A stretch of 64,000 nt of DNA from Hufsiella arboris (lineage in GTDB: Bacteria > Bacteroidota > Bacteroidia > Sphingobacteriales > Sphingobacteriaceae), in assembly GCF_009834875.1 (NCBI RefSeq), contig NZ_WVHT01000004.1:310001-374000 (forward strand). The letters run 5' to 3'. Below the pieces are notes generated by a model. The model searched no databases. It saw nothing but the letters and a program-made list of their open reading frames with translations, and was not told the origin of the DNA. The position numbers and the translations under genes were made by a program. Positions 1 to 64,000 of the stretch are shown here, one piece after another (the stretch's first letter is position 1; each line of letters opens with the position of its first letter).

Positions 1-82
1 GTTTATTGCCGGCGTAACTAAAATTTGTTTGCTGCAAAAAAAAGCACGCAAGCAGCACAACTGCAGTAATTTTTTTCTTCAT
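1..82 (-). CDS. Secreted protein, N-terminal fragment cut by window edge
   Basis: An ATG on the minus strand at 80-82 opens a frame that stays open to the window edge. The 27 visible residues begin MKKKITAVVLLACFF, a lysine-rich n-region followed by a hydrophobic core, which is a typical Sec signal peptide. The putative mature part starts near NFSYAGNK. It lies 22 nt downstream of the EVE gene in the same direction, so the two could be co-transcribed. Function cannot be told from the signal peptide alone. Confidence 0.6.
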   Translation of the reverse strand, partial: MKKKITAVVLLACFFLQQTNFSYAGNK

Positions 83-104
83 AGTTTGTGACAGGTTTAA
101 GGTT

Positions 105-509
105 TTATCCTGCGAGTTCAATGATACGATCGAACTCATTCGCTTTTAATGGCATAACAGATAATCTGCCTTGCCTTACCAGCGAAATATCTTTTAGCCG
201 TTCATCAGCTTTAATTTCTTCAAGGGTTACCGGACGCTTCAATGATTCAACCGGCGACAGATCGACAACTACCCAATTTTTGTCATCTGTTGTAGGATCC
301 TGGTAAGACTCTTTAACGACCTTTGCAATCCCGACAACTGCCTTACCTTCGTTACTATGATAAAATAATACGAGGTCGCCCTCTTTCATATCCCTGAGAT
401 TATTGCGAGCCTGGTAGTTTCTCACGCCATCCCAGAACGTTCTGCCTTCTTTATTAAATTTTTCCCAGCTGTATTTAAATGGTTCCGACTTAACGAGCCA
501 ATAATTCAT
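105..509 (-). CDS. EVE domain-containing protein
   Basis: A 134-aa protein that is essentially one EVE domain (PUA-like fold, thymocyte nuclear protein 1 family). The start MNYWLVKSEP, the WDGVRNYQARNNLR block and the GDLVLFYHSN motif are the signatures of this family. EVE domains bind modified bases in nucleic acids (5-methylcytosine and related bases in characterised members); the ligand of this one is not known. Length matches single-domain bacterial members. It lies downstream of holA in the same direction with a 97-nt gap. The family assignment is firm; the cellular role is inference. Confidence 0.88.
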   Translation of the reverse strand: MNYWLVKSEPFKYSWEKFNKEGRTFWDGVRNYQARNNLRDMKEGDLVLFYHSNEGKAVVGIAKVVKESYQDPTTDDKNWVVVDLSPVESLKRPVTLEEIKADERLKDISLVRQGRLSVMPLKANEFDRIIELAG

Positions 510-606
510 ATATGATAAGATCTATTTTCCAAAGCTAATAAAATGCAGGATATGCCAAAACTGCTAAATGAAAGTGTTTATCAGGATGCGCAGTTGATAC
601 ACACCT

Positions 607-1635
607 TCAATGCAAAATTTTAAACACAAGCTCCTTTAAAATTTCGCCGTCGCTGGTATTGCCTGTAGAGTTAACACCTTTTGATCTCAGATCATACTCT
701 CTTAATTCGCTTATTATCCCGAACGTTTTGCTGAGGTTGTAACTACGGGCGGCTAGTTCGTAATCCTTAACAAAAAATGGATTTACACCGAGCTCTTTTG
801 CTATCGATTGTGAAGATTTATCCGGCACATAATGATACTTCAATATCTTCGTAAAATAAGTATTAAGATTGCCAAGAACCATTTGAATTGGGTTTGACTT
901 AGGATTCGAGGAAAAATAATCCACTATCTGATTAGCCTTTAAAACGTCGCGCCGCGCCAGGGCAGTTTGCAGCTCGAAAACGTTGTATTCCTTACTTATA
1001 CCGATATTATTCTGAACGTGCTCTATATTAATCTCAACAGATTTGTCAACGTTCAGCATCAGCTTTTCCAGCTCGTTGGAAATTTTAGAAAGATCGTTGC
1101 CGAGATAGTCCGCTATTAAGGCAGAGGCTTTTGCATGTATACGGTATGATTTTTCTTTTACAAATTCTTCAATCCAGCCGGCAAGTTTATTATCGTAAAT
1201 AGTAGCCGACTCAAATACAAGTCCCTTTTTTTCTACTGCCTTATACGTCTTTTTCCTTTTATCGAATTTGCCATATTTATAACAAATTACCAGGATGGTC
1301 GACTGGAGCGGATTTTCGAGATATGCCAATAAAGGATCAGTCGATTTTTTATCATCGCTTTCTTTTCCCCATTTCATTTCCTGAGCCTCTTTCACCATTA
1401 CTACCTGGTAGTCGCTCATCATGGGATAACGTTTTGCCGCGTTTAAAACAGCGAAAACATCGATTTCCTTTCCGTATAGCACCGTTTGATTAAAACCTTT
1501 TTCTGCGTCGCTCAAGGCATGCTGCTCGATGTAATTTGCTATTAAATCAATGTAATACGGCTCTTCGCCATGCAGCAGGTAAACAGGTTTGAATTTGCGG
1601 CTTTTTAGATCGGAAATGATTTGCTGATAACTCAT
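607..1635 (-). CDS. holA: DNA polymerase III subunit delta
   Basis: A 342-aa protein with the HolA layout: MSYQQIISDLKSRKFKPVYLLHGEEPYYID at the N-terminus (the clamp-loader delta start with LLHGEEPYYID), a degenerate AAA+ domain, then the C-terminal collar region. Delta is the clamp-loader subunit that opens the beta sliding clamp. The longer frame begins at 1665, but the ATG at 1635 places the conserved MSYQ/LLHGEE block at the expected distance and is preferred; the extra ten residues (MYKIALTLYF) look like read-in. It is divergent from the HsdR-N-type gene across an 89-nt gap. Confidence 0.92.
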   Translation of the reverse strand: MSYQQIISDLKSRKFKPVYLLHGEEPYYIDLIANYIEQHALSDAEKGFNQTVLYGKEIDVFAVLNAAKRYPMMSDYQVVMVKEAQEMKWGKESDDKKSTDPLLAYLENPLQSTILVICYKYGKFDKRKKTYKAVEKKGLVFESATIYDNKLAGWIEEFVKEKSYRIHAKASALIADYLGNDLSKISNELEKLMLNVDKSVEINIEHVQNNIGISKEYNVFELQTALARRDVLKANQIVDYFSSNPKSNPIQMVLGNLNTYFTKILKYHYVPDKSSQSIAKELGVNPFFVKDYELAARSYNLSKTFGIISELREYDLRSKGVNSTGNTSDGEILKELVFKILH

Positions 1636-1724
1636 GAAATACAAAGTTAAAGCAATTTTATACATTATATTCGAACCTTTAAAATAGCAGTCCGTTAATC
1701 GTAATCCGAATTATCAATATACTG

Positions 1725-2177
1725 ATGTTCCAGCCAATTCCACTCAATTTACCAGAATACCCTTTCAGAATAAGACACGATAGTGATGTGACTTATATAT
1801 TCGATGAGGTACGAAAAAAATATCTGGTGCTGACTCCCGAGGAATGGGTTAGACAGCATTTCGTTAAGTTTCTTATTAACGAGCGCAATTATCCGAGAAC
1901 ACTGATAAAACTGGAAGGCGGACTAACCCTCAATACGTTAAAGAAAAGAAGTGATATAACCGTTTTTAACACACTCGGTAAAATCATTTTGCTTATCGAA
2001 TGTAAAGCGCCTTCCGTTAAAATAAGTCAGAAAACACTGGACCAGGTTGCCCGATACAACATGATTCATCAAACCGAAACGGTTGGCGTAACAAATGGTC
2101 TAACGCATTGTTTTTTTAAAATAAATTTTTTTAATAAAAGTTATGAAGTTATAAATCAATTACCGTATTTTAGTTAG
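1725..2177 (+). CDS. Orphan type I restriction R-protein N-terminal-like domain (HSDR_N_2)
   Basis: A 150-aa protein matching the stand-alone HsdR N-terminal family common next to holA in Bacteroidota. The visible PD-(D/E)xK-like core is D77 in KKRSDITVF and E92-x-K94 in LIECKAPS, preceded by the helix region EEWVRQHFVKFL. It would be a nuclease fold of about 17 kDa without helicase or specificity subunits; no hsdM or hsdS is present here. Its function is unknown in this context: a nuclease role is family knowledge, not shown. The start ATG lies 89 nt from the divergent holA start. Confidence 0.8.
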   Translation: MFQPIPLNLPEYPFRIRHDSDVTYIFDEVRKKYLVLTPEEWVRQHFVKFLINERNYPRTLIKLEGGLTLNTLKKRSDITVFNTLGKIILLIECKAPSVKISQKTLDQVARYNMIHQTETVGVTNGLTHCFFKINFFNKSYEVINQLPYFS

Positions 2178-2220
2178 GTACAATTAGTTATGTACAATAA
2201 ACCTTATCAATTTAGTTTTT

Positions 2221-2685
2221 ATGGACAAAAACCTTTATGTTAAAAATCTAAATTTATCTACCACCAAGCCAACCGAAATCCTTATCCCTTCACTTCTGTT
2301 ATCCGCGATGGTCGCCGGAACAATCACAGTTGCGATTAATGCCATTCCCAATTACTTCATTTATGTAAACCTCGGTTTGGGTTTGCTGGCTATTGCGATG
2401 CTTAAGGGATCAAAAAAGATCGTTATGGGCAAAAAAATCGCTTTCCTGGTTATTAACAATGACAGCATTCAGTATTATTGTGAGGAAAGCGGCGAAAATG
2501 TGGTGATCGAAGCAGAAGACATCATTGGCATTTCGACAAGATTTTGCGCGTTAAATATCCATACACGCGACAATCAGGTTCATTGCATCAAAATGGATTC
2601 TGTAACCAGTGAAAAAGAAAGATGGGAAATTAAAGAACTAACACGTCAGCTGGCACGTAACAAGCGCCTGCAAATTGCCGGTTAG
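2221..2685 (+). CDS. Small membrane protein with PH-like C-terminal region
   Basis: A 154-aa protein with two hydrophobic segments (roughly residues 23-43 and 46-65) followed by a soluble C-terminal half rich in short strands (KIAFLVINNDSIQYYCEES..., then IIGISTRF). This layout resembles the bacterial STM3941/PH-like two-TM proteins, but I recognise no catalytic motif. It follows the HsdR-N gene by 43 nt and may be co-transcribed. Its stop codon overlaps the stop of the convergent lipoprotein gene by 4 nt. Function unknown. Confidence 0.6.
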   Translation: MDKNLYVKNLNLSTTKPTEILIPSLLLSAMVAGTITVAINAIPNYFIYVNLGLGLLAIAMLKGSKKIVMGKKIAFLVINNDSIQYYCEESGENVVIEAEDIIGISTRFCALNIHTRDNQVHCIKMDSVTSEKERWEIKELTRQLARNKRLQIAG

Positions 2686-3356
2686 TTTACAGATTTTCCT
2701 ACAGAAATTTCCGTTAGCGTAATATCCATGCGGTCCATCAATCTATGAGCCGTTGAAATTGTTTTCTCCTTATTAAAAGCTGCCAATTCTTTAACATCGA
2801 TATTTCTTTTTGCGGTTAGATCGATAACGCCGCCGATACAGTTGTCAGATTGTTCTATACTCCCGTGATTGAAACTCGTGATTTCGCCCGGGTTATTTTC
2901 ATCATTGAAATTTTTAAATGTAACCGACAGATCGCCGTTGGCTTTTTGCATGTCGTCTCTGTTTGCCCCCAACCGTAGCCCGGTCCTGGTTTGATAGGAT
3001 GAAAAATCGCTGTTAATTTTAAGATAGCTGATATTTTTGAATGGCTCTTGCTTCTCCTTCCATACAATCGTCATCTCAGTCGCCTGCCCTTCCCAAATAA
3101 CTGAATAATTGCCCGAAACATTGTTTTCATGTACAGTCAGAGCATTCGCCCCATAACGATTTACAAGGTCCTGGTAAGTATCATATAGTTTGACCTCGCC
3201 TATGCCATCACATGAGATCAGGTATTTTGAATTTACTCTTACAGATTGTTGATTTTGAGTGCTGTCACCAGAAACTGGCGGCGTTTTGAAAGAAATACGT
3301 ATGCAGGAAGAAAAAGCGATTGCCATAAAAGCAATCGCTAAGGCTTTATAATTCAT
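2682..3356 (-). CDS. Lipoprotein of unknown function
   Basis: A 224-aa protein with a lipoprotein signal: MNYKALAIAFMAIAFSSC, lipobox AFSSC with the lipidated cysteine at residue 18. The rest is a soluble beta-rich domain containing GIGEVKLYDTYQDL and a C-terminal helical stretch (AFNKEKTISTAHRLMDR). The start codon lies only 2 nt after the valS stop, so it should be translated from the valS transcript. No known family was recognised. Confidence 0.75.
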   Translation of the reverse strand: MNYKALAIAFMAIAFSSCIRISFKTPPVSGDSTQNQQSVRVNSKYLISCDGIGEVKLYDTYQDLVNRYGANALTVHENNVSGNYSVIWEGQATEMTIVWKEKQEPFKNISYLKINSDFSSYQTRTGLRLGANRDDMQKANGDLSVTFKNFNDENNPGEITSFNHGSIEQSDNCIGGVIDLTAKRNIDVKELAAFNKEKTISTAHRLMDRMDITLTEISVGKSVN

Positions 3357-3358
3357 TG

Positions 3359-6001
3359 TTACCGACTTAATACCGAAAGATTTTCTCGCAAAATAGCAAT
3401 TTTAGCTTCCGCGTCGGCTTTTTTCCTTTTTTCGTTTTCTACTATATCAGGCTTGGCATTCTGAACAAAACGCTCATTTGAAAGCTTCGCATCAACAGAT
3501 TTCAAGAATCCGGCAAGGTACTCAAGCTCCTTTCCTATTCGCTCTTTCTCAGCTTCGGGATCAACAGAATCCTCCAGCTTAACGAAGAATTCGTCGATAC
3601 CAGCCATGAACGTTCCCGCCCCGGCGATTTTATCGCTCACAAGCACAAACTCGTTGAGGTTGGCCATTTTTGTAATTAAATCGGTATAGGTTTCATAGGC
3701 TACCGCTGACGAAGCCTTAACCGCTAACGGCAAGGGTTCTTTTGGCGACAATTGCTTTGTGTTCCGGATGTTACGCACCTCGGAGATTATTTGCTTAATA
3801 GTCTGAATATCTTTCAGAAGCTCGGTATTAGAATCACCTGAATTAGGGTAGCGGGCAACAATTATGCAGTCCATTTCCGAGCGGCTTTCAAAAAGTTCGT
3901 CGTGCCATAGTTCCTCTGTTAAGAAAGGCATAAACGGATGAAGCAACTTCAATATCCTTTCCAGGAATACCTTTGTCTGGCTCAAGGTTTGTTTATCAAT
4001 TGGTTGCTGATAAGGTGGCTTCACCATTTCAAGGAACCAGGAACAAAAATCGTCCCATACCAGCTTATAAACAGCCATCAAAGCTTCTGACAAACGGTAT
4101 TGCGAAAAGTGGTTTTCAATTTCGGCTAAAGCCTCATTGAACCTGCTTTCGAACCAGTTGACCGCAATCGCGTTAACCGGACTTTGTACTTCTTCTGAAA
4201 CTTCCCATCCTTTTACCAGGCGAAAAGCATTCCATATTTTATTGGCAAAGTTTCTGCCCTGCTCGCAGTAACTTTCATCAAACATTAAGTCATTTCCTGC
4301 CGGCGAACAAAGCAGCATGCCTACACGAACGCCGTCAGCACCGTATTTTTCGATCAAACCAAGTGGATCAGGAGAATTCCCTAACGATTTAGACATTTTA
4401 CGGCCGAGCTTATCCCGAACTATACCGGTGAGATACACATTTTTGAAGGGCGCCTCGCCGCGGAACTCATGTCCGGCCATAATCATTCTTGCCACCCAGA
4501 AAAACAAAATCTCAGGAGCGGTAACCAGGTCGTTTGTAGGATAATAATAATTCAGGTCTTCATTCCCTTCTTTGGACGGATCAGCAAAAACAGTCGGATC
4601 AAAAACTGAAATCGGCCATAACCATGATGAAAACCAGGTATCCACCACATCTTCATCCTGAACCAGGTGTTCTTTTACAATGGACGCATCCAACTCTTTA
4701 GCGAGCGCAAATGCTTCATCATGTGTTTTTGCTACAACGTACTTGCCATTCGGTAAATACCATGCAGGAATTTGTTGGCCCCACCAAAGCTGCCGGCTGA
4801 TATTCCAGTCCTTTACATTCTCCATCCAATGGCGATAGGTGTTGATGAACTTATCTGGAATCAGTTTCACTTCGCCATCTAAAACATATTTTAAAGCCGG
4901 TTCTGCCATTTCTTTCATTTTGCAAAACCATTGCATAGAAAGCTTAGGTTCGATTACCGCATCGGTACGTTCTGAAAAGCCAACCTGTGATTTATATTCT
5001 TCGACCTTCTGAAGCTGCTCTGCTTCTTCCAGCATAACCGCAACTTTCTTTCTCGCAGCAAAACGATCTTCGCCTATTAATATCTGTGCTTCTGCATTCA
5101 GAGTTCCGTCATCGTTTAAAATATCGATAACCGGTAACTGATGCTTCTGTCCGAGCTCATAGTCGTTAAGATCGTGTGCAGGTGTAACTTTTAAACAGCC
5201 TGTACCGAACTCCATATCCACGTAATCATCCTCTATAACCGGTATTTCGCGGTTGATCAACGGCACCAAAACCTTTTTACCTTTCAGATAGCTGAAGCGT
5301 TCATCGTTCGGGTTGATGCAAATGGCCGAATCGGCCATGATCGTTTCAGGGCGGGTTGTAGCAATGGTGATAAAACCGTCTTCGCCTGAAATCTTGTAAT
5401 TGATATAGTAAAGCTTCTGGTTAACTTCTTTACGAATTACCTCTTCGTCCGAAACGGCGGTTTTACCTTTCGGATCCCAGTTCACCATACGGATACCACG
5501 GTAGATAAGACCCTTTTTATGCAGATGAATAAATGTATCGGCCACAGCTTCCGAAAGTTCCTCATCCATTGTGAAACGGGTACGATCCCAATCGCAGGAA
5601 GCACCCAGCTTTTTCAGCTGTTCGAGAATGATGCCGCCATATTTATTCTTCCAGTCATAAGCATATTTAAGAAATTCTGCCCGTGTTATATCTTTCTTCT
5701 CAATTCCTTTTTCTTTGAGCAGAGCTACTACTTTAGCTTCCGTAGCAATAGATGCGTGATCGGTGCCGGGAACCCAGCAGGCATTTTTATTTTGCATACG
5801 GGCGCGGCGGATCAATACATCCTGAATGGTATTGTTAAGCATATGCCCCATGTGCAAAACACCCGTAACGTTGGGTGGAGGAATGACTATGGTATAGGGT
5901 TCACGTTCATCGGGAACGGATTTGAAGAACTTTTTCTCCATCCAATACTGGTACCATTTATTTTCAGCCTCTGCCGGGTTATATGTTTTAGAAATACTCA
6001 T
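3359..6001 (-). CDS. valS: Valine--tRNA ligase
   Basis: An 880-aa class I aminoacyl-tRNA synthetase. The class I signatures are the HMGH form of HIGH at residues 50-53 (PPPNVTGVLHMGHML) and KMSKS at 535-539 (GRKMSKSLGN). An editing (CP1) domain lies between them, containing the TTRPETIMAD motif; the C-terminus has the anticodon-binding domain and the coiled-coil tail typical of ValRS. Length is normal for the family. The upstream region holds a strong housekeeping-type promoter, and the lipoprotein gene follows after 2 nt. Confidence 0.98.
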   Translation of the reverse strand: MSISKTYNPAEAENKWYQYWMEKKFFKSVPDEREPYTIVIPPPNVTGVLHMGHMLNNTIQDVLIRRARMQNKNACWVPGTDHASIATEAKVVALLKEKGIEKKDITRAEFLKYAYDWKNKYGGIILEQLKKLGASCDWDRTRFTMDEELSEAVADTFIHLHKKGLIYRGIRMVNWDPKGKTAVSDEEVIRKEVNQKLYYINYKISGEDGFITIATTRPETIMADSAICINPNDERFSYLKGKKVLVPLINREIPVIEDDYVDMEFGTGCLKVTPAHDLNDYELGQKHQLPVIDILNDDGTLNAEAQILIGEDRFAARKKVAVMLEEAEQLQKVEEYKSQVGFSERTDAVIEPKLSMQWFCKMKEMAEPALKYVLDGEVKLIPDKFINTYRHWMENVKDWNISRQLWWGQQIPAWYLPNGKYVVAKTHDEAFALAKELDASIVKEHLVQDEDVVDTWFSSWLWPISVFDPTVFADPSKEGNEDLNYYYPTNDLVTAPEILFFWVARMIMAGHEFRGEAPFKNVYLTGIVRDKLGRKMSKSLGNSPDPLGLIEKYGADGVRVGMLLCSPAGNDLMFDESYCEQGRNFANKIWNAFRLVKGWEVSEEVQSPVNAIAVNWFESRFNEALAEIENHFSQYRLSEALMAVYKLVWDDFCSWFLEMVKPPYQQPIDKQTLSQTKVFLERILKLLHPFMPFLTEELWHDELFESRSEMDCIIVARYPNSGDSNTELLKDIQTIKQIISEVRNIRNTKQLSPKEPLPLAVKASSAVAYETYTDLITKMANLNEFVLVSDKIAGAGTFMAGIDEFFVKLEDSVDPEAEKERIGKELEYLAGFLKSVDAKLSNERFVQNAKPDIVENEKRKKADAEAKIAILRENLSVLSR

Positions 6002-6029
6002 CGTGTTATCTGCTCAAAATTTCAGCATG

Positions 6030-6060
6030 CAAAAATAGCTTTTCAAACGCGAAGGGCAAA
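6030..6060 (-). promoter_or_regulatory. Bacteroidota-type promoter for valS
   Basis: Read on the minus strand the region gives TTTG (6057-6060), a 19-nt spacer, then TATTTTTG (6030-6037). This is an exact match to the known Bacteroidota sigma-A consensus TTTG-N19-TAnnTTTG. It ends 29 nt before the valS start codon, so the transcript would have a short leader. Confidence 0.75.
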
Positions 6061-6409
6061 GCATTTGTACCGCCTGGGAATGGGAACCGTAACGTATCAG
6101 AAAGAGTTGTCAAAAAACATACTGGACAGTATCCCTAGATTTATTTGCTTAACGGGATGACCGGACACTTTTTTGATCGATGTAACAATATTTTTATAGT
6201 TTGAAAGTTATTATCTTACTCAGCTTGTTAATTATGAAAATCCTTGAAAATTCAAAGATTTCGAACATTTTATTCAGTTTCCCTTACTTCCGCAGGATAT
6301 TGAACTGGTTTAACCGTTGATTTTACCCGGTTCCCGGCCAGAAATTCTACAAAAAAATCTACATTTAACTTTTACACTTAATCTGTAACTCAAAACTTCT
6401 TATTTGAAA
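6061..6409. other. Intergenic region between divergent valS and M13 peptidase genes
   Basis: About 350 nt with no supported gene. It must hold the promoter of the M13 peptidase gene, but I see no clean consensus match; a near match (TTTG then TATAGTTTG, with one extra base in the -7 element) lies at about 6165-6203. A 28-codon frame at 6234-6320 (MKILENSKISNILF...) is possible but unsupported. The stretch 6372-6387 resembles the sigma-54-like elements found later in the window but lacks their GG pair. Confidence 0.4.
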
Positions 6410-8458
6410 ATGAAAGTAAATTACGGGCACGTTATGCTGTTCGGCTCAATGGTTTTATCGCTAAATGCATTGGCACAACACGACTCTCCACCGGCAAAAA
6501 AAATCAAGTACATCGATCAGTCAAACATGGACTTAAGCGTAAATCCAGGCGACGACTTTTACGATTACGCAAGCGGAACATGGGTTAAAAACAATCCGGT
6601 GCCAGCCAAAGAAACCCGCTGGGGAAGCTTCAATGTTTTAAGGGACTTTAATATCAACGCCGTTAAGACGATTTTAACAGATGCTGCCGCCGATAAAAGA
6701 GCAAAATCTGGTTCGGTTGAAAAACGCGTAGGTGATTTTTATGAAGCAGGAATGGATAGCGCCCGTATTGAAAAACTGGGTTATACACCTATCAAACCGG
6801 ACCTGGAACGGGTAAGCAAAATCTCCGACGTGAACGGCATCCTAAATGAAGTAGCATATATGCGCACAGCGGGTATTGCGTCGCCGATGTTTGGCTTTTT
6901 TATTGCCCAGGACCGTAAAAACATTACACACATGGTGCCGCAATTCGGCCAGGGCGGCACAACACTGCCAGACAGGGATTATTACCTGAAAAGCGATCCG
7001 CGTAGTTTAAAAATCCAGGAAGCTTATAAAAATTACATCGTTCAGCTTTTCACGCTAAGCGGATCATCGCCGGAGAATGCAAAGAAAAATGCAGAAACAA
7101 TATTTGGAATCGAAAAGTCGCTTGCCGCAGCTCAGATGAGCCGGGTAGAAATGCGCGATCCGTATAAAACCTATAACAAATTTGGCGTTGCCGATTTCAG
7201 CAAAACTACACCGGCTGTCGACTGGAAAAGTCTGATGGCGAAAATGAAAGTTACAGGAGAAGACACCGTTTTAGTCGGAAATCCTAAATTCTTCACGGAA
7301 CTAAACGGAATGTTATCAAGCGTTCCGGTAAGCGACTGGAAAACTTACCTCCAATGGAATGTGCTTAAAAATTCCGCTTCTTACCTGAGCACTCCATTTG
7401 TAAAAGCCAGTTTCGCTTACTCGCAGGTTTTGAGCGGTCAGAAAGTACAGACACCACGCTGGCAGCGTATGTCGTCATTGACAGACAATTCTATCGGCGA
7501 GCTTTTAGGCCAGCTTTATGTTCAGCGTTATTTCAAGCCGGAAGCTAAAGCCCGTATGGAGCAACTTGTTGCAAACCTTCGCAAGGCGTTTGAAATACGC
7601 ATCAAAAACCTGGATTGGATGAGTGATGTGACGAAAGAAAAAGCATTGGCGAAACTTCATGCCTTTACCCCGAAGATTGCATATCCTGATAAATGGAAGA
7701 ATTATGACGGCCTTGAAATTGATCGCAATGCATTTTTCCAAAACCTGCGTAATTCAAACGTTTGGGATTATAACGAAATGGTAAAACAGTTGGGCAAACC
7801 GGTAGATCGCACCAAGTGGGGAATGACTCCACCGACGGTCAACGCCTATTACAATCCAACAATGAATGAAATTGTATTCCCTGCCGGAATTCTTCAGTTT
7901 CCGTTTTTCGATCCAAACGCTGATGATGCCGTTAACTATGGTGGTATCGGCGCGGTAATCGGCCACGAAATGTCGCACGGATTTGACGACCAGGGAAGCC
8001 AATATGATAAAGACGGAAGCCTGCGTAACTGGTGGACGGATGAAGATCGGGCTAAGTTCATGGCTAAAACCAAATTGTTAGGAGAGCAATTTGATTCTTA
8101 TAAAGTTCTTGACAGCATTCATGTAAACGAAAAGTTAACTATGGGTGAAAACATCGGCGACTTAGGCGGATTAAATGTCGCTTACGAAGCGTTTAAGATG
8201 ACGCCTGAAGGAAAATCGAACACTAAAATTGATGGATTTACACCAGATCAGCGTTTCTTTTTAGCCTGGGCTCAGGTTTGGAGAGGAAACATTTTACCGG
8301 AAAGCGCGGCACAGCAAATCGTAACTGATCCACACTCGCCGGGCGAATACCGCACAATAGGCGCTCCAGTTAACATGGACGCCTGGTATCAAGCATTCGA
8401 TGTAAAACCTGGCAATAAACTCTACAAAAAACCAGAAGACCGGATTAAAATCTGGTAG
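6410..8458 (+). CDS. M13 family zinc metallopeptidase (neprilysin/PepO-like), secreted
   Basis: A 682-aa M13 endopeptidase. A signal peptide (MKVNYGHVMLFGSMVLSLNALAQ) precedes the peptidase M13 N-domain. The catalytic domain has the substrate-binding NAYYNP motif, HEMSH at residues 519-523 (zinc ligands H519 and H523, catalytic E520) and E580 in GENIGDLGGL as third ligand. M13 enzymes cleave peptides of limited size; here the site would be the periplasm or outer-membrane side. The frame extends back to a TTG at 6404, but the ATG at 6410 gives a clean signal peptide and is preferred. Usual family length; monocistronic, with a terminator behind it. Confidence 0.95.
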   Translation: MKVNYGHVMLFGSMVLSLNALAQHDSPPAKKIKYIDQSNMDLSVNPGDDFYDYASGTWVKNNPVPAKETRWGSFNVLRDFNINAVKTILTDAAADKRAKSGSVEKRVGDFYEAGMDSARIEKLGYTPIKPDLERVSKISDVNGILNEVAYMRTAGIASPMFGFFIAQDRKNITHMVPQFGQGGTTLPDRDYYLKSDPRSLKIQEAYKNYIVQLFTLSGSSPENAKKNAETIFGIEKSLAAAQMSRVEMRDPYKTYNKFGVADFSKTTPAVDWKSLMAKMKVTGEDTVLVGNPKFFTELNGMLSSVPVSDWKTYLQWNVLKNSASYLSTPFVKASFAYSQVLSGQKVQTPRWQRMSSLTDNSIGELLGQLYVQRYFKPEAKARMEQLVANLRKAFEIRIKNLDWMSDVTKEKALAKLHAFTPKIAYPDKWKNYDGLEIDRNAFFQNLRNSNVWDYNEMVKQLGKPVDRTKWGMTPPTVNAYYNPTMNEIVFPAGILQFPFFDPNADDAVNYGGIGAVIGHEMSHGFDDQGSQYDKDGSLRNWWTDEDRAKFMAKTKLLGEQFDSYKVLDSIHVNEKLTMGENIGDLGGLNVAYEAFKMTPEGKSNTKIDGFTPDQRFFLAWAQVWRGNILPESAAQQIVTDPHSPGEYRTIGAPVNMDAWYQAFDVKPGNKLYKKPEDRIKIW

Positions 8459-8478
8459 TTCTTATAAAAACGCATACT

Positions 8479-8507
8479 CAAGGCTTCGGAACTTTCCGGA
8501 GCCTTTT
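8479..8507 (+). terminator. Rho-independent terminator after M13 peptidase
   Basis: AAGGCTTCGGA (8480-8490) pairs with TCCGGAGCCTT (8495-8505) with one mismatch and a 4-nt loop, followed by TTTT. It sits 21 nt after the stop codon. Confidence 0.75.
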
Positions 8508-8530
8508 GTGTTTTAACACAAATCGTTTTT

Positions 8531-9265
8531 ATGCCAGAAGGTCCATCTATTGTTATTCTTAAAGAAGCGGTACAAAGCTTCAAAAACAAAAAAATTATCA
8601 GCGTTTCGGGAAATACGCAAAAAATAAACATCGATCTGCTTAACGGTAAAAAAGTAACTGATTTTAAAAGCTGGGGAAAGCATTTTTTAATTTGCTTTGA
8701 TGAGTTTACCGTAAGAATCCATTTCATGCTGTTTGGTTCATATCGGATTAATGAGCAAAGCAAAAACCCGCCGAGACTTCACCTGGAATTCGAGAACGGT
8801 GAACTTAACTTTTACGCATGTTCCATTCAGCTTATCGAAGGTCCGCTTGACAATATCTACGATTGGAGCGCCGATATAATGAGCGATACGTGGAACGAAG
8901 AAAAGGCATTTCAAAAATTAAAAAAAATACCGAAAGCGCTGGCTTGTGACGTTTTGCTGGATCAGAATATTTTCGCCGGCTCGGGCAACATCATAAAAAA
9001 TGAAGTGCTGTTTCTAACAAGAATACACCCGCTGAGCACTATCGAAAATATTCCGGACGCTAAACTTTGGGAGCTCATCAGGGAAACCGCAAAATATAGC
9101 TTTGATTTCCTGAGGTGGAAAAAAGAATTTACTTTAAAAAAGCACTGGCTGGCACATACCAAAAAAATATGCCCGAGAGATCATGTCGATTATGTAAAGG
9201 CGTATACCGGAAAAACTAAGCGGCGAAGCTTTTATTGTGAAATTTGTCAAAAACTTTACAGATAA
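8531..9265 (+). CDS. Fpg/Nei-family DNA glycosylase
   Basis: A 244-aa protein beginning MPEGP, the invariant start of Fpg/Nei enzymes (P2 is the Schiff-base nucleophile after Met removal, E3 catalytic). K50 in SWGKHFL fits the conserved catalytic lysine. The H2TH DNA-binding motif is around 144-161 (DQNIFAGSGNIIKNEVLF). The C-terminal zinc-finger region is unusual: one C-x2-C pair (C236, C239), but the first half reads C214-x3-H218 rather than C-x2-C. The role is base-excision repair; whether it prefers oxidised purines or pyrimidines cannot be told. It stands 51 nt upstream of mnmD. Confidence 0.88.
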   Translation: MPEGPSIVILKEAVQSFKNKKIISVSGNTQKINIDLLNGKKVTDFKSWGKHFLICFDEFTVRIHFMLFGSYRINEQSKNPPRLHLEFENGELNFYACSIQLIEGPLDNIYDWSADIMSDTWNEEKAFQKLKKIPKALACDVLLDQNIFAGSGNIIKNEVLFLTRIHPLSTIENIPDAKLWELIRETAKYSFDFLRWKKEFTLKKHWLAHTKKICPRDHVDYVKAYTGKTKRRSFYCEICQKLYR

Positions 9266-9315
9266 AAGCCGTAATCCAATTGTCTGCTTAAAACATAATC
9301 TGCGTATTTTCGCGA

Positions 9316-10002
9316 ATGTTTCAAATCCCTGGAAATTTACAATTTATCACAACCGCCGACGGCTCGAAAACACTGTTTAACTCACAGATTGGCGAAAACT
9401 ATCACTCAAAACACGGCGCGTTCCAGGAAAGCCGGCATGTGTTTGTTAAATCAGGACTTGAATATTTCCTCAACCTAACAAAGAAAACACAAGTGAGTAT
9501 TCTTGAGGTTGGATTTGGGACGGGCCTTAATTTTTTGCTTAGTGCAGAGTATTGTTATGAAAAATCGATTGAACTTGATTACACCGGAATTGAAGCGTTT
9601 CCATTACCTGAAACGGTTATTTCGGCCACTGGTTACAACGATTATGTTCGTTCCGATTTATGGATGGCATTCAATACGCATTATCGTAAAGCACTTTTGC
9701 AGCCTGCTGTCATTAACGAAATTTGCAATCTTAACATAGCGCATACAGAGCTTTTACAATTCGTTTCAAATAAAAAGTTTGATATAATTTACTTCGATGC
9801 CTTTGCGGCCATTCATCAACCGGAAATGTGGAATGACGAGGCACTGGCACATATCACGGATTTTCTCAATACAGGTGGTGTATTCGTCACTTACGCCATA
9901 ACTGGTAATCTCAAACGATCGATGAAACGGCTCGGTTTTTCTATTGAAAAAGCGCCGGGAGCGCCGGGAAAACGCGAAATGCTACGCGCTGTAAAATTAT
10001 AG
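9316..10002 (+). CDS. mnmD: tRNA 5-methylaminomethyl-2-thiouridine methyltransferase (MnmD)
   Basis: A 228-aa stand-alone MnmD (the methyltransferase half of the bifunctional MnmC). The SAM-binding motif I is EVGFGTGLNFL at residues 64 onward; YTGIEAFPL and the acidic DIIYFDAFA motif follow, and the C-terminus PGAPGKREMLRA is characteristic. It performs the last methylation to mnm5s2U34 in the wobble position of certain tRNAs, without the FAD-dependent MnmC domain, as usual in Bacteroidota. Confidence 0.9.
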   Translation: MFQIPGNLQFITTADGSKTLFNSQIGENYHSKHGAFQESRHVFVKSGLEYFLNLTKKTQVSILEVGFGTGLNFLLSAEYCYEKSIELDYTGIEAFPLPETVISATGYNDYVRSDLWMAFNTHYRKALLQPAVINEICNLNIAHTELLQFVSNKKFDIIYFDAFAAIHQPEMWNDEALAHITDFLNTGGVFVTYAITGNLKRSMKRLGFSIEKAPGAPGKREMLRAVKL

Positions 10003-10061
10003 TTGCACAAGGAATTACATGACATTTAAATGATATATTTAGATTATTCATTTAAACCTCT

Positions 10062-10487
10062 ATGACAATAGTAAAAAAGCTTATCGTCGTTCCATTAGTT
10101 CTCGCAGCATTCATTTTTGTAGCTGCTACATTTCCGCAGCCACAAACAAAGCCGGAAATGCCCAAGCCAAAAAACCTGAAGGTTCTTCCGAAGGATATCA
10201 GCCACGAAGATCTGGATAAAATAATGGATGGCTATAAAGTCGCCTTGGGTGTGAAATGCAATTTTTGCCATGCGCAGTCGCAAACTGATCCAAAACACCT
10301 TGACTTCGCCAGTGACGAAAACAAACACAAGGATATTGCACGGGCTATGATGCGAATGACAGCAAAGATCAATAAGAAATATTTCAAAGATGCCGAGCAC
10401 AAGGAAGGCGCAAACCTGTTAAGCGTTGATTGTATAACTTGCCACAACGGCAATAAAGAACCAAAAAATTCTAATTTGTCGAAATAA
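10062..10487 (+). CDS. Di-haem c-type cytochrome, exported
   Basis: A 141-aa protein with an N-terminal hydrophobic export segment (residues 5-23) and two CxxCH haem-binding motifs: CNFCH at 66-70 and CITCH at 124-128. The region DKIMDGYKVALGVKCNFCHA resembles the cytochrome subunit family related to photosynthetic reaction-centre cytochrome c (PF02276-like), widespread in non-photosynthetic Bacteroidota. Electron partner unknown. It is followed by a terminator and probably transcribed alone. Confidence 0.85.
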   Translation: MTIVKKLIVVPLVLAAFIFVAATFPQPQTKPEMPKPKNLKVLPKDISHEDLDKIMDGYKVALGVKCNFCHAQSQTDPKHLDFASDENKHKDIARAMMRMTAKINKKYFKDAEHKEGANLLSVDCITCHNGNKEPKNSNLSK

Positions 10488-10492
10488 TATTT

Positions 10493-10523
10493 CACCGGAT
10501 AGTTTTACCTGTCCGGTGTTTTT
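10493..10523 (+). terminator. Rho-independent terminator after cytochrome gene
   Basis: CACCGGA (10493-10499) pairs with TCCGGTG (10512-10518), with a 12-nt loop and a following run of five T. Confidence 0.7.
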
Positions 10524-10702
10524 GAAGCCCTAAACTGCTTACTTTATTGCGTCGTCAAACATTCGTGCCTGGCGTATTCGGTCATTTCTTTCTGCCTTGA
10601 CATGTCGCGAACAACCCTAAAATTGTCCCCGATAGCCCTTACTTGTCCGGGCCCGCAGCTTAACTTTATGTTATCGAATGTCTCTGCGAAACGTAACCTT
10701 TC

Positions 10703-11420
10703 ATGAAAGCATTTCTTGCGACTTTTTTACTCATTTACACATTGTCTGCTCCTGCCCAGGAAAAAATTGTAATGAGTACACATCGTTTTTTTTCTAAAAC
10801 CGATAAAATTGCAGAGCTGGAAAAAGCCCTGGCAACACATACTGGAAAATTTCACCAAGGAAATAACAAATGGACAATTTACAGGATACTTTCAGGGCCG
10901 GATGCCGGTGGATATCACCAGGAAGAAGGACCAATAGCATGGACGCAGATAGAGCCGGCTACCGGAAAAACTTCAGCAGCCGAAGAAGATTTATATAAAA
11001 CCGTTGCGCCTTTGACGTCGGCAATTGGTGCCGGTTGCGCAATATACCGAAGCGATTTGAGTACATCCGCTTCTGATGATTTCACCGACGAAATCTCTAT
11101 AAGTCATGTATTTTATAAACCAGGATCGGAACTAATCATGGCAGAAGCCTTGGGGAAGATGAAAAAAGCGTGAAAAGCAGGAAGAAAATGTAGCAGTATT
11201 TCAAAACGCAACGTCGGGCCCTCAGCATTTCATTTTGGTAACATGGCATAAACAAGGCTGGAAAGAAAAAGATCCCGGCTACTTAAAATCATTGGAAGAA
11301 AGATATAATGAAGTTAACGGGCTAAAATCTTACAACCAATATCTTGAACTGCTATCAAAAAATGTAGATCATATCTGGGATGAAATGCTTTCACGCAGAA
11401 AGGACTTGAGCTCGAAATAA
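10703..11420 (+). pseudogene. Secreted protein gene interrupted by one frameshift
   Basis: The first part (10703-11173) encodes a signal peptide (MKAFLATFLLIYTLSAPAQ) and 156 aa. It stops right after an AAAAAA run at 11162-11167. Reading one base further along at this run gives a continuous frame (KKREKQEENVAVFQ, then HFILVTWHKQGWKEK) to the stop at 11418-11420, so the intact protein would be about 238 aa. Both halves have sensible composition. The homopolymer makes either a real inactivating indel, a sequencing error or slippage possible. Family not recognised. The gene is preceded by a 215-nt gap holding the cytochrome terminator. Confidence 0.7.
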
Positions 11421-11427
11421 TTTAATC

Positions 11428-11453
11428 GCTGTTGTTTCCCAACGGCTGCTTTT
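11428..11453 (+). terminator. Weak stem-loop between convergent genes
   Basis: GCTGTTG (11428-11434) pairs with CAACGGC (11440-11446), including one G-T pair, then TGCTTTT. It lies between the frameshifted secreted-protein gene and the end of the kinase gene. A plausible but weak terminator. Confidence 0.35.
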
Positions 11454-12786
11454 AAAACTGCAACACAAAAGCTGTCCCCTCACCTTCTTTTGACTGGACC
11501 TGGATATTGCCGTGATGCAGCAGCATGATTTGCTTCGAAAGGCTCAAACCGATGCCGCTTCCGTTTTTCTTAGTGGTAAAAAATGGCACAAATATCTTAT
11601 CCATTACATCGCGACTCATGCCGGGACCATTATCAGCTACTTTTATAAATGCTTTACGGCCGCTTAAGCCGGCAGTTAAGGTTATGTGTGGATTTTCGGT
11701 GTCTTTTAATGCTTCAATGGCGTTTACCAGCAAGTTAATCAATACTTGCTCCAGCAAGTTTCCATCTCCCTCTATAGACAAGCCGGGTTCTTTTAAAATA
11801 TTTTCGAAACCTATTTGTTTTTGCTGCAAGGTGGGCAACATAAGGTGGTGCAAATTTCCGGTTAGTTCGTGAATATAAATCTTGCTCAAATTAAGCGTGG
11901 TGATCTTATTCAAACTTCTGTATATCTCGGTAAACTTCAGCAGACCCTCGCTTCTGTTTTTTATGGTATCTATACCCAATTTTAAATCTTCAACCGCACC
12001 ATCTTCAAGCAGTTCTTCTACCGGCGCTTCCAGGCGATTTTTCAGGGTTCCCGCTAATGACGAAATTGGCGCAACAGAGTTCATGATTTCATGAGTCATT
12101 ACACTTAATAGTTTTTGCCAGGCTTTTGATTCCGTTTCGTCCAATGCTTCGTTTACATTCTGAAATGCTACGAGCATATATTTTTTATTACCTGTTTGAA
12201 AAGCCGTACCTGAGAGTAAAATTTTCAGCGCGTCTTTGTCGGGGTTTGCTACCGCAATTTTGCTGTCACCGGGTTTTAAAGTTGATATTTCGTTGTATAA
12301 ACTTTCATCTCGTTTTTTTAAAGAGGTGATAGATTTCAAATAGGGTATTTTCAGAATATTTTTCAAGGATTCGTTCATCCAGCTTACCTCACCTGTTTCG
12401 GATTCATATAAAATGATTCCGGTGTCAACTAATTCAAGGATTTTCTGTAAATATTGATATTGCGTTTCCCTCTCCTTTGAGATAAGCTTTAGTTCTGAGT
12501 AAATCTCATTAAAACCCGCCCGCAACGGCCGAAGGCCACCGGCGTGCCGTACATCAAAATTTCGGGAAAAGTCACGGTAGTGAACCGATTCAATAAACTC
12601 CCCCATTTCATCAAAGGGTTTGAAATGAAACCGGTAAAGATCGGTCAATTGATACAGTAAAACCAGCAGCATTAAAAAGAAATAAAACTCCTGATGATGA
12701 AAATACAGGTAAGCCGCAAATGAGAACGTTACCGGAAGAAGCATTATCCGGATAAGAAGATTGCGGCGATATGTTCTAAATATCAT
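11452..12786 (-). CDS. Membrane-bound sensor histidine kinase (NtrB/ZraS-like partner of the adjacent regulator)
   Basis: A 444-aa kinase. Two hydrophobic segments at about 10-28 and 34-50 leave almost no periplasmic loop, so it probably senses within the membrane or cytoplasm. A HAMP-like linker, a PAS-like region (about 110-215, LVDTGIILYESETGEVSWMN) and HisKA follow, with phospho-acceptor H232 in SVMTHEIMNS. The C-terminal ATPase domain has the N box LLVNAIEAL, DNGPG and GSGIGL. It starts inside the end of the regulator gene (11-nt overlap), so the two are translationally coupled. The signal is unknown; the genomic position says it controls the exporter array. Confidence 0.92.
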   Translation of the reverse strand: MIFRTYRRNLLIRIMLLPVTFSFAAYLYFHHQEFYFFLMLLVLLYQLTDLYRFHFKPFDEMGEFIESVHYRDFSRNFDVRHAGGLRPLRAGFNEIYSELKLISKERETQYQYLQKILELVDTGIILYESETGEVSWMNESLKNILKIPYLKSITSLKKRDESLYNEISTLKPGDSKIAVANPDKDALKILLSGTAFQTGNKKYMLVAFQNVNEALDETESKAWQKLLSVMTHEIMNSVAPISSLAGTLKNRLEAPVEELLEDGAVEDLKLGIDTIKNRSEGLLKFTEIYRSLNKITTLNLSKIYIHELTGNLHHLMLPTLQQKQIGFENILKEPGLSIEGDGNLLEQVLINLLVNAIEALKDTENPHITLTAGLSGRKAFIKVADNGPGMSRDVMDKIFVPFFTTKKNGSGIGLSLSKQIMLLHHGNIQVQSKEGEGTAFVLQF

Positions 12787-14128
12787 ATTTATTCAACCGG
12801 CGATACAGCGCCGTTCTTGTTATTCCCAATTCTTTAGCAGCTTTGGATATATTACCGTTATTGCGATCGATTACTTTTAATATCGTGTTTTTTTCGATTG
12901 CACTTAATTTCAATTCATCTTCCTCTTCTTGTGCGGTCTGCTGTTCAATCGGCGAAAAGATCAGATCATCGGCATGCAGCGTATTACCTTCGCTCATAAT
13001 AACGGCGCGCTCAATGGTATACTGCAGCTCGCGGATGTTTCCCGGATAATGATATTGCATAAGTTTATCGAGTGCCCTGCGATCAAAATCAAGTTCCGGC
13101 TTTAAATATTTTTCGCAGTATAACTTGCAAAAATGCCGCGCTATTAACAAAATATCTTCTCCCCGCTTTCGCAATGGAGGCACCATTATTTCAACGGTGT
13201 TAATTCTGTAGATCAAATCTTTTCGGAAACGGCTTTCACTGGCAAGTTCGTGCATCGGGACATTGGTAGCACAAATCAGCCTGATATCGATATCGACAGG
13301 TGTATTATTACCTAGTCGAGTTACCTGGCGGTTTTGTAAAACACTTAACAACTTAGCCTGCTGCTGCAACGAAATATTACCGATTTCGTCGAGGAATAAA
13401 GTTCCTTTGTTAGCAGATTCAAACCGGCCCTGCCGATCCTCACGTGCGTCGGTAAACGCCCCTTTTTTATGTCCGAACAATTCACTCTCAAACAATGTCT
13501 CAGACAATGCGCCCACATCCACTTTTACATAAGGCTGATCAGCACGAAGTGATTGCTGATGAATAGCTTTAGCGATCAGGTCCTTCCCTGTTCCGTTTTC
13601 ACCCAAGATCAGGATATTCGCATTGGTTGGGGCAACCTTTTTTATTTTGAAGAAGATCTGCTGCATGATCTCTGACTCGCCGATCATCACGTTTTCCGAA
13701 GAAGATACGCTGACCTTCATAGGCGCCCTTTTATTATCCTTTTTGTTTTCTACCGATTCCTGGATGGAATTAATAAGCACCTCGTTGTGCCAGGGTTTAA
13801 CGATAAAATCAGATGCTCCTACTTTTAATGACCTAACTGCCAGATCAATACCTCCATATGCCGTTATCATAATAACGCATGCATCCGGCTGCATCGATTT
13901 AATTTTACGTAGCCAGAATATCCCCTCATTGCCAGTGTTAATGGCACTCTTAAAATTCATATCTAATAAAATCACATCGAATTGAAAGCTGGTAAGAAGC
14001 GATGGAATATTCTCCGGGTTCTTTTCAGTGATAACTTCTTTCACTTCTTTTTTCAGCAGAAGTTTCACCGCCGTCAAAACATCTATATCATCATCAATAA
14101 CCAGAATAGAGGCATTTTTTAAAAGCAT
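12776..14128 (-). CDS. NtrC-family sigma-54-dependent response regulator
   Basis: A 450-aa regulator with three domains: a receiver (acidic pocket DDD at 12-14, phospho-acceptor D56 in DVILLDMNF, K111), a sigma-54 interaction AAA+ domain (Walker A GENGTGKD at 176-183, loop GAFTDA at 223-228, Walker B GTLFLDEIG at 242-250, and an arginine-rich sensor region), and a C-terminal Fis-type helix-turn-helix (GNISKAAKELGITRTALYRR). GAFTDA replaces the classical GAFTGA loop that touches sigma-54. Phosphorylated, it should bind enhancer sites and open RpoN promoters; six matching modules lie in this window. It is first gene of the kinase operon and divergent from the adaptor gene. Confidence 0.95.
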   Translation of the reverse strand: MLLKNASILVIDDDIDVLTAVKLLLKKEVKEVITEKNPENIPSLLTSFQFDVILLDMNFKSAINTGNEGIFWLRKIKSMQPDACVIMITAYGGIDLAVRSLKVGASDFIVKPWHNEVLINSIQESVENKKDNKRAPMKVSVSSSENVMIGESEIMQQIFFKIKKVAPTNANILILGENGTGKDLIAKAIHQQSLRADQPYVKVDVGALSETLFESELFGHKKGAFTDAREDRQGRFESANKGTLFLDEIGNISLQQQAKLLSVLQNRQVTRLGNNTPVDIDIRLICATNVPMHELASESRFRKDLIYRINTVEIMVPPLRKRGEDILLIARHFCKLYCEKYLKPELDFDRRALDKLMQYHYPGNIRELQYTIERAVIMSEGNTLHADDLIFSPIEQQTAQEEEDELKLSAIEKNTILKVIDRNNGNISKAAKELGITRTALYRRLNKYDI

Positions 14129-14224
14129 ATGCGTTATATTATCGTCAGTTCTTTATCTACAAGTATACCATTTATCCAAATAACTACAGATCAGCTTTCT
14201 TTAGCCGGTGCTCTTTTATTCCCT

Positions 14225-14261
14225 GTATCACTTGCGGACAAAAAGTGTCCGTTAACGAACA
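14225..14261 (+). promoter_or_regulatory. Putative enhancer pair, module A
   Basis: The inner palindrome TGTCCGTTAACGAACA (14246-14261) matches the TGTTCG-N4-CGAACA type. A partial outer site at 14225-14240 keeps only its right arm, CGGACA. CGGACA (14235-14240) also pairs with TGTCCG (14246-14251) as a perfect inverted repeat. It lies between the divergent regulator and adaptor genes, and so could serve both. Confidence 0.7.
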
Positions 14262-14314
14262 CCGTACACCTTTTAATCACGCTTAAATTAATGAAAACAA
14301 GATATTTAACCGTT

Positions 14315-14330
14315 TGGCATATACTTTACA
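14315..14330 (+). promoter_or_regulatory. Sigma-54-like -24/-12 promoter, module A (adaptor operon)
   Basis: TGGCATATACTTTACA: TGGCA-N6-TTACA, one base from the RpoN consensus TGGCA-N6-TTGCA (A for G in the -12 GC pair). It begins 69 bp after the start of the inner palindrome and ends 36 nt before the adaptor start codon. Confidence 0.65.
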
Positions 14331-14366
14331 TAAGCATTATCAATTGAATTAAATCTAAGATACTAA

Positions 14367-15617
14367 GTGGACAGAATTATTGAAAAGAAGAAATGGACGA
14401 CCAAGCGGATTGCGACAATCGCCGGTATTACGGGGCTTGTTGCTCTTATTGGTGCAAGTTATTTTCTGACATCCGGAAAAAGCAAAGTCAATGTCGACAC
14501 CGAACGCATTACAGTCAGTGAGATCAAACAGGGACCATTTCAGGAATTTATACCATTAAATGGCATTGTTTTGCCCGAAACAACCATATACCTGGATGCC
14601 CAGGAAGGCGGACGGGTTGAAGAAAAATATGTGGAAGACGGGGCAGTTATGAAAAAGGGCGATCCGATTATGCGCCTTTCCAATACCGACCTCGAGCTGA
14701 ACCTGGTTAACCAGGAAACTTCGGTGTTCAACCTGCTGACACAAATGCAAATTTCCCGTAACGCCGCTCAGCAGAATACTATAACAAAGCTGAACCAAAT
14801 GGCAGATGTTGAAAATGCTTACAAAGAAGCGGAACGTCTTTACAATCTGAACAAGAATTTATACGAAAAAAAAGCTATCGGTGCGCAAGAATTTAAGCAA
14901 TCGCAGATAGCATTTGACTACCAGGTAAAACGCAGAAAATTAACCAGGCAAATATTGCAACAGGACTCTGTGTCTACCAAACAAGAACTTGAACAAACAA
15001 AGCAATCGTACAACCGTACGCAAAATGCATTGGCAGTAATGCGTCAAAAAGTGGGCGACCTGGTGGTACGGGCACCGGTTGACGGACAGCTCACTTCCCT
15101 TGACGCTGAGATTGGACAAAACAAAAATAAAGGCGAGCGCCTCGGACAAATCGACGTATTAAGCGGTTATAAGATTCGTGCTGACATTGATGAACATTAT
15201 ATTACCCGTGTTTTTAATGGCTTAATGGCTGATTTTGACCTCGATGATAAAACCTATAAGTTAAAGATTAAAAAAGTGTTCACCCAGGTGAATAATGGCC
15301 GCTTCCAGGTAGACATGGAGTTTACAGGTGAAGTTCCAAAGAAAATTCGCCGCGGCCAAACTCTTCAGGTAAGATTAGCGCTTGGCGATGAAACCCGCGC
15401 ACTTTTACTGCCTAAAGGAGGATTTTATCAGCAGACCGGCGGTAACTGGATATTTAAATTATCGTCAGACGGAAAAACAGCATTTAAAGTAGACATGCAA
15501 CTTGGCCGCCAAAATCCCGACTATTATGAAGTATTACAAGGATTAAAGCCAGGCGACAAGGTTGTGACTTCCAGTTACGAGAACTATGGAGATATGCAGG
15601 AATTGGTTCTGAAATAA
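14367..15617 (+). CDS. HlyD/MacA-family periplasmic adaptor protein
   Basis: A 416-aa membrane-fusion protein with an N-terminal membrane anchor (about 15-34). The first lipoyl half and barrel strand contain VLPETTIYLDAQEGGRVEEKYVEDG. A long alpha-helical hairpin (about 105-235) is rich in Gln, Asn and Lys, then comes the second lipoyl half VVRAPVDGQLTSLDAEIGQ and beta-barrel/membrane-proximal domains (LRPGDK-like GLKPGDKVV near the end). It would link inner-membrane permeases to an outer-membrane channel; no TolC-like gene is in the window. The start is GTG at 14367, the only reasonable start before the anchor. The ATPase gene follows after 71 nt. Confidence 0.92.
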   Translation: MDRIIEKKKWTTKRIATIAGITGLVALIGASYFLTSGKSKVNVDTERITVSEIKQGPFQEFIPLNGIVLPETTIYLDAQEGGRVEEKYVEDGAVMKKGDPIMRLSNTDLELNLVNQETSVFNLLTQMQISRNAAQQNTITKLNQMADVENAYKEAERLYNLNKNLYEKKAIGAQEFKQSQIAFDYQVKRRKLTRQILQQDSVSTKQELEQTKQSYNRTQNALAVMRQKVGDLVVRAPVDGQLTSLDAEIGQNKNKGERLGQIDVLSGYKIRADIDEHYITRVFNGLMADFDLDDKTYKLKIKKVFTQVNNGRFQVDMEFTGEVPKKIRRGQTLQVRLALGDETRALLLPKGGFYQQTGGNWIFKLSSDGKTAFKVDMQLGRQNPDYYEVLQGLKPGDKVVTSSYENYGDMQELVLK

Positions 15618-15649
15618 TAAACGCAATAAATTAAATAAAGATAAACCTA

Positions 15650-15682
15650 GGCTGTTAGCTCATAGCTGAAAGCTCAAAGCTC
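15650..15682 (+). repeat. Short AGCT-rich intergenic repeat before the ATPase gene
   Basis: The gap between adaptor and ATPase genes contains several near copies of the heptamer type TTAGCTC, ATAGCTG, AAAGCTC, AAAGCTC in tandem. The same word family recurs in gaps near 23770-23850 and 53840-53910. Confidence 0.5.
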
Positions 15683-15688
15683 AAAAAA

Positions 15689-16366
15689 ATGATTAAAATA
15701 ACTGATTTACAAAAGTACTACCGTACGGAAGAGGTAGAAACAGTAGCCTTAAACAATGTTTCACTGGAAGTTAAGGAAGGCGAATTCGTTGCCATTATGG
15801 GGCCATCCGGATGTGGCAAATCAACTTTGCTTAACATTTTAGGCTTGCTGGATGATCCGGATGAAGGAAGCTACCTTTTCAATGACATCGAAGTTGCGAA
15901 GTTCAACGAACGCAAGCGCTCTGATTTAAGGAAACACAATATTGGTTTCGTATTTCAAAGTTTTAACCTGATTGACGAGCTGACAGTTTATGAAAACGTG
16001 GAGCTTCCGCTTATCTACACTAAAGTAAGCGCTACAGAACGTAAAAAACGCGTAGAAGAGGTATTGGAGAAAATGCAAATCATGCATCGCCGAAACCACT
16101 TTCCACAGCAGCTATCGGGCGGTCAGCAGCAGCGTGTAGCCGTAGCACGCGCCGTGGTTAATAACCCAAAACTGATACTGGCGGATGAGCCTACAGGAAA
16201 TCTGGACTCGTCAAATGGTAATGAAGTAATGCAGCTATTAACAGAATTAAACGAGGCGGGAACAACCATCGTGATGGTTACTCACTCGGAGCATGATTCA
16301 CGTTACACACACCGTATAATAAGAATGCTCGACGGACAAACCGTAACTGAAAATATTCTCGTTTAA
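15689..16366 (+). CDS. ABC transporter ATP-binding protein, MacB/LolD type
   Basis: A complete 225-aa nucleotide-binding domain: Walker A GPSGCGKST (38-46), Q-loop Q90, signature LSGGQQQR (142-149), Walker B LILADEP (162-168), D-loop NLDS (171-174) and H-loop H199. The GNLDSSNGNEVMQLL stretch and lack of any fused membrane domain are typical of the MacB/LolD/FtsE branch that powers FtsX-like permeases. It is the only ATPase gene in the window and stands directly before 18 permease genes, so it probably serves many or all of them. Confidence 0.97.
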   Translation: MIKITDLQKYYRTEEVETVALNNVSLEVKEGEFVAIMGPSGCGKSTLLNILGLLDDPDEGSYLFNDIEVAKFNERKRSDLRKHNIGFVFQSFNLIDELTVYENVELPLIYTKVSATERKKRVEEVLEKMQIMHRRNHFPQQLSGGQQQRVAVARAVVNNPKLILADEPTGNLDSSNGNEVMQLLTELNEAGTTIVMVTHSEHDSRYTHRIIRMLDGQTVTENILV

Positions 16367-16432
16367 GTTCCTGTCACATGTCACCTTTTGGTGTTGCCGG
16401 CAGTCTTACAACTAAAATTTAATCGCTTAGCC

Positions 16433-18859
16433 ATGATAAAGAATTACATTTTGGTTGCCCTGCGAAATCTTTGGAAGAACAAGGGGTTTTCTGCAATTAA
16501 CATAGTTGGTTTGGCTGTTGGCCTTGCTACCTGCCTGATTATTACCTTGTACGTGATCGACGAACTTAGTTACGATCGCTACAATGAAAAAACAGACAGT
16601 ATTTACCGTATAGACGCCGACATCCGGTTCGGAGGCAACAACATGAAGCTTGCTGTTTCTTCCGATCCGATGGGGTCGACATTAAAAAGAGATTTTCCGC
16701 AGGTCGAACAATTTGTGCGATTTCGCGGTTACGGCGGCTTCCAGGTTAAAAAGGCGAATGAAAACCTACGTGAAGATCGCGTTATCTACACCGATCCAAC
16801 AATTTTTGACGTCTTTACGCTTCCATTTATCGAAGGCAATCCTAAAACCGCTCTGGTTGAACCGCATACGGTAGTTATTACTGAAAAAACTGCCCGCAAA
16901 TATTTCAACAGTGCATCAGGCGTTGTTGGTAAGACGTTAACGGTTAACGACACGAGTAATTACAAAGTAACGGGAGTGATTCAAAATATTCCGTCCCGTT
17001 CGCATTTTAATTTCGACTTTTTTGTATCGCTTGCCGAATCCAGTGAGGCGCGGGCCAACAACTGGGTGAGCCACAATTTCAACACATATATTGTGCTCAA
17101 GCCTGGCTCCGATCCGAAGTTGCTGGAAGCCCAGTTCGGCAAAGTGATCGACAAATACATCGGGCCCCAGGTTAAGGATCTTATGAACATTAATATGGAT
17201 GAGTTTAAGAAAAGCGGCAACTATATCAGCTACAGCCTTACACCACTCTCCACGATCCATTTACACTCAAATAAAACCGCCGAGCTCGATGCTAATGGCA
17301 ATATCCAATACGTATACATCTTTTCTGCGATAGCGCTCTTCATTCTTCTGATCGCCTGCGTTAACTTCATGAATCTTTCAACCGCAAGATCGGCTAACCG
17401 GGCACGGGAAGTTGGGGTACGTAAAGTATTAGGTTCTTTGAAAAGTAATCTGATTACCCAATTTTTAACTGAATCTGTTTTACTTAGCTTTTTTGCACTT
17501 GTTCTGGCTCTGATTATCGCATGGCTGTTTTTGCCATTTTTCAATCAGCTCGCGTTCAAGGAGATCAGTTTTAACTTATTTGCGCAGCCCTGGATGCTTC
17601 CTTTGATTATGGTAATCATCGTAATCATCGGGTTGCTTGCGGGAAGTTATCCGGCCTTCTATTTATCCGCATTTAACCCGATCCAGGTTTTAAAAGGTAA
17701 GCTATCTGGTGGCTTCAAAAAAAGCTGGCTTCGCAGCGGCCTGGTAGTTTTCCAGTTTGCCATCTCGATCTTCCTCATCGTTGGAACGGTGGTGATTTAT
17801 AGCCAGCTAAGCTATATGCGCAACAAAGATCTCGGTTTTAACAGAAAACAGATTTTAATCATTCAAAATACCGATGCACTCGGTTCTGCCGCAGGATCTT
17901 TTAAAAATGATTTATTAAAGTTGGCAGGTGTCGAACATGCAACCATGACGGGCTACCTGCCAACCGGCGGCTGGCGAAGTGATAATCCACTGTTCCCAGA
18001 CGCATCCCTTGATCAGAAACGGGCTGTTTCAACTCAAACCTGGAGAGTTGACGAAGATTATATTCCAACATTGGGAATGAAAATGGTGAAAGGCCGAAAT
18101 TTCTCTAAAAAATATTTAACGGATTCTTCAGGCATTATAATAAATGAATCAGCGGCAAAACTTTTGAATTTCAAAGATCCTATTAATCAAACTTTGTATA
18201 CCCTTGAGGATATCAAAACCAAAAAGCTGATGCAGTATAAAATCATCGGCGTGGTGAAGGATTTTAATTTCAACTCGCTCCGCGAGCAGGTTACACCGCT
18301 GGCTTTTCTTCTTGAGGAACAACGCAACAGCGTCGCTATTCAAATCAAAACGTCGAATATTTCCGGCCTTATCGCACAGATCGAACGAAAGTTTAAAGAG
18401 ATTGCTCCTTCGCAGTCTTTTACTTACTCATTTATGGACGATGATTTCAATAATATTTACAATAATGAGCAACGTATTGGAAAAATATCCGTCACTTTCT
18501 CGGTGCTTGCTATTTTGATCGCCTGTCTTGGCTTATTCGGACTTGCTTCTTATGCTGCCGAACAACGGGTTAAAGAAATTGGGATCAGAAAGGTGTTAGG
18601 TGCCACCGTTGTAAATATTACAGAAATGCTTTCAAAGGATTTTTTAACACTGGTAATTATCGCCGCAGTCATCGCCTTTCCATTTGCCTGGCTGGCAATG
18701 AATAGCTGGTTGCAGGATTTTCAATATCGCATCACGATAAGCTGGTGGATATTCGCCGCAGCTGGAATTACAGCTCTATTTATTGCCCTGTTTACAGTTA
18801 GCTTCCAGGCAATTAAAGCGGCAATAGCAAATCCGATAAAAAGTTTAAGAACGGAGTAA
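16433..18859 (+). CDS. MacB-like double-FtsX ABC permease (perm1)
   Basis: An 808-aa permease used here as the reference for the array. TM1 at about 20-42, periplasmic MacB_PCD domain to about 290, TM2 295-315, TM3 348-370, TM4 387-410, TM5 436-460, second periplasmic domain to about 685, TM6 687-710, TM7 739-760, TM8 771-795. Cytoplasmic coupling helices follow TM2 (AREVGVRKVLGSL) and TM6 (VKEIGIRKVLGAT). It has no ATPase domain, unlike true MacB. The frame opens at 16388, but MIKNYILVALRN at 16433 matches all siblings and is the start. Closest relative in the array is perm15 (shared GNIQYVYIF and NW-x-S-x-N region). Ends NPIKSLRTE. Confidence 0.93.
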   Translation: MIKNYILVALRNLWKNKGFSAINIVGLAVGLATCLIITLYVIDELSYDRYNEKTDSIYRIDADIRFGGNNMKLAVSSDPMGSTLKRDFPQVEQFVRFRGYGGFQVKKANENLREDRVIYTDPTIFDVFTLPFIEGNPKTALVEPHTVVITEKTARKYFNSASGVVGKTLTVNDTSNYKVTGVIQNIPSRSHFNFDFFVSLAESSEARANNWVSHNFNTYIVLKPGSDPKLLEAQFGKVIDKYIGPQVKDLMNINMDEFKKSGNYISYSLTPLSTIHLHSNKTAELDANGNIQYVYIFSAIALFILLIACVNFMNLSTARSANRAREVGVRKVLGSLKSNLITQFLTESVLLSFFALVLALIIAWLFLPFFNQLAFKEISFNLFAQPWMLPLIMVIIVIIGLLAGSYPAFYLSAFNPIQVLKGKLSGGFKKSWLRSGLVVFQFAISIFLIVGTVVIYSQLSYMRNKDLGFNRKQILIIQNTDALGSAAGSFKNDLLKLAGVEHATMTGYLPTGGWRSDNPLFPDASLDQKRAVSTQTWRVDEDYIPTLGMKMVKGRNFSKKYLTDSSGIIINESAAKLLNFKDPINQTLYTLEDIKTKKLMQYKIIGVVKDFNFNSLREQVTPLAFLLEEQRNSVAIQIKTSNISGLIAQIERKFKEIAPSQSFTYSFMDDDFNNIYNNEQRIGKISVTFSVLAILIACLGLFGLASYAAEQRVKEIGIRKVLGATVVNITEMLSKDFLTLVIIAAVIAFPFAWLAMNSWLQDFQYRITISWWIFAAAGITALFIALFTVSFQAIKAAIANPIKSLRTE

Positions 18860-18942
18860 CGGTGCTGCCGGAAGCCAAGTACCAGTCAGGCATACAATTA
18901 ATTGCAACCTAAAAGCGAAAGCTTGGATAATTCAAAATCGTC

Positions 18943-21330
18943 ATGATTAAAAACCTTTTCCTCGTAGCTCTTCGAAATCTCAAACGAGATAAATGGTATG
19001 GGTTGCTTAATATTCTGGGATTAACCATTGGCATTACATTTAGCCTGTTCCTGATTTTTTATATTAAAGATGAACTGAGTTACGATCGTTATCATAAAAA
19101 TGCAGACCGCATTTACCGGATAGCGTCTTACAATAAAGAGCCTGACAAACCTGAAATGAAATGGGCTGTTACGCCAGCCTCCATGGCTCCAGCTTTAAAA
19201 AGAGATTATCCGGAAGTTGACCAATCGCTTCGCATGTTGGGAACAGGAAAAACAATGTTTAAAAATGGCGACCTCCGGTTTTATGAAGACGCTATTTTTT
19301 TATGTGACAGCAATATCTTTAAAGTATTCAGTTATAATTTCATTGAGGGAAATCCAAATTCGGCGCTTATCGAACCTCATTCGATGGTTTTGACACAATC
19401 CAGTGCAGAGAAATTCTTCGGCAGGTCGACCGGTATTATAGGAAAGACCTTGCAGAATAACCGAGGCGAAATTTTCAAGATCACCGGCGTTATAAAAGAC
19501 GTCCCGAAAAACTCACATCTTGTTTTTAACGCGCTTATTTCAATAAGTACCTTACCAAAAGACTTTGACCAGAACTGGGGAAATTTTGGTATTTATACCT
19601 ACGTTCTACTCAAGCCCAATGTTAGTCCGGCCTTGTTTCAGCAAAAACTTGCCCCTCTTTATAAAAAATACCTGGAAGCGATTTTTGCTCCTTCCAATAT
19701 CAAAATTCGTTTTGTTTCTCAGCCGCTTACTTCCATTCATTTGCACTCAGACCTTGAGTTTGAGCCCAGCGAACTGGGAAGTATGTCATACATCTACATT
19801 TTCGCGGCAGTTGCTTTTTTTATGTTATTGATCGCATGCATCAACTACATGAACCTCACAACCGCGCGTTCGGCCCGTCGTGCCAAGGAAATCGGAATCA
19901 GGAAAGTAACAGGCTCATCGAAACTTCAGCTGGTAACACAATTTCTCGTTGAGTCGTTACTAACAGCTGTTTTTGCGCTCATTTTAAGTCTTGGATTAAT
20001 TGCAATTCTGCTCCACACATTTAATTCCGTAGCAGGTAAATTCATCACGTTTCAATCACTTTTTGAGCCGGGAACTTTTTTAATTTTGTTAGCTGTTGTA
20101 TTGTTTGTCGGTCTGGCGGGCGGATGTTATCCTGCATTCTATCTTTCCAAATTTAACCCGGTAAACATTTTAAAAGGCAGCCTTTCGAAAAGCTCCAGCA
20201 ATGCCACGCTTCGCCGGTCGCTTGTTGTTGTTCAGTTTTCCGTATCGATGATCATGTTGATTTGCACATGGATCGTTTACGGTCAATTGAAGTATCTCCG
20301 AAACAAAGATCTCGGTTTTAATAATCAGCAGGTTTTGAAACTGTCGGTTAATTCGGATCGCGACAATCGGGGCCAAATCCACGCCTTTACCAATGAACTA
20401 AAGAAGAATCCAAAAATCCTTTCAGTAAGCACCTCTGAGAGTATGCCGGGAGGGAAATACATTAACTTCAACTTGCTCTCCGTACAAACGGAAACAGGTT
20501 TTAAAAACCAGGGAATTGACTGTTATGGAATTGATGAACGATTCTTCCCAACATTGGGAATGAAGCTTAAGGAAGGCCGAAACTTTTCTGGCCTGGCTGA
20601 CACGCTCAGAAGCGTGATCGTTAACGAAAACATGGTAAAGTTTTTTGGCTGGAAGAATGCTATTGGAAAAAAAGTAAAATATCCCGGCGATACATCGAGT
20701 TTCTACCTCGAGGTTGTCGGCGTAGTAAAGGACTTCAACCAAAAATCTCTGTACAATCCAATTGCACCGTTGCTAATGTTTTATCGGCCGAACAGTCCGA
20801 GAATTCAGTTAAAGTTGTCATCGCAGGATCTCCCTTCGACATTAAAAAACATAGAAAAGATCTGGAAATCCAGTTTCCCTGGCCTGCCATTTTCGTACAG
20901 TTTCCTCGACGAAGATTTTGACTCGCAATATATAGCCGACCAGAAAAGAGGTAAAATATTTACCGCGTTTTCCATACTTACCATCATCATAACTTGTCTT
21001 GGATTATTAGGATTGGTCGCGTTTACAACTGAACAGCGTCAAAAAGAAATCAGCATCAGAAAAGTAATGGGCGCAGGTGTCAGCGAAATTGTACCGCTGA
21101 TAACAACCAACTTTATTTTGCTCGTGGGTATTTCCTGCTTTATTGCATTCCCGGTAGCATACGTCTTCATGGATAAATGGCTTAAGATATTTCCATACAA
21201 TACTGGTTTAAATGTCACGCCTTTTATTTTATCAGCAATTACGGTCCTGTTTATAACACTTTTTACTGTAATATTTCATACGGTAAAGGCGGCATTAAAT
21301 AACCCGGTAAAAAGTTTAAGAACGGAGTAA
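18943..21330 (+). CDS. MacB-like double-FtsX ABC permease (perm2)
   Basis: 795 aa, starting MIKNLFLVALRN, 83 nt after perm1. Its coupling motifs are AKEIGIRKVTGSS and QKEISIRKVMGAG; the second carries S where the siblings have G. The first periplasmic domain shares the pattern SxxLPKDFxxNWGxFxxYTYxLLK and LTSIHLHSDL with perm17, its best match. TM4 reads GLAGGCYPAFYLS, with Cys at a position that is Ser in most copies. Ends NPVKSLRTE. Middle gene of the first transcription unit. Confidence 0.92.
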   Translation: MIKNLFLVALRNLKRDKWYGLLNILGLTIGITFSLFLIFYIKDELSYDRYHKNADRIYRIASYNKEPDKPEMKWAVTPASMAPALKRDYPEVDQSLRMLGTGKTMFKNGDLRFYEDAIFLCDSNIFKVFSYNFIEGNPNSALIEPHSMVLTQSSAEKFFGRSTGIIGKTLQNNRGEIFKITGVIKDVPKNSHLVFNALISISTLPKDFDQNWGNFGIYTYVLLKPNVSPALFQQKLAPLYKKYLEAIFAPSNIKIRFVSQPLTSIHLHSDLEFEPSELGSMSYIYIFAAVAFFMLLIACINYMNLTTARSARRAKEIGIRKVTGSSKLQLVTQFLVESLLTAVFALILSLGLIAILLHTFNSVAGKFITFQSLFEPGTFLILLAVVLFVGLAGGCYPAFYLSKFNPVNILKGSLSKSSSNATLRRSLVVVQFSVSMIMLICTWIVYGQLKYLRNKDLGFNNQQVLKLSVNSDRDNRGQIHAFTNELKKNPKILSVSTSESMPGGKYINFNLLSVQTETGFKNQGIDCYGIDERFFPTLGMKLKEGRNFSGLADTLRSVIVNENMVKFFGWKNAIGKKVKYPGDTSSFYLEVVGVVKDFNQKSLYNPIAPLLMFYRPNSPRIQLKLSSQDLPSTLKNIEKIWKSSFPGLPFSYSFLDEDFDSQYIADQKRGKIFTAFSILTIIITCLGLLGLVAFTTEQRQKEISIRKVMGAGVSEIVPLITTNFILLVGISCFIAFPVAYVFMDKWLKIFPYNTGLNVTPFILSAITVLFITLFTVIFHTVKAALNNPVKSLRTE

Positions 21331-21346
21331 AATAGGTATCGGTTAC

Positions 21347-21399
21347 AGATTTCAGGTATCAGCCAGTACCTGCAGCCTGAAACCCGTTACCTGAAATCT
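21347..21399 (+). repeat. Inverted repeat in perm2-perm3 gap
   Basis: AGATTTCAGGTA (21347-21358) and TACCTGAAATCT (21388-21399) are perfect 12-bp inverted copies around a 29-nt loop that itself holds GTACCTG and CCTGAAAC. No T-run follows, so it is not a standard terminator. It belongs to the GGTATC/CAGGTA word family seen in other gaps. Confidence 0.7.
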
Positions 21400-21408
21400 A
21401 AAAAACCA

Positions 21409-23766
21409 ATGATCAGAAACTATTTAAAAATCGCGTGGCGTAACCTTCTTAGAAACAAAGGCTTTTCATTAATCAACATAGCCGGCTTAGCTATCGGCAT
21501 GGCAAGCGCCATCCTGATTTTACTGTGGATACAAAATGAGATAAGTTACGATCAGTTTCACACCAAGAAAGACCGCTTGTATGTAATGTACAACCGCTCA
21601 GTTTTTGATGGCAAGCTCTGGTGCTGGCAATCCACACCAAAAATCATGGGTCCAACCATGAAAATGAGCTATTCGCAAGTTGAAGAAACATCAAGGATTA
21701 ACCAGGCTACATTCCTGTTTACAGTCGGAGAAAAACATCTGACGGTCCGCGGTGCTTTTACCGATCCCGGATTTTTAACCATGTTCAGCTTTCCGTTGAT
21801 TAACGGAGATTCAAAAACGGCCTTAAAAAACACTCAAACCGTAGTAATCACAGAAAAATTGTCAAAAAAGCTTTTCGGAAATGACAACGCGATGGGCAAA
21901 ACTGTGAAGATCGACAGCAACGCTTATTTCACCGTAACAGGTGTCATGAAGGATCAACCTAACAATACCCGTTTCCAGGACTTCGAGTATTTCATGCCAT
22001 GGAGTTACATGAAGAAAATTGGCTGGGATGAAAATAACTGGGGAAATAATTCAGTTCAAACTTATGTATTGTTAAAACCCGGAGTAACCGAAACCGCGGC
22101 AAACAAAGCATTTTTAAATATCACTCGTACCCACTCAGACATAAAAGATATCGATCAATTCGTTCACCCGATCAGTAAATGGAGACTGTATTCCAAGTTT
22201 GAAAACGGCAAAATAACAGGTGGGCGAATAGAAATCGTCCGGTTGTTCTCGGTTATTGCAATATTCATTTTATTGATAGCCTGTATAAATTTCATGAATT
22301 TGAGTACAGCCCGGAGTGAAAAACGGGCTCGTGAAGTTGGCATCCGTAAAGTTGTAGGCGCTCAAAAAGGTTCACTGGTGGGCCAGTTTTTAGGCGAGTC
22401 TATTATCATTTCATTAATCTCCGGAATTATTGCGTTAGTTGTTGTTCAGCTGAGCTTAAAAGGTTTTAACGCCTTAACTGATAAAGAACTATTTATCCCA
22501 TATTCCAGCTTATTTTTTTGGCTGATAAGCCTGGGCTTTGTATTATTTACCGGTATTGTAGCAGGGAGCTATCCTGCTTTTTACTTATCATCATACAGGC
22601 CGGTAAAGGTATTAAAGGGAACCTTTAAAGCAGCTCATGCGCTGGTTACTCCAAGAAAGGTGTTGGTAATCCTGCAATTCACATTCGCCATTGCGCTGAT
22701 CATTTGCACCATCATTATTCAGCGACAAATCAACCACGCCCAACAGCGTGACCTTGGATATAACAAGAATAACCTGGCTTATGTATTTATGACTGGTGAA
22801 GTCGAAAAACATTATACCGCTATAAAGAATGAGATGCTGGCAAGCAACGCTGTTACGGCTGTCACAAAAACCAGCGCACCGATGACCGAAGGCTGGAGTG
22901 ATAGCTGGGATTACAGCTGGAAGGGCAAAAACACAACAGAAAAGCTTGATTTCGACATCTACAATACAGATGGAGATTTTGTCAAGACGATGGGTCTAAA
23001 ACTGGTTACAGGCAGGGATATTGACCTTAAAGCCTTCCCCAGCGATTCGACCGCGATGATCTTAAACGAAGCCGCGGTAAAAACAATGGGCTTTAAGAAC
23101 GCGATCGGCCAGATAGTGAAAGGCCAGGGCCGCGACTGGCATGTTGTTGGTGTAATCAAAGATTTTATCCTTTCGTCACCTTACGAGCCGGTTAAACAAA
23201 TGGTTATCCAAGGCCCATCCGGTTGGTTTAACGTGATCCATTTCAAATTAAACGACAATGCCTCAACAGAAAATAACCTGAAAAAAATCGAAGCTGTATT
23301 CAAGAAATATAATCCTGATTACCCGTTTGAATATAATTTCATTGATGAGGCATATTCCAAAAAATTCCGCGACGAGCAGCGCATTGGAACACTCGCCGCG
23401 CTTTTCGCAGGGCTTACGATCGTGATTTCATGCCTTGGATTATTTGCTTTAGCGGCGTACATGGCAGAAAATCGGATCAAGGAAATTGGAGTACGGAAAG
23501 TTCTGGGTGCATCAGTTTCCGGGCTGGCGGTTTTACTTTCTAAAGATTTCCTTAAGCTGGTTCTGATTTCATTCGCAATTGCTTCACCGATAGCCTGGTG
23601 GGCAATGCATAAATGGCTTCAGGATTACACATACCGGGTTAGTATAAGCTGGTGGATATTTGCCATAACGGGAATCATATCGATGGCGATCGCGGTGGCA
23701 ACGGTTAGCTTCCAGGCGCTGCGTGCAGCAAGAGCTAATCCTGTAAAGAACTTAAGAACAGAGTAA
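21409..23766 (+). CDS. MacB-like double-FtsX ABC permease (perm3)
   Basis: 785 aa, MIRNYLKIAWRN start, 78 nt after perm2. Coupling motifs AREVGIRKVVGAQ and IKEIGVRKVLGAS. The first periplasmic domain is Trp-rich (KLWCWQSTPKIMG) and contains the WGNNSVQTYVLLKPG block shared with perm14; the KWRLYSKFENGK stretch links it to perm5, perm6, perm10 and perm11. Second-domain landmark SWDYSWKGK. C-terminal tail is the variant NPVKNLRTE. Confidence 0.92.
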   Translation: MIRNYLKIAWRNLLRNKGFSLINIAGLAIGMASAILILLWIQNEISYDQFHTKKDRLYVMYNRSVFDGKLWCWQSTPKIMGPTMKMSYSQVEETSRINQATFLFTVGEKHLTVRGAFTDPGFLTMFSFPLINGDSKTALKNTQTVVITEKLSKKLFGNDNAMGKTVKIDSNAYFTVTGVMKDQPNNTRFQDFEYFMPWSYMKKIGWDENNWGNNSVQTYVLLKPGVTETAANKAFLNITRTHSDIKDIDQFVHPISKWRLYSKFENGKITGGRIEIVRLFSVIAIFILLIACINFMNLSTARSEKRAREVGIRKVVGAQKGSLVGQFLGESIIISLISGIIALVVVQLSLKGFNALTDKELFIPYSSLFFWLISLGFVLFTGIVAGSYPAFYLSSYRPVKVLKGTFKAAHALVTPRKVLVILQFTFAIALIICTIIIQRQINHAQQRDLGYNKNNLAYVFMTGEVEKHYTAIKNEMLASNAVTAVTKTSAPMTEGWSDSWDYSWKGKNTTEKLDFDIYNTDGDFVKTMGLKLVTGRDIDLKAFPSDSTAMILNEAAVKTMGFKNAIGQIVKGQGRDWHVVGVIKDFILSSPYEPVKQMVIQGPSGWFNVIHFKLNDNASTENNLKKIEAVFKKYNPDYPFEYNFIDEAYSKKFRDEQRIGTLAALFAGLTIVISCLGLFALAAYMAENRIKEIGVRKVLGASVSGLAVLLSKDFLKLVLISFAIASPIAWWAMHKWLQDYTYRVSISWWIFAITGIISMAIAVATVSFQALRAARANPVKNLRTE

Positions 23767-23812
23767 ACGAGCTGTCAGAAATCAGCTAACGACACATATA
23801 AATGTATTATAC

Positions 23813-23832
23813 AACGGCGGAAAGCCGCCGTT
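23813..23832 (+). repeat. GC-rich hairpin in perm3-perm4 gap
   Basis: AACGGCGG and CCGCCGTT are perfect 8-bp arms around the tetraloop AAAG. It is flanked by AGCT-rich words (GAGCTGTCAG, CAGCTAAAAGC). No T-run follows. It lies 20 nt before the perm4 start and could affect mRNA stability or initiation. Confidence 0.7.
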
Positions 23833-23852
23833 TACAGCTAAAAGCTACGACT

Positions 23853-26231
23853 ATGATAAAAAACTATTTTAAAATCGCCTGGCGAAATCTGGTAAAGGAT
23901 AAAGTCTTTTCTGTTATTAATGTCTTGGGACTAACCATTGGCATAACCGTTTGTATGATGATTTTTCTCTTCATCAGGAACGAATTCAGCGTGGATAATT
24001 TTCATACCCAAGGAAAAAACATCTATCGCGTAATGCGCGCTTTTGATCGTGATGGAAAGCAAAGCAGTGTTGCGTATTTGTCGGGCCCGTATGCTCCCGC
24101 TTTATTGAATGATTTTAAAGGTCAGGTAAAAAAAGCGGTTCGTGTAAGCCAGGATGATAACCTGGTTACGATTGGCAATAATTCTTTTCATGAAAAAAAG
24201 GTGCTTTCTGTAGATCCGGATTTTTTCGATCTGTTTACTTTTCCACTTATAACAGGTAGCGCCTCGAACGCACTGCAAAATCCAAACAGCGTTGTACTCA
24301 CCGAAACTACAGCAAAACGATATTTCGGACGTATTGACAACGCAATGGGCAAAACAATAACGGTTGATAAAAACCTGCAATTAAAAGTAACCGGTATCGC
24401 CAAAGACGTTCCGTCCAACTCCCACCTTGAATTCGATCTTATCGTTCCGCTTTCTAATTACAAAGACAGAAGCACGATGACAACGTGGATCAACAACGGC
24501 ATGTACACATATATCCTGCTTTCGCCAAACACAACACAGGCACAGGTTGAAAAGCAGTTACCGGCATTTATCCAAAAATACATGGGCGGAGATATAAAAA
24601 AATACGGGTTTAAGTTTTCGCTTTCGCTGACACCGTTAAAGGATGTGTATTTTGAAAATGCTGCTTTTGATTCGGTTAAACACGGTAATAAAACTGTCGT
24701 ATATATTTTCCTTTCCATCGCGGTGTTGATTCTCTTAATTGCCTGCATCAACTTCATGAATCTTTCCACCATTCGTGCTGCAGAACGTTCGAAGGAAGTG
24801 GGGTTACGCAAAGTGCTTGGCGCATTACGCAACAATTTGATATTTCAATTTTTAGGCGAATCCGTATTGTTAACCGCTATCTCATGTGTTCTGTCTGTTT
24901 GTTTATTCTTACTGGCAATGCCATGGTATAACCAATTACTTGGGTATTCATTAACTGTTTCGGGAAATGCTTTGCCTATTTATTTATTCCTTGTTGGCGT
25001 TATTGTAGTCGTGGGAATTTTAACAGGTAGTTATCCTGCATTTTTCTTATCAGCATTCTCTCCGGTGCAAGCTCTGAAAGGCAAGCTGCGCTTGGGCAAA
25101 GGTGGCTCATTATTCAGGGAGATTTTTGTGGTTGTTCAATTCAGCATATCTGTATTCCTTATAGTTGGTACTATCATTATCACCAAACAGATGAGCTACA
25201 TTAAAAACAAACAGCTCGGTTATAACAAAGAGCAAACAGTAATAGTGCCGATCGACAATAATGACATATACAACAAGATGGATGCGTTTAAAACCGGACT
25301 GCAAAATCAAAGCATTGTTCAGTCAGTATCCTTAATGTCCGGCGAACCTGGTGGTTTTTTCGACGGACATACTTTTGATGTAGAAGGTCATCCTGAAAAA
25401 TGGAATTCAAGAACTGAATTTGCCGACTTTGAATACGTAAAAACTTTAGGTTTAAAAATCATTGCCGGAAGAGATTTTTCGGCACAGTTTCCTACAGATA
25501 CCACCGAATCCGTTTTAATAAATAAAACCGCGGCAACAAAATTAGGATGGACACCAGAAAAGGCTATCGGTAAATGGATTCAGAATACGGTTAGGGATTC
25601 AACAAAGCGCAGAATAATCGGAGTTGTAAATGATTTTAATTTCCTGTCGTTGAAAGAAGATATGGATGCTTTAGTTATTGCACCAAACATGGACAGAAGA
25701 GTTGCTTTGATAAAATTAAAACCCGGCAATATCGACGCTGGTGTTGCTGCCATAAAACATGAATACACTCAGGTAGTGTCTGGCTATCCTTTTGAATGTA
25801 AATTTTTAGATCAGCAATTCGATAGAATGTACCAGAAAGACGTTCGCCAGCAAACCATCATATCGGTATTTGCGGGACTGGCAATATTTGTTGCCTGCCT
25901 TGGTTTATTTGGCTTAGCCTCATTCACGGCAACGAAACGTATTAAAGAAATCGGTGTACGGAAAGTGCTCGGTTCATCGGTACAAGGTATTGTTGTTTTA
26001 TTATCAAAAGATCTCCTGAAACCGGTATTAATCGCGACTTGCATCGCACTGCCCTTTGGCTATTATGCGATGGATAAATGGCTGCAAAATTTTGCTTATC
26101 GGACATCACTCCCAGCCTGGGTATTTCTGCTAGCTATTGTGATCACATTTTTAATTGCTCTTATAACAATCGGTTTAAAGGCTGTTAAAGCTGCTTTAGA
26201 TAATCCTGTTAAAAGTTTGAGAACGGAATAA
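23853..26231 (+). CDS. MacB-like double-FtsX ABC permease (perm4)
   Basis: 792 aa from MIKNYFKIAWRN at 23853. A longer frame from 23802 would translate the intergenic hairpin and is rejected. Coupling motifs SKEVGLRKVLGAL and IKEIGVRKVLGSS. Second periplasmic domain landmarks are MSGEPGGFFDGHTFDVEGHPE and a Trp in KIGW; TM6 runs FAGLAIFVACLGLFGLASF. Somewhat AT-richer by eye than perm5. Tail NPVKSLRTE. Confidence 0.92.
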   Translation: MIKNYFKIAWRNLVKDKVFSVINVLGLTIGITVCMMIFLFIRNEFSVDNFHTQGKNIYRVMRAFDRDGKQSSVAYLSGPYAPALLNDFKGQVKKAVRVSQDDNLVTIGNNSFHEKKVLSVDPDFFDLFTFPLITGSASNALQNPNSVVLTETTAKRYFGRIDNAMGKTITVDKNLQLKVTGIAKDVPSNSHLEFDLIVPLSNYKDRSTMTTWINNGMYTYILLSPNTTQAQVEKQLPAFIQKYMGGDIKKYGFKFSLSLTPLKDVYFENAAFDSVKHGNKTVVYIFLSIAVLILLIACINFMNLSTIRAAERSKEVGLRKVLGALRNNLIFQFLGESVLLTAISCVLSVCLFLLAMPWYNQLLGYSLTVSGNALPIYLFLVGVIVVVGILTGSYPAFFLSAFSPVQALKGKLRLGKGGSLFREIFVVVQFSISVFLIVGTIIITKQMSYIKNKQLGYNKEQTVIVPIDNNDIYNKMDAFKTGLQNQSIVQSVSLMSGEPGGFFDGHTFDVEGHPEKWNSRTEFADFEYVKTLGLKIIAGRDFSAQFPTDTTESVLINKTAATKLGWTPEKAIGKWIQNTVRDSTKRRIIGVVNDFNFLSLKEDMDALVIAPNMDRRVALIKLKPGNIDAGVAAIKHEYTQVVSGYPFECKFLDQQFDRMYQKDVRQQTIISVFAGLAIFVACLGLFGLASFTATKRIKEIGVRKVLGSSVQGIVVLLSKDLLKPVLIATCIALPFGYYAMDKWLQNFAYRTSLPAWVFLLAIVITFLIALITIGLKAVKAALDNPVKSLRTE

Positions 26232-26235
26232 AATA

Positions 26236-26293
26236 GTATCGGGTATCAGGCAGGAATCAGCCAATACCTCTTACTGACACCTGTCATCTAAAA
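26236..26293 (+). repeat. Degenerate GGTATC-type repeat in perm4-perm5 gap
   Basis: The 71-nt gap is filled with the words GTATCGGGTATCAGG, CAATACCTC, CTGACACCTGTCATC: degenerate direct and inverted copies of the same unit seen before perm3, perm6 and perm11. No perfect long stem. Confidence 0.5.
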
Positions 26294-26302
26294 ACAAAAA
26301 CA

Positions 26303-28681
26303 ATGATCAAGAACTTCATCAAAATCGCCTGGCGGAATCTTTTAAAAAACAAAGTGTATTCAGCTATCAACATTCTCGGGCTTGCCACAGGAATGGCTGT
26401 TGCCCTACTGATTGGCTTATGGATATGGGATGAGTTAACTTACAATGAGTACCACACCAATCATAAAGAGCTGGCGCAGGTGATGACCACTCAAACTTTT
26501 AACGGAGAAACAGGTACAGGAGCTGCTGTCGCAATGCCTTTGTCCACTGAGTTACGGGCGAAATATGGCAGCGACTTTAAAAACGTGTCCATGGCGTCCT
26601 GGAATTTCGGGCACATCGTTGCCAGGGGCGATAATAAAATATCGGCACAGGGAATGTGGGTCGAGCCAAATTTTCCGGCGATGATTTCGTTGCGTATGGT
26701 TAAAGGAAGCATCAAAGGGCTTACCGATCTTTCGTCGATTCTGATCAGCGAATCCATTGCGAAATCAATGTTTGGCGATTCGGATCCTATCAACAAGATG
26801 CTGAAGCTCGACAACAAAGAAACTTATAAAGTAACAGGTGTGTTTGAGGATCTTCCAGAAAACACTACATTAAAAGAAGCGAAGATCTTTTTAAACTGGG
26901 AGAAATACAAAACGACTGAAAAATGGTTGAAGGAATCGATGACACACTGGGGAAACCACTCGTTTCAATGTTTCGTCCAGATAAACAGTAACGGCGATTT
27001 CGGAAAGGTCACCAAAAAAATCAAGGATGCTTCCATGAAGCATTTAAACGCGGCGCAGGATGGCAAGGAAGAACTTATACTTCAGCCCATGGATAACTGG
27101 CGCTTGTACAGCGAATTTAAAAACGGGAAAGTTGTCGGCGGCGCGATTCAATTTGTATGGCTTTTTGCAATAATCGGCGCGTTCGTACTACTGTTAGCCT
27201 GTATCAACTTCATGAATCTTTCTACCGCCAGAAGCGAGAAACGCGCCAAAGAAGTAGGTATCCGCAAAACAGTTGGCTCATTAAAACAACAACTGATCGG
27301 CCAGTTCTTAAGTGAATCACTGGTTATCTCCTTCATAGCTTTTTTGGTTTCGATCATTTTTGCACTTCTGCTGCTCCCTGTATTCAACTCAATATCCAAT
27401 AAAGATATGTCTCTGCCTTGGGCAAATCCTTGGTTTTGGCTTACTTGCCTGGCGTTTACAATTTTCACAGGTTTTGTTTCGGGAAGCTATCCGGCGTTTT
27501 ACCTTTCAAGTTTCGATCCGATACAAGTTTTAAAAGGCACTTATCGCGTAGGACGGTTTGCCTCATTGCCCCGTAAAGTACTGGTAGTCGTTCAGTTCAC
27601 TGTTTCAATTACGTTAATCATAGGAACTATTATCGTCTTCAAACAAATTGAATTTGCCCGGAACCGCCCGGTAAATTACAGCCGGGAAGGCCTTATCAGA
27701 ATCGACATGACCACGCCGGATCTTTACGGTCATTATGACGCGATCAGAAATGACCTTATATCCACCGGAGTAGTCGATAACATGGCTGAATCATCTAGCC
27801 CGACAACCGATGTCTATTCCAATCAGATTGGATTTAGCTGGGAAGGAAAGGATCCTAATTCACTGCCATTATTTGGGACGATTGGCGTTACGGGTGACTA
27901 TGGAAAAACTATTAACTGGCAAATTAAAGAAGGCCGCGATTTCTCAAAAAGCTTTTCCGACAGCTTGTCGCTGATTTTGAACGAGTCGGCTGTTAAACTA
28001 ACCGGATTAAAGAATATTGTTGGCAAAACGATCAAATGGAATGATAAAAATTATTCCGTTGTCGGAGTAATTAAGGATATGGTTATGCAATCGCCATACG
28101 AGCCAGTGCAGCCCACTATTTTTGCTTACAATCCCGGCTGGGCGAACCTGATACTCGTGCATATGAAATCGGGAGTGCCCTTACAAAACGCTTTGTCGAA
28201 AATTGAAGGCGTATTTAAGAAATACAATCCGGGCGCTCCTTTCGACTACAAATTTGTTGACGATGAATATGCGAAAAAATTCAACGACGAAAAACGAATA
28301 GGCAACCTAGCGACATTATTCGCCGTGCTCGCCATTTTTATATCATGCCTTGGCTTGCTCGGCCTTGCTTCTTTCGTTGCAGAACAGCGCACCAAGGAGA
28401 TCGGCGTGCGCAAAGTATTAGGAGCGTCGGTGTTCAACTTATGGCAAATGCTGTCGAAGGACTTTGCAATACTGGTAATTATCTCATGCTGTATCGCGGT
28501 CCCTGTTGCGTGGTATTATTTAAATGGCTGGTTGCAGCGATATAATTACCGCACAGAAATTTCCTGGTGGGTTTTCCTTCTCGCATGCGCCGGGGCGATG
28601 GTTGTAACGATTATAACTGTGAGCTTCCAATCTATCAAAGCAGCGCTTTCTAACCCGATAAAGAGTTTAAGGACGGAATAA
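26303..28681 (+). CDS. MacB-like double-FtsX ABC permease (perm5)
   Basis: 792 aa starting MIKNFIKIAWRN. It belongs to the clearest subfamily of the array, perm5, perm10 and perm11, which share GMAVALLIGLWIWDELT-type TM1, a WxFxH segment, DNWRLYSEFKNGK-type motif and VLKGTxRVGRFAxxPRKVLVV between TM4 and TM5. Coupling motifs AKEVGIRKTVGSL and TKEIGVRKVLGAS. Second domain landmark SSSPTTDVYSNQIGFSWEGKDPN. Tail NPIKSLRTE. Confidence 0.93.
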   Translation: MIKNFIKIAWRNLLKNKVYSAINILGLATGMAVALLIGLWIWDELTYNEYHTNHKELAQVMTTQTFNGETGTGAAVAMPLSTELRAKYGSDFKNVSMASWNFGHIVARGDNKISAQGMWVEPNFPAMISLRMVKGSIKGLTDLSSILISESIAKSMFGDSDPINKMLKLDNKETYKVTGVFEDLPENTTLKEAKIFLNWEKYKTTEKWLKESMTHWGNHSFQCFVQINSNGDFGKVTKKIKDASMKHLNAAQDGKEELILQPMDNWRLYSEFKNGKVVGGAIQFVWLFAIIGAFVLLLACINFMNLSTARSEKRAKEVGIRKTVGSLKQQLIGQFLSESLVISFIAFLVSIIFALLLLPVFNSISNKDMSLPWANPWFWLTCLAFTIFTGFVSGSYPAFYLSSFDPIQVLKGTYRVGRFASLPRKVLVVVQFTVSITLIIGTIIVFKQIEFARNRPVNYSREGLIRIDMTTPDLYGHYDAIRNDLISTGVVDNMAESSSPTTDVYSNQIGFSWEGKDPNSLPLFGTIGVTGDYGKTINWQIKEGRDFSKSFSDSLSLILNESAVKLTGLKNIVGKTIKWNDKNYSVVGVIKDMVMQSPYEPVQPTIFAYNPGWANLILVHMKSGVPLQNALSKIEGVFKKYNPGAPFDYKFVDDEYAKKFNDEKRIGNLATLFAVLAIFISCLGLLGLASFVAEQRTKEIGVRKVLGASVFNLWQMLSKDFAILVIISCCIAVPVAWYYLNGWLQRYNYRTEISWWVFLLACAGAMVVTIITVSFQSIKAALSNPIKSLRTE

Positions 28682-28683
28682 CC

Positions 28684-28733
28684 AGGTATCGGGTGTCAGG
28701 CAGGATTCAACTGACACCCGTTACCCGATACCT
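28684..28733 (+). repeat. Long imperfect hairpin in perm5-perm6 gap
   Basis: AGGTATCGGGTGTCAG (28684-28699) pairs in two pieces with CTGACACCC (28711-28719) and CCCGATACCT (28724-28733). The loop is about 11 nt, with a small bulge. It is the most complete copy of the GGTATCGGGTGTCAG unit in the window and is not followed by a T-run. Confidence 0.7.
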
Positions 28734-28746
28734 AAAAACAAATATC

Positions 28747-31101
28747 ATGATCAGAAACTTCATCAAAATAGCTTGGCGGAACCTGGTAAGGAATAAAGGT
28801 TTCTCGCTTACAAATATCCTGGGGCTGACTATCGGGATGACATGTACCATCTTTATCCTTTTGTGGGTGAAGGATGAGCTTGCTTATGATAAGTTTCATG
28901 CCAATCACGACAATATTTACCAGGTGATGGCAACCCGCGATTTCAAGAACAATATTTTCACCGATCCAAATATGGTTCTTCCGCTGGCCAAAGCATTGGA
29001 AGGCGGAAATCCGATGATTAAAAGAACCGTGGTTACAACACACCAGGAATCGCATTTGATCGAATATGGCGATACCAAACTAAAAAAGGACTTATACCAG
29101 GTAAGCGACCAGTTTTTCAATATTTTTTCCTGGAGGTTTATTAAAGGTAGTCCGACTAACGCGATTAGTGATCCGAAATCAATTGTTATCACCCAATCGG
29201 CCGCTAAATCATTTTTCGGCGATAGCGACCCTATCAATAAAGTAATTAAAATTGATAACGAACAAAATTATAAGATAAGCGCCGTTGTCGCCGATCCTCC
29301 GGACAATTCGACCTTTAAGTTTGATTTTATCGCACCGTTTGATTATTCGTCAGATTTCATCAAAAACCGGATGCATGAATGGGTTAACTCATCACATAGC
29401 GTATTTATTCAAACAACGCCGGGCGCCAATATGGCTGCCGTCGACAAGTTTATCGACAAGGTTAAGCATGACCATGACGCCAACGATAAAATAAGTACCT
29501 ATTTCACTTTCCCAATGAATAAATGGCACTTATACAGCGAATTTAAAGATGGGAAAAACGTCGGAGGATTGATTGAATATGTAAAGCTGTTTACCGTCAT
29601 CGCCGTAATTATTCTGTTGATAGCCTGTGTGAATTTCATGAACTTGTCTACCGCTCGCTCTGAAAAACGAGCGAAAGAAGTAGGCATTCGTAAAACACTT
29701 GGATCAGATAAACGAAAACTCATTACGCAATTCTTTTTTGAATCTATTACACTTTCACTTATCGCATTTATACTGTCGGCGGCTGCAGTTCTTCTGCTCA
29801 TGCCGTTATTCAATACGCTGGTAAATAAAAATCTTCATTTAAACATCGTTGATCCACTTTTCTTAGCCGGTGGGATCTTTATAATTCTATTTACGGGTAT
29901 TGTCGCCGGAAGCTACCCTGCACTTTACCTCTCATCTTTCAGTCCGGTTAAAGTTTTAAAGGGAACTTTTGTTGCAGGCAAAGGGGCTGTTTTACCACGG
30001 CGTATTTTAGTGATCGGACAGTTTGTAATGTCGATTGTACTGATCTCGGCGACAATTATTATCTACAGACAAATACAACATATCAAAGACCGGAAAATTG
30101 GCTATAATCCTGATAACCTGATCATGGTGCCGTCCTCAGGTGATATTGATAAAAATTTTGCTGCTGTTAAACAGGATTTATATAACACCGGGTTGATAAA
30201 CGCCGTTACCCGAACTTCGTCGCCAATAACTGAAATCTGGTGGAAATCAGGATCACCCGATTATAACGGTAAACCGGCGGACGCAAGCCTGATATTTTCT
30301 GGATTAAGCACCGATGTTGATTTCACCAAAACGATGGGCGTAAAAATACTGGAAGGCCGTGACTTTAATGGTATGCCCGGAGATTCGTCGGTTATGCTGT
30401 TAAATAAAGCCGCCGTTGAGGCCATGAATATCAAAAATCCGATCGGAATGGAAATGCGCTATGGCAAAAAATATACCGTGGCTGGTGTCATCGACAACAT
30501 TGTGATGGAGTCGCCTTATGACCCCGTCGGCCCGCTGATGATTTATTACAGCCCCGATAATTCAAGCGTGGTTAGTATCAGGTTAAAAGAAGGGGTACAA
30601 CCACAAACAGCTCTCAAAACACTCGAGAAAATTTTCAAAAAATACAATCCGAAAAATCTTTTTGAATACAAGTTTGCCGACCAGGAGTTTGGGAAGAAAT
30701 TTGTAACTGAAGAACTGATCAGCCGCATTACAAATATTTTTGCGGGACTTGCCATATTTATTTGCTGCATTGGTTTAGCCGGGTTGGCATCCTTCACTAT
30801 TGAAAAACGCTTTAGGGAAATTGGCATTCGTAAAGTGATCGGTGCATCCGTTCAACAATTGCTAATGCTTATATCAACCGAATTTTTAAAGCTGGTTTTG
30901 ATTGCATTTCTTATTGCTGTGCCTTTAACGTGGTGGATGATGCATATCTGGCTGCAAAAATATACCTATCACGTTGATATCAGCATTTGGTTATTTGCAA
31001 TTGTAGGCGTGCTGATACTGCTTCTGACATTAGTTGTTGTAAGCCTGAATACCATGAGAGCGGCAACTGCCAATCCAGTTAAGAGTTTGAGAACGGAATA
31101 A
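28747..31101 (+). CDS. MacB-like double-FtsX ABC permease (perm6)
   Basis: 784 aa from MIRNFIKIAWRN at 28747. The frame is open from 28693, but that part lies in the intergenic hairpin. Coupling motifs AKEVGIRKTLGSD and FREIGIRKVIGAS. The first domain has a KWHLYSEFKDGKNVGG motif shared with perm5 and perm11. The second domain is distinctive: TSSPITEIWWKSGSPDYNGK and a short DGMPGDSSVM-type loop (NGMPGDSSVM). It is the shortest intact member but one. Tail NPVKSLRTE. Confidence 0.92.
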   Translation: MIRNFIKIAWRNLVRNKGFSLTNILGLTIGMTCTIFILLWVKDELAYDKFHANHDNIYQVMATRDFKNNIFTDPNMVLPLAKALEGGNPMIKRTVVTTHQESHLIEYGDTKLKKDLYQVSDQFFNIFSWRFIKGSPTNAISDPKSIVITQSAAKSFFGDSDPINKVIKIDNEQNYKISAVVADPPDNSTFKFDFIAPFDYSSDFIKNRMHEWVNSSHSVFIQTTPGANMAAVDKFIDKVKHDHDANDKISTYFTFPMNKWHLYSEFKDGKNVGGLIEYVKLFTVIAVIILLIACVNFMNLSTARSEKRAKEVGIRKTLGSDKRKLITQFFFESITLSLIAFILSAAAVLLLMPLFNTLVNKNLHLNIVDPLFLAGGIFIILFTGIVAGSYPALYLSSFSPVKVLKGTFVAGKGAVLPRRILVIGQFVMSIVLISATIIIYRQIQHIKDRKIGYNPDNLIMVPSSGDIDKNFAAVKQDLYNTGLINAVTRTSSPITEIWWKSGSPDYNGKPADASLIFSGLSTDVDFTKTMGVKILEGRDFNGMPGDSSVMLLNKAAVEAMNIKNPIGMEMRYGKKYTVAGVIDNIVMESPYDPVGPLMIYYSPDNSSVVSIRLKEGVQPQTALKTLEKIFKKYNPKNLFEYKFADQEFGKKFVTEELISRITNIFAGLAIFICCIGLAGLASFTIEKRFREIGIRKVIGASVQQLLMLISTEFLKLVLIAFLIAVPLTWWMMHIWLQKYTYHVDISIWLFAIVGVLILLLTLVVVSLNTMRAATANPVKSLRTE

Positions 31102-31144
31102 GGAAAATCAGTAACTATTTACAACTCACTTAAAGTGTGAAACC

Positions 31145-33505
31145 ATGTTCAAAACAAACCTCAAAATTGCATGGCGCAATCTGTTAAAAGACAAACAGTT
31201 CACCATTCTAAATGTACTGGGTTTATCTGCCGGCCTTGCCTGCGCATTGCTCATTTTTCTTTGGGTAAGTGATGAAATAGGCTATGATAAGTTCTTCGCG
31301 AATGATGACCGTTTATTTAAGCTGATCGAGCAGCGGACCAATACTGATGGAGCAATTAGTTATTCAGAAGAATCTTCAGGCAGATTAAGTGAGGCCGTGA
31401 AGCAATCAGTTTCCGGGGTTGAATATGCCGCAGCAGTAGCGCCGCCAGGATGGTTTCCGCAAAATACGCTTTCAGTAAAAGATAAAAACCTTAAGGCAAA
31501 CGGGCAGTATGCTGAGAAGGATTATTTTAATATTTTTTCATTTCCGTTGATCGCTGGTAACAGGAATAACGTGCTGGCAAACAATAATTCAATTGTATTG
31601 AGTGACGAACTTGCGGTGAAGTTGTTCGGCACCACCGATAATATTATCGGCAAGCCTGTAAACTTCGATCATGATACCACATTTTTCGTGTCTGGTATAT
31701 TCAAAAAAATGCCTGTCAATTCTTCGCAGCAATTTGATTTTGTGTTGTCATTCGACTATTTCAAAACAATAAAAAACTGGGTAACGAATTGGCGCAGCAC
31801 CGGCCCATTGAATTATGTATTGTTAAAGAAAGGCGTCAGCCTGGAACAGTTTAATAAGAACGTAAAAAATACTATCAAAAAAAATTCTGAAGATACCACG
31901 ACAAACGTAGTAGCCATGAAATTTTCTGACATGTACCTTCACAATAATTATAACGGCAATGCGCAAAGCGGCGGAAGGATAGAATATGTAAAATTATTTT
32001 CATTGCTGGCGGTATTTGTAATGGCAATCGCGTGCATCAATTTCATGAATCTATCCACGGCTAAAGCTGCACGCAGGTTTAAAGAAGTTGGCATTAAAAA
32101 AGTGGTTGGCGCAGCACGGAAACAGTTAATAATTCAGTTTCTTACCGAGTCATTTTTACTTACTCTTATCGCGATGGGCCTTGCAATAGCCATTGCAGTG
32201 TTCTTGTTGCCCGCGTTCAACCAAATAACAGGGAAAAATATCTCATTACACTTCACCTGGCAGATGATTACCGGTATTATTGGTATTGCTTTAGTAACCG
32301 GATTTCTTTCCGGCGGTTATCCGGCTTTATACATTTCTAAATTCAATCCGCTATCTGTTCTAAAGGGCCAGTTGAATACATCAGCAGCAGAATTGTTGTC
32401 ACGAAAAGGTTTGGTTGTTTTTCAATTTACATTATCAACTGTTTTAATTGTTACAGTATTCGTTATATATCAACAAATACAATTCATTCAAAACGCCGAC
32501 CCCGGTTATAATAAAAATAATGTAATACGCTTGGCTGCAGAAGGTGGCCTCAGTATAAAACAAGATGCATTTATTGCCGAATTGAAAAAGATAAACGGCG
32601 TTAAAAACGCGAGCGCTACAAACCACCGTATGGTTGGGCACAATTTCGCTACAAACGGTTTGGAATGGGCCGGTAAACCGTTAAATGACAACACATTTTT
32701 TGAGGGTTTTGAAACGGATTACAACTTTGTCGAGACAATGGGCATGCACATAAAGGAAGGCAGGGCATTTTTAAAAACCTTTGGCGCTGATTCAACAACA
32801 ATAATTTTAAATGAGGCTGCTGTAAAAGCTATGCATTTAGCCGATCCGCTTGGCAAAATTGTAAAGCTTGACGGGAGGAATATGCAGGTAATCGGCATTG
32901 TCAAAGATTTTCATTTTGAATCGATGCATGCAGAAATAAAACCCTCTTACCTAGTTCTTGTACCACAACGCGGCACTATCGTTGCAAGTATCAGCAGTAA
33001 TAATCAGCAAGTAACAATCAGCGCAATTGAACAGCTATATAAACGCTTTAATCCAGGCTTTCCATTTACGTTTAATTTTCTGAATGAATCTTATCAACAA
33101 CAATATGAAAGTGAAACAAGGGTATCTGCCTTATCAAAATATTTTGCAGGCTTAGCCATTATCATTTCATGCCTTGGTTTGTTTGGTTTAGCTGCTTTCA
33201 CTGCACAAAAAAGGAGAAAGGAGATTGGTATAAGAAAGGTGGTTGGAGCTTCTGTAAGCAATATTACTGCTATGTTATCAAAAGACTTTTTGAAACTGAT
33301 AGTCATTTCGCTGTTGATAGCTTTTCCTGTGTCGTGGTGGTTGATGTATAATTGGCTGCAGGGCTTTGCTTATCGCATACATTTAACACCAGCGACATTT
33401 GTAATTGCGGGAATTGCTGTCATTATAATCACGTTATTTACTATCAGCTTTCAATCCATAAAGGCAGCCGTTGCCAACCCTGTAAAGAGTTTACGAACGG
33501 AATAA
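31145..33505 (+). CDS. MacB-like double-FtsX ABC permease (perm7)
   Basis: 786 aa, start MFKTNLKIAWRN, 43 nt after perm6 and the last gene before module B. Coupling motifs FKEVGIKKVVGAA and RKEIGIRKVVGAS; the first has K where all the others have R (IKK instead of IRK). In the first periplasmic domain VAPPGWFPQN is unique in the array. Second domain landmark TNHRMVGHNFATNGLEWAG. Tail NPVKSLRTE. Together with the adaptor and ATPase it closes the first putative transcription unit (14367-33505). Confidence 0.92.
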   Translation: MFKTNLKIAWRNLLKDKQFTILNVLGLSAGLACALLIFLWVSDEIGYDKFFANDDRLFKLIEQRTNTDGAISYSEESSGRLSEAVKQSVSGVEYAAAVAPPGWFPQNTLSVKDKNLKANGQYAEKDYFNIFSFPLIAGNRNNVLANNNSIVLSDELAVKLFGTTDNIIGKPVNFDHDTTFFVSGIFKKMPVNSSQQFDFVLSFDYFKTIKNWVTNWRSTGPLNYVLLKKGVSLEQFNKNVKNTIKKNSEDTTTNVVAMKFSDMYLHNNYNGNAQSGGRIEYVKLFSLLAVFVMAIACINFMNLSTAKAARRFKEVGIKKVVGAARKQLIIQFLTESFLLTLIAMGLAIAIAVFLLPAFNQITGKNISLHFTWQMITGIIGIALVTGFLSGGYPALYISKFNPLSVLKGQLNTSAAELLSRKGLVVFQFTLSTVLIVTVFVIYQQIQFIQNADPGYNKNNVIRLAAEGGLSIKQDAFIAELKKINGVKNASATNHRMVGHNFATNGLEWAGKPLNDNTFFEGFETDYNFVETMGMHIKEGRAFLKTFGADSTTIILNEAAVKAMHLADPLGKIVKLDGRNMQVIGIVKDFHFESMHAEIKPSYLVLVPQRGTIVASISSNNQQVTISAIEQLYKRFNPGFPFTFNFLNESYQQQYESETRVSALSKYFAGLAIIISCLGLFGLAAFTAQKRRKEIGIRKVVGASVSNITAMLSKDFLKLIVISLLIAFPVSWWLMYNWLQGFAYRIHLTPATFVIAGIAVIIITLFTISFQSIKAAVANPVKSLRTE

Positions 33506-33584
33506 GCAGCCGAAGACCAAATCCAAAGAGCTGTCCTGTTATAGCAATGCCTGTAAACGCTGATGGCTCTTATCCTACAAAATT

Positions 33585-33621
33585 CGTTCGCTTACGAACG
33601 CAAACTGTGCGATAACGAACA
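33585..33621 (+). promoter_or_regulatory. Putative enhancer pair, module B
   Basis: Outer palindrome CGTTCGCTTACGAACG (33585-33600, arms perfect) and inner palindrome TGTGCGATAACGAACA (33606-33621, one arm mismatch). Starts are 21 bp apart, two helical turns, so both would present on the same DNA face. Confidence 0.75.
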
Positions 33622-33672
33622 CCGAATTCTCAATTATACGGTTCAGCGCGCCAAAATAAGCGTTTTTAACTA

Positions 33673-33688
33673 TGGCATTTAATCTGTA
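33673..33688 (+). promoter_or_regulatory. Sigma-54-like -24/-12 promoter, module B (perm8 unit)
   Basis: TGGCATTTAATCTGTA: GG at -24 and GT in place of GC at -12. It begins 67 bp after the start of the inner enhancer palindrome; the leader to perm8 is about 150 nt. Confidence 0.65.
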
Positions 33689-33844
33689 ACGGGATGGTTG
33701 GTGATGGTTATTGGTTGACGGTTCATTGGTTAGTAGCTAATAGTTCATAGTTGGTGGCTCCTGGCCGTTCACTTGAGGACTGATACCTGACACCTTAAAC
33801 CTGATACCTAAAACCCGATACCGGATTTCCGACACCCAAAAACC

Positions 33845-36226
33845 ATGATAAAGAACTACTTTAAAACCGCATTACGGAACCTTTGGAGACACAAAGGCTT
33901 TTCCTTTTTAAATGTACTGGGCCTTGCGGTTGGAATGACTGCATGCGCCCTGATTGTACTTTATGTAACGTTTGAACTGAGTTATGATTCAATGCACAAA
34001 AAGTCCGATCGTATTTACCGGATTATATGCGACATCAAAACTCCGACAGAAGTAATTAATGCATCCGGCCCGTCCTGGGCGGTAGCGCCTCATATCGATG
34101 GAGCGTTTCCCGAAATTGAGTCGGCTGTGCGGGTCAGCCGAGAAAGCTTTCTGGTCCGCCGCGGCGATGTTAAATTCCAGGAAGACAAATCCGCATTTGT
34201 TGATTCAGCATTCTTTCATGTATTTGATTTTGAACTTGTAAAAGGTGATCGCAGGACAGCATTAAACAATCCATTTAGCGTTGTACTATCAGAAAGTACT
34301 GCTAAAAAATATTTCGGTAGCAGCAACCCAGTCGGACAAACGCTGCTGTTCACCGGCGACGCGATTCCTGCCAAGGTTACAGGGGTAATGAAAGACATTC
34401 CTGAAAACTCGCAGATAAGGGCAGATCTGTTAATTTCCATGTCCACCCTTACCAGGAATCTCAATAAAGGGCTCGATGATCAGTGGGGCAACTACGGTTC
34501 TTCGGCTTATGTGCTGTTAAAACCCGGTACTAATGCAAAAGCACTCGAGAAAAAATTGCCGGCGTTCCTTGAAAAAATGAATGGCAAACAGATGAAAGAC
34601 TCGAAGATGTATGCCACCTTGTTCCTCGAGCCTTTGCGCGATGTTTACCTTTACTCAACACGCGACGGATCAAAGACAGGAAATATCACCAACGTCTATA
34701 TTTTCTCAATGATCGCTGTATTTATATTGGCAATTGCATGCATCAACTTTATCAATCTTACAACCGCGCGCTCGACAGAACGTGCCAAAGAAGTTGGGAT
34801 ACGGAAGGTTGTCGGAGCTGTAAAAAGTCAGTTAGCCGGGCAATTCATCGGCGAATCGATTATACTTTGCTTAACCGCATTCATCTTTACCCTGATAGTA
34901 TCGGCCCTGCTTCTACCCCTGTTTAACCAACTGGCCGGCAAAACTGTCAGCAGCGGAATTTTCAGTAATCTTACATTTGTCGGCATATTATTTATTGGAT
35001 CTATTATAATCGGTTTCCTTGCGGGATTGTACCCGGCACTTATCCTGGCATCGTTCAAACCGGTATTAATTTTAAAGGGAAGGTTTTCATCCGGCAGCCG
35101 CGGTATCCTCCTTCGAAAGGTACTGGTGGTAACCCAATTTACCATATCCATATCGCTGATCATCGGTACCATCATAGTTTACAAACAAATGAGCTACATG
35201 CGAAGCCAGGATCTTGGATTTAACAAAGACCAGGTTCTGATATTAGATACGAATGGCGACAAAGCGAAAAAATCATTAAAAGAAGAAATTTCGCGACTGC
35301 CAAATATTAAATCGATTGCGATGTCGTCCAGCGTGCCGGGCGGTGGAAATCCGGGCGCTTATTCAGAAATAGAAAATAAAAAAGGTGATCTGCAGGTTGC
35401 TAACCTTGATTTGTATTTCGTTGATTTCGACTATATCACGCAGTTTAACATGAAAATGGTGGCAGGAAGACCTTTTCAGAAAGAATTCGCTACTGATACG
35501 ACACAGGCAATGGTCTTGAATGAAGCAGCCGTAAAAATGTTTGGCTATAGTTCTCCCGACCAGGCTCTTGGCAAACGTTTTAAACAATGGGGACGCGAAG
35601 GAAAAATCGTAGGCGTTGTTAAAGATTTTCATTTCCGCTCATTGCAGGAAAACATTAAACCCCTGAGTATGCGCATCGAGCCCGACGGATGCAACCTGAT
35701 AACTGTTAAAATTGCAGGCTCAAATTTACCCGGCACAATAAGGTCTATAGAAAGCAAATGGAAGGAACTTATTCCTAACAGGCCATTTAGCTACGAATTC
35801 CTGGATGAGTTTTTTGACAGTCAATACCGCGCCCAGCAAAGGTTCGGAAACCTGTTTCTCAATTTTGCGGTGCTTGCCATATTTATTTCATGCCTTGGAT
35901 TGCTTGGACTTGCCTCTTACAGCACCATGCAGCGTACGCGCGAAATCGGAATACGTAAAGTTATGGGTGCGTCGGTTTCCGGAATCGTCAACCTGCTGTC
36001 GGTTGATTTTCTGAAACTGGTATTGGTAGCTTTTGTAATTGCCTCGCCTATCGCATGGCTGACAATGCACTACTGGCTAAGCGATTTCGCCTACCGTATC
36101 AATATCGTGTGGTGGATTTTTGCTCTCGCCGGAATCACGGCTGCAGTGATAGCTTTTGTTACTATCAGCTTCCAGGCTATCAAGGCAGCACTAACAAACC
36201 CGGTTAAAAGTTTGAGAACGGAATAG
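33845..36226 (+). CDS. MacB-like double-FtsX ABC permease (perm8)
   Basis: 793 aa, MIKNYFKTALRN start, first gene after module B. Coupling motifs AKEVGIRKVVGAV and TREIGIRKVMGAS. The N-terminal domain carries the SMSTLTRNLNKGLDDQWGNYGSSAYVLLKPG-type block, placing it near perm2 and perm17. The TM4 region reads FLAGLYPALILASF, where most siblings have AGSYPAFYLSSF. Second domain starts SSSVPGGGNPGAYSE. Tail NPVKSLRTE. Only 20 nt separate it from perm9. Confidence 0.92.
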   Translation: MIKNYFKTALRNLWRHKGFSFLNVLGLAVGMTACALIVLYVTFELSYDSMHKKSDRIYRIICDIKTPTEVINASGPSWAVAPHIDGAFPEIESAVRVSRESFLVRRGDVKFQEDKSAFVDSAFFHVFDFELVKGDRRTALNNPFSVVLSESTAKKYFGSSNPVGQTLLFTGDAIPAKVTGVMKDIPENSQIRADLLISMSTLTRNLNKGLDDQWGNYGSSAYVLLKPGTNAKALEKKLPAFLEKMNGKQMKDSKMYATLFLEPLRDVYLYSTRDGSKTGNITNVYIFSMIAVFILAIACINFINLTTARSTERAKEVGIRKVVGAVKSQLAGQFIGESIILCLTAFIFTLIVSALLLPLFNQLAGKTVSSGIFSNLTFVGILFIGSIIIGFLAGLYPALILASFKPVLILKGRFSSGSRGILLRKVLVVTQFTISISLIIGTIIVYKQMSYMRSQDLGFNKDQVLILDTNGDKAKKSLKEEISRLPNIKSIAMSSSVPGGGNPGAYSEIENKKGDLQVANLDLYFVDFDYITQFNMKMVAGRPFQKEFATDTTQAMVLNEAAVKMFGYSSPDQALGKRFKQWGREGKIVGVVKDFHFRSLQENIKPLSMRIEPDGCNLITVKIAGSNLPGTIRSIESKWKELIPNRPFSYEFLDEFFDSQYRAQQRFGNLFLNFAVLAIFISCLGLLGLASYSTMQRTREIGIRKVMGASVSGIVNLLSVDFLKLVLVAFVIASPIAWLTMHYWLSDFAYRINIVWWIFALAGITAAVIAFVTISFQAIKAALTNPVKSLRTE

Positions 36227-36246
36227 CTTTTAAAAAATACCGCGTT

Positions 36247-38655
36247 ATGAACAAGAACTATTTAAAGACGGCTTTGCGGAACCTATGGCGCTATAAGGGC
36301 TTTTCATTAATCAACATTGCCAGCTTAACAATTGGAGTTGTGGGTTGTCTGCTGATCGGGCTATTTGTTTGGGATGAAAAGCAATACGATGATTTTAAAG
36401 GTGCCGACCAACTATTCAGAATTTACAATCAGCGGACTACCAGCAATGGTACGACGAACATGGCAATGGTACCGCCAACTTTTGCGCCGTTTGCAAAACA
36501 GCAGTTCCCGGAAGTTGAAGAAACCCTGCGTCTTTTAAATATTCCAAATCGCATTCTGTTAGAGAGCGGTGAAAAAAAAGGCTACGAGGAAAAAGGGCTG
36601 ATGGCGGAAAATAGTTTTTTTTCGTTTTTCCCATTGGCTTTCTCAAAGGGATCTGCAGTTAACGCACTCGCCGATAAGAATACAATTGTACTGACCGAAA
36701 AACTAGCACAAAAATATTTTGCAGGAAAGGACCCTGTAGGAAAAGTCGTTCAGGTTGACAAGGAACCCTTCCGGGTAACCGGCGTACTTGCTCCATTGCC
36801 GGAACATTTTCATTTAGATTTCGCCTATTTAACTTCTCTTTCTTCGTTAAACGTGCCCAAAGAACGTATGGAAAGTTGGGGATGGCAGCAATTCTTTACT
36901 TATCTGAAATTAAAAAAGAACGCAGATCCAGGCGCATTTTTAATCAAATTCCAGAAAGAGGTAAAAGAAAAATCAAATCCAACAACGCAAGCTTCCGGTT
37001 ATAGCTATGCCCCTTTCCTGCAACCGTTACGTGACATTCACTTAAAGTCGTCGGATTTCGAATGGGATATTGCCAGGCGGGGAAACATTACCTACGTAAA
37101 AGCACTTACCATCATTGCCGTTTTTGTTCTTGTTATTGCTTGTTTCAACTTTGTTAACCTTGCTACTGCACGCTCCTTCCGCCGAGCAAAAGAAATAGGC
37201 GTCCGTAAAGTTATTGGTGCGGAGCGCCGGCAGTTGCTCCTGCAATTTACCGGTGAAACCATTTTGCTTTCAATTATTTCAGTTTTGATCGCAAGCGTCA
37301 TTTCAACGCTTCTATTACCATGGTTAAATAATTTTACCGGCAAATCCATTTCCTTTAATATTTTAACTCAACCCGTTTTGGCTTTGCTACTAATAGCGGG
37401 AAGTTTAGTTATCGGCATTGCCGCCGGCATATATCCAGCTATGGTACTTTCTTCCTTTCAGCCAATTAAAGTTTTGAAAGGCATTAATACCATTTCAACA
37501 AACAATAAGCAAGTTATTTTACGCCAAGGACTAATCGTTCTCCAGTTTACATTATCAGTACTGCTGATCGTTTGTGCCCTGGTTGTTTATCGTCAGGTAA
37601 AATATCTGCATGATAAAGACCTTGGCTTTTCAAAAGACCAGGTTGTAACTTTTCAATTGCGTGGCGGCCTTGAAAGCAAAATTGCAGCGTTTAAGAATGA
37701 TCTGATGGAATCGCCGGATGTTATTTCGGCAACGGCTGGGTACGGCTTGCCCGGTGATATTTTTGCAGGTGATGAAATTATCGTTCCTAAAAATGACAAC
37801 AAACAATACCCTGTCAGCTTATTCTTAACAGACGAAGATTATATAACGACGCTTGGACTTCATCTGATCGCAGGCAGGAATTTTTCAAAGAATTTTTCTA
37901 CGGATAAGGATCAGGCCTTTATTATTAACGAAACCGCGGTAAAAGAACTTGGTTTTGGCACCCCTCAGCATGCTATCGGCCAGAAACTTCACTGGAATAA
38001 ATGGAATAAAGATGCCGCCGATCCGGTAAAGAAAGGCAAAATAATAGGTGTGATTAAAGACTTTCATTTTAAAAGTCTTCATGAAAAGGTTAACAGCCAG
38101 GTACTGCAAATCTATCCTGAATATTATAAAGTCGCGGTTAAGATTAAGGGTAAAGGCGTTGATCGTGCATTAACACATATCAAAACCGTTTGGTCCAGGT
38201 ATGTATCCGATCCGCTCGATTACGCGTTTATGGACGAAAGCTTTGGCGCACTTTACAGCGCCGAGCAAAAGCTGGCATCATTACTTTGGATTTTTACGGG
38301 AATGGCCATCTTCATCGGCTGTTTAGGACTATTTGGCCTGGCTGCCTTTAGCGCTGAGCAACGTGTCAAAGAAATTGGCATACGAAAAGTATTGGGGGCT
38401 ACTGTTTTCAATATCACCACATTGATTTCCAAAAATTTTGTTTACCTGGTATTGACTTCTTTTGTACTGGCCTTTCCCATCTCGTTATGGGCAATGAATA
38501 AATGGTTGCAGGATTTTGCGTACCGTGTAAATATCAGCTGGTGGATATTTATACTGGCCGGGCTGTTAACCTTGCTGGTGGCAATCGTTACAGTCAGTTT
38601 CCAGGCAATTAAAGCCGCACTAACAAATCCTGTCAAAAGTTTACGAACGGAATAA
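36247..38655 (+). CDS. MacB-like double-FtsX ABC permease (perm9)
   Basis: 802 aa starting MNKNYLKTALRN. TM1 is followed by WDEKQYDDFKGADQLFRIYN; the usual SYD-x-x-H pattern is absent here. Coupling motifs AKEIGVRKVIGAE and VKEIGIRKVLGAT. In the first domain an aromatic FFSFFPLAF stretch replaces the usual IFTFPL motif. Second domain landmark GYGLPGDIFAGDEIIVPK. Tail NPVKSLRTE. Tightly linked to perm8 and probably co-translated. Confidence 0.92.
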   Translation: MNKNYLKTALRNLWRYKGFSLINIASLTIGVVGCLLIGLFVWDEKQYDDFKGADQLFRIYNQRTTSNGTTNMAMVPPTFAPFAKQQFPEVEETLRLLNIPNRILLESGEKKGYEEKGLMAENSFFSFFPLAFSKGSAVNALADKNTIVLTEKLAQKYFAGKDPVGKVVQVDKEPFRVTGVLAPLPEHFHLDFAYLTSLSSLNVPKERMESWGWQQFFTYLKLKKNADPGAFLIKFQKEVKEKSNPTTQASGYSYAPFLQPLRDIHLKSSDFEWDIARRGNITYVKALTIIAVFVLVIACFNFVNLATARSFRRAKEIGVRKVIGAERRQLLLQFTGETILLSIISVLIASVISTLLLPWLNNFTGKSISFNILTQPVLALLLIAGSLVIGIAAGIYPAMVLSSFQPIKVLKGINTISTNNKQVILRQGLIVLQFTLSVLLIVCALVVYRQVKYLHDKDLGFSKDQVVTFQLRGGLESKIAAFKNDLMESPDVISATAGYGLPGDIFAGDEIIVPKNDNKQYPVSLFLTDEDYITTLGLHLIAGRNFSKNFSTDKDQAFIINETAVKELGFGTPQHAIGQKLHWNKWNKDAADPVKKGKIIGVIKDFHFKSLHEKVNSQVLQIYPEYYKVAVKIKGKGVDRALTHIKTVWSRYVSDPLDYAFMDESFGALYSAEQKLASLLWIFTGMAIFIGCLGLFGLAAFSAEQRVKEIGIRKVLGATVFNITTLISKNFVYLVLTSFVLAFPISLWAMNKWLQDFAYRVNISWWIFILAGLLTLLVAIVTVSFQAIKAALTNPVKSLRTE

Positions 38656-38722
38656 AATAGTCCTGGTAACAGGTATCAGCTGCGAGCCGTAATCAAAACC
38701 TGCTACCTAAAAGTTAAAAATT

Positions 38723-38953
38723 ATGATCAAAAACTATTTCAAAATTATTTGCGCCCTAGTCCTTGGTTTGTCTGCCTGTCACAAAAATGATGTCAGCATA
38801 AAAGTTAGTGACAATGGCAAGACCATGCGTATACAAGCCAGAAAAGATACCATAGACTATGACCGGGAATTCGACGTCCAGCGTATGAGTAACAGCCAGA
38901 AGAACAAGCTGAAAGCACACGTGCTTGACTCATTAGGCTTCAACGGTAAATAA
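38723..38953 (+). CDS. Small lipoprotein inside the permease array, permease-like start
   Basis: 76 aa. The first eight residues MIKNYFKI equal the permease start (perm4 identical), but the sequence then turns into a lipoprotein signal, ICALVLGLSACHK, with lipobox LSAC and lipidated C19. The mature part is a short charged domain (KVSDNGKTMRIQARKDTIDYDREF) ending in a basic helix MSNSQKNKLKAHVLDSLGF. No membrane domain follows. It lies 67 nt after perm9 and 17 nt before perm10, so it is part of the same unit. It could be an accessory factor for the exporters; no family was recognised. Confidence 0.75.
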   Translation: MIKNYFKIICALVLGLSACHKNDVSIKVSDNGKTMRIQARKDTIDYDREFDVQRMSNSQKNKLKAHVLDSLGFNGK

Positions 38954-38970
38954 TACTAAAGCAACCAATT

Positions 38971-41352
38971 ATGTTAAAAAATTATTTCACAATAGCCTGG
39001 CGAAATCTCGTTAAAAACAAAGGCTATAGCGCCATTAATATTTTCGGCCTTGCTGTCGGGATGGCCGTCGCCATACTTATCGGGCTTTGGATATGGGATG
39101 AATTGTCATTTGACAAGTATCATAAGAACTACGAAAAAATTGCCAGGGTAATGCAGAACCAGCTTTTTAATGGCGAGGTGAGCACCCAGTTTTCCAACCC
39201 TGCTGTATTAGCGCAGGAAATAAGGAATAAATACGGCAGCGACTTCAAATATGTGCTGCAATCTTCCTGGAATTTTTCGCACACTTTAACCGTTGGGGAT
39301 AAAAAACTTCTGAAATCAGGCTCTTATTTTGAACCGGATGTTACGGAAATGCTTTCACTTAAGATGCTAAAAGGAACAAGGGCTGGGTTGAAAGATACTT
39401 ATTCAATTTTACTGTCCGAATCTGTCGCAAAAGCGTACTTCGGTAATGCAAATCCTATGAATAGGGTTATAAAAATTGACAACAAAGTAGATGTAAAGGT
39501 TACCGGCGTCTACGAGGACCTGCCATACAACACTTCATTCAGGGAGCTTACTTATATTTTGCCATGGGACCTTTACCTGGTTTCAAATCCCTGGATCAAG
39601 GAAATGAAAAATCCCTGGGGAAGTAACTTTACTCAAACTTTTGCACAGGTAGCCGATAACGCTGACATGGAAAAAGTGTCGGTAAAAATTAAAAATGTCA
39701 AGCTCAATGCTGTTGGTCCCGATGAAAAAAGATTTAAGGCCGCGATGTTTTTACAACCAATGAAGAAGTGGCATTTGAATGGCGATTTCAAAAATGGCGT
39801 TAACATTGGCGGCCGTATTCAGTATGTGTGGTTGTTCGGAGTCGTAGGCTTGTTTGTTTTGCTGCTGGCCTGCATCAATTTTATGAATTTAAGTACAGCA
39901 CGTTCCGAAAAACGAGCTAAAGAAGTGGGCGTTAGAAAAGCCATAGGTTCATTCCGCAGCCAGTTGATCGTTCAGTTCTTAAGCGATTCGTTCCTGGTGG
40001 TTATGATTTCATTTGCACTTTCGCTGGTACTGGTATATTTAGCTATTCCTTCTTTCAATGAAGTAGCCGATAAACAAATATCGCTTTTATGGACTAACCC
40101 GCTATTTTGGCTTTTCGGAATCGGCTTCAGCATTTTCACCGGGTTTATAGCCGGCAGTTATCCCGCTTTTTATTTATCATCATTTCAGCCGGTTAAAGTG
40201 TTAAAAGGCACTTTTCGCGTAGGCCGGTTTGCAGCTATACCTCGTAAAGTATTGGTAGTGCTTCAGTTTTCGGTTTCCATCATTTTGATTATCGGAACAA
40301 TAGTGGTTTATCAGCAAATACAACATGCGAAAGACAGACCAATTGGCTACAACCGTGAAAGCATCATATACGTTGGTTCAAATGAGGTGCTCCATAGCAA
40401 ATATGATGCCTTGAGAAATGAATTAAAGTCGCGTAATATCATAGTCGAAATGACTGAATCAACCAGCCCTGCTACCGAAGTATGGAATACAAATGGAGGT
40501 TTCGACTGGGCCGGAAAGGATCCTAACCAGGCCGTGGATTTTCCAAATAATGGTGTTACTCATGAATACGGAAAAGTAATTGGTTGGGAGATTATTGAAG
40601 GAAGAGATTTTTCAAAGGAATTGGCTTCTGACTCCCTGGCATTTATCATGAACGAATCAGCGGCGAAATTTATTGGTTTCAAAAAACCGATCGGACAGAT
40701 TTTAAAATGGGAAGGAAAACCCTATAAAGTCATAGGAATTGTTAAAGATATGTTGGTTGAATCACCGTACAAACCGATAAGAGCATCACTTTTCCACATT
40801 TCCAAAGAGCAGGAAGGTGTTATTCAGCTTAAAATTAACCCGTCCCTTACTGCTTCAGATGCGTTGGCTAAAATTGAGAATACGTTTAAGAAATACGATC
40901 CCGCCTCATCCTTTGAATTTAAATTTGTAGACGAGGATTTTGCAAAAAAATTCGGCGACGAAGAACGCATTGGCAAATTAGCCACTGTGTTTGCTGTTCT
41001 TGCTATTTTCATTTCTTGTTTAGGTTTATTTGGCCTTGCATCTTTTGTAGCTGAACAGCGAACCAAAGAAATTGGCATACGCAAAGTAGTTGGCGCGTCA
41101 GTGCTTAATTTATGGCAATTGCTATCCAAAGATTTTGTCATATTAGTATTGATAGCGCTGGCAATAGCCATACCGCTGGCATGGTATGGTATGCACCAAT
41201 GGTTAGAGAAATACGATTACCGAACTGACGTAAGCTGGTGGATATTTACAGTAGCCGGCGTCGGAGCATTAATAATTACATTGTTAACCGTCAGCTTCCA
41301 GGCTATCAGGGCCGCTTTGGCTAATCCGGTAAAAAGTTTAAGAACAGAATAA
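38971..41352 (+). CDS. MacB-like double-FtsX ABC permease (perm10)
   Basis: 793 aa, start MLKNYFTIAWRN, 17 nt after the small lipoprotein gene. Member of the perm5/perm10/perm11 subfamily: WNFSHTLTVGDKK, KKWHLNGDFKNGVN and GTFRVGRFAAIPRKVLVVLQF line up with perm5. Coupling motifs AKEVGVRKAIGSF and TKEIGIRKVVGAS. Second domain landmark STSPATEVWNTNGGFDWAGKDPN parallels the SSPTTD...WEGKDPN region of perm5. Tail NPVKSLRTE. Confidence 0.93.
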   Translation: MLKNYFTIAWRNLVKNKGYSAINIFGLAVGMAVAILIGLWIWDELSFDKYHKNYEKIARVMQNQLFNGEVSTQFSNPAVLAQEIRNKYGSDFKYVLQSSWNFSHTLTVGDKKLLKSGSYFEPDVTEMLSLKMLKGTRAGLKDTYSILLSESVAKAYFGNANPMNRVIKIDNKVDVKVTGVYEDLPYNTSFRELTYILPWDLYLVSNPWIKEMKNPWGSNFTQTFAQVADNADMEKVSVKIKNVKLNAVGPDEKRFKAAMFLQPMKKWHLNGDFKNGVNIGGRIQYVWLFGVVGLFVLLLACINFMNLSTARSEKRAKEVGVRKAIGSFRSQLIVQFLSDSFLVVMISFALSLVLVYLAIPSFNEVADKQISLLWTNPLFWLFGIGFSIFTGFIAGSYPAFYLSSFQPVKVLKGTFRVGRFAAIPRKVLVVLQFSVSIILIIGTIVVYQQIQHAKDRPIGYNRESIIYVGSNEVLHSKYDALRNELKSRNIIVEMTESTSPATEVWNTNGGFDWAGKDPNQAVDFPNNGVTHEYGKVIGWEIIEGRDFSKELASDSLAFIMNESAAKFIGFKKPIGQILKWEGKPYKVIGIVKDMLVESPYKPIRASLFHISKEQEGVIQLKINPSLTASDALAKIENTFKKYDPASSFEFKFVDEDFAKKFGDEERIGKLATVFAVLAIFISCLGLFGLASFVAEQRTKEIGIRKVVGASVLNLWQLLSKDFVILVLIALAIAIPLAWYGMHQWLEKYDYRTDVSWWIFTVAGVGALIITLLTVSFQAIRAALANPVKSLRTE

Positions 41353-41357
41353 ACAAG

Positions 41358-41419
41358 TGTCAGGTAACGGGCATCAGGAACGAGTCAACCTGATACCCGA
41401 AACCTGGTACTCAAAACCC
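41358..41419 (+). repeat. GGTATC-type inverted repeat in perm10-perm11 gap
   Basis: GTGTCAGGTAACGGGCATCAGG (in two parts) and CCTGATACCCGAAACCTG form an imperfect stem: CATCAGG against CCTGATA, and CAGGTAACGGG against CCCGAAACCTG. Same word family as at 28684-28733. Confidence 0.6.
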
Positions 41420-41425
41420 CAAACC

Positions 41426-43807
41426 ATGCTAAAAAATTATTTTAAAATCGCCTGGCGGAACCTTATTAAAAACAAGATCTACTCTGCCATTAATATTGTC
41501 GGCCTTTCGATAGGTATGGCCGTTGCTTTGCTGATCGGTTTTTGGATTTGGGACGAGCTGTCTTTCAACAAAAGCTTCAGGAACTACGACAGTATCGTTC
41601 AGGTTATGCATAACTGGAACGATGATTCATTTAACAGGATTTCGACCGAATTTGTAATGCCGATACCGGCCGCGACAGAGCTGCGCACAAAGTACGCGTC
41701 CAATTTCAAGCATATCGCCCTGGCCCGATACACTAACAAGCAGATTCTCGCTTACCAGGATAAAAAGGTTAGCCGAAACGCGTTCACTGCCGAACCGGAG
41801 ATCACGGAAATATTGTCCCTGAAAATGATCGCAGGCAGCCGCGCCGGGCTCAACGACCCCTCTTCGATTTTGATCAGTCAATCGCTTGCTAAAACACTTT
41901 TTGGCGACACAGATCCGATGAATAAAATGGTGCGGATGAACAATAAAAGCGTCATGAAGATCAACGGTGTTTATGAGGACTTTCCTCACAATACCAATTT
42001 TTATGGATCAGACTTTATAATTCCCTGGGCCTACACCGTAGCCGACCGGCCCTGGATTAAAGAAGCCTACTCACAATGGAATAACAACTCATTTGTAATT
42101 TATGCACAACTGGCAGACAATAAAACCGCCGCGGAAGTATCCCAGCGGGTTAGAAATTTGCTGCAGGGAAAACCGGACCGTAATGACGATCCGAAAGTAT
42201 TTCTGCACCCAATGAAAAGCTGGCATTTGTATAATGATTTTAAAGACGGCAAGAATTCCGGCGGCACCATTCAGTTTGTATGGATGTTCGGAATCATTGG
42301 TGTTTTTGTACTACTGCTTGCATGCATCAACTTTATGAACCTCAGTACCGCGCGTTCGCAGAAAAGAGCGAGGGAAGTTGGTGTGCGGAAAGCAGTTGGT
42401 TCGAGGCGCAAGGAGCTGATCATCCAATTTCTTTGTGAATCGGTTCTTATTACCTGTATTTCACTCGTCTTATCCATCATTCTGGTACAGTTGGCAATAC
42501 CGCTCTTCAACGAGCTTTCCGCTAAACAGATCAATATTCCCTGGACCAATGGTATTTTCTGGATCCTGGCTTGCAGCTTTACCTTGTTCACCGGCCTGCT
42601 TGCAGGAAGTTATCCTGCATTTTATTTGTCATCATTCAATCCGCTGAAGGTTCTGAAAGGCACCTTTAAAGCAGGAAAATTTGCGTCGATGCCAAGGAAG
42701 GTGCTGGTGGTTATACAATTTACCGTTTCTATAACTCTGGTTATCGGTACCGTTATCATTTTTCAACAAATTCAGCATGCTAAAAACCGTCCGATCGGCT
42801 TTAATAAAAACGGTTTAATCACTGTCTTCATGAAAACTCCTGATCTGTATGGGAAATATGATCTGTTGCGAAATGAACTGATTAATACCGGCGCTGCTGT
42901 TAACATGGCTGAAGCGAGTAACCCTGCAACCGATGTCAACGCGCACCTCATCGGCTTCGACTGGAAAGGAAAGAATCCGAAGCTTGAGCCCTCGTTCAGC
43001 GTATCGTGGGTAACACATGATTTTGGCAATACGGTTGGATGGAAGTTTACATCAGGCCGCGATTTTTCACGAAGATTCGCTACCGACAGCGTGGGAATGG
43101 TATTAAACGAAGCAGCGGTGAAATTTATGGGTTTGAAAAACGCCGTTGGTGAGACAGTCAAATTCGGCGATACAAATTTCCGCGTGATCGGTGTTATACA
43201 AAACCCGATCATGGAATCGCCATTTGCCCAGCCGGTGCCGACCGTTTTTATGATGAACTATGAAAACGTTGGGGTTATCACAATTAAGGCCAATCCCGCG
43301 ATCAGCATGCAGGCAGCGCTCGAAAAAATCCAGCCGGTTTTTAAAAAATACAGTCCTTCCACGCCTTTCGAATATAGTTTCGTAGATGATGACTTTGCTG
43401 CAAAATTTGCTTCTGAACAACGGATTGGCAGCCTGGCAACTTTTTTTGCGGTATTTGCCGTGTTCATCAGCTGCCTCGGAATTTTCGGCCTGGCATCATT
43501 CCTTGCGGAACAACGCACAAAAGAAATTGGCGTAAGAAAGGTTTTAGGCGCATCGATTACCAACCTGTGGCAATTGCTGTCAAAAGAATTTTTGCTGCTG
43601 GTGTCTGCTTCTTACCTTATCGCTATCCCGGCAGCCTGGTATTTTATGAACAAATGGCTGCAGGGATATGAATACCGCATGGAAATTTCCATCTGGATTT
43701 TTGTAATCACCGCGGCTGCATTGCTGGCTATAACGCTGGCTACAGTCAGTTTCCAGGCCATCAGGGCTGCTCTGACAAATCCGGTAAAAAGTTTGAGAAC
43801 AGAATAG
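41426..43807 (+). CDS. MacB-like double-FtsX ABC permease (perm11)
   Basis: 793 aa from MLKNYFKIAWRN at 41426; the upstream in-frame extension from 41357 is intergenic repeat. Subfamily of perm5 and perm10 (LLIGFWIWDELSF, KSWHLYNDFKDGKNSGG, GTFKAGKFASMPRKVLVV). Coupling motifs AREVGVRKAVGSR and TKEIGVRKVLGAS. Second domain landmark EASNPATDVNAHLIGFDWKGKNP. The TM6 region reads FFAVFAVFISCLGIFGLASF. Tail NPVKSLRTE. Confidence 0.93.
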   Translation: MLKNYFKIAWRNLIKNKIYSAINIVGLSIGMAVALLIGFWIWDELSFNKSFRNYDSIVQVMHNWNDDSFNRISTEFVMPIPAATELRTKYASNFKHIALARYTNKQILAYQDKKVSRNAFTAEPEITEILSLKMIAGSRAGLNDPSSILISQSLAKTLFGDTDPMNKMVRMNNKSVMKINGVYEDFPHNTNFYGSDFIIPWAYTVADRPWIKEAYSQWNNNSFVIYAQLADNKTAAEVSQRVRNLLQGKPDRNDDPKVFLHPMKSWHLYNDFKDGKNSGGTIQFVWMFGIIGVFVLLLACINFMNLSTARSQKRAREVGVRKAVGSRRKELIIQFLCESVLITCISLVLSIILVQLAIPLFNELSAKQINIPWTNGIFWILACSFTLFTGLLAGSYPAFYLSSFNPLKVLKGTFKAGKFASMPRKVLVVIQFTVSITLVIGTVIIFQQIQHAKNRPIGFNKNGLITVFMKTPDLYGKYDLLRNELINTGAAVNMAEASNPATDVNAHLIGFDWKGKNPKLEPSFSVSWVTHDFGNTVGWKFTSGRDFSRRFATDSVGMVLNEAAVKFMGLKNAVGETVKFGDTNFRVIGVIQNPIMESPFAQPVPTVFMMNYENVGVITIKANPAISMQAALEKIQPVFKKYSPSTPFEYSFVDDDFAAKFASEQRIGSLATFFAVFAVFISCLGIFGLASFLAEQRTKEIGVRKVLGASITNLWQLLSKEFLLLVSASYLIAIPAAWYFMNKWLQGYEYRMEISIWIFVITAAALLAITLATVSFQAIRAALTNPVKSLRTE

Positions 43808-43811
43808 ACCT

Positions 43812-43852
43812 AGTAGCAGTGTCAGATATTAGTTGCAGGAATTACTGCTACT
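43812..43852 (+). repeat. Inverted repeat in perm11-perm12 gap
   Basis: AGTAGCAGT (43812-43820) and ACTGCTACT (43844-43852) are perfect 9-bp arms with a 23-nt loop, 14 nt before the perm12 start. No T-run follows. Confidence 0.6.
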
Positions 43853-43865
43853 TCAAAAATAAGTC

Positions 43866-46265
43866 ATGATCAAAAATTATATTAAAGTCGCGTGGCGGAA
43901 TTTAGTACGGAATAAACTTTATAGCGTGATAAGCATCGGTGGACTGTCATTGGGCTTAATGATTAGTATGTTGATTACGCTTTTCGTTTCGCATGAATAC
44001 AGTTTCGACCGGTTCCATGTAAATGGAGATCATATTTTCAAAATGCATTCAACCACTACAATTGGTGAAAATAAGTTTAACATGCTTAATTTCAGTGCTG
44101 TCAGCGGTGAGCTGGTAAAGAAGAACGACCAGACTGTCACCGACTACATTCGTATCCAGCACCAGTATTCACCCGTTGTTATTCAAAATACCGAGCATCC
44201 TGAAACTCGCTTTTCAGAGAAAAAAGTGCTTTATGCAGATGCTAATTTTTTCTCATTTTTCACCTTTCCTCTCTTGGAAGGTAACAAAACCAAAGTGCTT
44301 AATCGGCCTTTCGCAGTGGTAATTTCCAAAGAGGCTGCTCGTAAATATTTTGGAAACAGAAACCCGATAGGTAAAACTCTTAACCTGGTTAATGGACAGA
44401 AATATCCTTTGCAGGTAAGCGGAGTTATGAAAGATAGTCCATCAAACAGCGACTTTCAAGCGGATTTTATTGTATCAATGGAAACGATGAAACAGATGCC
44501 GGAGACAGAACCTGCATTTAGATCTCAAGTATTTCAAGGCGGATCGTTTTCTACATTTTTTAAACTAGAAAATGTTGCAGATACATCGCATGTTATGCGT
44601 ACCATGCAAATACTGGATATGGGAACATCGAAAGACCAAAAAGATGACTACCAACTTACAGCACTGTCAGATCTGCACATAAAAATGAATTCGGAGGATT
44701 CTGGGAGCACAAAATATTTAAAAGTTTTGCTGATCATAGCCGTTTTAATCTTGCTTCTTGCGTTGATAAACTACATGAGTTTGGCAACTGCACGAGCCAC
44801 GTTACGTGCCAAAGAAGTTGGTGTTCGAAAAGTAACAGGCGCTACCAAAACGGCTTTAACTTCACAATTCTACATTGAATCCACTGTTTTCACGCTGCTT
44901 TCATTTGCAATTGCTTATTTACTGTGTGCCTTTTTTCAGCAACAATTCTATAATCTCGTTAATATCAAAATAGACGAGTCGTTTTTGTACGGAAAATCAT
45001 TTTTGACAACATTACTAGTTGTTCTATGCATTACTGTCTTTTTCGCCGGCTCCTATCCTTCATTTGTTTTGTCCGCCTTCAAACCAATAGAAACTTTAAA
45101 TGGGAAACTGAGTGTTAAAAACGGAGGTGCACTTGTGCGGAAAATACTAACAACGCTACAGTTCACTATTTCAGTTTCACTTATTATTTGCGGAATCGTT
45201 ATCCAACAACAGCTTAATTTTTTGAGAAATACCGAAACAGGAATCGACCGTGAAAATGTGTTAATGATACCAGTCTCAGAAACATTCGGAAATCATTTAC
45301 AAGTCTTCCGAAAAGACATTCGTAACCTTTCAGTAATTAAACATATTGCCACAGCTCACTATCCATTATTTAAAGGTTACGATGTATTTTTTACAAAGGA
45401 TCAAAAAAACCGCGATGTAACCGTTCCAGTTTTGTCAGTTGACAAAGGTTTTATTCCAACGCTGGATATCAAATGGAAGTTCAAACCGGAGGCCGGTAAT
45501 AATTTTTCAAATCCGGACCAAATAATTATTAATGAGTCAGCTATTCGCAATTTAAGTTTAACTGGCAACCCTGTAAATAAAATGATCGATTTCGGAAACA
45601 AAAAATACCGGATTGCAGGTGTCGTTAAGGATTTTAATTTCAATTCGTTAAACTCAAAAATAGATGCACTTGCTATGTTCATTGTACCGGATACTACTTC
45701 AAAATGGGGAATAGGTGGCAATGCTGGTGCGTGTGTATTTATCAAAATTCAATCAAAAACAAATCTTCCATCACTTATCAGTCGCATTAAAGGTTTTTAT
45801 GAGAAAGCTGATAGCGTAACTCCTTTCCAATATGAGTTTTTAGATGATGCCTACAATGAACTTTATAAGGCCGAAGAAAGACTGGCGGCATTGTTTAATA
45901 TATTTATCGGTTTAACAATATTAATTGCAGGAATGGGTCTTTTTGGTTTAGCTACGTTCTCCACTCAGCAACGAATCAAGGAGATTGGCATTCGTAAAGT
46001 TCTAGGTGCTTCAGTTTCTCAAATATCTGCTATGCTGTCAATGGATTTTTTAAAATTGGTACTACTTTCTATTCTAATCGCCTCGCCAATTGCATGGTTG
46101 ATAATGAACAAATGGTTACAAGATTTTGCCTATAAAATTACAATTAGCTGGTGGATATTTCTACTGGCCGGAATGGGTTCTATAGTGATTTCGATAGTAA
46201 CGGTTAGTTTCCAGGCAGTAAAAGCAGCATTGGCAAACCCTGTAAACAGTTTAAGAGCAGAATAA
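43866..46265 (+). CDS. MacB-like double-FtsX ABC permease (perm12)
   Basis: 799 aa, start MIKNYIKVAWRN. The most AT-rich and one of the most divergent copies by eye. The first periplasmic domain begins with HSTTTIGENKFNML and has the long insertion ETMKQMPETEPAFRSQVFQGGSF. Coupling motifs AKEVGVRKVTGAT and IKEIGIRKVLGAS. The second domain is compact (TAHYPLFKGYDVFFTKDQK) and lacks the usual GR-D/N-FS motif, reading WKFKPEAGNNFSN instead. Its tail is also atypical, NPVNSLRAE. It keeps all membrane segments and is probably functional. Confidence 0.91.
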   Translation: MIKNYIKVAWRNLVRNKLYSVISIGGLSLGLMISMLITLFVSHEYSFDRFHVNGDHIFKMHSTTTIGENKFNMLNFSAVSGELVKKNDQTVTDYIRIQHQYSPVVIQNTEHPETRFSEKKVLYADANFFSFFTFPLLEGNKTKVLNRPFAVVISKEAARKYFGNRNPIGKTLNLVNGQKYPLQVSGVMKDSPSNSDFQADFIVSMETMKQMPETEPAFRSQVFQGGSFSTFFKLENVADTSHVMRTMQILDMGTSKDQKDDYQLTALSDLHIKMNSEDSGSTKYLKVLLIIAVLILLLALINYMSLATARATLRAKEVGVRKVTGATKTALTSQFYIESTVFTLLSFAIAYLLCAFFQQQFYNLVNIKIDESFLYGKSFLTTLLVVLCITVFFAGSYPSFVLSAFKPIETLNGKLSVKNGGALVRKILTTLQFTISVSLIICGIVIQQQLNFLRNTETGIDRENVLMIPVSETFGNHLQVFRKDIRNLSVIKHIATAHYPLFKGYDVFFTKDQKNRDVTVPVLSVDKGFIPTLDIKWKFKPEAGNNFSNPDQIIINESAIRNLSLTGNPVNKMIDFGNKKYRIAGVVKDFNFNSLNSKIDALAMFIVPDTTSKWGIGGNAGACVFIKIQSKTNLPSLISRIKGFYEKADSVTPFQYEFLDDAYNELYKAEERLAALFNIFIGLTILIAGMGLFGLATFSTQQRIKEIGIRKVLGASVSQISAMLSMDFLKLVLLSILIASPIAWLIMNKWLQDFAYKITISWWIFLLAGMGSIVISIVTVSFQAVKAALANPVNSLRAE

Positions 46266-46286
46266 AAAAGTTGCAACAGGAATCAG

Positions 46287-46319
46287 CGGCAGGAAACGCA
46301 ATGTTTTTTTATCGCCGCT
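46287..46319 (+). repeat. Inverted repeat in perm12-perm13 gap
   Basis: CAGCGGC and GCCGCTG are perfect 7-bp arms enclosing a loop with a seven-T run. It lies about 25 nt before the perm13 start codon. The T-run is inside the loop, so it is not a canonical terminator in this direction. Confidence 0.5.
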
Positions 46320-46342
46320 GCTACAATTTAAAGAAGCAAACT

Positions 46343-48742
46343 ATGTTAAAAAACTATATAAAAATCGCGTGGCGAAACCTCTGGAAAAACAAGGCAATTT
46401 CTTTGATCAACATCTTAGGGCTGTCTTCCGGAATCGCATTTACGTTGTTAATTGCAGGTTACGTCTGGAGCGAGCTACAGGTTAATAAAAACCTGGAAGA
46501 TCCGGGCAACCAATACATCCTTCAAAGTAAATGGAAGGATCCCAACATGGGTTTGGAACTAACCACCTTTGGCCCGCTTGCTAAAGCTTTAAAGGAGCAG
46601 TATCCACACCTAGTCAAAAATTTTTACCGGTTTGACGGCGTTACCTCCAATATTTCAAAAGGAAACAAAGCCTTCCGGGAAGGAATCCAGATTGGCGACT
46701 CCACGATGTTAAACATCTATGGTTTCAAACTTCTACACGGCGATAAACTAACTGCGTTAAATGCACCTTACAATGTGGTTATTACTGCAAACAGGGCGAT
46801 TAAATATTTTGGCAAAACGGATGTAATCGGTAAAACTATAACGGTTGAAAGTTTTTCAGGAACCAAACATGATTTTACGGTTACCGGTGTATTAGCGAAT
46901 ATCCCTCAAAACACTGTTACGCGACTGAATGACGCTAATGAAAATAATTTCTTCGTGTCGAACAGTTCTATCAATTTTTTTGGCCGAAACATTGACATCT
47001 GGACAAATCCCTACGTTATCGGATTTGTAGAGTTGCAGGATGGTATCGCTCCGTCCGCCCTGGAAAAACTAATAAAACGTCTGATCACAGAAAATGCCGG
47101 AGAGCAAACCAGCGAGATGGTTCAAACAAAACTTGAGCCTCTGGACACGTATCATCTGACGGCAAATAACGGTTTGGTCAAAAAAATGCTTTTCACTTTA
47201 TCCGGTATCGCACTCTTTATTTTGCTGATGGCGGTTATAAATTTCATTAATATCTCCATCAGTAAATCTACCACACGGATGAAGGAGATAGGATTAAGAA
47301 AAGTAATCGGCGGCTTAAAAAAACAGCTGATCCTGCAATTCTTAACGGAATCTGTTTTACTGGTTTTATTTGCGACCACATTTGCAATCGTCATTTATCT
47401 GGCGACAAGGTCCTATTTCAGTTCGATAATTGGCCGGGAAATCCCTGGTCTGTCAGCCTACCCGCTTTACTTTGCTATTTTTCCTTTCATCATCATTTTC
47501 ATCATAGGGATACTCTCTGGAATTTACCCGGCATTTTATCTCTCTTCTTTAAAGTCAATTGATTCGCTGAAGGGCAAGCTGCAGGTTAAGGAAAATATTG
47601 TTCTTCGCAAAGCTTTAATAGGTTTCCAATTTTGTATCGCGGTTATGGTTTTTGCGGGCGCCCTGATTATAACCAAGCAGGTTAACCTGTTTTTCAGTCG
47701 CGATTTAGGTTACGATAAAGATTTTGTTGTAAGCGCACAGGTTCCGCGAGACTGGACGGTTAAGGGAGTTCAGCGGCTGGAAGCGCTCCGCAGTGAATTT
47801 TCGGAGCTTCCGCAAGTGCAGTCAGTTTCACTTTCGTATGAAATACCAAACGGCCAAAATGGAAGCCCGGCATTAATGTATAAATCTTCGGCTGATTCAA
47901 CACAAGCGATCGCAACTCAGGCGCTGGTAGCAGATGAGGATTATGCGAAGACTTATGGTATACATTTATTGGCAGGAACCTTTTTCCATCCGCGAGGTTA
48001 CAACGACTCATTAAATGTTGTGATTAACGAAACTCAGGTTAAGGCACTCGGCTGGCAAAACGAAGAAGCAATCGGTAAGCAGCTGAAGGTGCAAGGCAGT
48101 CCGTCTACGTTTATAATCGCCGGTGTAACCAAAGATTTTCACTTTGGCTCTATGCAGAAAGCTATTCAGCCTGTCACTTTCTTCCATGTTCTTTACGCAC
48201 CAACTTACCGTTTTCTCTCCTTTAAGCTTAAATCCGGCGATATAGAACAGAGCCTTTCGGCCCTTCAAAAAAGATGGTCAGTGCTTTTACCGGGCGCGCC
48301 ATTTGAATATACTTTTATGGACGAAACGCTGAAAGAATTATATAAAACAGAATTGCAGCTTAAAAAAGCGTCCTACATGGCCTCTGTATTATCGCTGATC
48401 ATTGTCGCTTTGGGTATGCTCGGGCTAATTTCACTAAGTGTTCAAAAACGGACTAAAGAAATTGGAATCCGGAAGGTACTTGGGTCATCGGTAATTTCCA
48501 TTGTATCAATTTTTTTAAAGGAATTTTTCGCTATTCTGCTGGTTGCGGGAACTGTAGCGTCCTTTCTGTGCTACTACATGATGCAGGGCTGGCTGGAGGA
48601 TTATGCTTACCGGATACCGTTAACATCCCTGCCTTTCCTTATATCGGTTATCTCGCTTGCAATAATAACTTCCGCTTTGATTATCGTGCAAACCATCAAA
48701 GCTGCTCTGGCCAATCCAGTAAAAAGTTTAAGAACCGAATAA
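46343..48742 (+). CDS. MacB-like double-FtsX ABC permease (perm13)
   Basis: 799 aa from MLKNYIKIAWRN at 46343 (the frame is open back to 46271 without family similarity). A divergent copy: the segment after TM1 reads VWSELQVNKNLEDPGNQYIL instead of the usual DELSYDRYH, and TM2 ends NFINISISKSTTRMKEIGLRKVIGGL where the siblings have NFMNLSTARS. Second coupling motif TKEIGIRKVLGSS. Second domain landmark SYEIPNGQNGSPALMYKSS. TM6 reads LIIVALGMLGLISLSV. Tail NPVKSLRTE. Confidence 0.91.
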   Translation: MLKNYIKIAWRNLWKNKAISLINILGLSSGIAFTLLIAGYVWSELQVNKNLEDPGNQYILQSKWKDPNMGLELTTFGPLAKALKEQYPHLVKNFYRFDGVTSNISKGNKAFREGIQIGDSTMLNIYGFKLLHGDKLTALNAPYNVVITANRAIKYFGKTDVIGKTITVESFSGTKHDFTVTGVLANIPQNTVTRLNDANENNFFVSNSSINFFGRNIDIWTNPYVIGFVELQDGIAPSALEKLIKRLITENAGEQTSEMVQTKLEPLDTYHLTANNGLVKKMLFTLSGIALFILLMAVINFINISISKSTTRMKEIGLRKVIGGLKKQLILQFLTESVLLVLFATTFAIVIYLATRSYFSSIIGREIPGLSAYPLYFAIFPFIIIFIIGILSGIYPAFYLSSLKSIDSLKGKLQVKENIVLRKALIGFQFCIAVMVFAGALIITKQVNLFFSRDLGYDKDFVVSAQVPRDWTVKGVQRLEALRSEFSELPQVQSVSLSYEIPNGQNGSPALMYKSSADSTQAIATQALVADEDYAKTYGIHLLAGTFFHPRGYNDSLNVVINETQVKALGWQNEEAIGKQLKVQGSPSTFIIAGVTKDFHFGSMQKAIQPVTFFHVLYAPTYRFLSFKLKSGDIEQSLSALQKRWSVLLPGAPFEYTFMDETLKELYKTELQLKKASYMASVLSLIIVALGMLGLISLSVQKRTKEIGIRKVLGSSVISIVSIFLKEFFAILLVAGTVASFLCYYMMQGWLEDYAYRIPLTSLPFLISVISLAIITSALIIVQTIKAALANPVKSLRTE

Positions 48743-48782
48743 AAAAAGTCGATTAATAATTCATCACATAAACCTGTTTGAC

Positions 48783-51165
48783 ATGTTTAATTTTTTTCAA
48801 ACCACTTTCCGTAATCTCTGGAAAAACAAATCCTACAGTTTTTTGAATATAATTGGTTTATCCATAGGCATTGCCTGCGCCGGTTTTATCTTTTTGTGGG
48901 TTGAAAGTGAGCTGAACTATGATAGCTTTAATAAAAAGAAAAACCTGTTATATTTTGTAAGAGAAAACCAAAAGTATGACACCTATACGGCAACATTTGG
49001 TTCAACGCCCGGCATTTTAGCGCCTGCTATGCAAGCGGAAATTCCGGGTATTGCAAACACCTGCCGTATGAATGAAGACAACGCTTCAAAGCTTTTTACT
49101 ATCGGTACCAAATCGATGTACGCGGGTGGTCATTACGCCGAAGCTTCGTTATTCAGCATGTTCACACTGCCGTTTGTGGATGGAAACGCAGCGACCGCTT
49201 TTAAACAACTGCATTCATTGGTTATCACTCAAAAAACAGCGAAGAAGTTTTTTGGAACTGATAAAGACGTTGTTGGCAAAACGGTCCGTGTTGATAATAA
49301 ACAAGATTATGTAATCACGGGTGTTGTAAAGGACATCCCCGAAAATTCATCATTGCAGTTTGAGTGGCTTGCTCCTTCAGATCTGGTTTGACGCCAGTGA
49401 CTGGGCACATAAATGGGGTAATAACTGTCTCAGCACCTATGTCGAATTAAAGCCCGGCATTCAGCCATCGTCGGTAAATAAATTATTGTACAATTTTATT
49501 CAACACCGCGACCCAAAATCAATTGCACGCCCTTTCCTGTTTAGCATGAACGATTGGCACTTACGAAATGATTTTGATAACGGCGTGCAAACCGGGGGCG
49601 GCGCTATTCAATATGTTCAGCTGTTTTCTATTATCGCCTGGATAACCTTATTGATAGCCTGTATTAATTTTATGAACCTTGCTACCGCCCGCAGTGAAAA
49701 ACGTGCGAGAGAAGTAGGTGTAAGAAAAGTATTGGGTGCAGGTAAGCGAAACCTGATTTTTCAGTTTATCGGCGAAGCCATGTTCATGTCGTTAATATCA
49801 GCTATTGCAGCAGTGATAATCATGATATTGATTCTGCCTGCATTTAATACTTTGGTACAAAAAAGCCTTGTGCTCGATTTAGCTAGCCCGCTGCATATCT
49901 CGGCACTACTCGCCATAACATTGATTTGCGGGTTAATTGCAGGCAGTTATCCTTCATTTTATTTATCATCCTTTAATCCGGTGTTTGTTTTAAAAGGACT
50001 GAAAGTGAAAACCGGGAGCGCGACCATTATCAGAAAAGGTTTGGTAGTGTTGCAGTTCAGTATTTCAATTATCCTGATCATCAGCACCATTATCATCTAC
50101 AGGCAGATACAGCACGTAAAAAACCGCAATCTGGGATTTGACAAAAACAAGCTGCTGCAAATAGATCTTAAGGGCGATATGGCCAAGAATTATGATGCGA
50201 TAAAACAAGATTTGCTGAATACGGGAATGATAAGCAGCGTAGCACTTTCAGACTATACCACCTTGTATGGCGGCAATAACACAGGCGGGTTAACATGGGA
50301 AGGAAAAACTTCTGCCGCACAGATTCTGATCTCACAGCGTTCCGTAAGTCAGGGCTTTTTCAGTACATCCGGCATGACTATTTTGTCAGGACGAGACATA
50401 ACAGCAGCGGACAGCGCATTTGTAAATAAAACGATCAACATTGTTATTACACAAAGCCTGGAAAAGCTGATGGGCAAAGGAAGTGCTATTGGTAAGACGC
50501 TGCACATGGAAGGCGATGAGAGTGGTATGCAGGCGCAGGTTGTGGGCGTGGTAAATGACTACGTGTATGGAGATATGTACGGTAAACCTGATCCGGTTAT
50601 GTTCTTCTACGTTAAGCCGGCAAACGCAAATGAGCTATATATTCGCTTAAAACCAAATGCGGATACCGAGGCGTCTCTGGCAGCTGTCCAGAAAGTTATT
50701 AAAAATAATAACCCGGCCTATCCATTCAATTATCAATTCGTCGACGATCAATTCAACCAGATGTTTATGAATGAAATGCTGATAAGCAAACTTTCACGGG
50801 TATTCGCGGCGCTCGCAATTATCATTTCATGCTTAGGACTATTTGGCCTTCCTGCATATACGGCAGAGCGTAGAATTAAAGAAATTGGTGTACGCAAAGT
50901 TCTTGGCGCAAGTGTTACAGGAATTGCAGCGTTACTGTCGAAAGATTTTTTAAAACTGGTTGCATTGTCTTGCATCGTAGCCTTTCCGGCATCATGGTTA
51001 ACAATGCACAACTGGCTGCAAAATTACAAATACAGGATTGACATTAGCTGGTGGATATTTGCAGCTGCCGGCATTTCAGCGATAATGATTGCGTTAATCA
51101 CCGTAAGCTTCCAGTCAGTTAAGGCGGCGATAGCGAATCCGGTTAAGAGTTTGAGAACGGAGTGA
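48783..51165 (+). pseudogene. MacB-like double-FtsX ABC permease with one frameshift (perm14)
   Basis: The N-terminal part (48783-49391) runs MFNFFQTTFRN to SLQFEWLAPSDLV and stops. The rest, in the next frame, continues at about QIWFDASDWAHKWGNN up to the stop at 51163-51165. Removing one T from CCTTC at 49374-49378 restores a protein of about 793 aa that aligns with perm3 across the break with correct spacing (from FMP/LAP to WGNN). Coupling motifs AREVGVRKVLGAG and IKEIGVRKVLGAS and the tail NPVKSLRTE are intact. No other defects were seen, so the lesion is recent, a sequencing error, or recoded. Last gene of the module B unit. Confidence 0.85.
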
Positions 51166-51225
51166 AAAAATGGCATCAGCAGGCGATTCAAACATGCAAC
51201 CGCTACTTTCAACTCGTACTACCAA

Positions 51226-51262
51226 TGTACGTATTCGAACAACTTTTGTGCAGAAGCGAACA
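51226..51262 (+). promoter_or_regulatory. Putative enhancer pair, module C
   Basis: Outer palindrome TGTACGTATTCGAACA (51226-51241) and inner TGTGCAGAAGCGAACA (51247-51262), again starting 21 bp apart. The inner left arm is the weakest of the set (TGTGCA against CGAACA). Confidence 0.65.
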
Positions 51263-51315
51263 CTTATGAATTCGTCAAGTGCTTCTAATCACATTTTAAA
51301 CAAGTTTTTCACGGA

Positions 51316-51331
51316 TGGCATTTTATCTGTA
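51316..51331 (+). promoter_or_regulatory. Sigma-54-like -24/-12 promoter, module C (perm15 unit)
   Basis: TGGCATTTTATCTGTA, identical to the module D element. It begins 69 bp after the inner palindrome start and ends 78 nt before the perm15 start codon. Confidence 0.65.
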
Positions 51332-51409
51332 ACTGATGACTATTGAGTTATCAATACAAGGTAACACACTATTAAGGCCGAAGTCTGATTTTTATCAAAA
51401 CCGGACAAG

Positions 51410-53818
51410 ATGCTTAAAAACTATTTCAAAATAGCCTGGCGAAACCTTTTGAGAAACAAAGGTTATTCATTTATAAATATTTTCGGATTAGCTGTTGGTT
51501 TGGCAACCTGTATCCTGATTTTTTTATTCGTATCCGACGAATTAAGTTATAATGCCTACAACACAAAAGCCGACAGAATTTATCGGCTCAATGCCGACTT
51601 TTTGGTTAACGGAAACTCTTTTAATGAGCGCACTGTTCCGGCGCAGTTTGGAAACGTCCTGGTAAAAGATTATCCGCAGATCGAGAACGCTACCCGTGTA
51701 ACCGATTTCGGAGAGATTTTGGTAAAAAAGGGCAATGAGACGCTGATTGAAAAAAATGCCGCTTTCGCTGATGCCAATATATTTGACATCTTCACTTTAC
51801 CAATGCTAGCCGGCGATCCTAAAACGGCTTTAGTTGAACCAAATTCGATCGTGATTTCGGAGCGAATAGCTAAAAAATATTTTGGCTCAGGTAATGCTGT
51901 CGGAAAAACGATGTTACTTAACAATACCGACAACTATAAAGTAACCGGAGTTATTAAAGATATGCCGGCGCAATCCCATATCCATTATGACTTTTTAAAA
52001 GCCATGTCGGGCAATGCCGACAGCCGCAATACCAATTGGATGAGCGATAATTATGAGACTTACCTCCTCGCACGACCCGGCACATCAGAGCAATCAATCA
52101 ATAATTTCCTGAAAGAAGCCACAAAAAAATATATGGAACCGGCTTTAAAAGCCATGGCCGGAAGCACGATCAATGAGCTGGAACAAAACGGCGGACATTT
52201 CAGATACTTAGCGATTCCTATCAAAAAAATTCATTTGGAGTCCACATTAAGTAATGAAGCAGAGCCGTCCGGCAATATCCAGTATGTATATGTTTTCATT
52301 GCAGCTTCCATATTCATTTTGCTAATTGCCTGCGTAAACTTCATGAATCTTTCAACTGCACGTTCCGCCGGCCGCTCAAAAGAAGTTGGCGTGCGTAAAG
52401 TCTTAGGTTCCGACCGCTCGCATTTAATTTCACAGTTCCTGACAGAGTCCGTTTTGACAAGTTTCATATCAGTTATCATCGCTTTAATTATCGCCACTGC
52501 CCTAATCCCCTATCTAAACCAGTTGTCCGGCAAAGAGCTTGACCTGGGCTTGTTTACAAATATTTGGCTGTTACCTTCTTTAGTATCAGTCGCTTTAATT
52601 GTAGGGCTGGTTGCCGGCAGTTACCCGGCATTTTTTCTTTCCGCATTTCAACCAGTTAAGGTTTTAAAAGGATCGCCATCAACAGGTTTTAAAGGCGGGT
52701 GGCTGCGAAACAGCCTGGTAGTTTTTCAATTCGCTGCAGCGATTATTCTGATTGTCGGAACGATCGTTATTTACAGTCAGCTAAATTATATACAAAATAA
52801 AAAGCTGGGATATAACCGTGAGCAGGTGCTCGTTTTAAAAAATACGGCTTCGCTTTATATTCATGCAAAGGCATTTAAAAACGAGGTGCTGCAAATTCCG
52901 GGTGTAGAAGCCGGAACCATTACAAACAATTTGCCGACATCTTTAAATTTTAATACTACGATATTTTCTAAAGATGCTGCACGAAGTAAAGGTCAGGTGA
53001 TGGGAATCGCACAGTGGGATGTTGATGCAGATTTTATTCCGACAATGGGAATGACCATGATAGACGGAAGAAATTTTTCAGCATTGATTTCAACTGATTC
53101 TGTTGGAATAGTCGTAAATGAATCAGCTGTGAGATTACTGGGGCTTAGAGAACCGATAGGAAAAAATATATACGCCAGTGGCAAAAAACTTAATATTATT
53201 GGAGTAGTTAAAGATTTCAATACAGGTTCGCTAAGAACAAAAATACCTCCGCTGGTTATCTCACTCGCCGAAAGCAGGAACATCATGGCCTTCCGTGTGA
53301 AGACAAAAAATATATCTGCGGTGATCGGCCAGATAGAAAATAAATATCACGCGGTTGAAAAGATGGCGGGCCAGCCATTCATGTACTCATTTCTCGACGA
53401 TGATTTTAACAGCCTTTACCAGTCCGAACAACGCACCGGAAAGCTTTTTATCTCTTTTGCCGCAATAGCAATTTTCATTGCCTGTTTAGGGCTGTTCGGT
53501 TTAATCACCTATGCTGCAGAACAGCGTACCAAAGAAATTGGTGTACGAAAAGTGCTGGGCGCCAGCATCAGTAACATCGTTTTGTTATTGTCGAACGACT
53601 TTTTAAAACTGGTAGCTATCGCAGCAATCATCGCGTTCCCGCTGGCATGGTATTCTATGAACTTATGGCTCCGTGATTTTGCGTACCGAATCGACATTAC
53701 CTGGTGGGTTTTTGCTTTGGCGGGCGTGCTGGCTTTCGTCATCGCTTTTGGTACGGTAAGTTTTCAGGCAATCAAAGCGGCGGTAGCAAACCCGGTAAAG
53801 AGTTTAAGAACGGAATAA
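51410..53818 (+). CDS. MacB-like double-FtsX ABC permease (perm15)
   Basis: 802 aa, start MLKNYFKIAWRN. Closest to perm1: both have GLATC in TM1, the DPKTALVEP motif, an NW-x-S-x-N-x-x-TY block, GNIQYVYxF and a VLKG-x-x-x-x-GFKxxWLRxxLVVFQFA junction before TM5. Coupling motifs SKEVGVRKVLGSD and TKEIGVRKVLGAS. Second domain landmark TNNLPTSLNFNTTIFSKD. Tail NPVKSLRTE. It begins the module C unit; the beta-helix-like gene follows after 234 nt. Confidence 0.93.
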   Translation: MLKNYFKIAWRNLLRNKGYSFINIFGLAVGLATCILIFLFVSDELSYNAYNTKADRIYRLNADFLVNGNSFNERTVPAQFGNVLVKDYPQIENATRVTDFGEILVKKGNETLIEKNAAFADANIFDIFTLPMLAGDPKTALVEPNSIVISERIAKKYFGSGNAVGKTMLLNNTDNYKVTGVIKDMPAQSHIHYDFLKAMSGNADSRNTNWMSDNYETYLLARPGTSEQSINNFLKEATKKYMEPALKAMAGSTINELEQNGGHFRYLAIPIKKIHLESTLSNEAEPSGNIQYVYVFIAASIFILLIACVNFMNLSTARSAGRSKEVGVRKVLGSDRSHLISQFLTESVLTSFISVIIALIIATALIPYLNQLSGKELDLGLFTNIWLLPSLVSVALIVGLVAGSYPAFFLSAFQPVKVLKGSPSTGFKGGWLRNSLVVFQFAAAIILIVGTIVIYSQLNYIQNKKLGYNREQVLVLKNTASLYIHAKAFKNEVLQIPGVEAGTITNNLPTSLNFNTTIFSKDAARSKGQVMGIAQWDVDADFIPTMGMTMIDGRNFSALISTDSVGIVVNESAVRLLGLREPIGKNIYASGKKLNIIGVVKDFNTGSLRTKIPPLVISLAESRNIMAFRVKTKNISAVIGQIENKYHAVEKMAGQPFMYSFLDDDFNSLYQSEQRTGKLFISFAAIAIFIACLGLFGLITYAAEQRTKEIGVRKVLGASISNIVLLLSNDFLKLVAIAAIIAFPLAWYSMNLWLRDFAYRIDITWWVFALAGVLAFVIAFGTVSFQAIKAAVANPVKSLRTE

Positions 53819-54052
53819 AAAGTTGTCATAAATCAGTTATTAGCTTTTAAACTCCTGTTTAATGTATTATATAAAAGCTTAAGCTGATGGCACAAGCTGA
53901 AAGCTAAAGACCATGCAACCTTTTTTAACATGCATGCGTCTATTAGATTTAGAGTTGAACATGCCATCAATAACTATTAAAAGAAACTAAATTTTCAAAC
54001 CCTATAGAGCTTAAAAACGGGATAAACCGTGCACCAATTAATATTCAGTCAC
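53819..54052 (+). other. Gap between perm15 and the beta-helix-like gene
   Basis: 234 nt. It holds AGCT-rich words (AAAGCTTAAGCTG, CAAGCTGAAAGCTAAAG at 53875-53909) of the same family as at 15650, and the string AATGTATTATA also present in the perm3-perm4 gap. A 25-codon frame at 53913-53990 (MQPFLTCMRLL...) is not supported by anything else. I see no enhancer pair and no sigma-54-like element here. Confidence 0.4.
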
Positions 54053-55090
54053 ATGAAACCATCAAAACTTATTTTAACATTCATTCTCACTGCGAGTTCA
54101 GTGGCACTGTTACGCGCGCAAAGTAACGAATCGCCATACCTGACCAAATCGCTGACTTCTGAAAACATTAAAAATGTAAATCTTGAAACCAGCGGCGGCA
54201 GTTTACTTGTTGCCGGAGGTGACACGAACCCTCGCATCGAAGTTTACGTGCGAGGCAACAACAATAAGAACCTTTCAAAATCGGAAATTGAGTCGCTGTT
54301 AAATGAATATTACGACCTGAAAGTCGAAGCCAGCGGCGGCACCTTAAATGCCAAGGCAAAGACGAAGAAAAACATGAACAACTGGAAAAATTCTGTTTCC
54401 ATTTCGTTCAAAGCATATGTACCTAAAAATGTATCGACAAATCTGACCACTTCAGGAGGAAGCATCCGTCTGTCAAATTTAACAGGGGAACAAAACTTTA
54501 CCACGAGCGGTGGCAGCCTGCATGTAAGTCAGTTAACCGGGGATATCAAAGGACAAACCTCTGGCGGAAGCATCCAGATAGAAGATTCCAAAGACAAAAT
54601 CGAACTAGCTACCAGCGGCGGCAGTATTAGGGCATCGGGCTGTGAAGGAACTATCGAACTGAACACTTCTGGAGGTTCGCTAAATTTTTCGGATTTGAAG
54701 GGAACGATAAAAGCAGTGACCAGCGGAGGAAGCGTCCAGGGAACAGACATTTCAGGTGAATTGATTACTCATACTTCCGGTGGTTCTATCAACCTCGACC
54801 GCATTTCAGGCAGCCTGGACGCAGCAACTAGCGCAGGGAGTGCTCATGTTAACATGTTATCTGTCGACAAATATGTAAAAGTAGATGTTAGTTCGGGACA
54901 TGCAGATATTCAACTGCCAGGCTCAAAAGGTCTGAACCTGAATTTAAGCGCACAAAAAGTTAATGCAGACAACCTGACGAACTTTAGCGGGACAAAAGAA
55001 AAAGACCGGATTAACGGTAAACTAAACGGCGGCGGTGCAGACGTTGATGTGCGGGTTTCATCGGGAAATATTAACCTGGTAGTAAAATAG
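54053..55090 (+). CDS. Secreted beta-helix-like protein with 18-residue TSGGS repeats (DUF4097-type)
   Basis: 345 aa. Signal peptide MKPSKLILTFILTASSVALLRAQ, then an irregular region with two isolated copies (TSGGS at 46, ASGGT at 93). From residue 131 an exact 18-residue ladder of TSGGS-centred units follows: 131, 149, 167, 185, 203, 221, 239, then a degenerate copy at 257 and looser coils (VSSGHADIQL, VSSGNINLVVK). This fits a parallel beta-helix of the DUF4097 / auto-transporter head type found in Bacteroidota. The frame opens at a GTG at 54029, but ATG at 54053 gives the proper signal peptide. Position inside the module C unit suggests surface or periplasmic work linked to the exporters, unproven. 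Confidence 0.85.
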   Translation: MKPSKLILTFILTASSVALLRAQSNESPYLTKSLTSENIKNVNLETSGGSLLVAGGDTNPRIEVYVRGNNNKNLSKSEIESLLNEYYDLKVEASGGTLNAKAKTKKNMNNWKNSVSISFKAYVPKNVSTNLTTSGGSIRLSNLTGEQNFTTSGGSLHVSQLTGDIKGQTSGGSIQIEDSKDKIELATSGGSIRASGCEGTIELNTSGGSLNFSDLKGTIKAVTSGGSVQGTDISGELITHTSGGSINLDRISGSLDAATSAGSAHVNMLSVDKYVKVDVSSGHADIQLPGSKGLNLNLSAQKVNADNLTNFSGTKEKDRINGKLNGGGADVDVRVSSGNINLVVK

Positions 55091-55119
55091 CCTAGCCGAT
55101 AGCGCTGTCAGCGTTTCCT

Positions 55120-55156
55120 CGTTCGTTTCTGAACGAATGCTGTTCGATAACGAACA
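55120..55156 (+). promoter_or_regulatory. Putative enhancer pair, module D
   Basis: Outer CGTTCGTTTCTGAACG (55120-55135) and inner TGTTCGATAACGAACA (55141-55156, perfect 6-bp arms), starts 21 bp apart. It begins 30 nt after the beta-helix gene stop. Confidence 0.8.
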
Positions 55157-55166
55157 CCAAATAAAT

Positions 55167-55203
55167 AAAAAAACAGCTTCCGACCGCTTGGAAGCTGTTT
55201 TTT
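55167..55203 (+). terminator. Strong terminator placed inside module D
   Basis: AAAACAGCTTCC pairs with GGAAGCTGTTTT around an 8-nt loop, A-run before and six T after, usable in both directions. It lies between the enhancer pair and the -24/-12 element, so read-through from the perm15 unit stops before the perm16 promoter. Confidence 0.88.
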
Positions 55204-55208
55204 ATTAA

Positions 55209-55224
55209 TGGCATTTTATCTGTA
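55209..55224 (+). promoter_or_regulatory. Sigma-54-like -24/-12 promoter, module D (perm16)
   Basis: TGGCATTTTATCTGTA, starting 68 bp after the inner palindrome start. The -12 end is only 11 nt before the perm16 start codon, so initiation near +1 would give an almost leaderless mRNA. Confidence 0.65.
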
Positions 55225-55235
55225 TTAAGCTTCTT

Positions 55236-57656
55236 ATGCTTAGAAATTATCTTCTTCTTGCTTTTAGAAACATCCGTAAAAATAAACTGCACGCTATAAT
55301 CAACGTTGGAGGAATGGCTGTTGCGTTCACCTGCAGCATTTTCATATTCCTGCTTGTATACCGGCATTTTTCCTATGACGAGTTCCAGAAAAACGGGAAT
55401 CAGCTTTTCAAAGTTTACAGCTACTCTATAGGACCTAATGGCGAAGAGAAAGGCACCTCTATGGCTTTCCCTTTTGTTGAGGCGGTCAAAAAAGAGAATA
55501 TCGGCATTGTAAAAGCAACAAGTATACATAACCGAGGCAAGCTGGTGCGATACAAAGAAAAAACACTTGACATGACTGTTACCATGGTCGACAATGATTT
55601 TTTCGACATGTTTACTTTTCCTTTGATTAAAGGAAACAATGTAAATCCGTTAAGCGATCTTAACAGTGTGGTAATTGCTGAGAAGTTTGCCCACAATTTA
55701 TTCGGAGAAGAAGATCCGTTAGGGAAATCTATTGACGTTAAGTTAGGCGGAAAATGGTATAGCCTGACGGTATCGGCAGTCGCTGCCGAACCTCCGAAAA
55801 ATTCGTCCATTAGATTCTCCGTTCTGGCGCGTACCGAAATAGATCCGGATTACCCTTTGCAAAAAAACAACTGGAACAATCGAAGCCTGCCCGTATTTGT
55901 TGAACTTGCACAAACCACAACTGATCAAAAGGTTGAGAGCAGATTACGTGCTTTTACAAACAAATATACCCCAACAGACAAAGCTTCATACAAAAAAGAC
56001 GGCTATAAAGCCGATAAAAACGGTGATTACCACAGTTTCCGTTTGCTGCCGTTGTCTGAGTTACATTTTAGTCCGCAACTAGGTGGCGGCGGTACTATCA
56101 GTAAGCCGTTTCTCTATATTTTGATTCTCATCAGTGCGGTCATCCTGCTGATTGCATCGTTTAATTTCGTTAACCTGAATATTGGATTGTCATTTACCAG
56201 GACAAAGGAAATTGGTGTACGGAAATGCCTTGGAGCTGCAAAAAAACAAATATGGCTGCAGGTTTGGGGCGAAAGCTTCTTGCTAGTAATAATCGCGACC
56301 CTGCTGGCCATGACGGCGGTTTACCTGGCCATTCGCAGCTTCAATAATATTACAGACGGTGCGATAGATTCTAATTTGTTATTCAGTCCGACAATCGTTG
56401 GAACTGTATTATTACTAACCGTTTTGGTTTCGGTAATCGCTTCAGGTTATCCATCCGCCGTAATGGCTAAATTAAAAACAACCGAAGTACTCAAAGGAAA
56501 AATATCTGCTAACCGGTCTGGTGGATTACGAAACGCCCTGATAGTTACTCAATTTACAATTGCTGTAATTTTGATAGGCAGCACCATCATTATTTACCGG
56601 CAGTTTGATCACCTACGAACTGCGCCACTCGGATACAATACCACATCTATCATAAGTATTCCTATAAAAAACGAAGAAAACGGGAAAGAAATAATTAACA
56701 AGCTTAGGGGCAGACTCGCTTCCCAGTCTTCAGTTATCAGCGTATCGGGATCTAACACCAATTTAGGCATTGGCCAGGATAAAACCCAAAGTACCAGCGT
56801 TATGTGCTTTGATTTAGGCGATAAAAAGATCTGCGGCCAGGTCATTACCGGTGATTTTGACATGCTTAAAACCCTGGGAATCAAACCGGTTGAAGGTCAT
56901 GATTTCTTGTTAAGTTCTGCTTCCGATACCAGTAACTCGGTTATTCTTAGTGAAAGTTACGCGAAGCAATTTGGCAGAAAGAGTATGGCCGATTTTAGTT
57001 ATGCGACAGATACCGCCCAGGCCAAAGTGCGTGTTGCCGGTGTGATACCCGATTTTCATTTCACTTCAGTTAATGATACGCCGCAACCGCTTGTGATTTA
57101 CCGGAATAACGAAACGACAATGAACTATGCATGGATACGGGTAAACACATCAAACCCAAGCGCTACAATGAATATGGTTAAATCAGTGTATGCTTCTGTT
57201 GAGCCTGGCGTTGAGTTTAACGGCTCTTATGTAAATGAGAATATTGAACGCTTATATGAAGATGAACAAACAATGGCCAGGTTGTTTTCTGTTGCCGCAG
57301 GAATTGCAATCGTGCTTTCGTGCATGGGACTGTTTGGAATCGCCTCTATTACCATTAGGCAGCGCGTGAAAGAAATTGGCGTACGAAAAGTTCTGGGCGC
57401 TTCCGTTAGTGCTATTGTTACACTGGTAAGCAGGGAATTTATCAAACCTGTTTTAATCGCATTTTTAATAGCCATACCTATCGATTGGTGGATGATGAAT
57501 AAATGGTTGCAGGATTATTCCTACCGCACAGATATAAACTGGTGGATATTTGGACTAGCTGCGGTTGTATCAGTTGCGATAGCCTTAATCACCGTGAGTT
57601 TCCATGCCATTAAGGCGGCCATAGCAAACCCGGTCGAAAGTTTAAGAACGGAATAA
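55236..57656 (+). CDS. MacB-like double-FtsX ABC permease (perm16)
   Basis: 806 aa, start MLRNYLLLAFRN. With perm18 it forms a separate subfamily: TM1 is followed by a HFSYDEFQ segment, an inserted basic stretch KASYKKDGYKADKNGDYHSF precedes LLPLSELHF, and TM2 ends NFVNLNIGLSFTR where others have NLSTARS. Coupling motifs TKEIGVRKCLGAA and VKEIGVRKVLGAS. Second domain landmark SGSNTNLGIGQDKTQ; two Cys in SVMCFDLGDKKICGQ are unusual for the array. Tail variant NPVESLRTE. It appears to be transcribed alone, between two terminators. Confidence 0.92.
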   Translation: MLRNYLLLAFRNIRKNKLHAIINVGGMAVAFTCSIFIFLLVYRHFSYDEFQKNGNQLFKVYSYSIGPNGEEKGTSMAFPFVEAVKKENIGIVKATSIHNRGKLVRYKEKTLDMTVTMVDNDFFDMFTFPLIKGNNVNPLSDLNSVVIAEKFAHNLFGEEDPLGKSIDVKLGGKWYSLTVSAVAAEPPKNSSIRFSVLARTEIDPDYPLQKNNWNNRSLPVFVELAQTTTDQKVESRLRAFTNKYTPTDKASYKKDGYKADKNGDYHSFRLLPLSELHFSPQLGGGGTISKPFLYILILISAVILLIASFNFVNLNIGLSFTRTKEIGVRKCLGAAKKQIWLQVWGESFLLVIIATLLAMTAVYLAIRSFNNITDGAIDSNLLFSPTIVGTVLLLTVLVSVIASGYPSAVMAKLKTTEVLKGKISANRSGGLRNALIVTQFTIAVILIGSTIIIYRQFDHLRTAPLGYNTTSIISIPIKNEENGKEIINKLRGRLASQSSVISVSGSNTNLGIGQDKTQSTSVMCFDLGDKKICGQVITGDFDMLKTLGIKPVEGHDFLLSSASDTSNSVILSESYAKQFGRKSMADFSYATDTAQAKVRVAGVIPDFHFTSVNDTPQPLVIYRNNETTMNYAWIRVNTSNPSATMNMVKSVYASVEPGVEFNGSYVNENIERLYEDEQTMARLFSVAAGIAIVLSCMGLFGIASITIRQRVKEIGVRKVLGASVSAIVTLVSREFIKPVLIAFLIAIPIDWWMMNKWLQDYSYRTDINWWIFGLAAVVSVAIALITVSFHAIKAAIANPVESLRTE

Positions 57657-57688
57657 ACAATGGCTCAGCGCCAGTTAAAGCTGAATAG

Positions 57689-57725
57689 AAAAATAGCCAG
57701 GAATTAGCTTACCGGCTATTTTTTT
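57689..57725. terminator. Bidirectional terminator between perm16 and GH2 gene
   Basis: AAAAATAGCC (57689-57698) and GGCTATTTTT (57714-57723) are perfect arms with a 15-nt loop. T-run on the plus side, A-run on the other, so it can end both convergent transcripts. Confidence 0.8.
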
Positions 57726-57739
57726 GCATTTAAAAAATC

Positions 57740-59968
57740 TTATTTCTCTTTGGTCAACGTAACGATTCCGGCGTCAATATACTGTCCGCCATTTTCCTGG
57801 TGGCAATGAATGGCAATCATATTTTTTCCATTTGGTATCAATGCTTTTTTACTGGCATCGCTCATTGGCGTTAAACCATATGCTCCGGTAACATCTTTTC
57901 TTACAGCTGCTTCCACTCCATTTATATAGACCTCGCAGTTTTCGTCATGGTGCATGTAAAGAGCCAGATCATCGAAGTTAATATTCTCTAAATCGCCCAG
58001 CGTGAATTCCTGCCGAATCCAGATATCCTTGGTATCCCAAACCGTTTTAACGCTACTTCCGGGCGTGAAGCTTGTACCGAAGCCACCTTCACCCGACTTC
58101 CAGGACGCATCGTTGAATTTACCGGCAAACCAGTTTTCGTCAGGTTTTGTAAACGTGTATTTCCAGTTTCTTGCATTATTTTGGGATGAAGGGAGGACGT
58201 CCTTCAGGTATAATTTCTCACTGATTGCTTTCCGGTTTGATGCGCTGATTTTTTCGACAGCACCTTTGACTACTGCACGATCATAAGTTAACAAGCCATT
58301 CAGCTCTACCTCCACGTCTGTAATCTCAGTATAAACTGCCGCACTTAATCCTTTATTAGTTCGGTAAATCGCCAGGTCAGTGGCATATTGATCATATAAA
58401 TCCGTATAATCTTTTTCATTGTCGATCATAATATAAGTTGGGCCAGATTTCCAGATATGACCAGGCTTGATGAATCCAATACCGCCGTACTCACCACATG
58501 CGAGAATCTGATCTTTACTGCTCGGCACTGCCGGGGGAGGATAGCTGTGTATGTCCAGAAAATCACCGGCACCAAAATGTCCGCCGCCACTTGCCTGGTT
58601 GATCAAACGCGAAGGATCAAGTTTGCGAACCATATCTACAAGACCCCTGGTATTGTGTTGCCCTTGTCCTTCATTAAAGACCACCCAGGTAACAATGCTT
58701 GGGGAGTTGATGTGAGTTTTAACTATTCGCGTCAGTTCTGATGCGTATGCCACGGTGTCAACAGGCGGTGTATGTTCGGTATAGGAATTAGCAGAAGGCA
58801 TATCCTGCCAAACCAGGATACCTAACTTGTCCGCCCAATAATACCAGCGGTAAGGCTCTACTTTGATATGCTTCCTCACCATATTGTAGCCAAATTTCTT
58901 TATCATTTCTAAATCGTAACGCAGCGCCTCATCGGTGGGAGCTGTATATCCGCCGTCTGGCCAGAAACCCTGGTCAAGAGGCCCCAACTGGAAAAGAAAC
59001 TTGTTGTTTAGAAACAATTTTTTATAGCCATCTTCTTCGCCGACAGATATTTTTCGCATACCAAAGTAGCTGGAAAGATGGTCGGTCGTTTTGCCATTTT
59101 GCGTCAGCGAAATATCCAGATCGTATAGAAACGGACTGTCTGGCGACCATAATTTAGCGTTTGGCACCGGCACGCTTATTTCTGTATTTGGCTTTCCTGA
59201 AGCGACCTCGATCTCTTTACCTCCTTCTTTAATTTTGACATTAACGGTCGCCCCGCTTGCATCAGAGCTGACTGTGAGCTTGACAACGGATTTATCTATA
59301 TCCGGAACGATTTTTATGTCATTTATATTAGCTTGAGGAACAGGTTCCATCCAGACGGTTTGCCAGATGCCGGTAACCGAAGTATACATAATTCCTTGCG
59401 GGTGCAAGGTTTGCTTACCTCGCGGAAAACCGCCATTATCGGTTGGGTCGAAAACACGAACTGCCAGCTCCTGTTCTCCGCTTCCTTTAACATATGGTGT
59501 AATGTCAAAGCTAAATGGATCATAGCCACCGGTATGTTTGCCCAGGCTTTTACCGTTTACAAATACTTCCGATTCATAGTCAACGGCCCCAAAATGAAGC
59601 AGAATTTTTTCTCCTTTCCAGCTAACAGGAACGATAAATTTGCGCTTATACCAAATCCGTTCGTGATGTTCCATTACGCCTGACAGTGCAGATTCAACTG
59701 GAAATGGAACGAGTATTTTACTAGCCAGGTCGCCCTTGGGTAACGTTTCTCCATCAGATTTTCCAGGCTCAAATTGCCATAAGCCATTTAGATTCATCCA
59801 CTTTTCGCGTTGCATTTGCGGCCGCGGGTATTCAGCCAAGACTTTATCTGGCTTCACATCCTGCGCGTATTTGGTCATTAACACCGCTTTTTTAGGTTGC
59901 CACTCCTGGGCAAATAAAAAACACGGGATTACAGCGATTACGGCCGTAGTAAATTTCTTTAGGCTCAT
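57740..59968 (-). CDS. Glycoside hydrolase family 2 enzyme, exported
   Basis: 742 aa with signal peptide MSLKKFTTAVIAVIPCFLFAQ. Domain order: GH2 sugar-binding jelly roll (about 55-215; REKWMNLNGLWQF, HERIWYKRKF, GGYDPFSFDITPYVK), Ig-like domain, TIM barrel with acid/base E433 in VVFNEGQGQH and probable nucleophile E493 in ILACGEYGG, then a C-terminal galactose-binding-like domain (about 600-740). Likely beta-galactosidase or a related retaining exo-glycosidase; the substrate is not readable. It is the only minus-strand gene inside the array, convergent with perm16 and divergent from perm17. No polysaccharide-utilisation genes (SusC/D) are nearby. Confidence 0.9.
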   Translation of the reverse strand: MSLKKFTTAVIAVIPCFLFAQEWQPKKAVLMTKYAQDVKPDKVLAEYPRPQMQREKWMNLNGLWQFEPGKSDGETLPKGDLASKILVPFPVESALSGVMEHHERIWYKRKFIVPVSWKGEKILLHFGAVDYESEVFVNGKSLGKHTGGYDPFSFDITPYVKGSGEQELAVRVFDPTDNGGFPRGKQTLHPQGIMYTSVTGIWQTVWMEPVPQANINDIKIVPDIDKSVVKLTVSSDASGATVNVKIKEGGKEIEVASGKPNTEISVPVPNAKLWSPDSPFLYDLDISLTQNGKTTDHLSSYFGMRKISVGEEDGYKKLFLNNKFLFQLGPLDQGFWPDGGYTAPTDEALRYDLEMIKKFGYNMVRKHIKVEPYRWYYWADKLGILVWQDMPSANSYTEHTPPVDTVAYASELTRIVKTHINSPSIVTWVVFNEGQGQHNTRGLVDMVRKLDPSRLINQASGGGHFGAGDFLDIHSYPPPAVPSSKDQILACGEYGGIGFIKPGHIWKSGPTYIMIDNEKDYTDLYDQYATDLAIYRTNKGLSAAVYTEITDVEVELNGLLTYDRAVVKGAVEKISASNRKAISEKLYLKDVLPSSQNNARNWKYTFTKPDENWFAGKFNDASWKSGEGGFGTSFTPGSSVKTVWDTKDIWIRQEFTLGDLENINFDDLALYMHHDENCEVYINGVEAAVRKDVTGAYGLTPMSDASKKALIPNGKNMIAIHCHQENGGQYIDAGIVTLTKEK

Positions 59969-60178
59969 GATTAGATGAATGAATTAAAATTTAGTTTCTA
60001 ACGGGGGCTCGTTTTGGGCTAAATTATATGAAATACAGAAACTGTTACAGGCAGGCAGAATGTTTGAGCTAATTTGCAGAAAACTTGAAACGATTCGTGG
60101 AAAAGGCTTTTGAAAAACTCTGCTTGAATTGGTATATAGTTGTACGGGGTTCTTCTAAGCCAAACGTTTGCTAAGCAC

Positions 60179-60215
60179 CGTTCGCTTTTGAACGTTGTTT
60201 GTTCGATAACGAACA
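60179..60215 (+). promoter_or_regulatory. Putative enhancer pair, module E
   Basis: Outer CGTTCGCTTTTGAACG (60179-60194) and inner TGTTCGATAACGAACA (60200-60215, perfect arms and identical to modules D and F), starts 21 bp apart. Confidence 0.8.
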
Positions 60216-60266
60216 GTTTAAATAAAGAATATCCCTTTAGCCTAACAGGAAGGACTTTCTTTGAAA

Positions 60267-60282
60267 TGGCACTTTATCTGCA
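60267..60282 (+). promoter_or_regulatory. Sigma-54-like -24/-12 promoter, module E (perm17)
   Basis: TGGCACTTTATCTGCA: canonical GG-N10-GC and the best match to the RpoN consensus in the window (TGGCAC present). It starts 67 bp after the inner palindrome start and ends 25 nt before the perm17 start codon. Confidence 0.78.
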
Positions 60283-60307
60283 AGGTTATCAGTAAAATGC
60301 GGGTCTT

Positions 60308-62701
60308 ATGTTTCTGAATTATCTTAAAATCGCCTGGCGAAATATGCTGAAGAACAGATTTTATTCTGTTCTGAATATTTCCGGGCTGGCAATCGGAATA
60401 ACAGCCTTTCTGTTTATTACGATTTATGTAGCGGATGAACTAAGTTATGACCGTTACCATGACAACGCTTCGCGGATTTACCGCATAGCACAGCATGGCA
60501 GCTGGGATGGCGGCAATTTTGATATCACAGGAACTTCAGCGCCGTTCGCGGAAGCTTTAAAACGTGATAACCCGGAAGTAGAAGATGCCGTAAGGTTTGA
60601 TGTCGAGGGCGGGGGCACGGTAAGCTATGGCGACAAGCATTTACAGGTAAACGATATTTCATTTGCCGATGCTTCCGTTTTTAATGTATTTACTTATCGC
60701 TTTTTATCCGGCGATCCGAAAACAGCCCTGGCAAGACCTGCATCAATTGTTATTACCCGTACACTCGCAGAGAATTTATTTGGCAGCGCGGCGGCAGCCA
60801 TCAACAAATCCGTGAGTTTTGGCCCTGATGAACAAAATCTTGTTACCGGCGTCATAGCAGATGTCCCCGAGAATTCGCATTTCAGATTTAGTGCACTCCG
60901 CTCCTTTCCGGCAAATTTCACTGAGGACTGGGGATATTTTCACTTGTACACCTATATCCTTTTAAAGAAAAACGCCGATATCCACCACCTTGAACAAAAA
61001 TTGCCGCAGTTCTACAATAAATATTTAAAAGACCTTGGAAAAGGAACGTCGAGTTTCAAATACCGGATGGAACTGCAGCCGCTAACTTCCATCCATCTGC
61101 ATTCCAACCTTGGATATGAGTTGAGCTCAAACGGTAGCATGAAATATATTTACTCCTTTTCACTTATAGCGCTGCTAATCCTCATCATTGCGTCCATCAA
61201 TTATATAAATCTTGCTACCGCGAGATCATATACCAGGGTGAAAGAAATTGCGGTCAGAAAGGTTAACGGATCCGGGAGAAGCCAGCTCATTGCAATGTTT
61301 TTAAGCGAATCTGTGCTGTTTGTTTTAGGCGCCTCGGCCATGGCAATAGTAGCAATGTACTTGGCCGCTCCGATTTATACGCAACTAACGGATAAGCGGC
61401 CTGATTTCAATCAATTGCTTACCCTAAAAAACATTGTAGTCTTTGTTTTATTCATCTGCGCAACCGGAATTATTACCGGCTTATACCCGGCGCTATTCTT
61501 CTCCTCTTTTAAAACTATTAATGCCCTCAAGGGTGAAATGGGAAATAAGTCGGGTGGCAATGTATTTCGCAGGTCATTAATAATTGTTCAATTCACTATT
61601 TCAATTTGTATGATCGTTGGTTCAATGATCATTTATCGTCAGCTTAATTTTATCCAGAATAAAAATCTCGGTTTTAACAAAAATCAGGTATTAACCATTC
61701 ATCTTGAGAACCGGGATCTTCGAAACAGGGTGAATGAACTTCGGAATAAGTTGTTACAAAATCCTGATGTACAACAGGTGGCAACCGCCGGGAACCCAAT
61801 CGGGAATAACGACATCGGCGGCACCGAATACAAAACGCAAACGGATAACAACTCGGCAGCGATCGGACATCTGGCTAAAGCGTTCACCATCGATGAAGAT
61901 TTTATTCCAGCGTTGCAAATTAAGCTGGCGGAAGGTCGAAACTTTTCAAAAGACATGCCGACTGACTCGAGCTTGTCGGTAATTGTGAATGAAACACTTG
62001 TTAAAGAATCAGGATGGAATACAGGAATTGGCAAGAAAATTCAATTAGGCGATGCACATTCGCCGTTCGTAAACATAATAGGCGTGACAAAAGATTTTAA
62101 CATTTTCTCACTGCAGCACAAAATTGAGCCGCTGATTTTAACGTTACCAAGGCAACAAAGAGAAAAGGACAATCTATATATCCGGATTAGCAATCAGCAC
62201 GTCGGATCTTCATTAAAATATATCGAAAATGTGTTCAAAGGATTTGACAATCAACATCCGTTTATTTATCATTTCCTGGACGAAAATTTCGCAAAACAAT
62301 ATAAAGCCGAACAAAAACAGGGTTTTCTCTTAACGCTTTTTACATTGATCTCGGTAGTTATATCATGCCTTGGTTTATTGGGATTAGTAACGTTCAATAT
62401 CTACCAGCGCACAAAAGAAATCGGTATCCGTAAGGTTTTGGGAGCTAATGTAACAGACGTTGTAAAAATGTTGTCTGTAGAATTTATAAAGCTGGTAACG
62501 GTATCTTTTATAATCGCGGTACCGATTTCGTGGTGGGCCATGAATAACTGGCTCCAGGATTTTGCATACCGGGTCAACATCAGTTGGTGGATCTTTGCTT
62601 TGGCAGGAATGCTGGCGGTGTTTATTGCGTTTGCCACCGTCAGTTTCCAAGCTATTAAAGCGGCCTTAGCCAATCCGGTTAGGAGTCTGAGGACGGAGTA
62701 A
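60308..62701 (+). CDS. MacB-like double-FtsX ABC permease (perm17)
   Basis: 797 aa, start MFLNYLKIAWRN. Closest to perm2: SFPANFTEDWGYFHLYTYILLK, LTSIHLHSNLGYELSSNGSMKYIY and the NYINLATARS end of TM2 line up. Coupling motifs VKEIAVRKVNGSG (A in place of G, N in place of V/L/I) and TKEIGIRKVLGAN. Second domain landmark TAGNPIGNNDIGGTEYKTQ. The tail is the variant NPVRSLRTE. Flanked by modules E and F, so probably transcribed as a single gene. Confidence 0.93.
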   Translation: MFLNYLKIAWRNMLKNRFYSVLNISGLAIGITAFLFITIYVADELSYDRYHDNASRIYRIAQHGSWDGGNFDITGTSAPFAEALKRDNPEVEDAVRFDVEGGGTVSYGDKHLQVNDISFADASVFNVFTYRFLSGDPKTALARPASIVITRTLAENLFGSAAAAINKSVSFGPDEQNLVTGVIADVPENSHFRFSALRSFPANFTEDWGYFHLYTYILLKKNADIHHLEQKLPQFYNKYLKDLGKGTSSFKYRMELQPLTSIHLHSNLGYELSSNGSMKYIYSFSLIALLILIIASINYINLATARSYTRVKEIAVRKVNGSGRSQLIAMFLSESVLFVLGASAMAIVAMYLAAPIYTQLTDKRPDFNQLLTLKNIVVFVLFICATGIITGLYPALFFSSFKTINALKGEMGNKSGGNVFRRSLIIVQFTISICMIVGSMIIYRQLNFIQNKNLGFNKNQVLTIHLENRDLRNRVNELRNKLLQNPDVQQVATAGNPIGNNDIGGTEYKTQTDNNSAAIGHLAKAFTIDEDFIPALQIKLAEGRNFSKDMPTDSSLSVIVNETLVKESGWNTGIGKKIQLGDAHSPFVNIIGVTKDFNIFSLQHKIEPLILTLPRQQREKDNLYIRISNQHVGSSLKYIENVFKGFDNQHPFIYHFLDENFAKQYKAEQKQGFLLTLFTLISVVISCLGLLGLVTFNIYQRTKEIGIRKVLGANVTDVVKMLSVEFIKLVTVSFIIAVPISWWAMNNWLQDFAYRVNISWWIFALAGMLAVFIAFATVSFQAIKAALANPVRSLRTE

Positions 62702-62706
62702 ACCAG

Positions 62707-62749
62707 AGCTGTCAGCGTTATAAAACAAGCTATTTTAACGCTGACAGCT
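62707..62749 (+). repeat. Perfect 14-bp inverted repeat after perm17
   Basis: AGCTGTCAGCGTTA (62707-62720) and TAACGCTGACAGCT (62736-62749), 15-nt loop. No T-run follows, so termination is uncertain. The word GCTGTCAGCGTT also occurs just upstream of module D (55105-55116). Confidence 0.8.
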
Positions 62750-62761
62750 ATCGCTAAACCT

Positions 62762-62798
62762 CGTTCGTTTTTGAACGATTTCTGTTCGATAACGAACA
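62762..62798 (+). promoter_or_regulatory. Putative enhancer pair, module F
   Basis: Outer CGTTCGTTTTTGAACG (62762-62777) and inner TGTTCGATAACGAACA (62783-62798), starts 21 bp apart. Confidence 0.8.
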
Positions 62799-62850
62799 CC
62801 CGAAAAACCAGAAAAGCCCTCTACCATCTTAAAAAAGGCCTTTTTCAGTA

Positions 62851-62866
62851 TGGCATCTGTTCTGCA
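62851..62866 (+). promoter_or_regulatory. Sigma-54-like -24/-12 promoter, module F (perm18)
   Basis: TGGCATCTGTTCTGCA: canonical GG-N10-GC. It starts 68 bp after the inner palindrome start. Confidence 0.75.
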
Positions 62867-62895
62867 TAAGTTCTAACAGAAAAGAACTGACGATC

Positions 62896-62997
62896 ATGGA
62901 ACCCAGGATATTTATTAAAATGATGGTAAAAACAGGAATCCAATTTATCTATGATTTCCTGAACTCAACACTTTTGCTTTCATGCAACAGAAATTAA
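62896..62997 (+). CDS. Possible 33-aa leader peptide
   Basis: ATG to TAA frame of 33 codons (MEPRIFIKMMVKTG... ending LLLSCNRN), 30 nt after the module F -12 element and 24 nt before perm18. The peptide is hydrophobic with a few basic residues. There is no homology evidence and no clear ribosome site; it may be chance. Confidence 0.25.
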   Translation: MEPRIFIKMMVKTGIQFIYDFLNSTLLLSCNRN

Positions 62998-63021
62998 TGT
63001 ACTCATAATTAACCGGAAAAG

Positions 63022-64000
63022 ATGCTAAAGAATTATATCATCACGGCCTGGAGAAATCTCTTAAAGGGACGTGTTTTCAATTTGATTAATATCACAGGAT
63101 TAACGGTTGCAGTTGCCTGCTCTGTTTTATTATTCCTTACCGCCGATTTTCAGCTTTCATACGATAAATTTCACAAGGACGTAAAAGACATTTACCAGGT
63201 TTATTTTACGCAGAATAAAGACACAGAAACAAATCGTGACACGCCAATGCCCGAGCCGATTACGCCGGTCTTGAAATCAGAATATCCTGAAATTAAGTAC
63301 ATCTCACGACTTGGAAACGGCGGTGCTCTGATTCGCTATAAAGGCAAACAGCTCGAACAACGGCTAAACTATATTGACCAGGACTTCTTTAAAATATTCA
63401 CTATCGAAACTTCGCTGGGAAATAAAAATTCCATGCTTAGCGGGCTTCACGATATTGTATTAAATGAAAAAGTAGCGCAAGCTGTTTTTGGCCATGAAAA
63501 TCCAATAGGAAAAACTGTTGAGTTAAATTATACCGGCCAATCGTTTGAAAGCTTTGTTGTTTCTGGGGTGACCAAAGACTTGCCGTATAATTCGAGCTTG
63601 CATTTTGATATGTTGGTTCGCTTTGAGAATTATCGCGACTACCAGGCAAACCTCGACAAATGGGATGTTGGCAATCATTCCGTATTTCTTAAGTTAAGAG
63701 AAGGCACCAATCAGGCTGCATTCGAAAAGAAACTGGTTCCCTTTACCAATAAATATTTCAAGGAAAACATCGAAAACCTAAAACGCGACGGCTCGAAACC
63801 CGACGCTAACGGACAGGTATTTACGATTAATCTGCTTCCCTTCGCCGAAAATCATTTTAATACAGAAGTTGGCGGCTTAGAGGGCAATCAGATCAGCATT
63901 TTATACATCTACACTCTCCTGGCGATTGTCATTTTCATTTTACTGATAGCCTGTATAAATTTTATAAACCTCAATATAGCCAGGGCATTTAACAGAGCAA
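63022..64000 (+). CDS. MacB-like ABC permease, 5' part, cut by window end (perm18)
   Basis: 326 residues visible, from MLKNYIITAWRNLL through TM1, the whole first periplasmic domain and TM2 (IVIFILLIACINFINLNIARAF). It shares with perm16 the inserted basic segment (ENLKRDGSKPDANGQVF) before LLPFAENHF and the NLNI end of TM2, so these two form one subfamily. The window ends before the first coupling helix, so completeness of the gene and the number of further permeases cannot be judged. Confidence 0.9.
   Translation, partial: MLKNYIITAWRNLLKGRVFNLINITGLTVAVACSVLLFLTADFQLSYDKFHKDVKDIYQVYFTQNKDTETNRDTPMPEPITPVLKSEYPEIKYISRLGNGGALIRYKGKQLEQRLNYIDQDFFKIFTIETSLGNKNSMLSGLHDIVLNEKVAQAVFGHENPIGKTVELNYTGQSFESFVVSGVTKDLPYNSSLHFDMLVRFENYRDYQANLDKWDVGNHSVFLKLREGTNQAAFEKKLVPFTNKYFKENIENLKRDGSKPDANGQVFTINLLPFAENHFNTEVGGLEGNQISILYIYTLLAIVIFILLIACINFINLNIARAFNRA

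Follow-up and report, generated by a model that had tools for sequence, protein, structure and literature searches.

A predicted sigma-54 regulon of copied enhancer-promoter cassettes in a DarBCD/ADOP-like exporter array of Hufsiella arboris

Results

Genes of the exporter array

The window, that is, the whole stretch of 64,000 nucleotides of Hufsiella arboris DNA that was analysed, carries genes for a sensor histidine kinase and an NtrC-type response regulator, which are divergent from an adaptor gene, ABC ATPase 1 and a same-strand run of permease genes (Table 1). The array extends about 16 kb past the window. Beyond the window, unit F holds five permeases and a 616-aa MsbA-like ABC protein (under the NCBIfam cut-off), and is followed by a further module (module G), a second small ATPase (ATPase 2) and a TolC-type protein (PF02321). 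In total the array has 22 permease loci, of which 21 are intact and one is split. The permeases tested with Pfam are about 800 aa long, with two MacB_PCD and two FtsX stretches (PF12704+PF02687). The MacAB-type tripartite set is thus complete, with adaptor (PF13437), ATPase (PF00005), MacB/FtsX permease and TolC-type channel (PF02321). In the array the ATPases are encoded by separate genes, unlike in MacB, where one protein joins an ATPase to a single permease domain.

Table 1. Features of the window, with the basis of each assignment or the positions of its parts.
Feature	Position	Strand	Basis or details
Sensor histidine kinase	11452..12786	-	HATPase_c; hydropathic segments 9-28 and 34-51
NtrC-type response regulator	12776..14128	-	receiver PF00072, sigma-54 activator AAA+ PF00158 (223 bits), Fis HTH PF02954
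Module A	14224..14330	+	outer site 14224-14240 (17 bp), inner site 14246-14261, promoter TGGCATATACTTTACA 14315-14330
HlyD-type periplasmic adaptor (DarC-like)	14367..15617	+	Pfam PF13437, NCBIfam
ABC ATPase 1 (DarD/LolD-like)	15689..16366	+	PF00005, NCBIfam
Unit A: seven duplicated MacB/FtsX permease genes	16388..33505	+	ORFs, similarity to array permeases; Pfam for the first, 16388-18859
Module B	33585..33688	+	outer site 33585-33600, inner site 33606-33621, promoter 33673-33688
Unit B: seven permease loci	33845..51165	+	ORFs, Pfam, similarity to array permeases
Module C	51226..51331	+	outer site 51226-51241, inner site 51247-51262, promoter 51316-51331
Unit C: permease (51410-53818) and DUF4097 / weakly LiaG-like protein (54029-55090)	51410..55090	+	
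Module D	55120..55224	+	outer site 55120-55135, inner site 55141-55156, promoter 55209-55224
Terminator-like hairpin	55168..55203	.	between enhancer and promoter of module D; 14-pair stem, -20.8 kcal/mol, z -7.3
Unit D permease	55236..57656	+	ORF, similarity
Module E	60179..60282	+	outer site 60179-60194, inner site 60200-60215, promoter 60267-60282
Unit E permease	60308..62701	+	ORF
Module F	62762..62866	+	outer site 62762-62777, inner site 62783-62798, promoter 62851-62866
Unit F start	63022..64000	+	continues past the window (L053)

Some irregularities are seen within the run. The last permease of unit B is split into two overlapping ORFs (48783-49391 and 49360-51165), through a frameshift or a sequencing error. 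A gap of 315 bp in unit B (38656-38970) has no module and contains a 76-aa lipoprotein-like ORF (38723-38953), which was overlooked at a 100-aa ORF cut-off. The gap in unit C (53819-54028) has neither a module nor a forward ORF of at least 30 aa. Between units D and E, the same-strand run is interrupted by a glycoside hydrolase family 2 gene on the reverse strand (57740-59968).

Enhancer-promoter modules within the array

Modules A to F each consist of an outer and an inner palindromic site followed by a promoter element. Re-reading of the sequence gave exactly the starts of inner palindrome and promoter named in the original prediction, and the distances between them (69, 67, 69, 68, 67 and 68 bp in A to F) fall in the range of 67-69 bp that it had given. 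The start-to-start spacing of 21 bp that it claimed for the two palindromes holds in B to F and fails in A, where a 17-bp outer site starts 22 bp before the inner one; this form is common among relatives. Relative to TGTTCG-N4-CGAACA, the inner sites of D, E and F have no mismatch, both sites of B and C and the inner site of A have one or two, and at the outer position A, D, E and F give no match even when two mismatches are allowed.

Ten such palindromes are found in the window compared with 2.25 expected, two of them outside the modules, and a count of ten was reached in 1 of 100 shuffles. The excess of lone palindromes in the window is modest, and the signal therefore resides in the combination. 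A scan of the whole 4.80-Mb genome with the combined exact pattern CGAACA-N40-65-TGGCA-N6-YTRYA, a form of the check proposed with the original prediction, gave six forward matches rather than hundreds, all of them modules A to F and hence in the exporter array, with no reverse matches and one match for the reversed-pattern control.

Module D is the only one with a significant terminator-like hairpin between enhancer and promoter; none was found in the corresponding spacers of A, B, C, E and F. The hairpin would suit an element that terminates unit C and is bypassed by DNA looping.

Regulator, kinase and rpoN

NtrC-type activators of sigma-54 regulons act from pairs of enhancer sites that precede GG-N10-GC promoters. 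When dimers of the phosphorylated activator occupy two such sites, spaced by about two turns of the helix, they nucleate an AAA+ ring, which remodels the sigma-54 polymerase via DNA looping. That an NtrC-type gene lies at the head of the locus was confirmed with Pfam, which finds the receiver, the sigma-54 activator domain and the Fis-type HTH. The activator domain carries the loop motif GAFTDA, a GAFTGA-type loop, and relatives of the regulator with solved structures include the NtrC-family entries 4l4u and 1ny5. In an excerpt of PMC4641369, GAFTDA is among the D. vulgaris loop variants expected to retain activation.

The prediction depended on the presence of an rpoN gene, and a single one was found in the genome (C54:35556-36032; PF04552, 191 bits), with the RpoN box ARRTVAKYRE. 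Strong sigma-54 activator domains number nine in the same genome. By hydropathy, the kinase has two TM helices with a joint of about five residues, without a large outside domain. In ten sampled kinase orthologs, hydrophobic segments (several merged into overlapping stretches) are likewise seen only near the N-terminus and leave no space for an outside domain.

Co-occurrence of module, regulator and permeases

Of 29 relatives (gene content was mapped for some), 21 have a module upstream of their regulator ortholog, with two sites of the types TGTATCATAACCGTACA and TGTAACAGAAGCGTACG and TGGCA 51-54 bp further on. An exact motif scan of 201 genomes was rejected as background, with matches in 78 genomes, mostly one or two each, and a reversed-pattern control of similar size. 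Since 17-bp sites are frequent in relatives, the exact scan was replaced by R1, a sequence-only model built from 24 modules (six own and 18 from relatives) with the inner spacer masked, the training sites of which adjoin the regulator or are own modules. R1 matches on the reverse strand within a module mirror its palindromes and were excluded from the counts.

At E up to 0.01, R1 matches 109 of the 201 family genomes. Of the 93 genomes that have a regulator ortholog at 61-100%, 89 have a match (the misses are G075, G136, G146 and G159), or 70 of 74 when the 19 training genomes are removed. The same holds for 18 of 30 genomes with a regulator ortholog of about 50%, and for 2 of 78 genomes with neither ortholog class (G015 and G044). 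MacB-type candidates, which are a rough first-look domain count rather than genes and of which at most 14 per genome were scored, reach 10 or more in 122 of the 123 regulator-bearing genomes and in 1 of the 78 others. They separate regulator-positive from regulator-negative genomes in 12 of the 13 genera holding both, the exception being the genus of G015. This genome has 60 permease candidates and three R1 matches, yet no close regulator ortholog. G001, which is in the same genus as the window, is without a close ortholog or an R1 match and has 6 MacB candidates versus 60. In G092, a close regulator ortholog is present (C3:58653-60002) along with 15 R1 matches genome-wide; R1 has no match in the 100 kb around the regulator, and no array is found in 60 kb on the adaptor side. 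In this genome the array may be located away from the regulator.

Gene context of modules in relatives

The same array ends, with the adaptor and ATPase 1 at one and ATPase 2 and the TolC-type gene at the other, are found in G035, G071, G167, G176 and G164. These five relatives have 26 R1 matches, one of which is a mirror image. Each of the other 25 lies near the called start of a same-strand gene for an adaptor, a permease or ATPase 2, at most 118 bp before it or 22 bp past it; one of them, in G071, is partial and spans the two sites, its promoter having been read separately.

A further set of 47 ortholog loci comes from Mucilaginibacter, Pedobacter, Sphingobacterium, Olivibacter, Parapedobacter, Daejeonella, Hufsiella, Pontibacter, Chitinophagaceae MAGs and others; it is not independent of the 201-genome set, as some records are in both (for example L178 and G025). 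In 41 of these loci an R1 match ends between -80 and +130 bp relative to the start of a gene for an adaptor, a TolC-type protein or a permease, and the other six (L192, L193, L194, L202, L214 and L216) have no fitting match. In three Sphingobacterium loci (L224 8486-8654, L200 8479-8644 and L210 8440-8612), R1 matches both ways from one palindrome pair, with the sites located between divergent adaptor and TolC-regulator-kinase genes. These pairs may fire both ways.

The sites of D, E and F are near-identical to each other and the array permeases are clearly paralogous, as would be expected if the modules were alike solely through recent duplication of permeases together with their upstream regions, most of the copies being no longer functional. 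However, the own array permeases reach only about 33-41% identity with the closest of four query permeases (queries themselves excluded), the enhancer-promoter spacers differ in sequence while sites and spacing are preserved, and modules recur at the adaptor and ATPase 2 in the five relatives. Recent copying is therefore a very improbable explanation.

Other modules in the genome and a paralogous regulator

Module G (C34:387334-387432) lies 78 bp before ATPase 2 and scores 18.6 bits in a local R1 search. The whole-genome R1 search of the own genome returned A to F together with three modules outside the array (H, I and J), mirror matches and a short weak match at C53:21907. It did not return G, and whole-genome R1 searches thus miss sites. 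Modules H (C12:3199-3303, 32 bits) and I (C56, L058:6957-6863, minus strand, 23.7 bits) are each directly before a stand-alone permease of about 800 aa. Module J (C54:179380-179476, minus strand, 22.3 bits) precedes an ORF readable as a 76-aa membrane protein from GTG, and is possibly a non-exporter target of the same regulator. The six transcription units originally predicted are consequently too few, as the array itself has at least seven modules and similar ones are found elsewhere in the genome.

Six other permease loci of the genome (L054, L055, L056, L060, L061 and L063) have no R1 match at E up to 1. Two further matches were not accepted as modules: that at L057 (13.1 bits, model positions 30-104), and that at L062, which is on the strand opposite to the permease gene. 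L062 (G000:C53:18000-30000) encodes, at 4006-7467, a 1153-aa protein in which an AraC-type HTH (232-313) stands before a complete duplicated permease (359-1153); it is possibly a membrane-bound regulator-permease fusion.

The genome also has a paralogous regulator (C34:97320-98669) that is 43% identical to the window regulator, also with a GAFTDA loop, and with a similar recognition helix (LGITRSSLYRRLDKY in the paralog versus LGITRTALYRRLNKY in the window regulator). It belongs to an exporter operon with genes for HlyD-type and TolC-type proteins, an ATPase, two short permeases, the regulator and a kinase. In L055 (G000:C34:90000-103000), this operon is preceded, at 1310-1413, by TGTCCG-N4-CGGACA, 67 bp before the promoter-like TGGTATATCACTTGCA. 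The palindrome has a weaker companion, TGCCCG-N5-AGGGCA, 20 bp upstream. The similar palindrome at the same 67-bp promoter distance, the GAFTDA loop and the similar recognition helix make cross-control by the paralog possible.

The modules might then be real sigma-54 cassettes that another NtrC-type regulator occupies in full or in part, the main candidate being this paralog, which heads a MacB-type exporter operon; the genome has nine strong activator domains in all. On the other hand, the paralog's own sites are 20 bp apart versus 21-22 bp and are not detected by R1, the presence of modules tracks orthologs of the window regulator across the 201 genomes, and in many genomes a module lies upstream of that ortholog. 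Binding by another regulator thus appears unlikely. As to the predicted control of several exporter units by one NtrC-type regulator through RpoN promoters, rpoN, the regulator domains, the co-occurrence in 201 genomes and the location of modules before exporter genes all agree with it, whereas, given the paralog, this regulator may not be the only one acting on the modules.

Geometry and promoter element across 77 modules

Geometry was described for 77 modules: nine own, 25 from relatives, and 43 of 81 matches from the set of 47 ortholog loci. The 38 matches left out were mirror images, partial matches, close duplicates and, by choice, some full-length ones. As the R1 model and the extraction pattern favour such values, the spacings are a description rather than a test: right half-sites are 21 bp apart in 39 modules, 22 bp in 37 and 23 bp in one, and 76 modules have 51-54 bp between the inner site and TGGYA. 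In the 77th, own module I, the promoter was mis-picked (gap 62), and a TGGTA element is visible in the R1 model alignment. The 17-bp form of the site is found at the outer position in 42 modules and at the inner position in 29, and the 16-bp form in 35 and 48, respectively. Inverted-repeat pairs at a fixed distance upstream, as for enhancers, are thus found.

The invariance of TGGYA is not counted as evidence, as the extraction demanded it. Promoter position 11 is T in 75 of the 77 modules, which the extraction did not demand and the R1 model favours. T predominates in the -12 region, where 26 modules have G at position 14 and 11 have C at position 15 (one promoter being mis-picked). GG-N10-GC is exact in E, F and G, B, C and D have GG-N10-GT, and A has AC in place of GC. 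The -12 part of the RpoN-type promoters originally proposed is thus looser than a strict GC.

This weak -12 conservation could also be accommodated if the palindromes were repressor operators or sites of a second activator, with TGGYA-N6 not a sigma-54 promoter and ordinary Bacteroidota promoters nearby. A scan of 31001-64000 gave E. coli-type sigma-70 matches only at chance level; the consensus is that of E. coli, leaving room for a Bacteroidota-type promoter. However, the constant 51-54 bp gap (partly built in by the model), the T at position 11 (model-favoured), the linked NtrC-type activator and the presence of rpoN argue against this explanation, which is considered improbable.

Discussion

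A model for the regulation of the array

Taken together, the sequence data point, with a probability of roughly 0.85, to one sigma-54 regulon of an NtrC-type two-component system, in which copied enhancer-promoter cassettes run a DarBCD/ADOP-like exporter array. The switches of the array are most likely worked by the single sensor-regulator pair at its head. We infer that the window regulator binds the modules, that their promoters depend on sigma-54 and that the units are induced together, and likewise that the ATPases and adaptor are common to the permeases, that the system exports, and that it answers a signal.

In the proposed mechanism, the two-component system (11452-14128) would sense a probably envelope-related signal, and the phosphorylated regulator would bind the paired palindromes, one dimer to each, about two helical turns apart. 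An AAA+ ring would assemble on the pair and contact RpoN-polymerase at TGGYA 51-54 bp further on. Copies of the cassette would split the array, with its one adaptor, two small ATPases, one TolC-type channel and 22 permease loci, into at least seven co-regulated units, so that permeases could be added or moved under common control.

If so, the array offers a testable regulator, binding code and target list for a large Bacteroidota exporter expansion of duplicated permeases, and a single regulator deletion or constitutive mutant should switch about 20 permeases together. The modules also provide a regular natural series of sigma-54 cassettes for geometry studies (sites 21-22 bp apart, gap 51-54 bp), including module D with a hairpin in the loop and pairs that may fire both ways.

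Kinases of Bce systems have two TM helices and almost no outside loop, and LiaG is part of the LiaFSR envelope-stress operon. The short-loop kinase and the LiaG-like protein of the array hint at envelope sensing, as in these systems. A more speculative and rather doubtful extension is that the portable cassette puts newly gained permeases under one short-loop (intramembrane-type) kinase, to which the permeases report substrate load. Such an arrangement would be a sigma-54 counterpart, in a Gram-negative bacterium, of the flux sensing of Bce systems, with one sensor, adaptor and channel common to many permeases that differ in substrate.

Relation to known systems

No description of the window regulator, the paired-site code or the cassette array was found in one open-licence library, as judged from titles and abstract openings. 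The parts are familiar and it is the assembly for which no description was found. With NtrC/sigma-54 regulons, the locus shares a receiver-AAA+-HTH regulator, rpoN, upstream inverted-repeat pairs and TGGCA-type promoters; it differs in that one cassette is repeated across a single exporter array, in the loose -12 region and in the GAFTDA loop. A general link between sigma-54 and permeases is already in print, as excerpts of PMC12316311 report that sigma-54 promoters are predicted to be enriched before COG0577 antimicrobial-peptide-type ABC permeases in Bacteroidia. That work is at the COG level, and in these excerpts no regulator, enhancer pair or array is named for COG0577 permeases.

By gene, the array is like the darobactin exporter DarBCD and the duplicated permeases known as ADOP. 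The adaptor, ATPase 1 and the permease at 33845-36226 match the NCBIfam models over nearly their full length, all under the curated cut-offs (DarC 174 bits, cut-off 450; DarD 294.5, cut-off 375; DarB 131.6, cut-off 700). The same permease, the one array permease tested, matches ADOP (TIGR03434) over its full length with 320.3 bits against a cut-off of 622.3. Unlike in those systems, 22 permease loci are found here with two small ATPases and one adaptor. The unit C protein matches LiaG with 62.1 bits, far under the cut-off of 285. The array resembles Bce-type antimicrobial-peptide modules (PMC10314905) in the linkage of FtsX-type permeases to a kinase, here one with two TM helices and a minimal outside loop. 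It differs from them in its NtrC/sigma-54 output, adaptor, TolC-type channel and MacB core domains.
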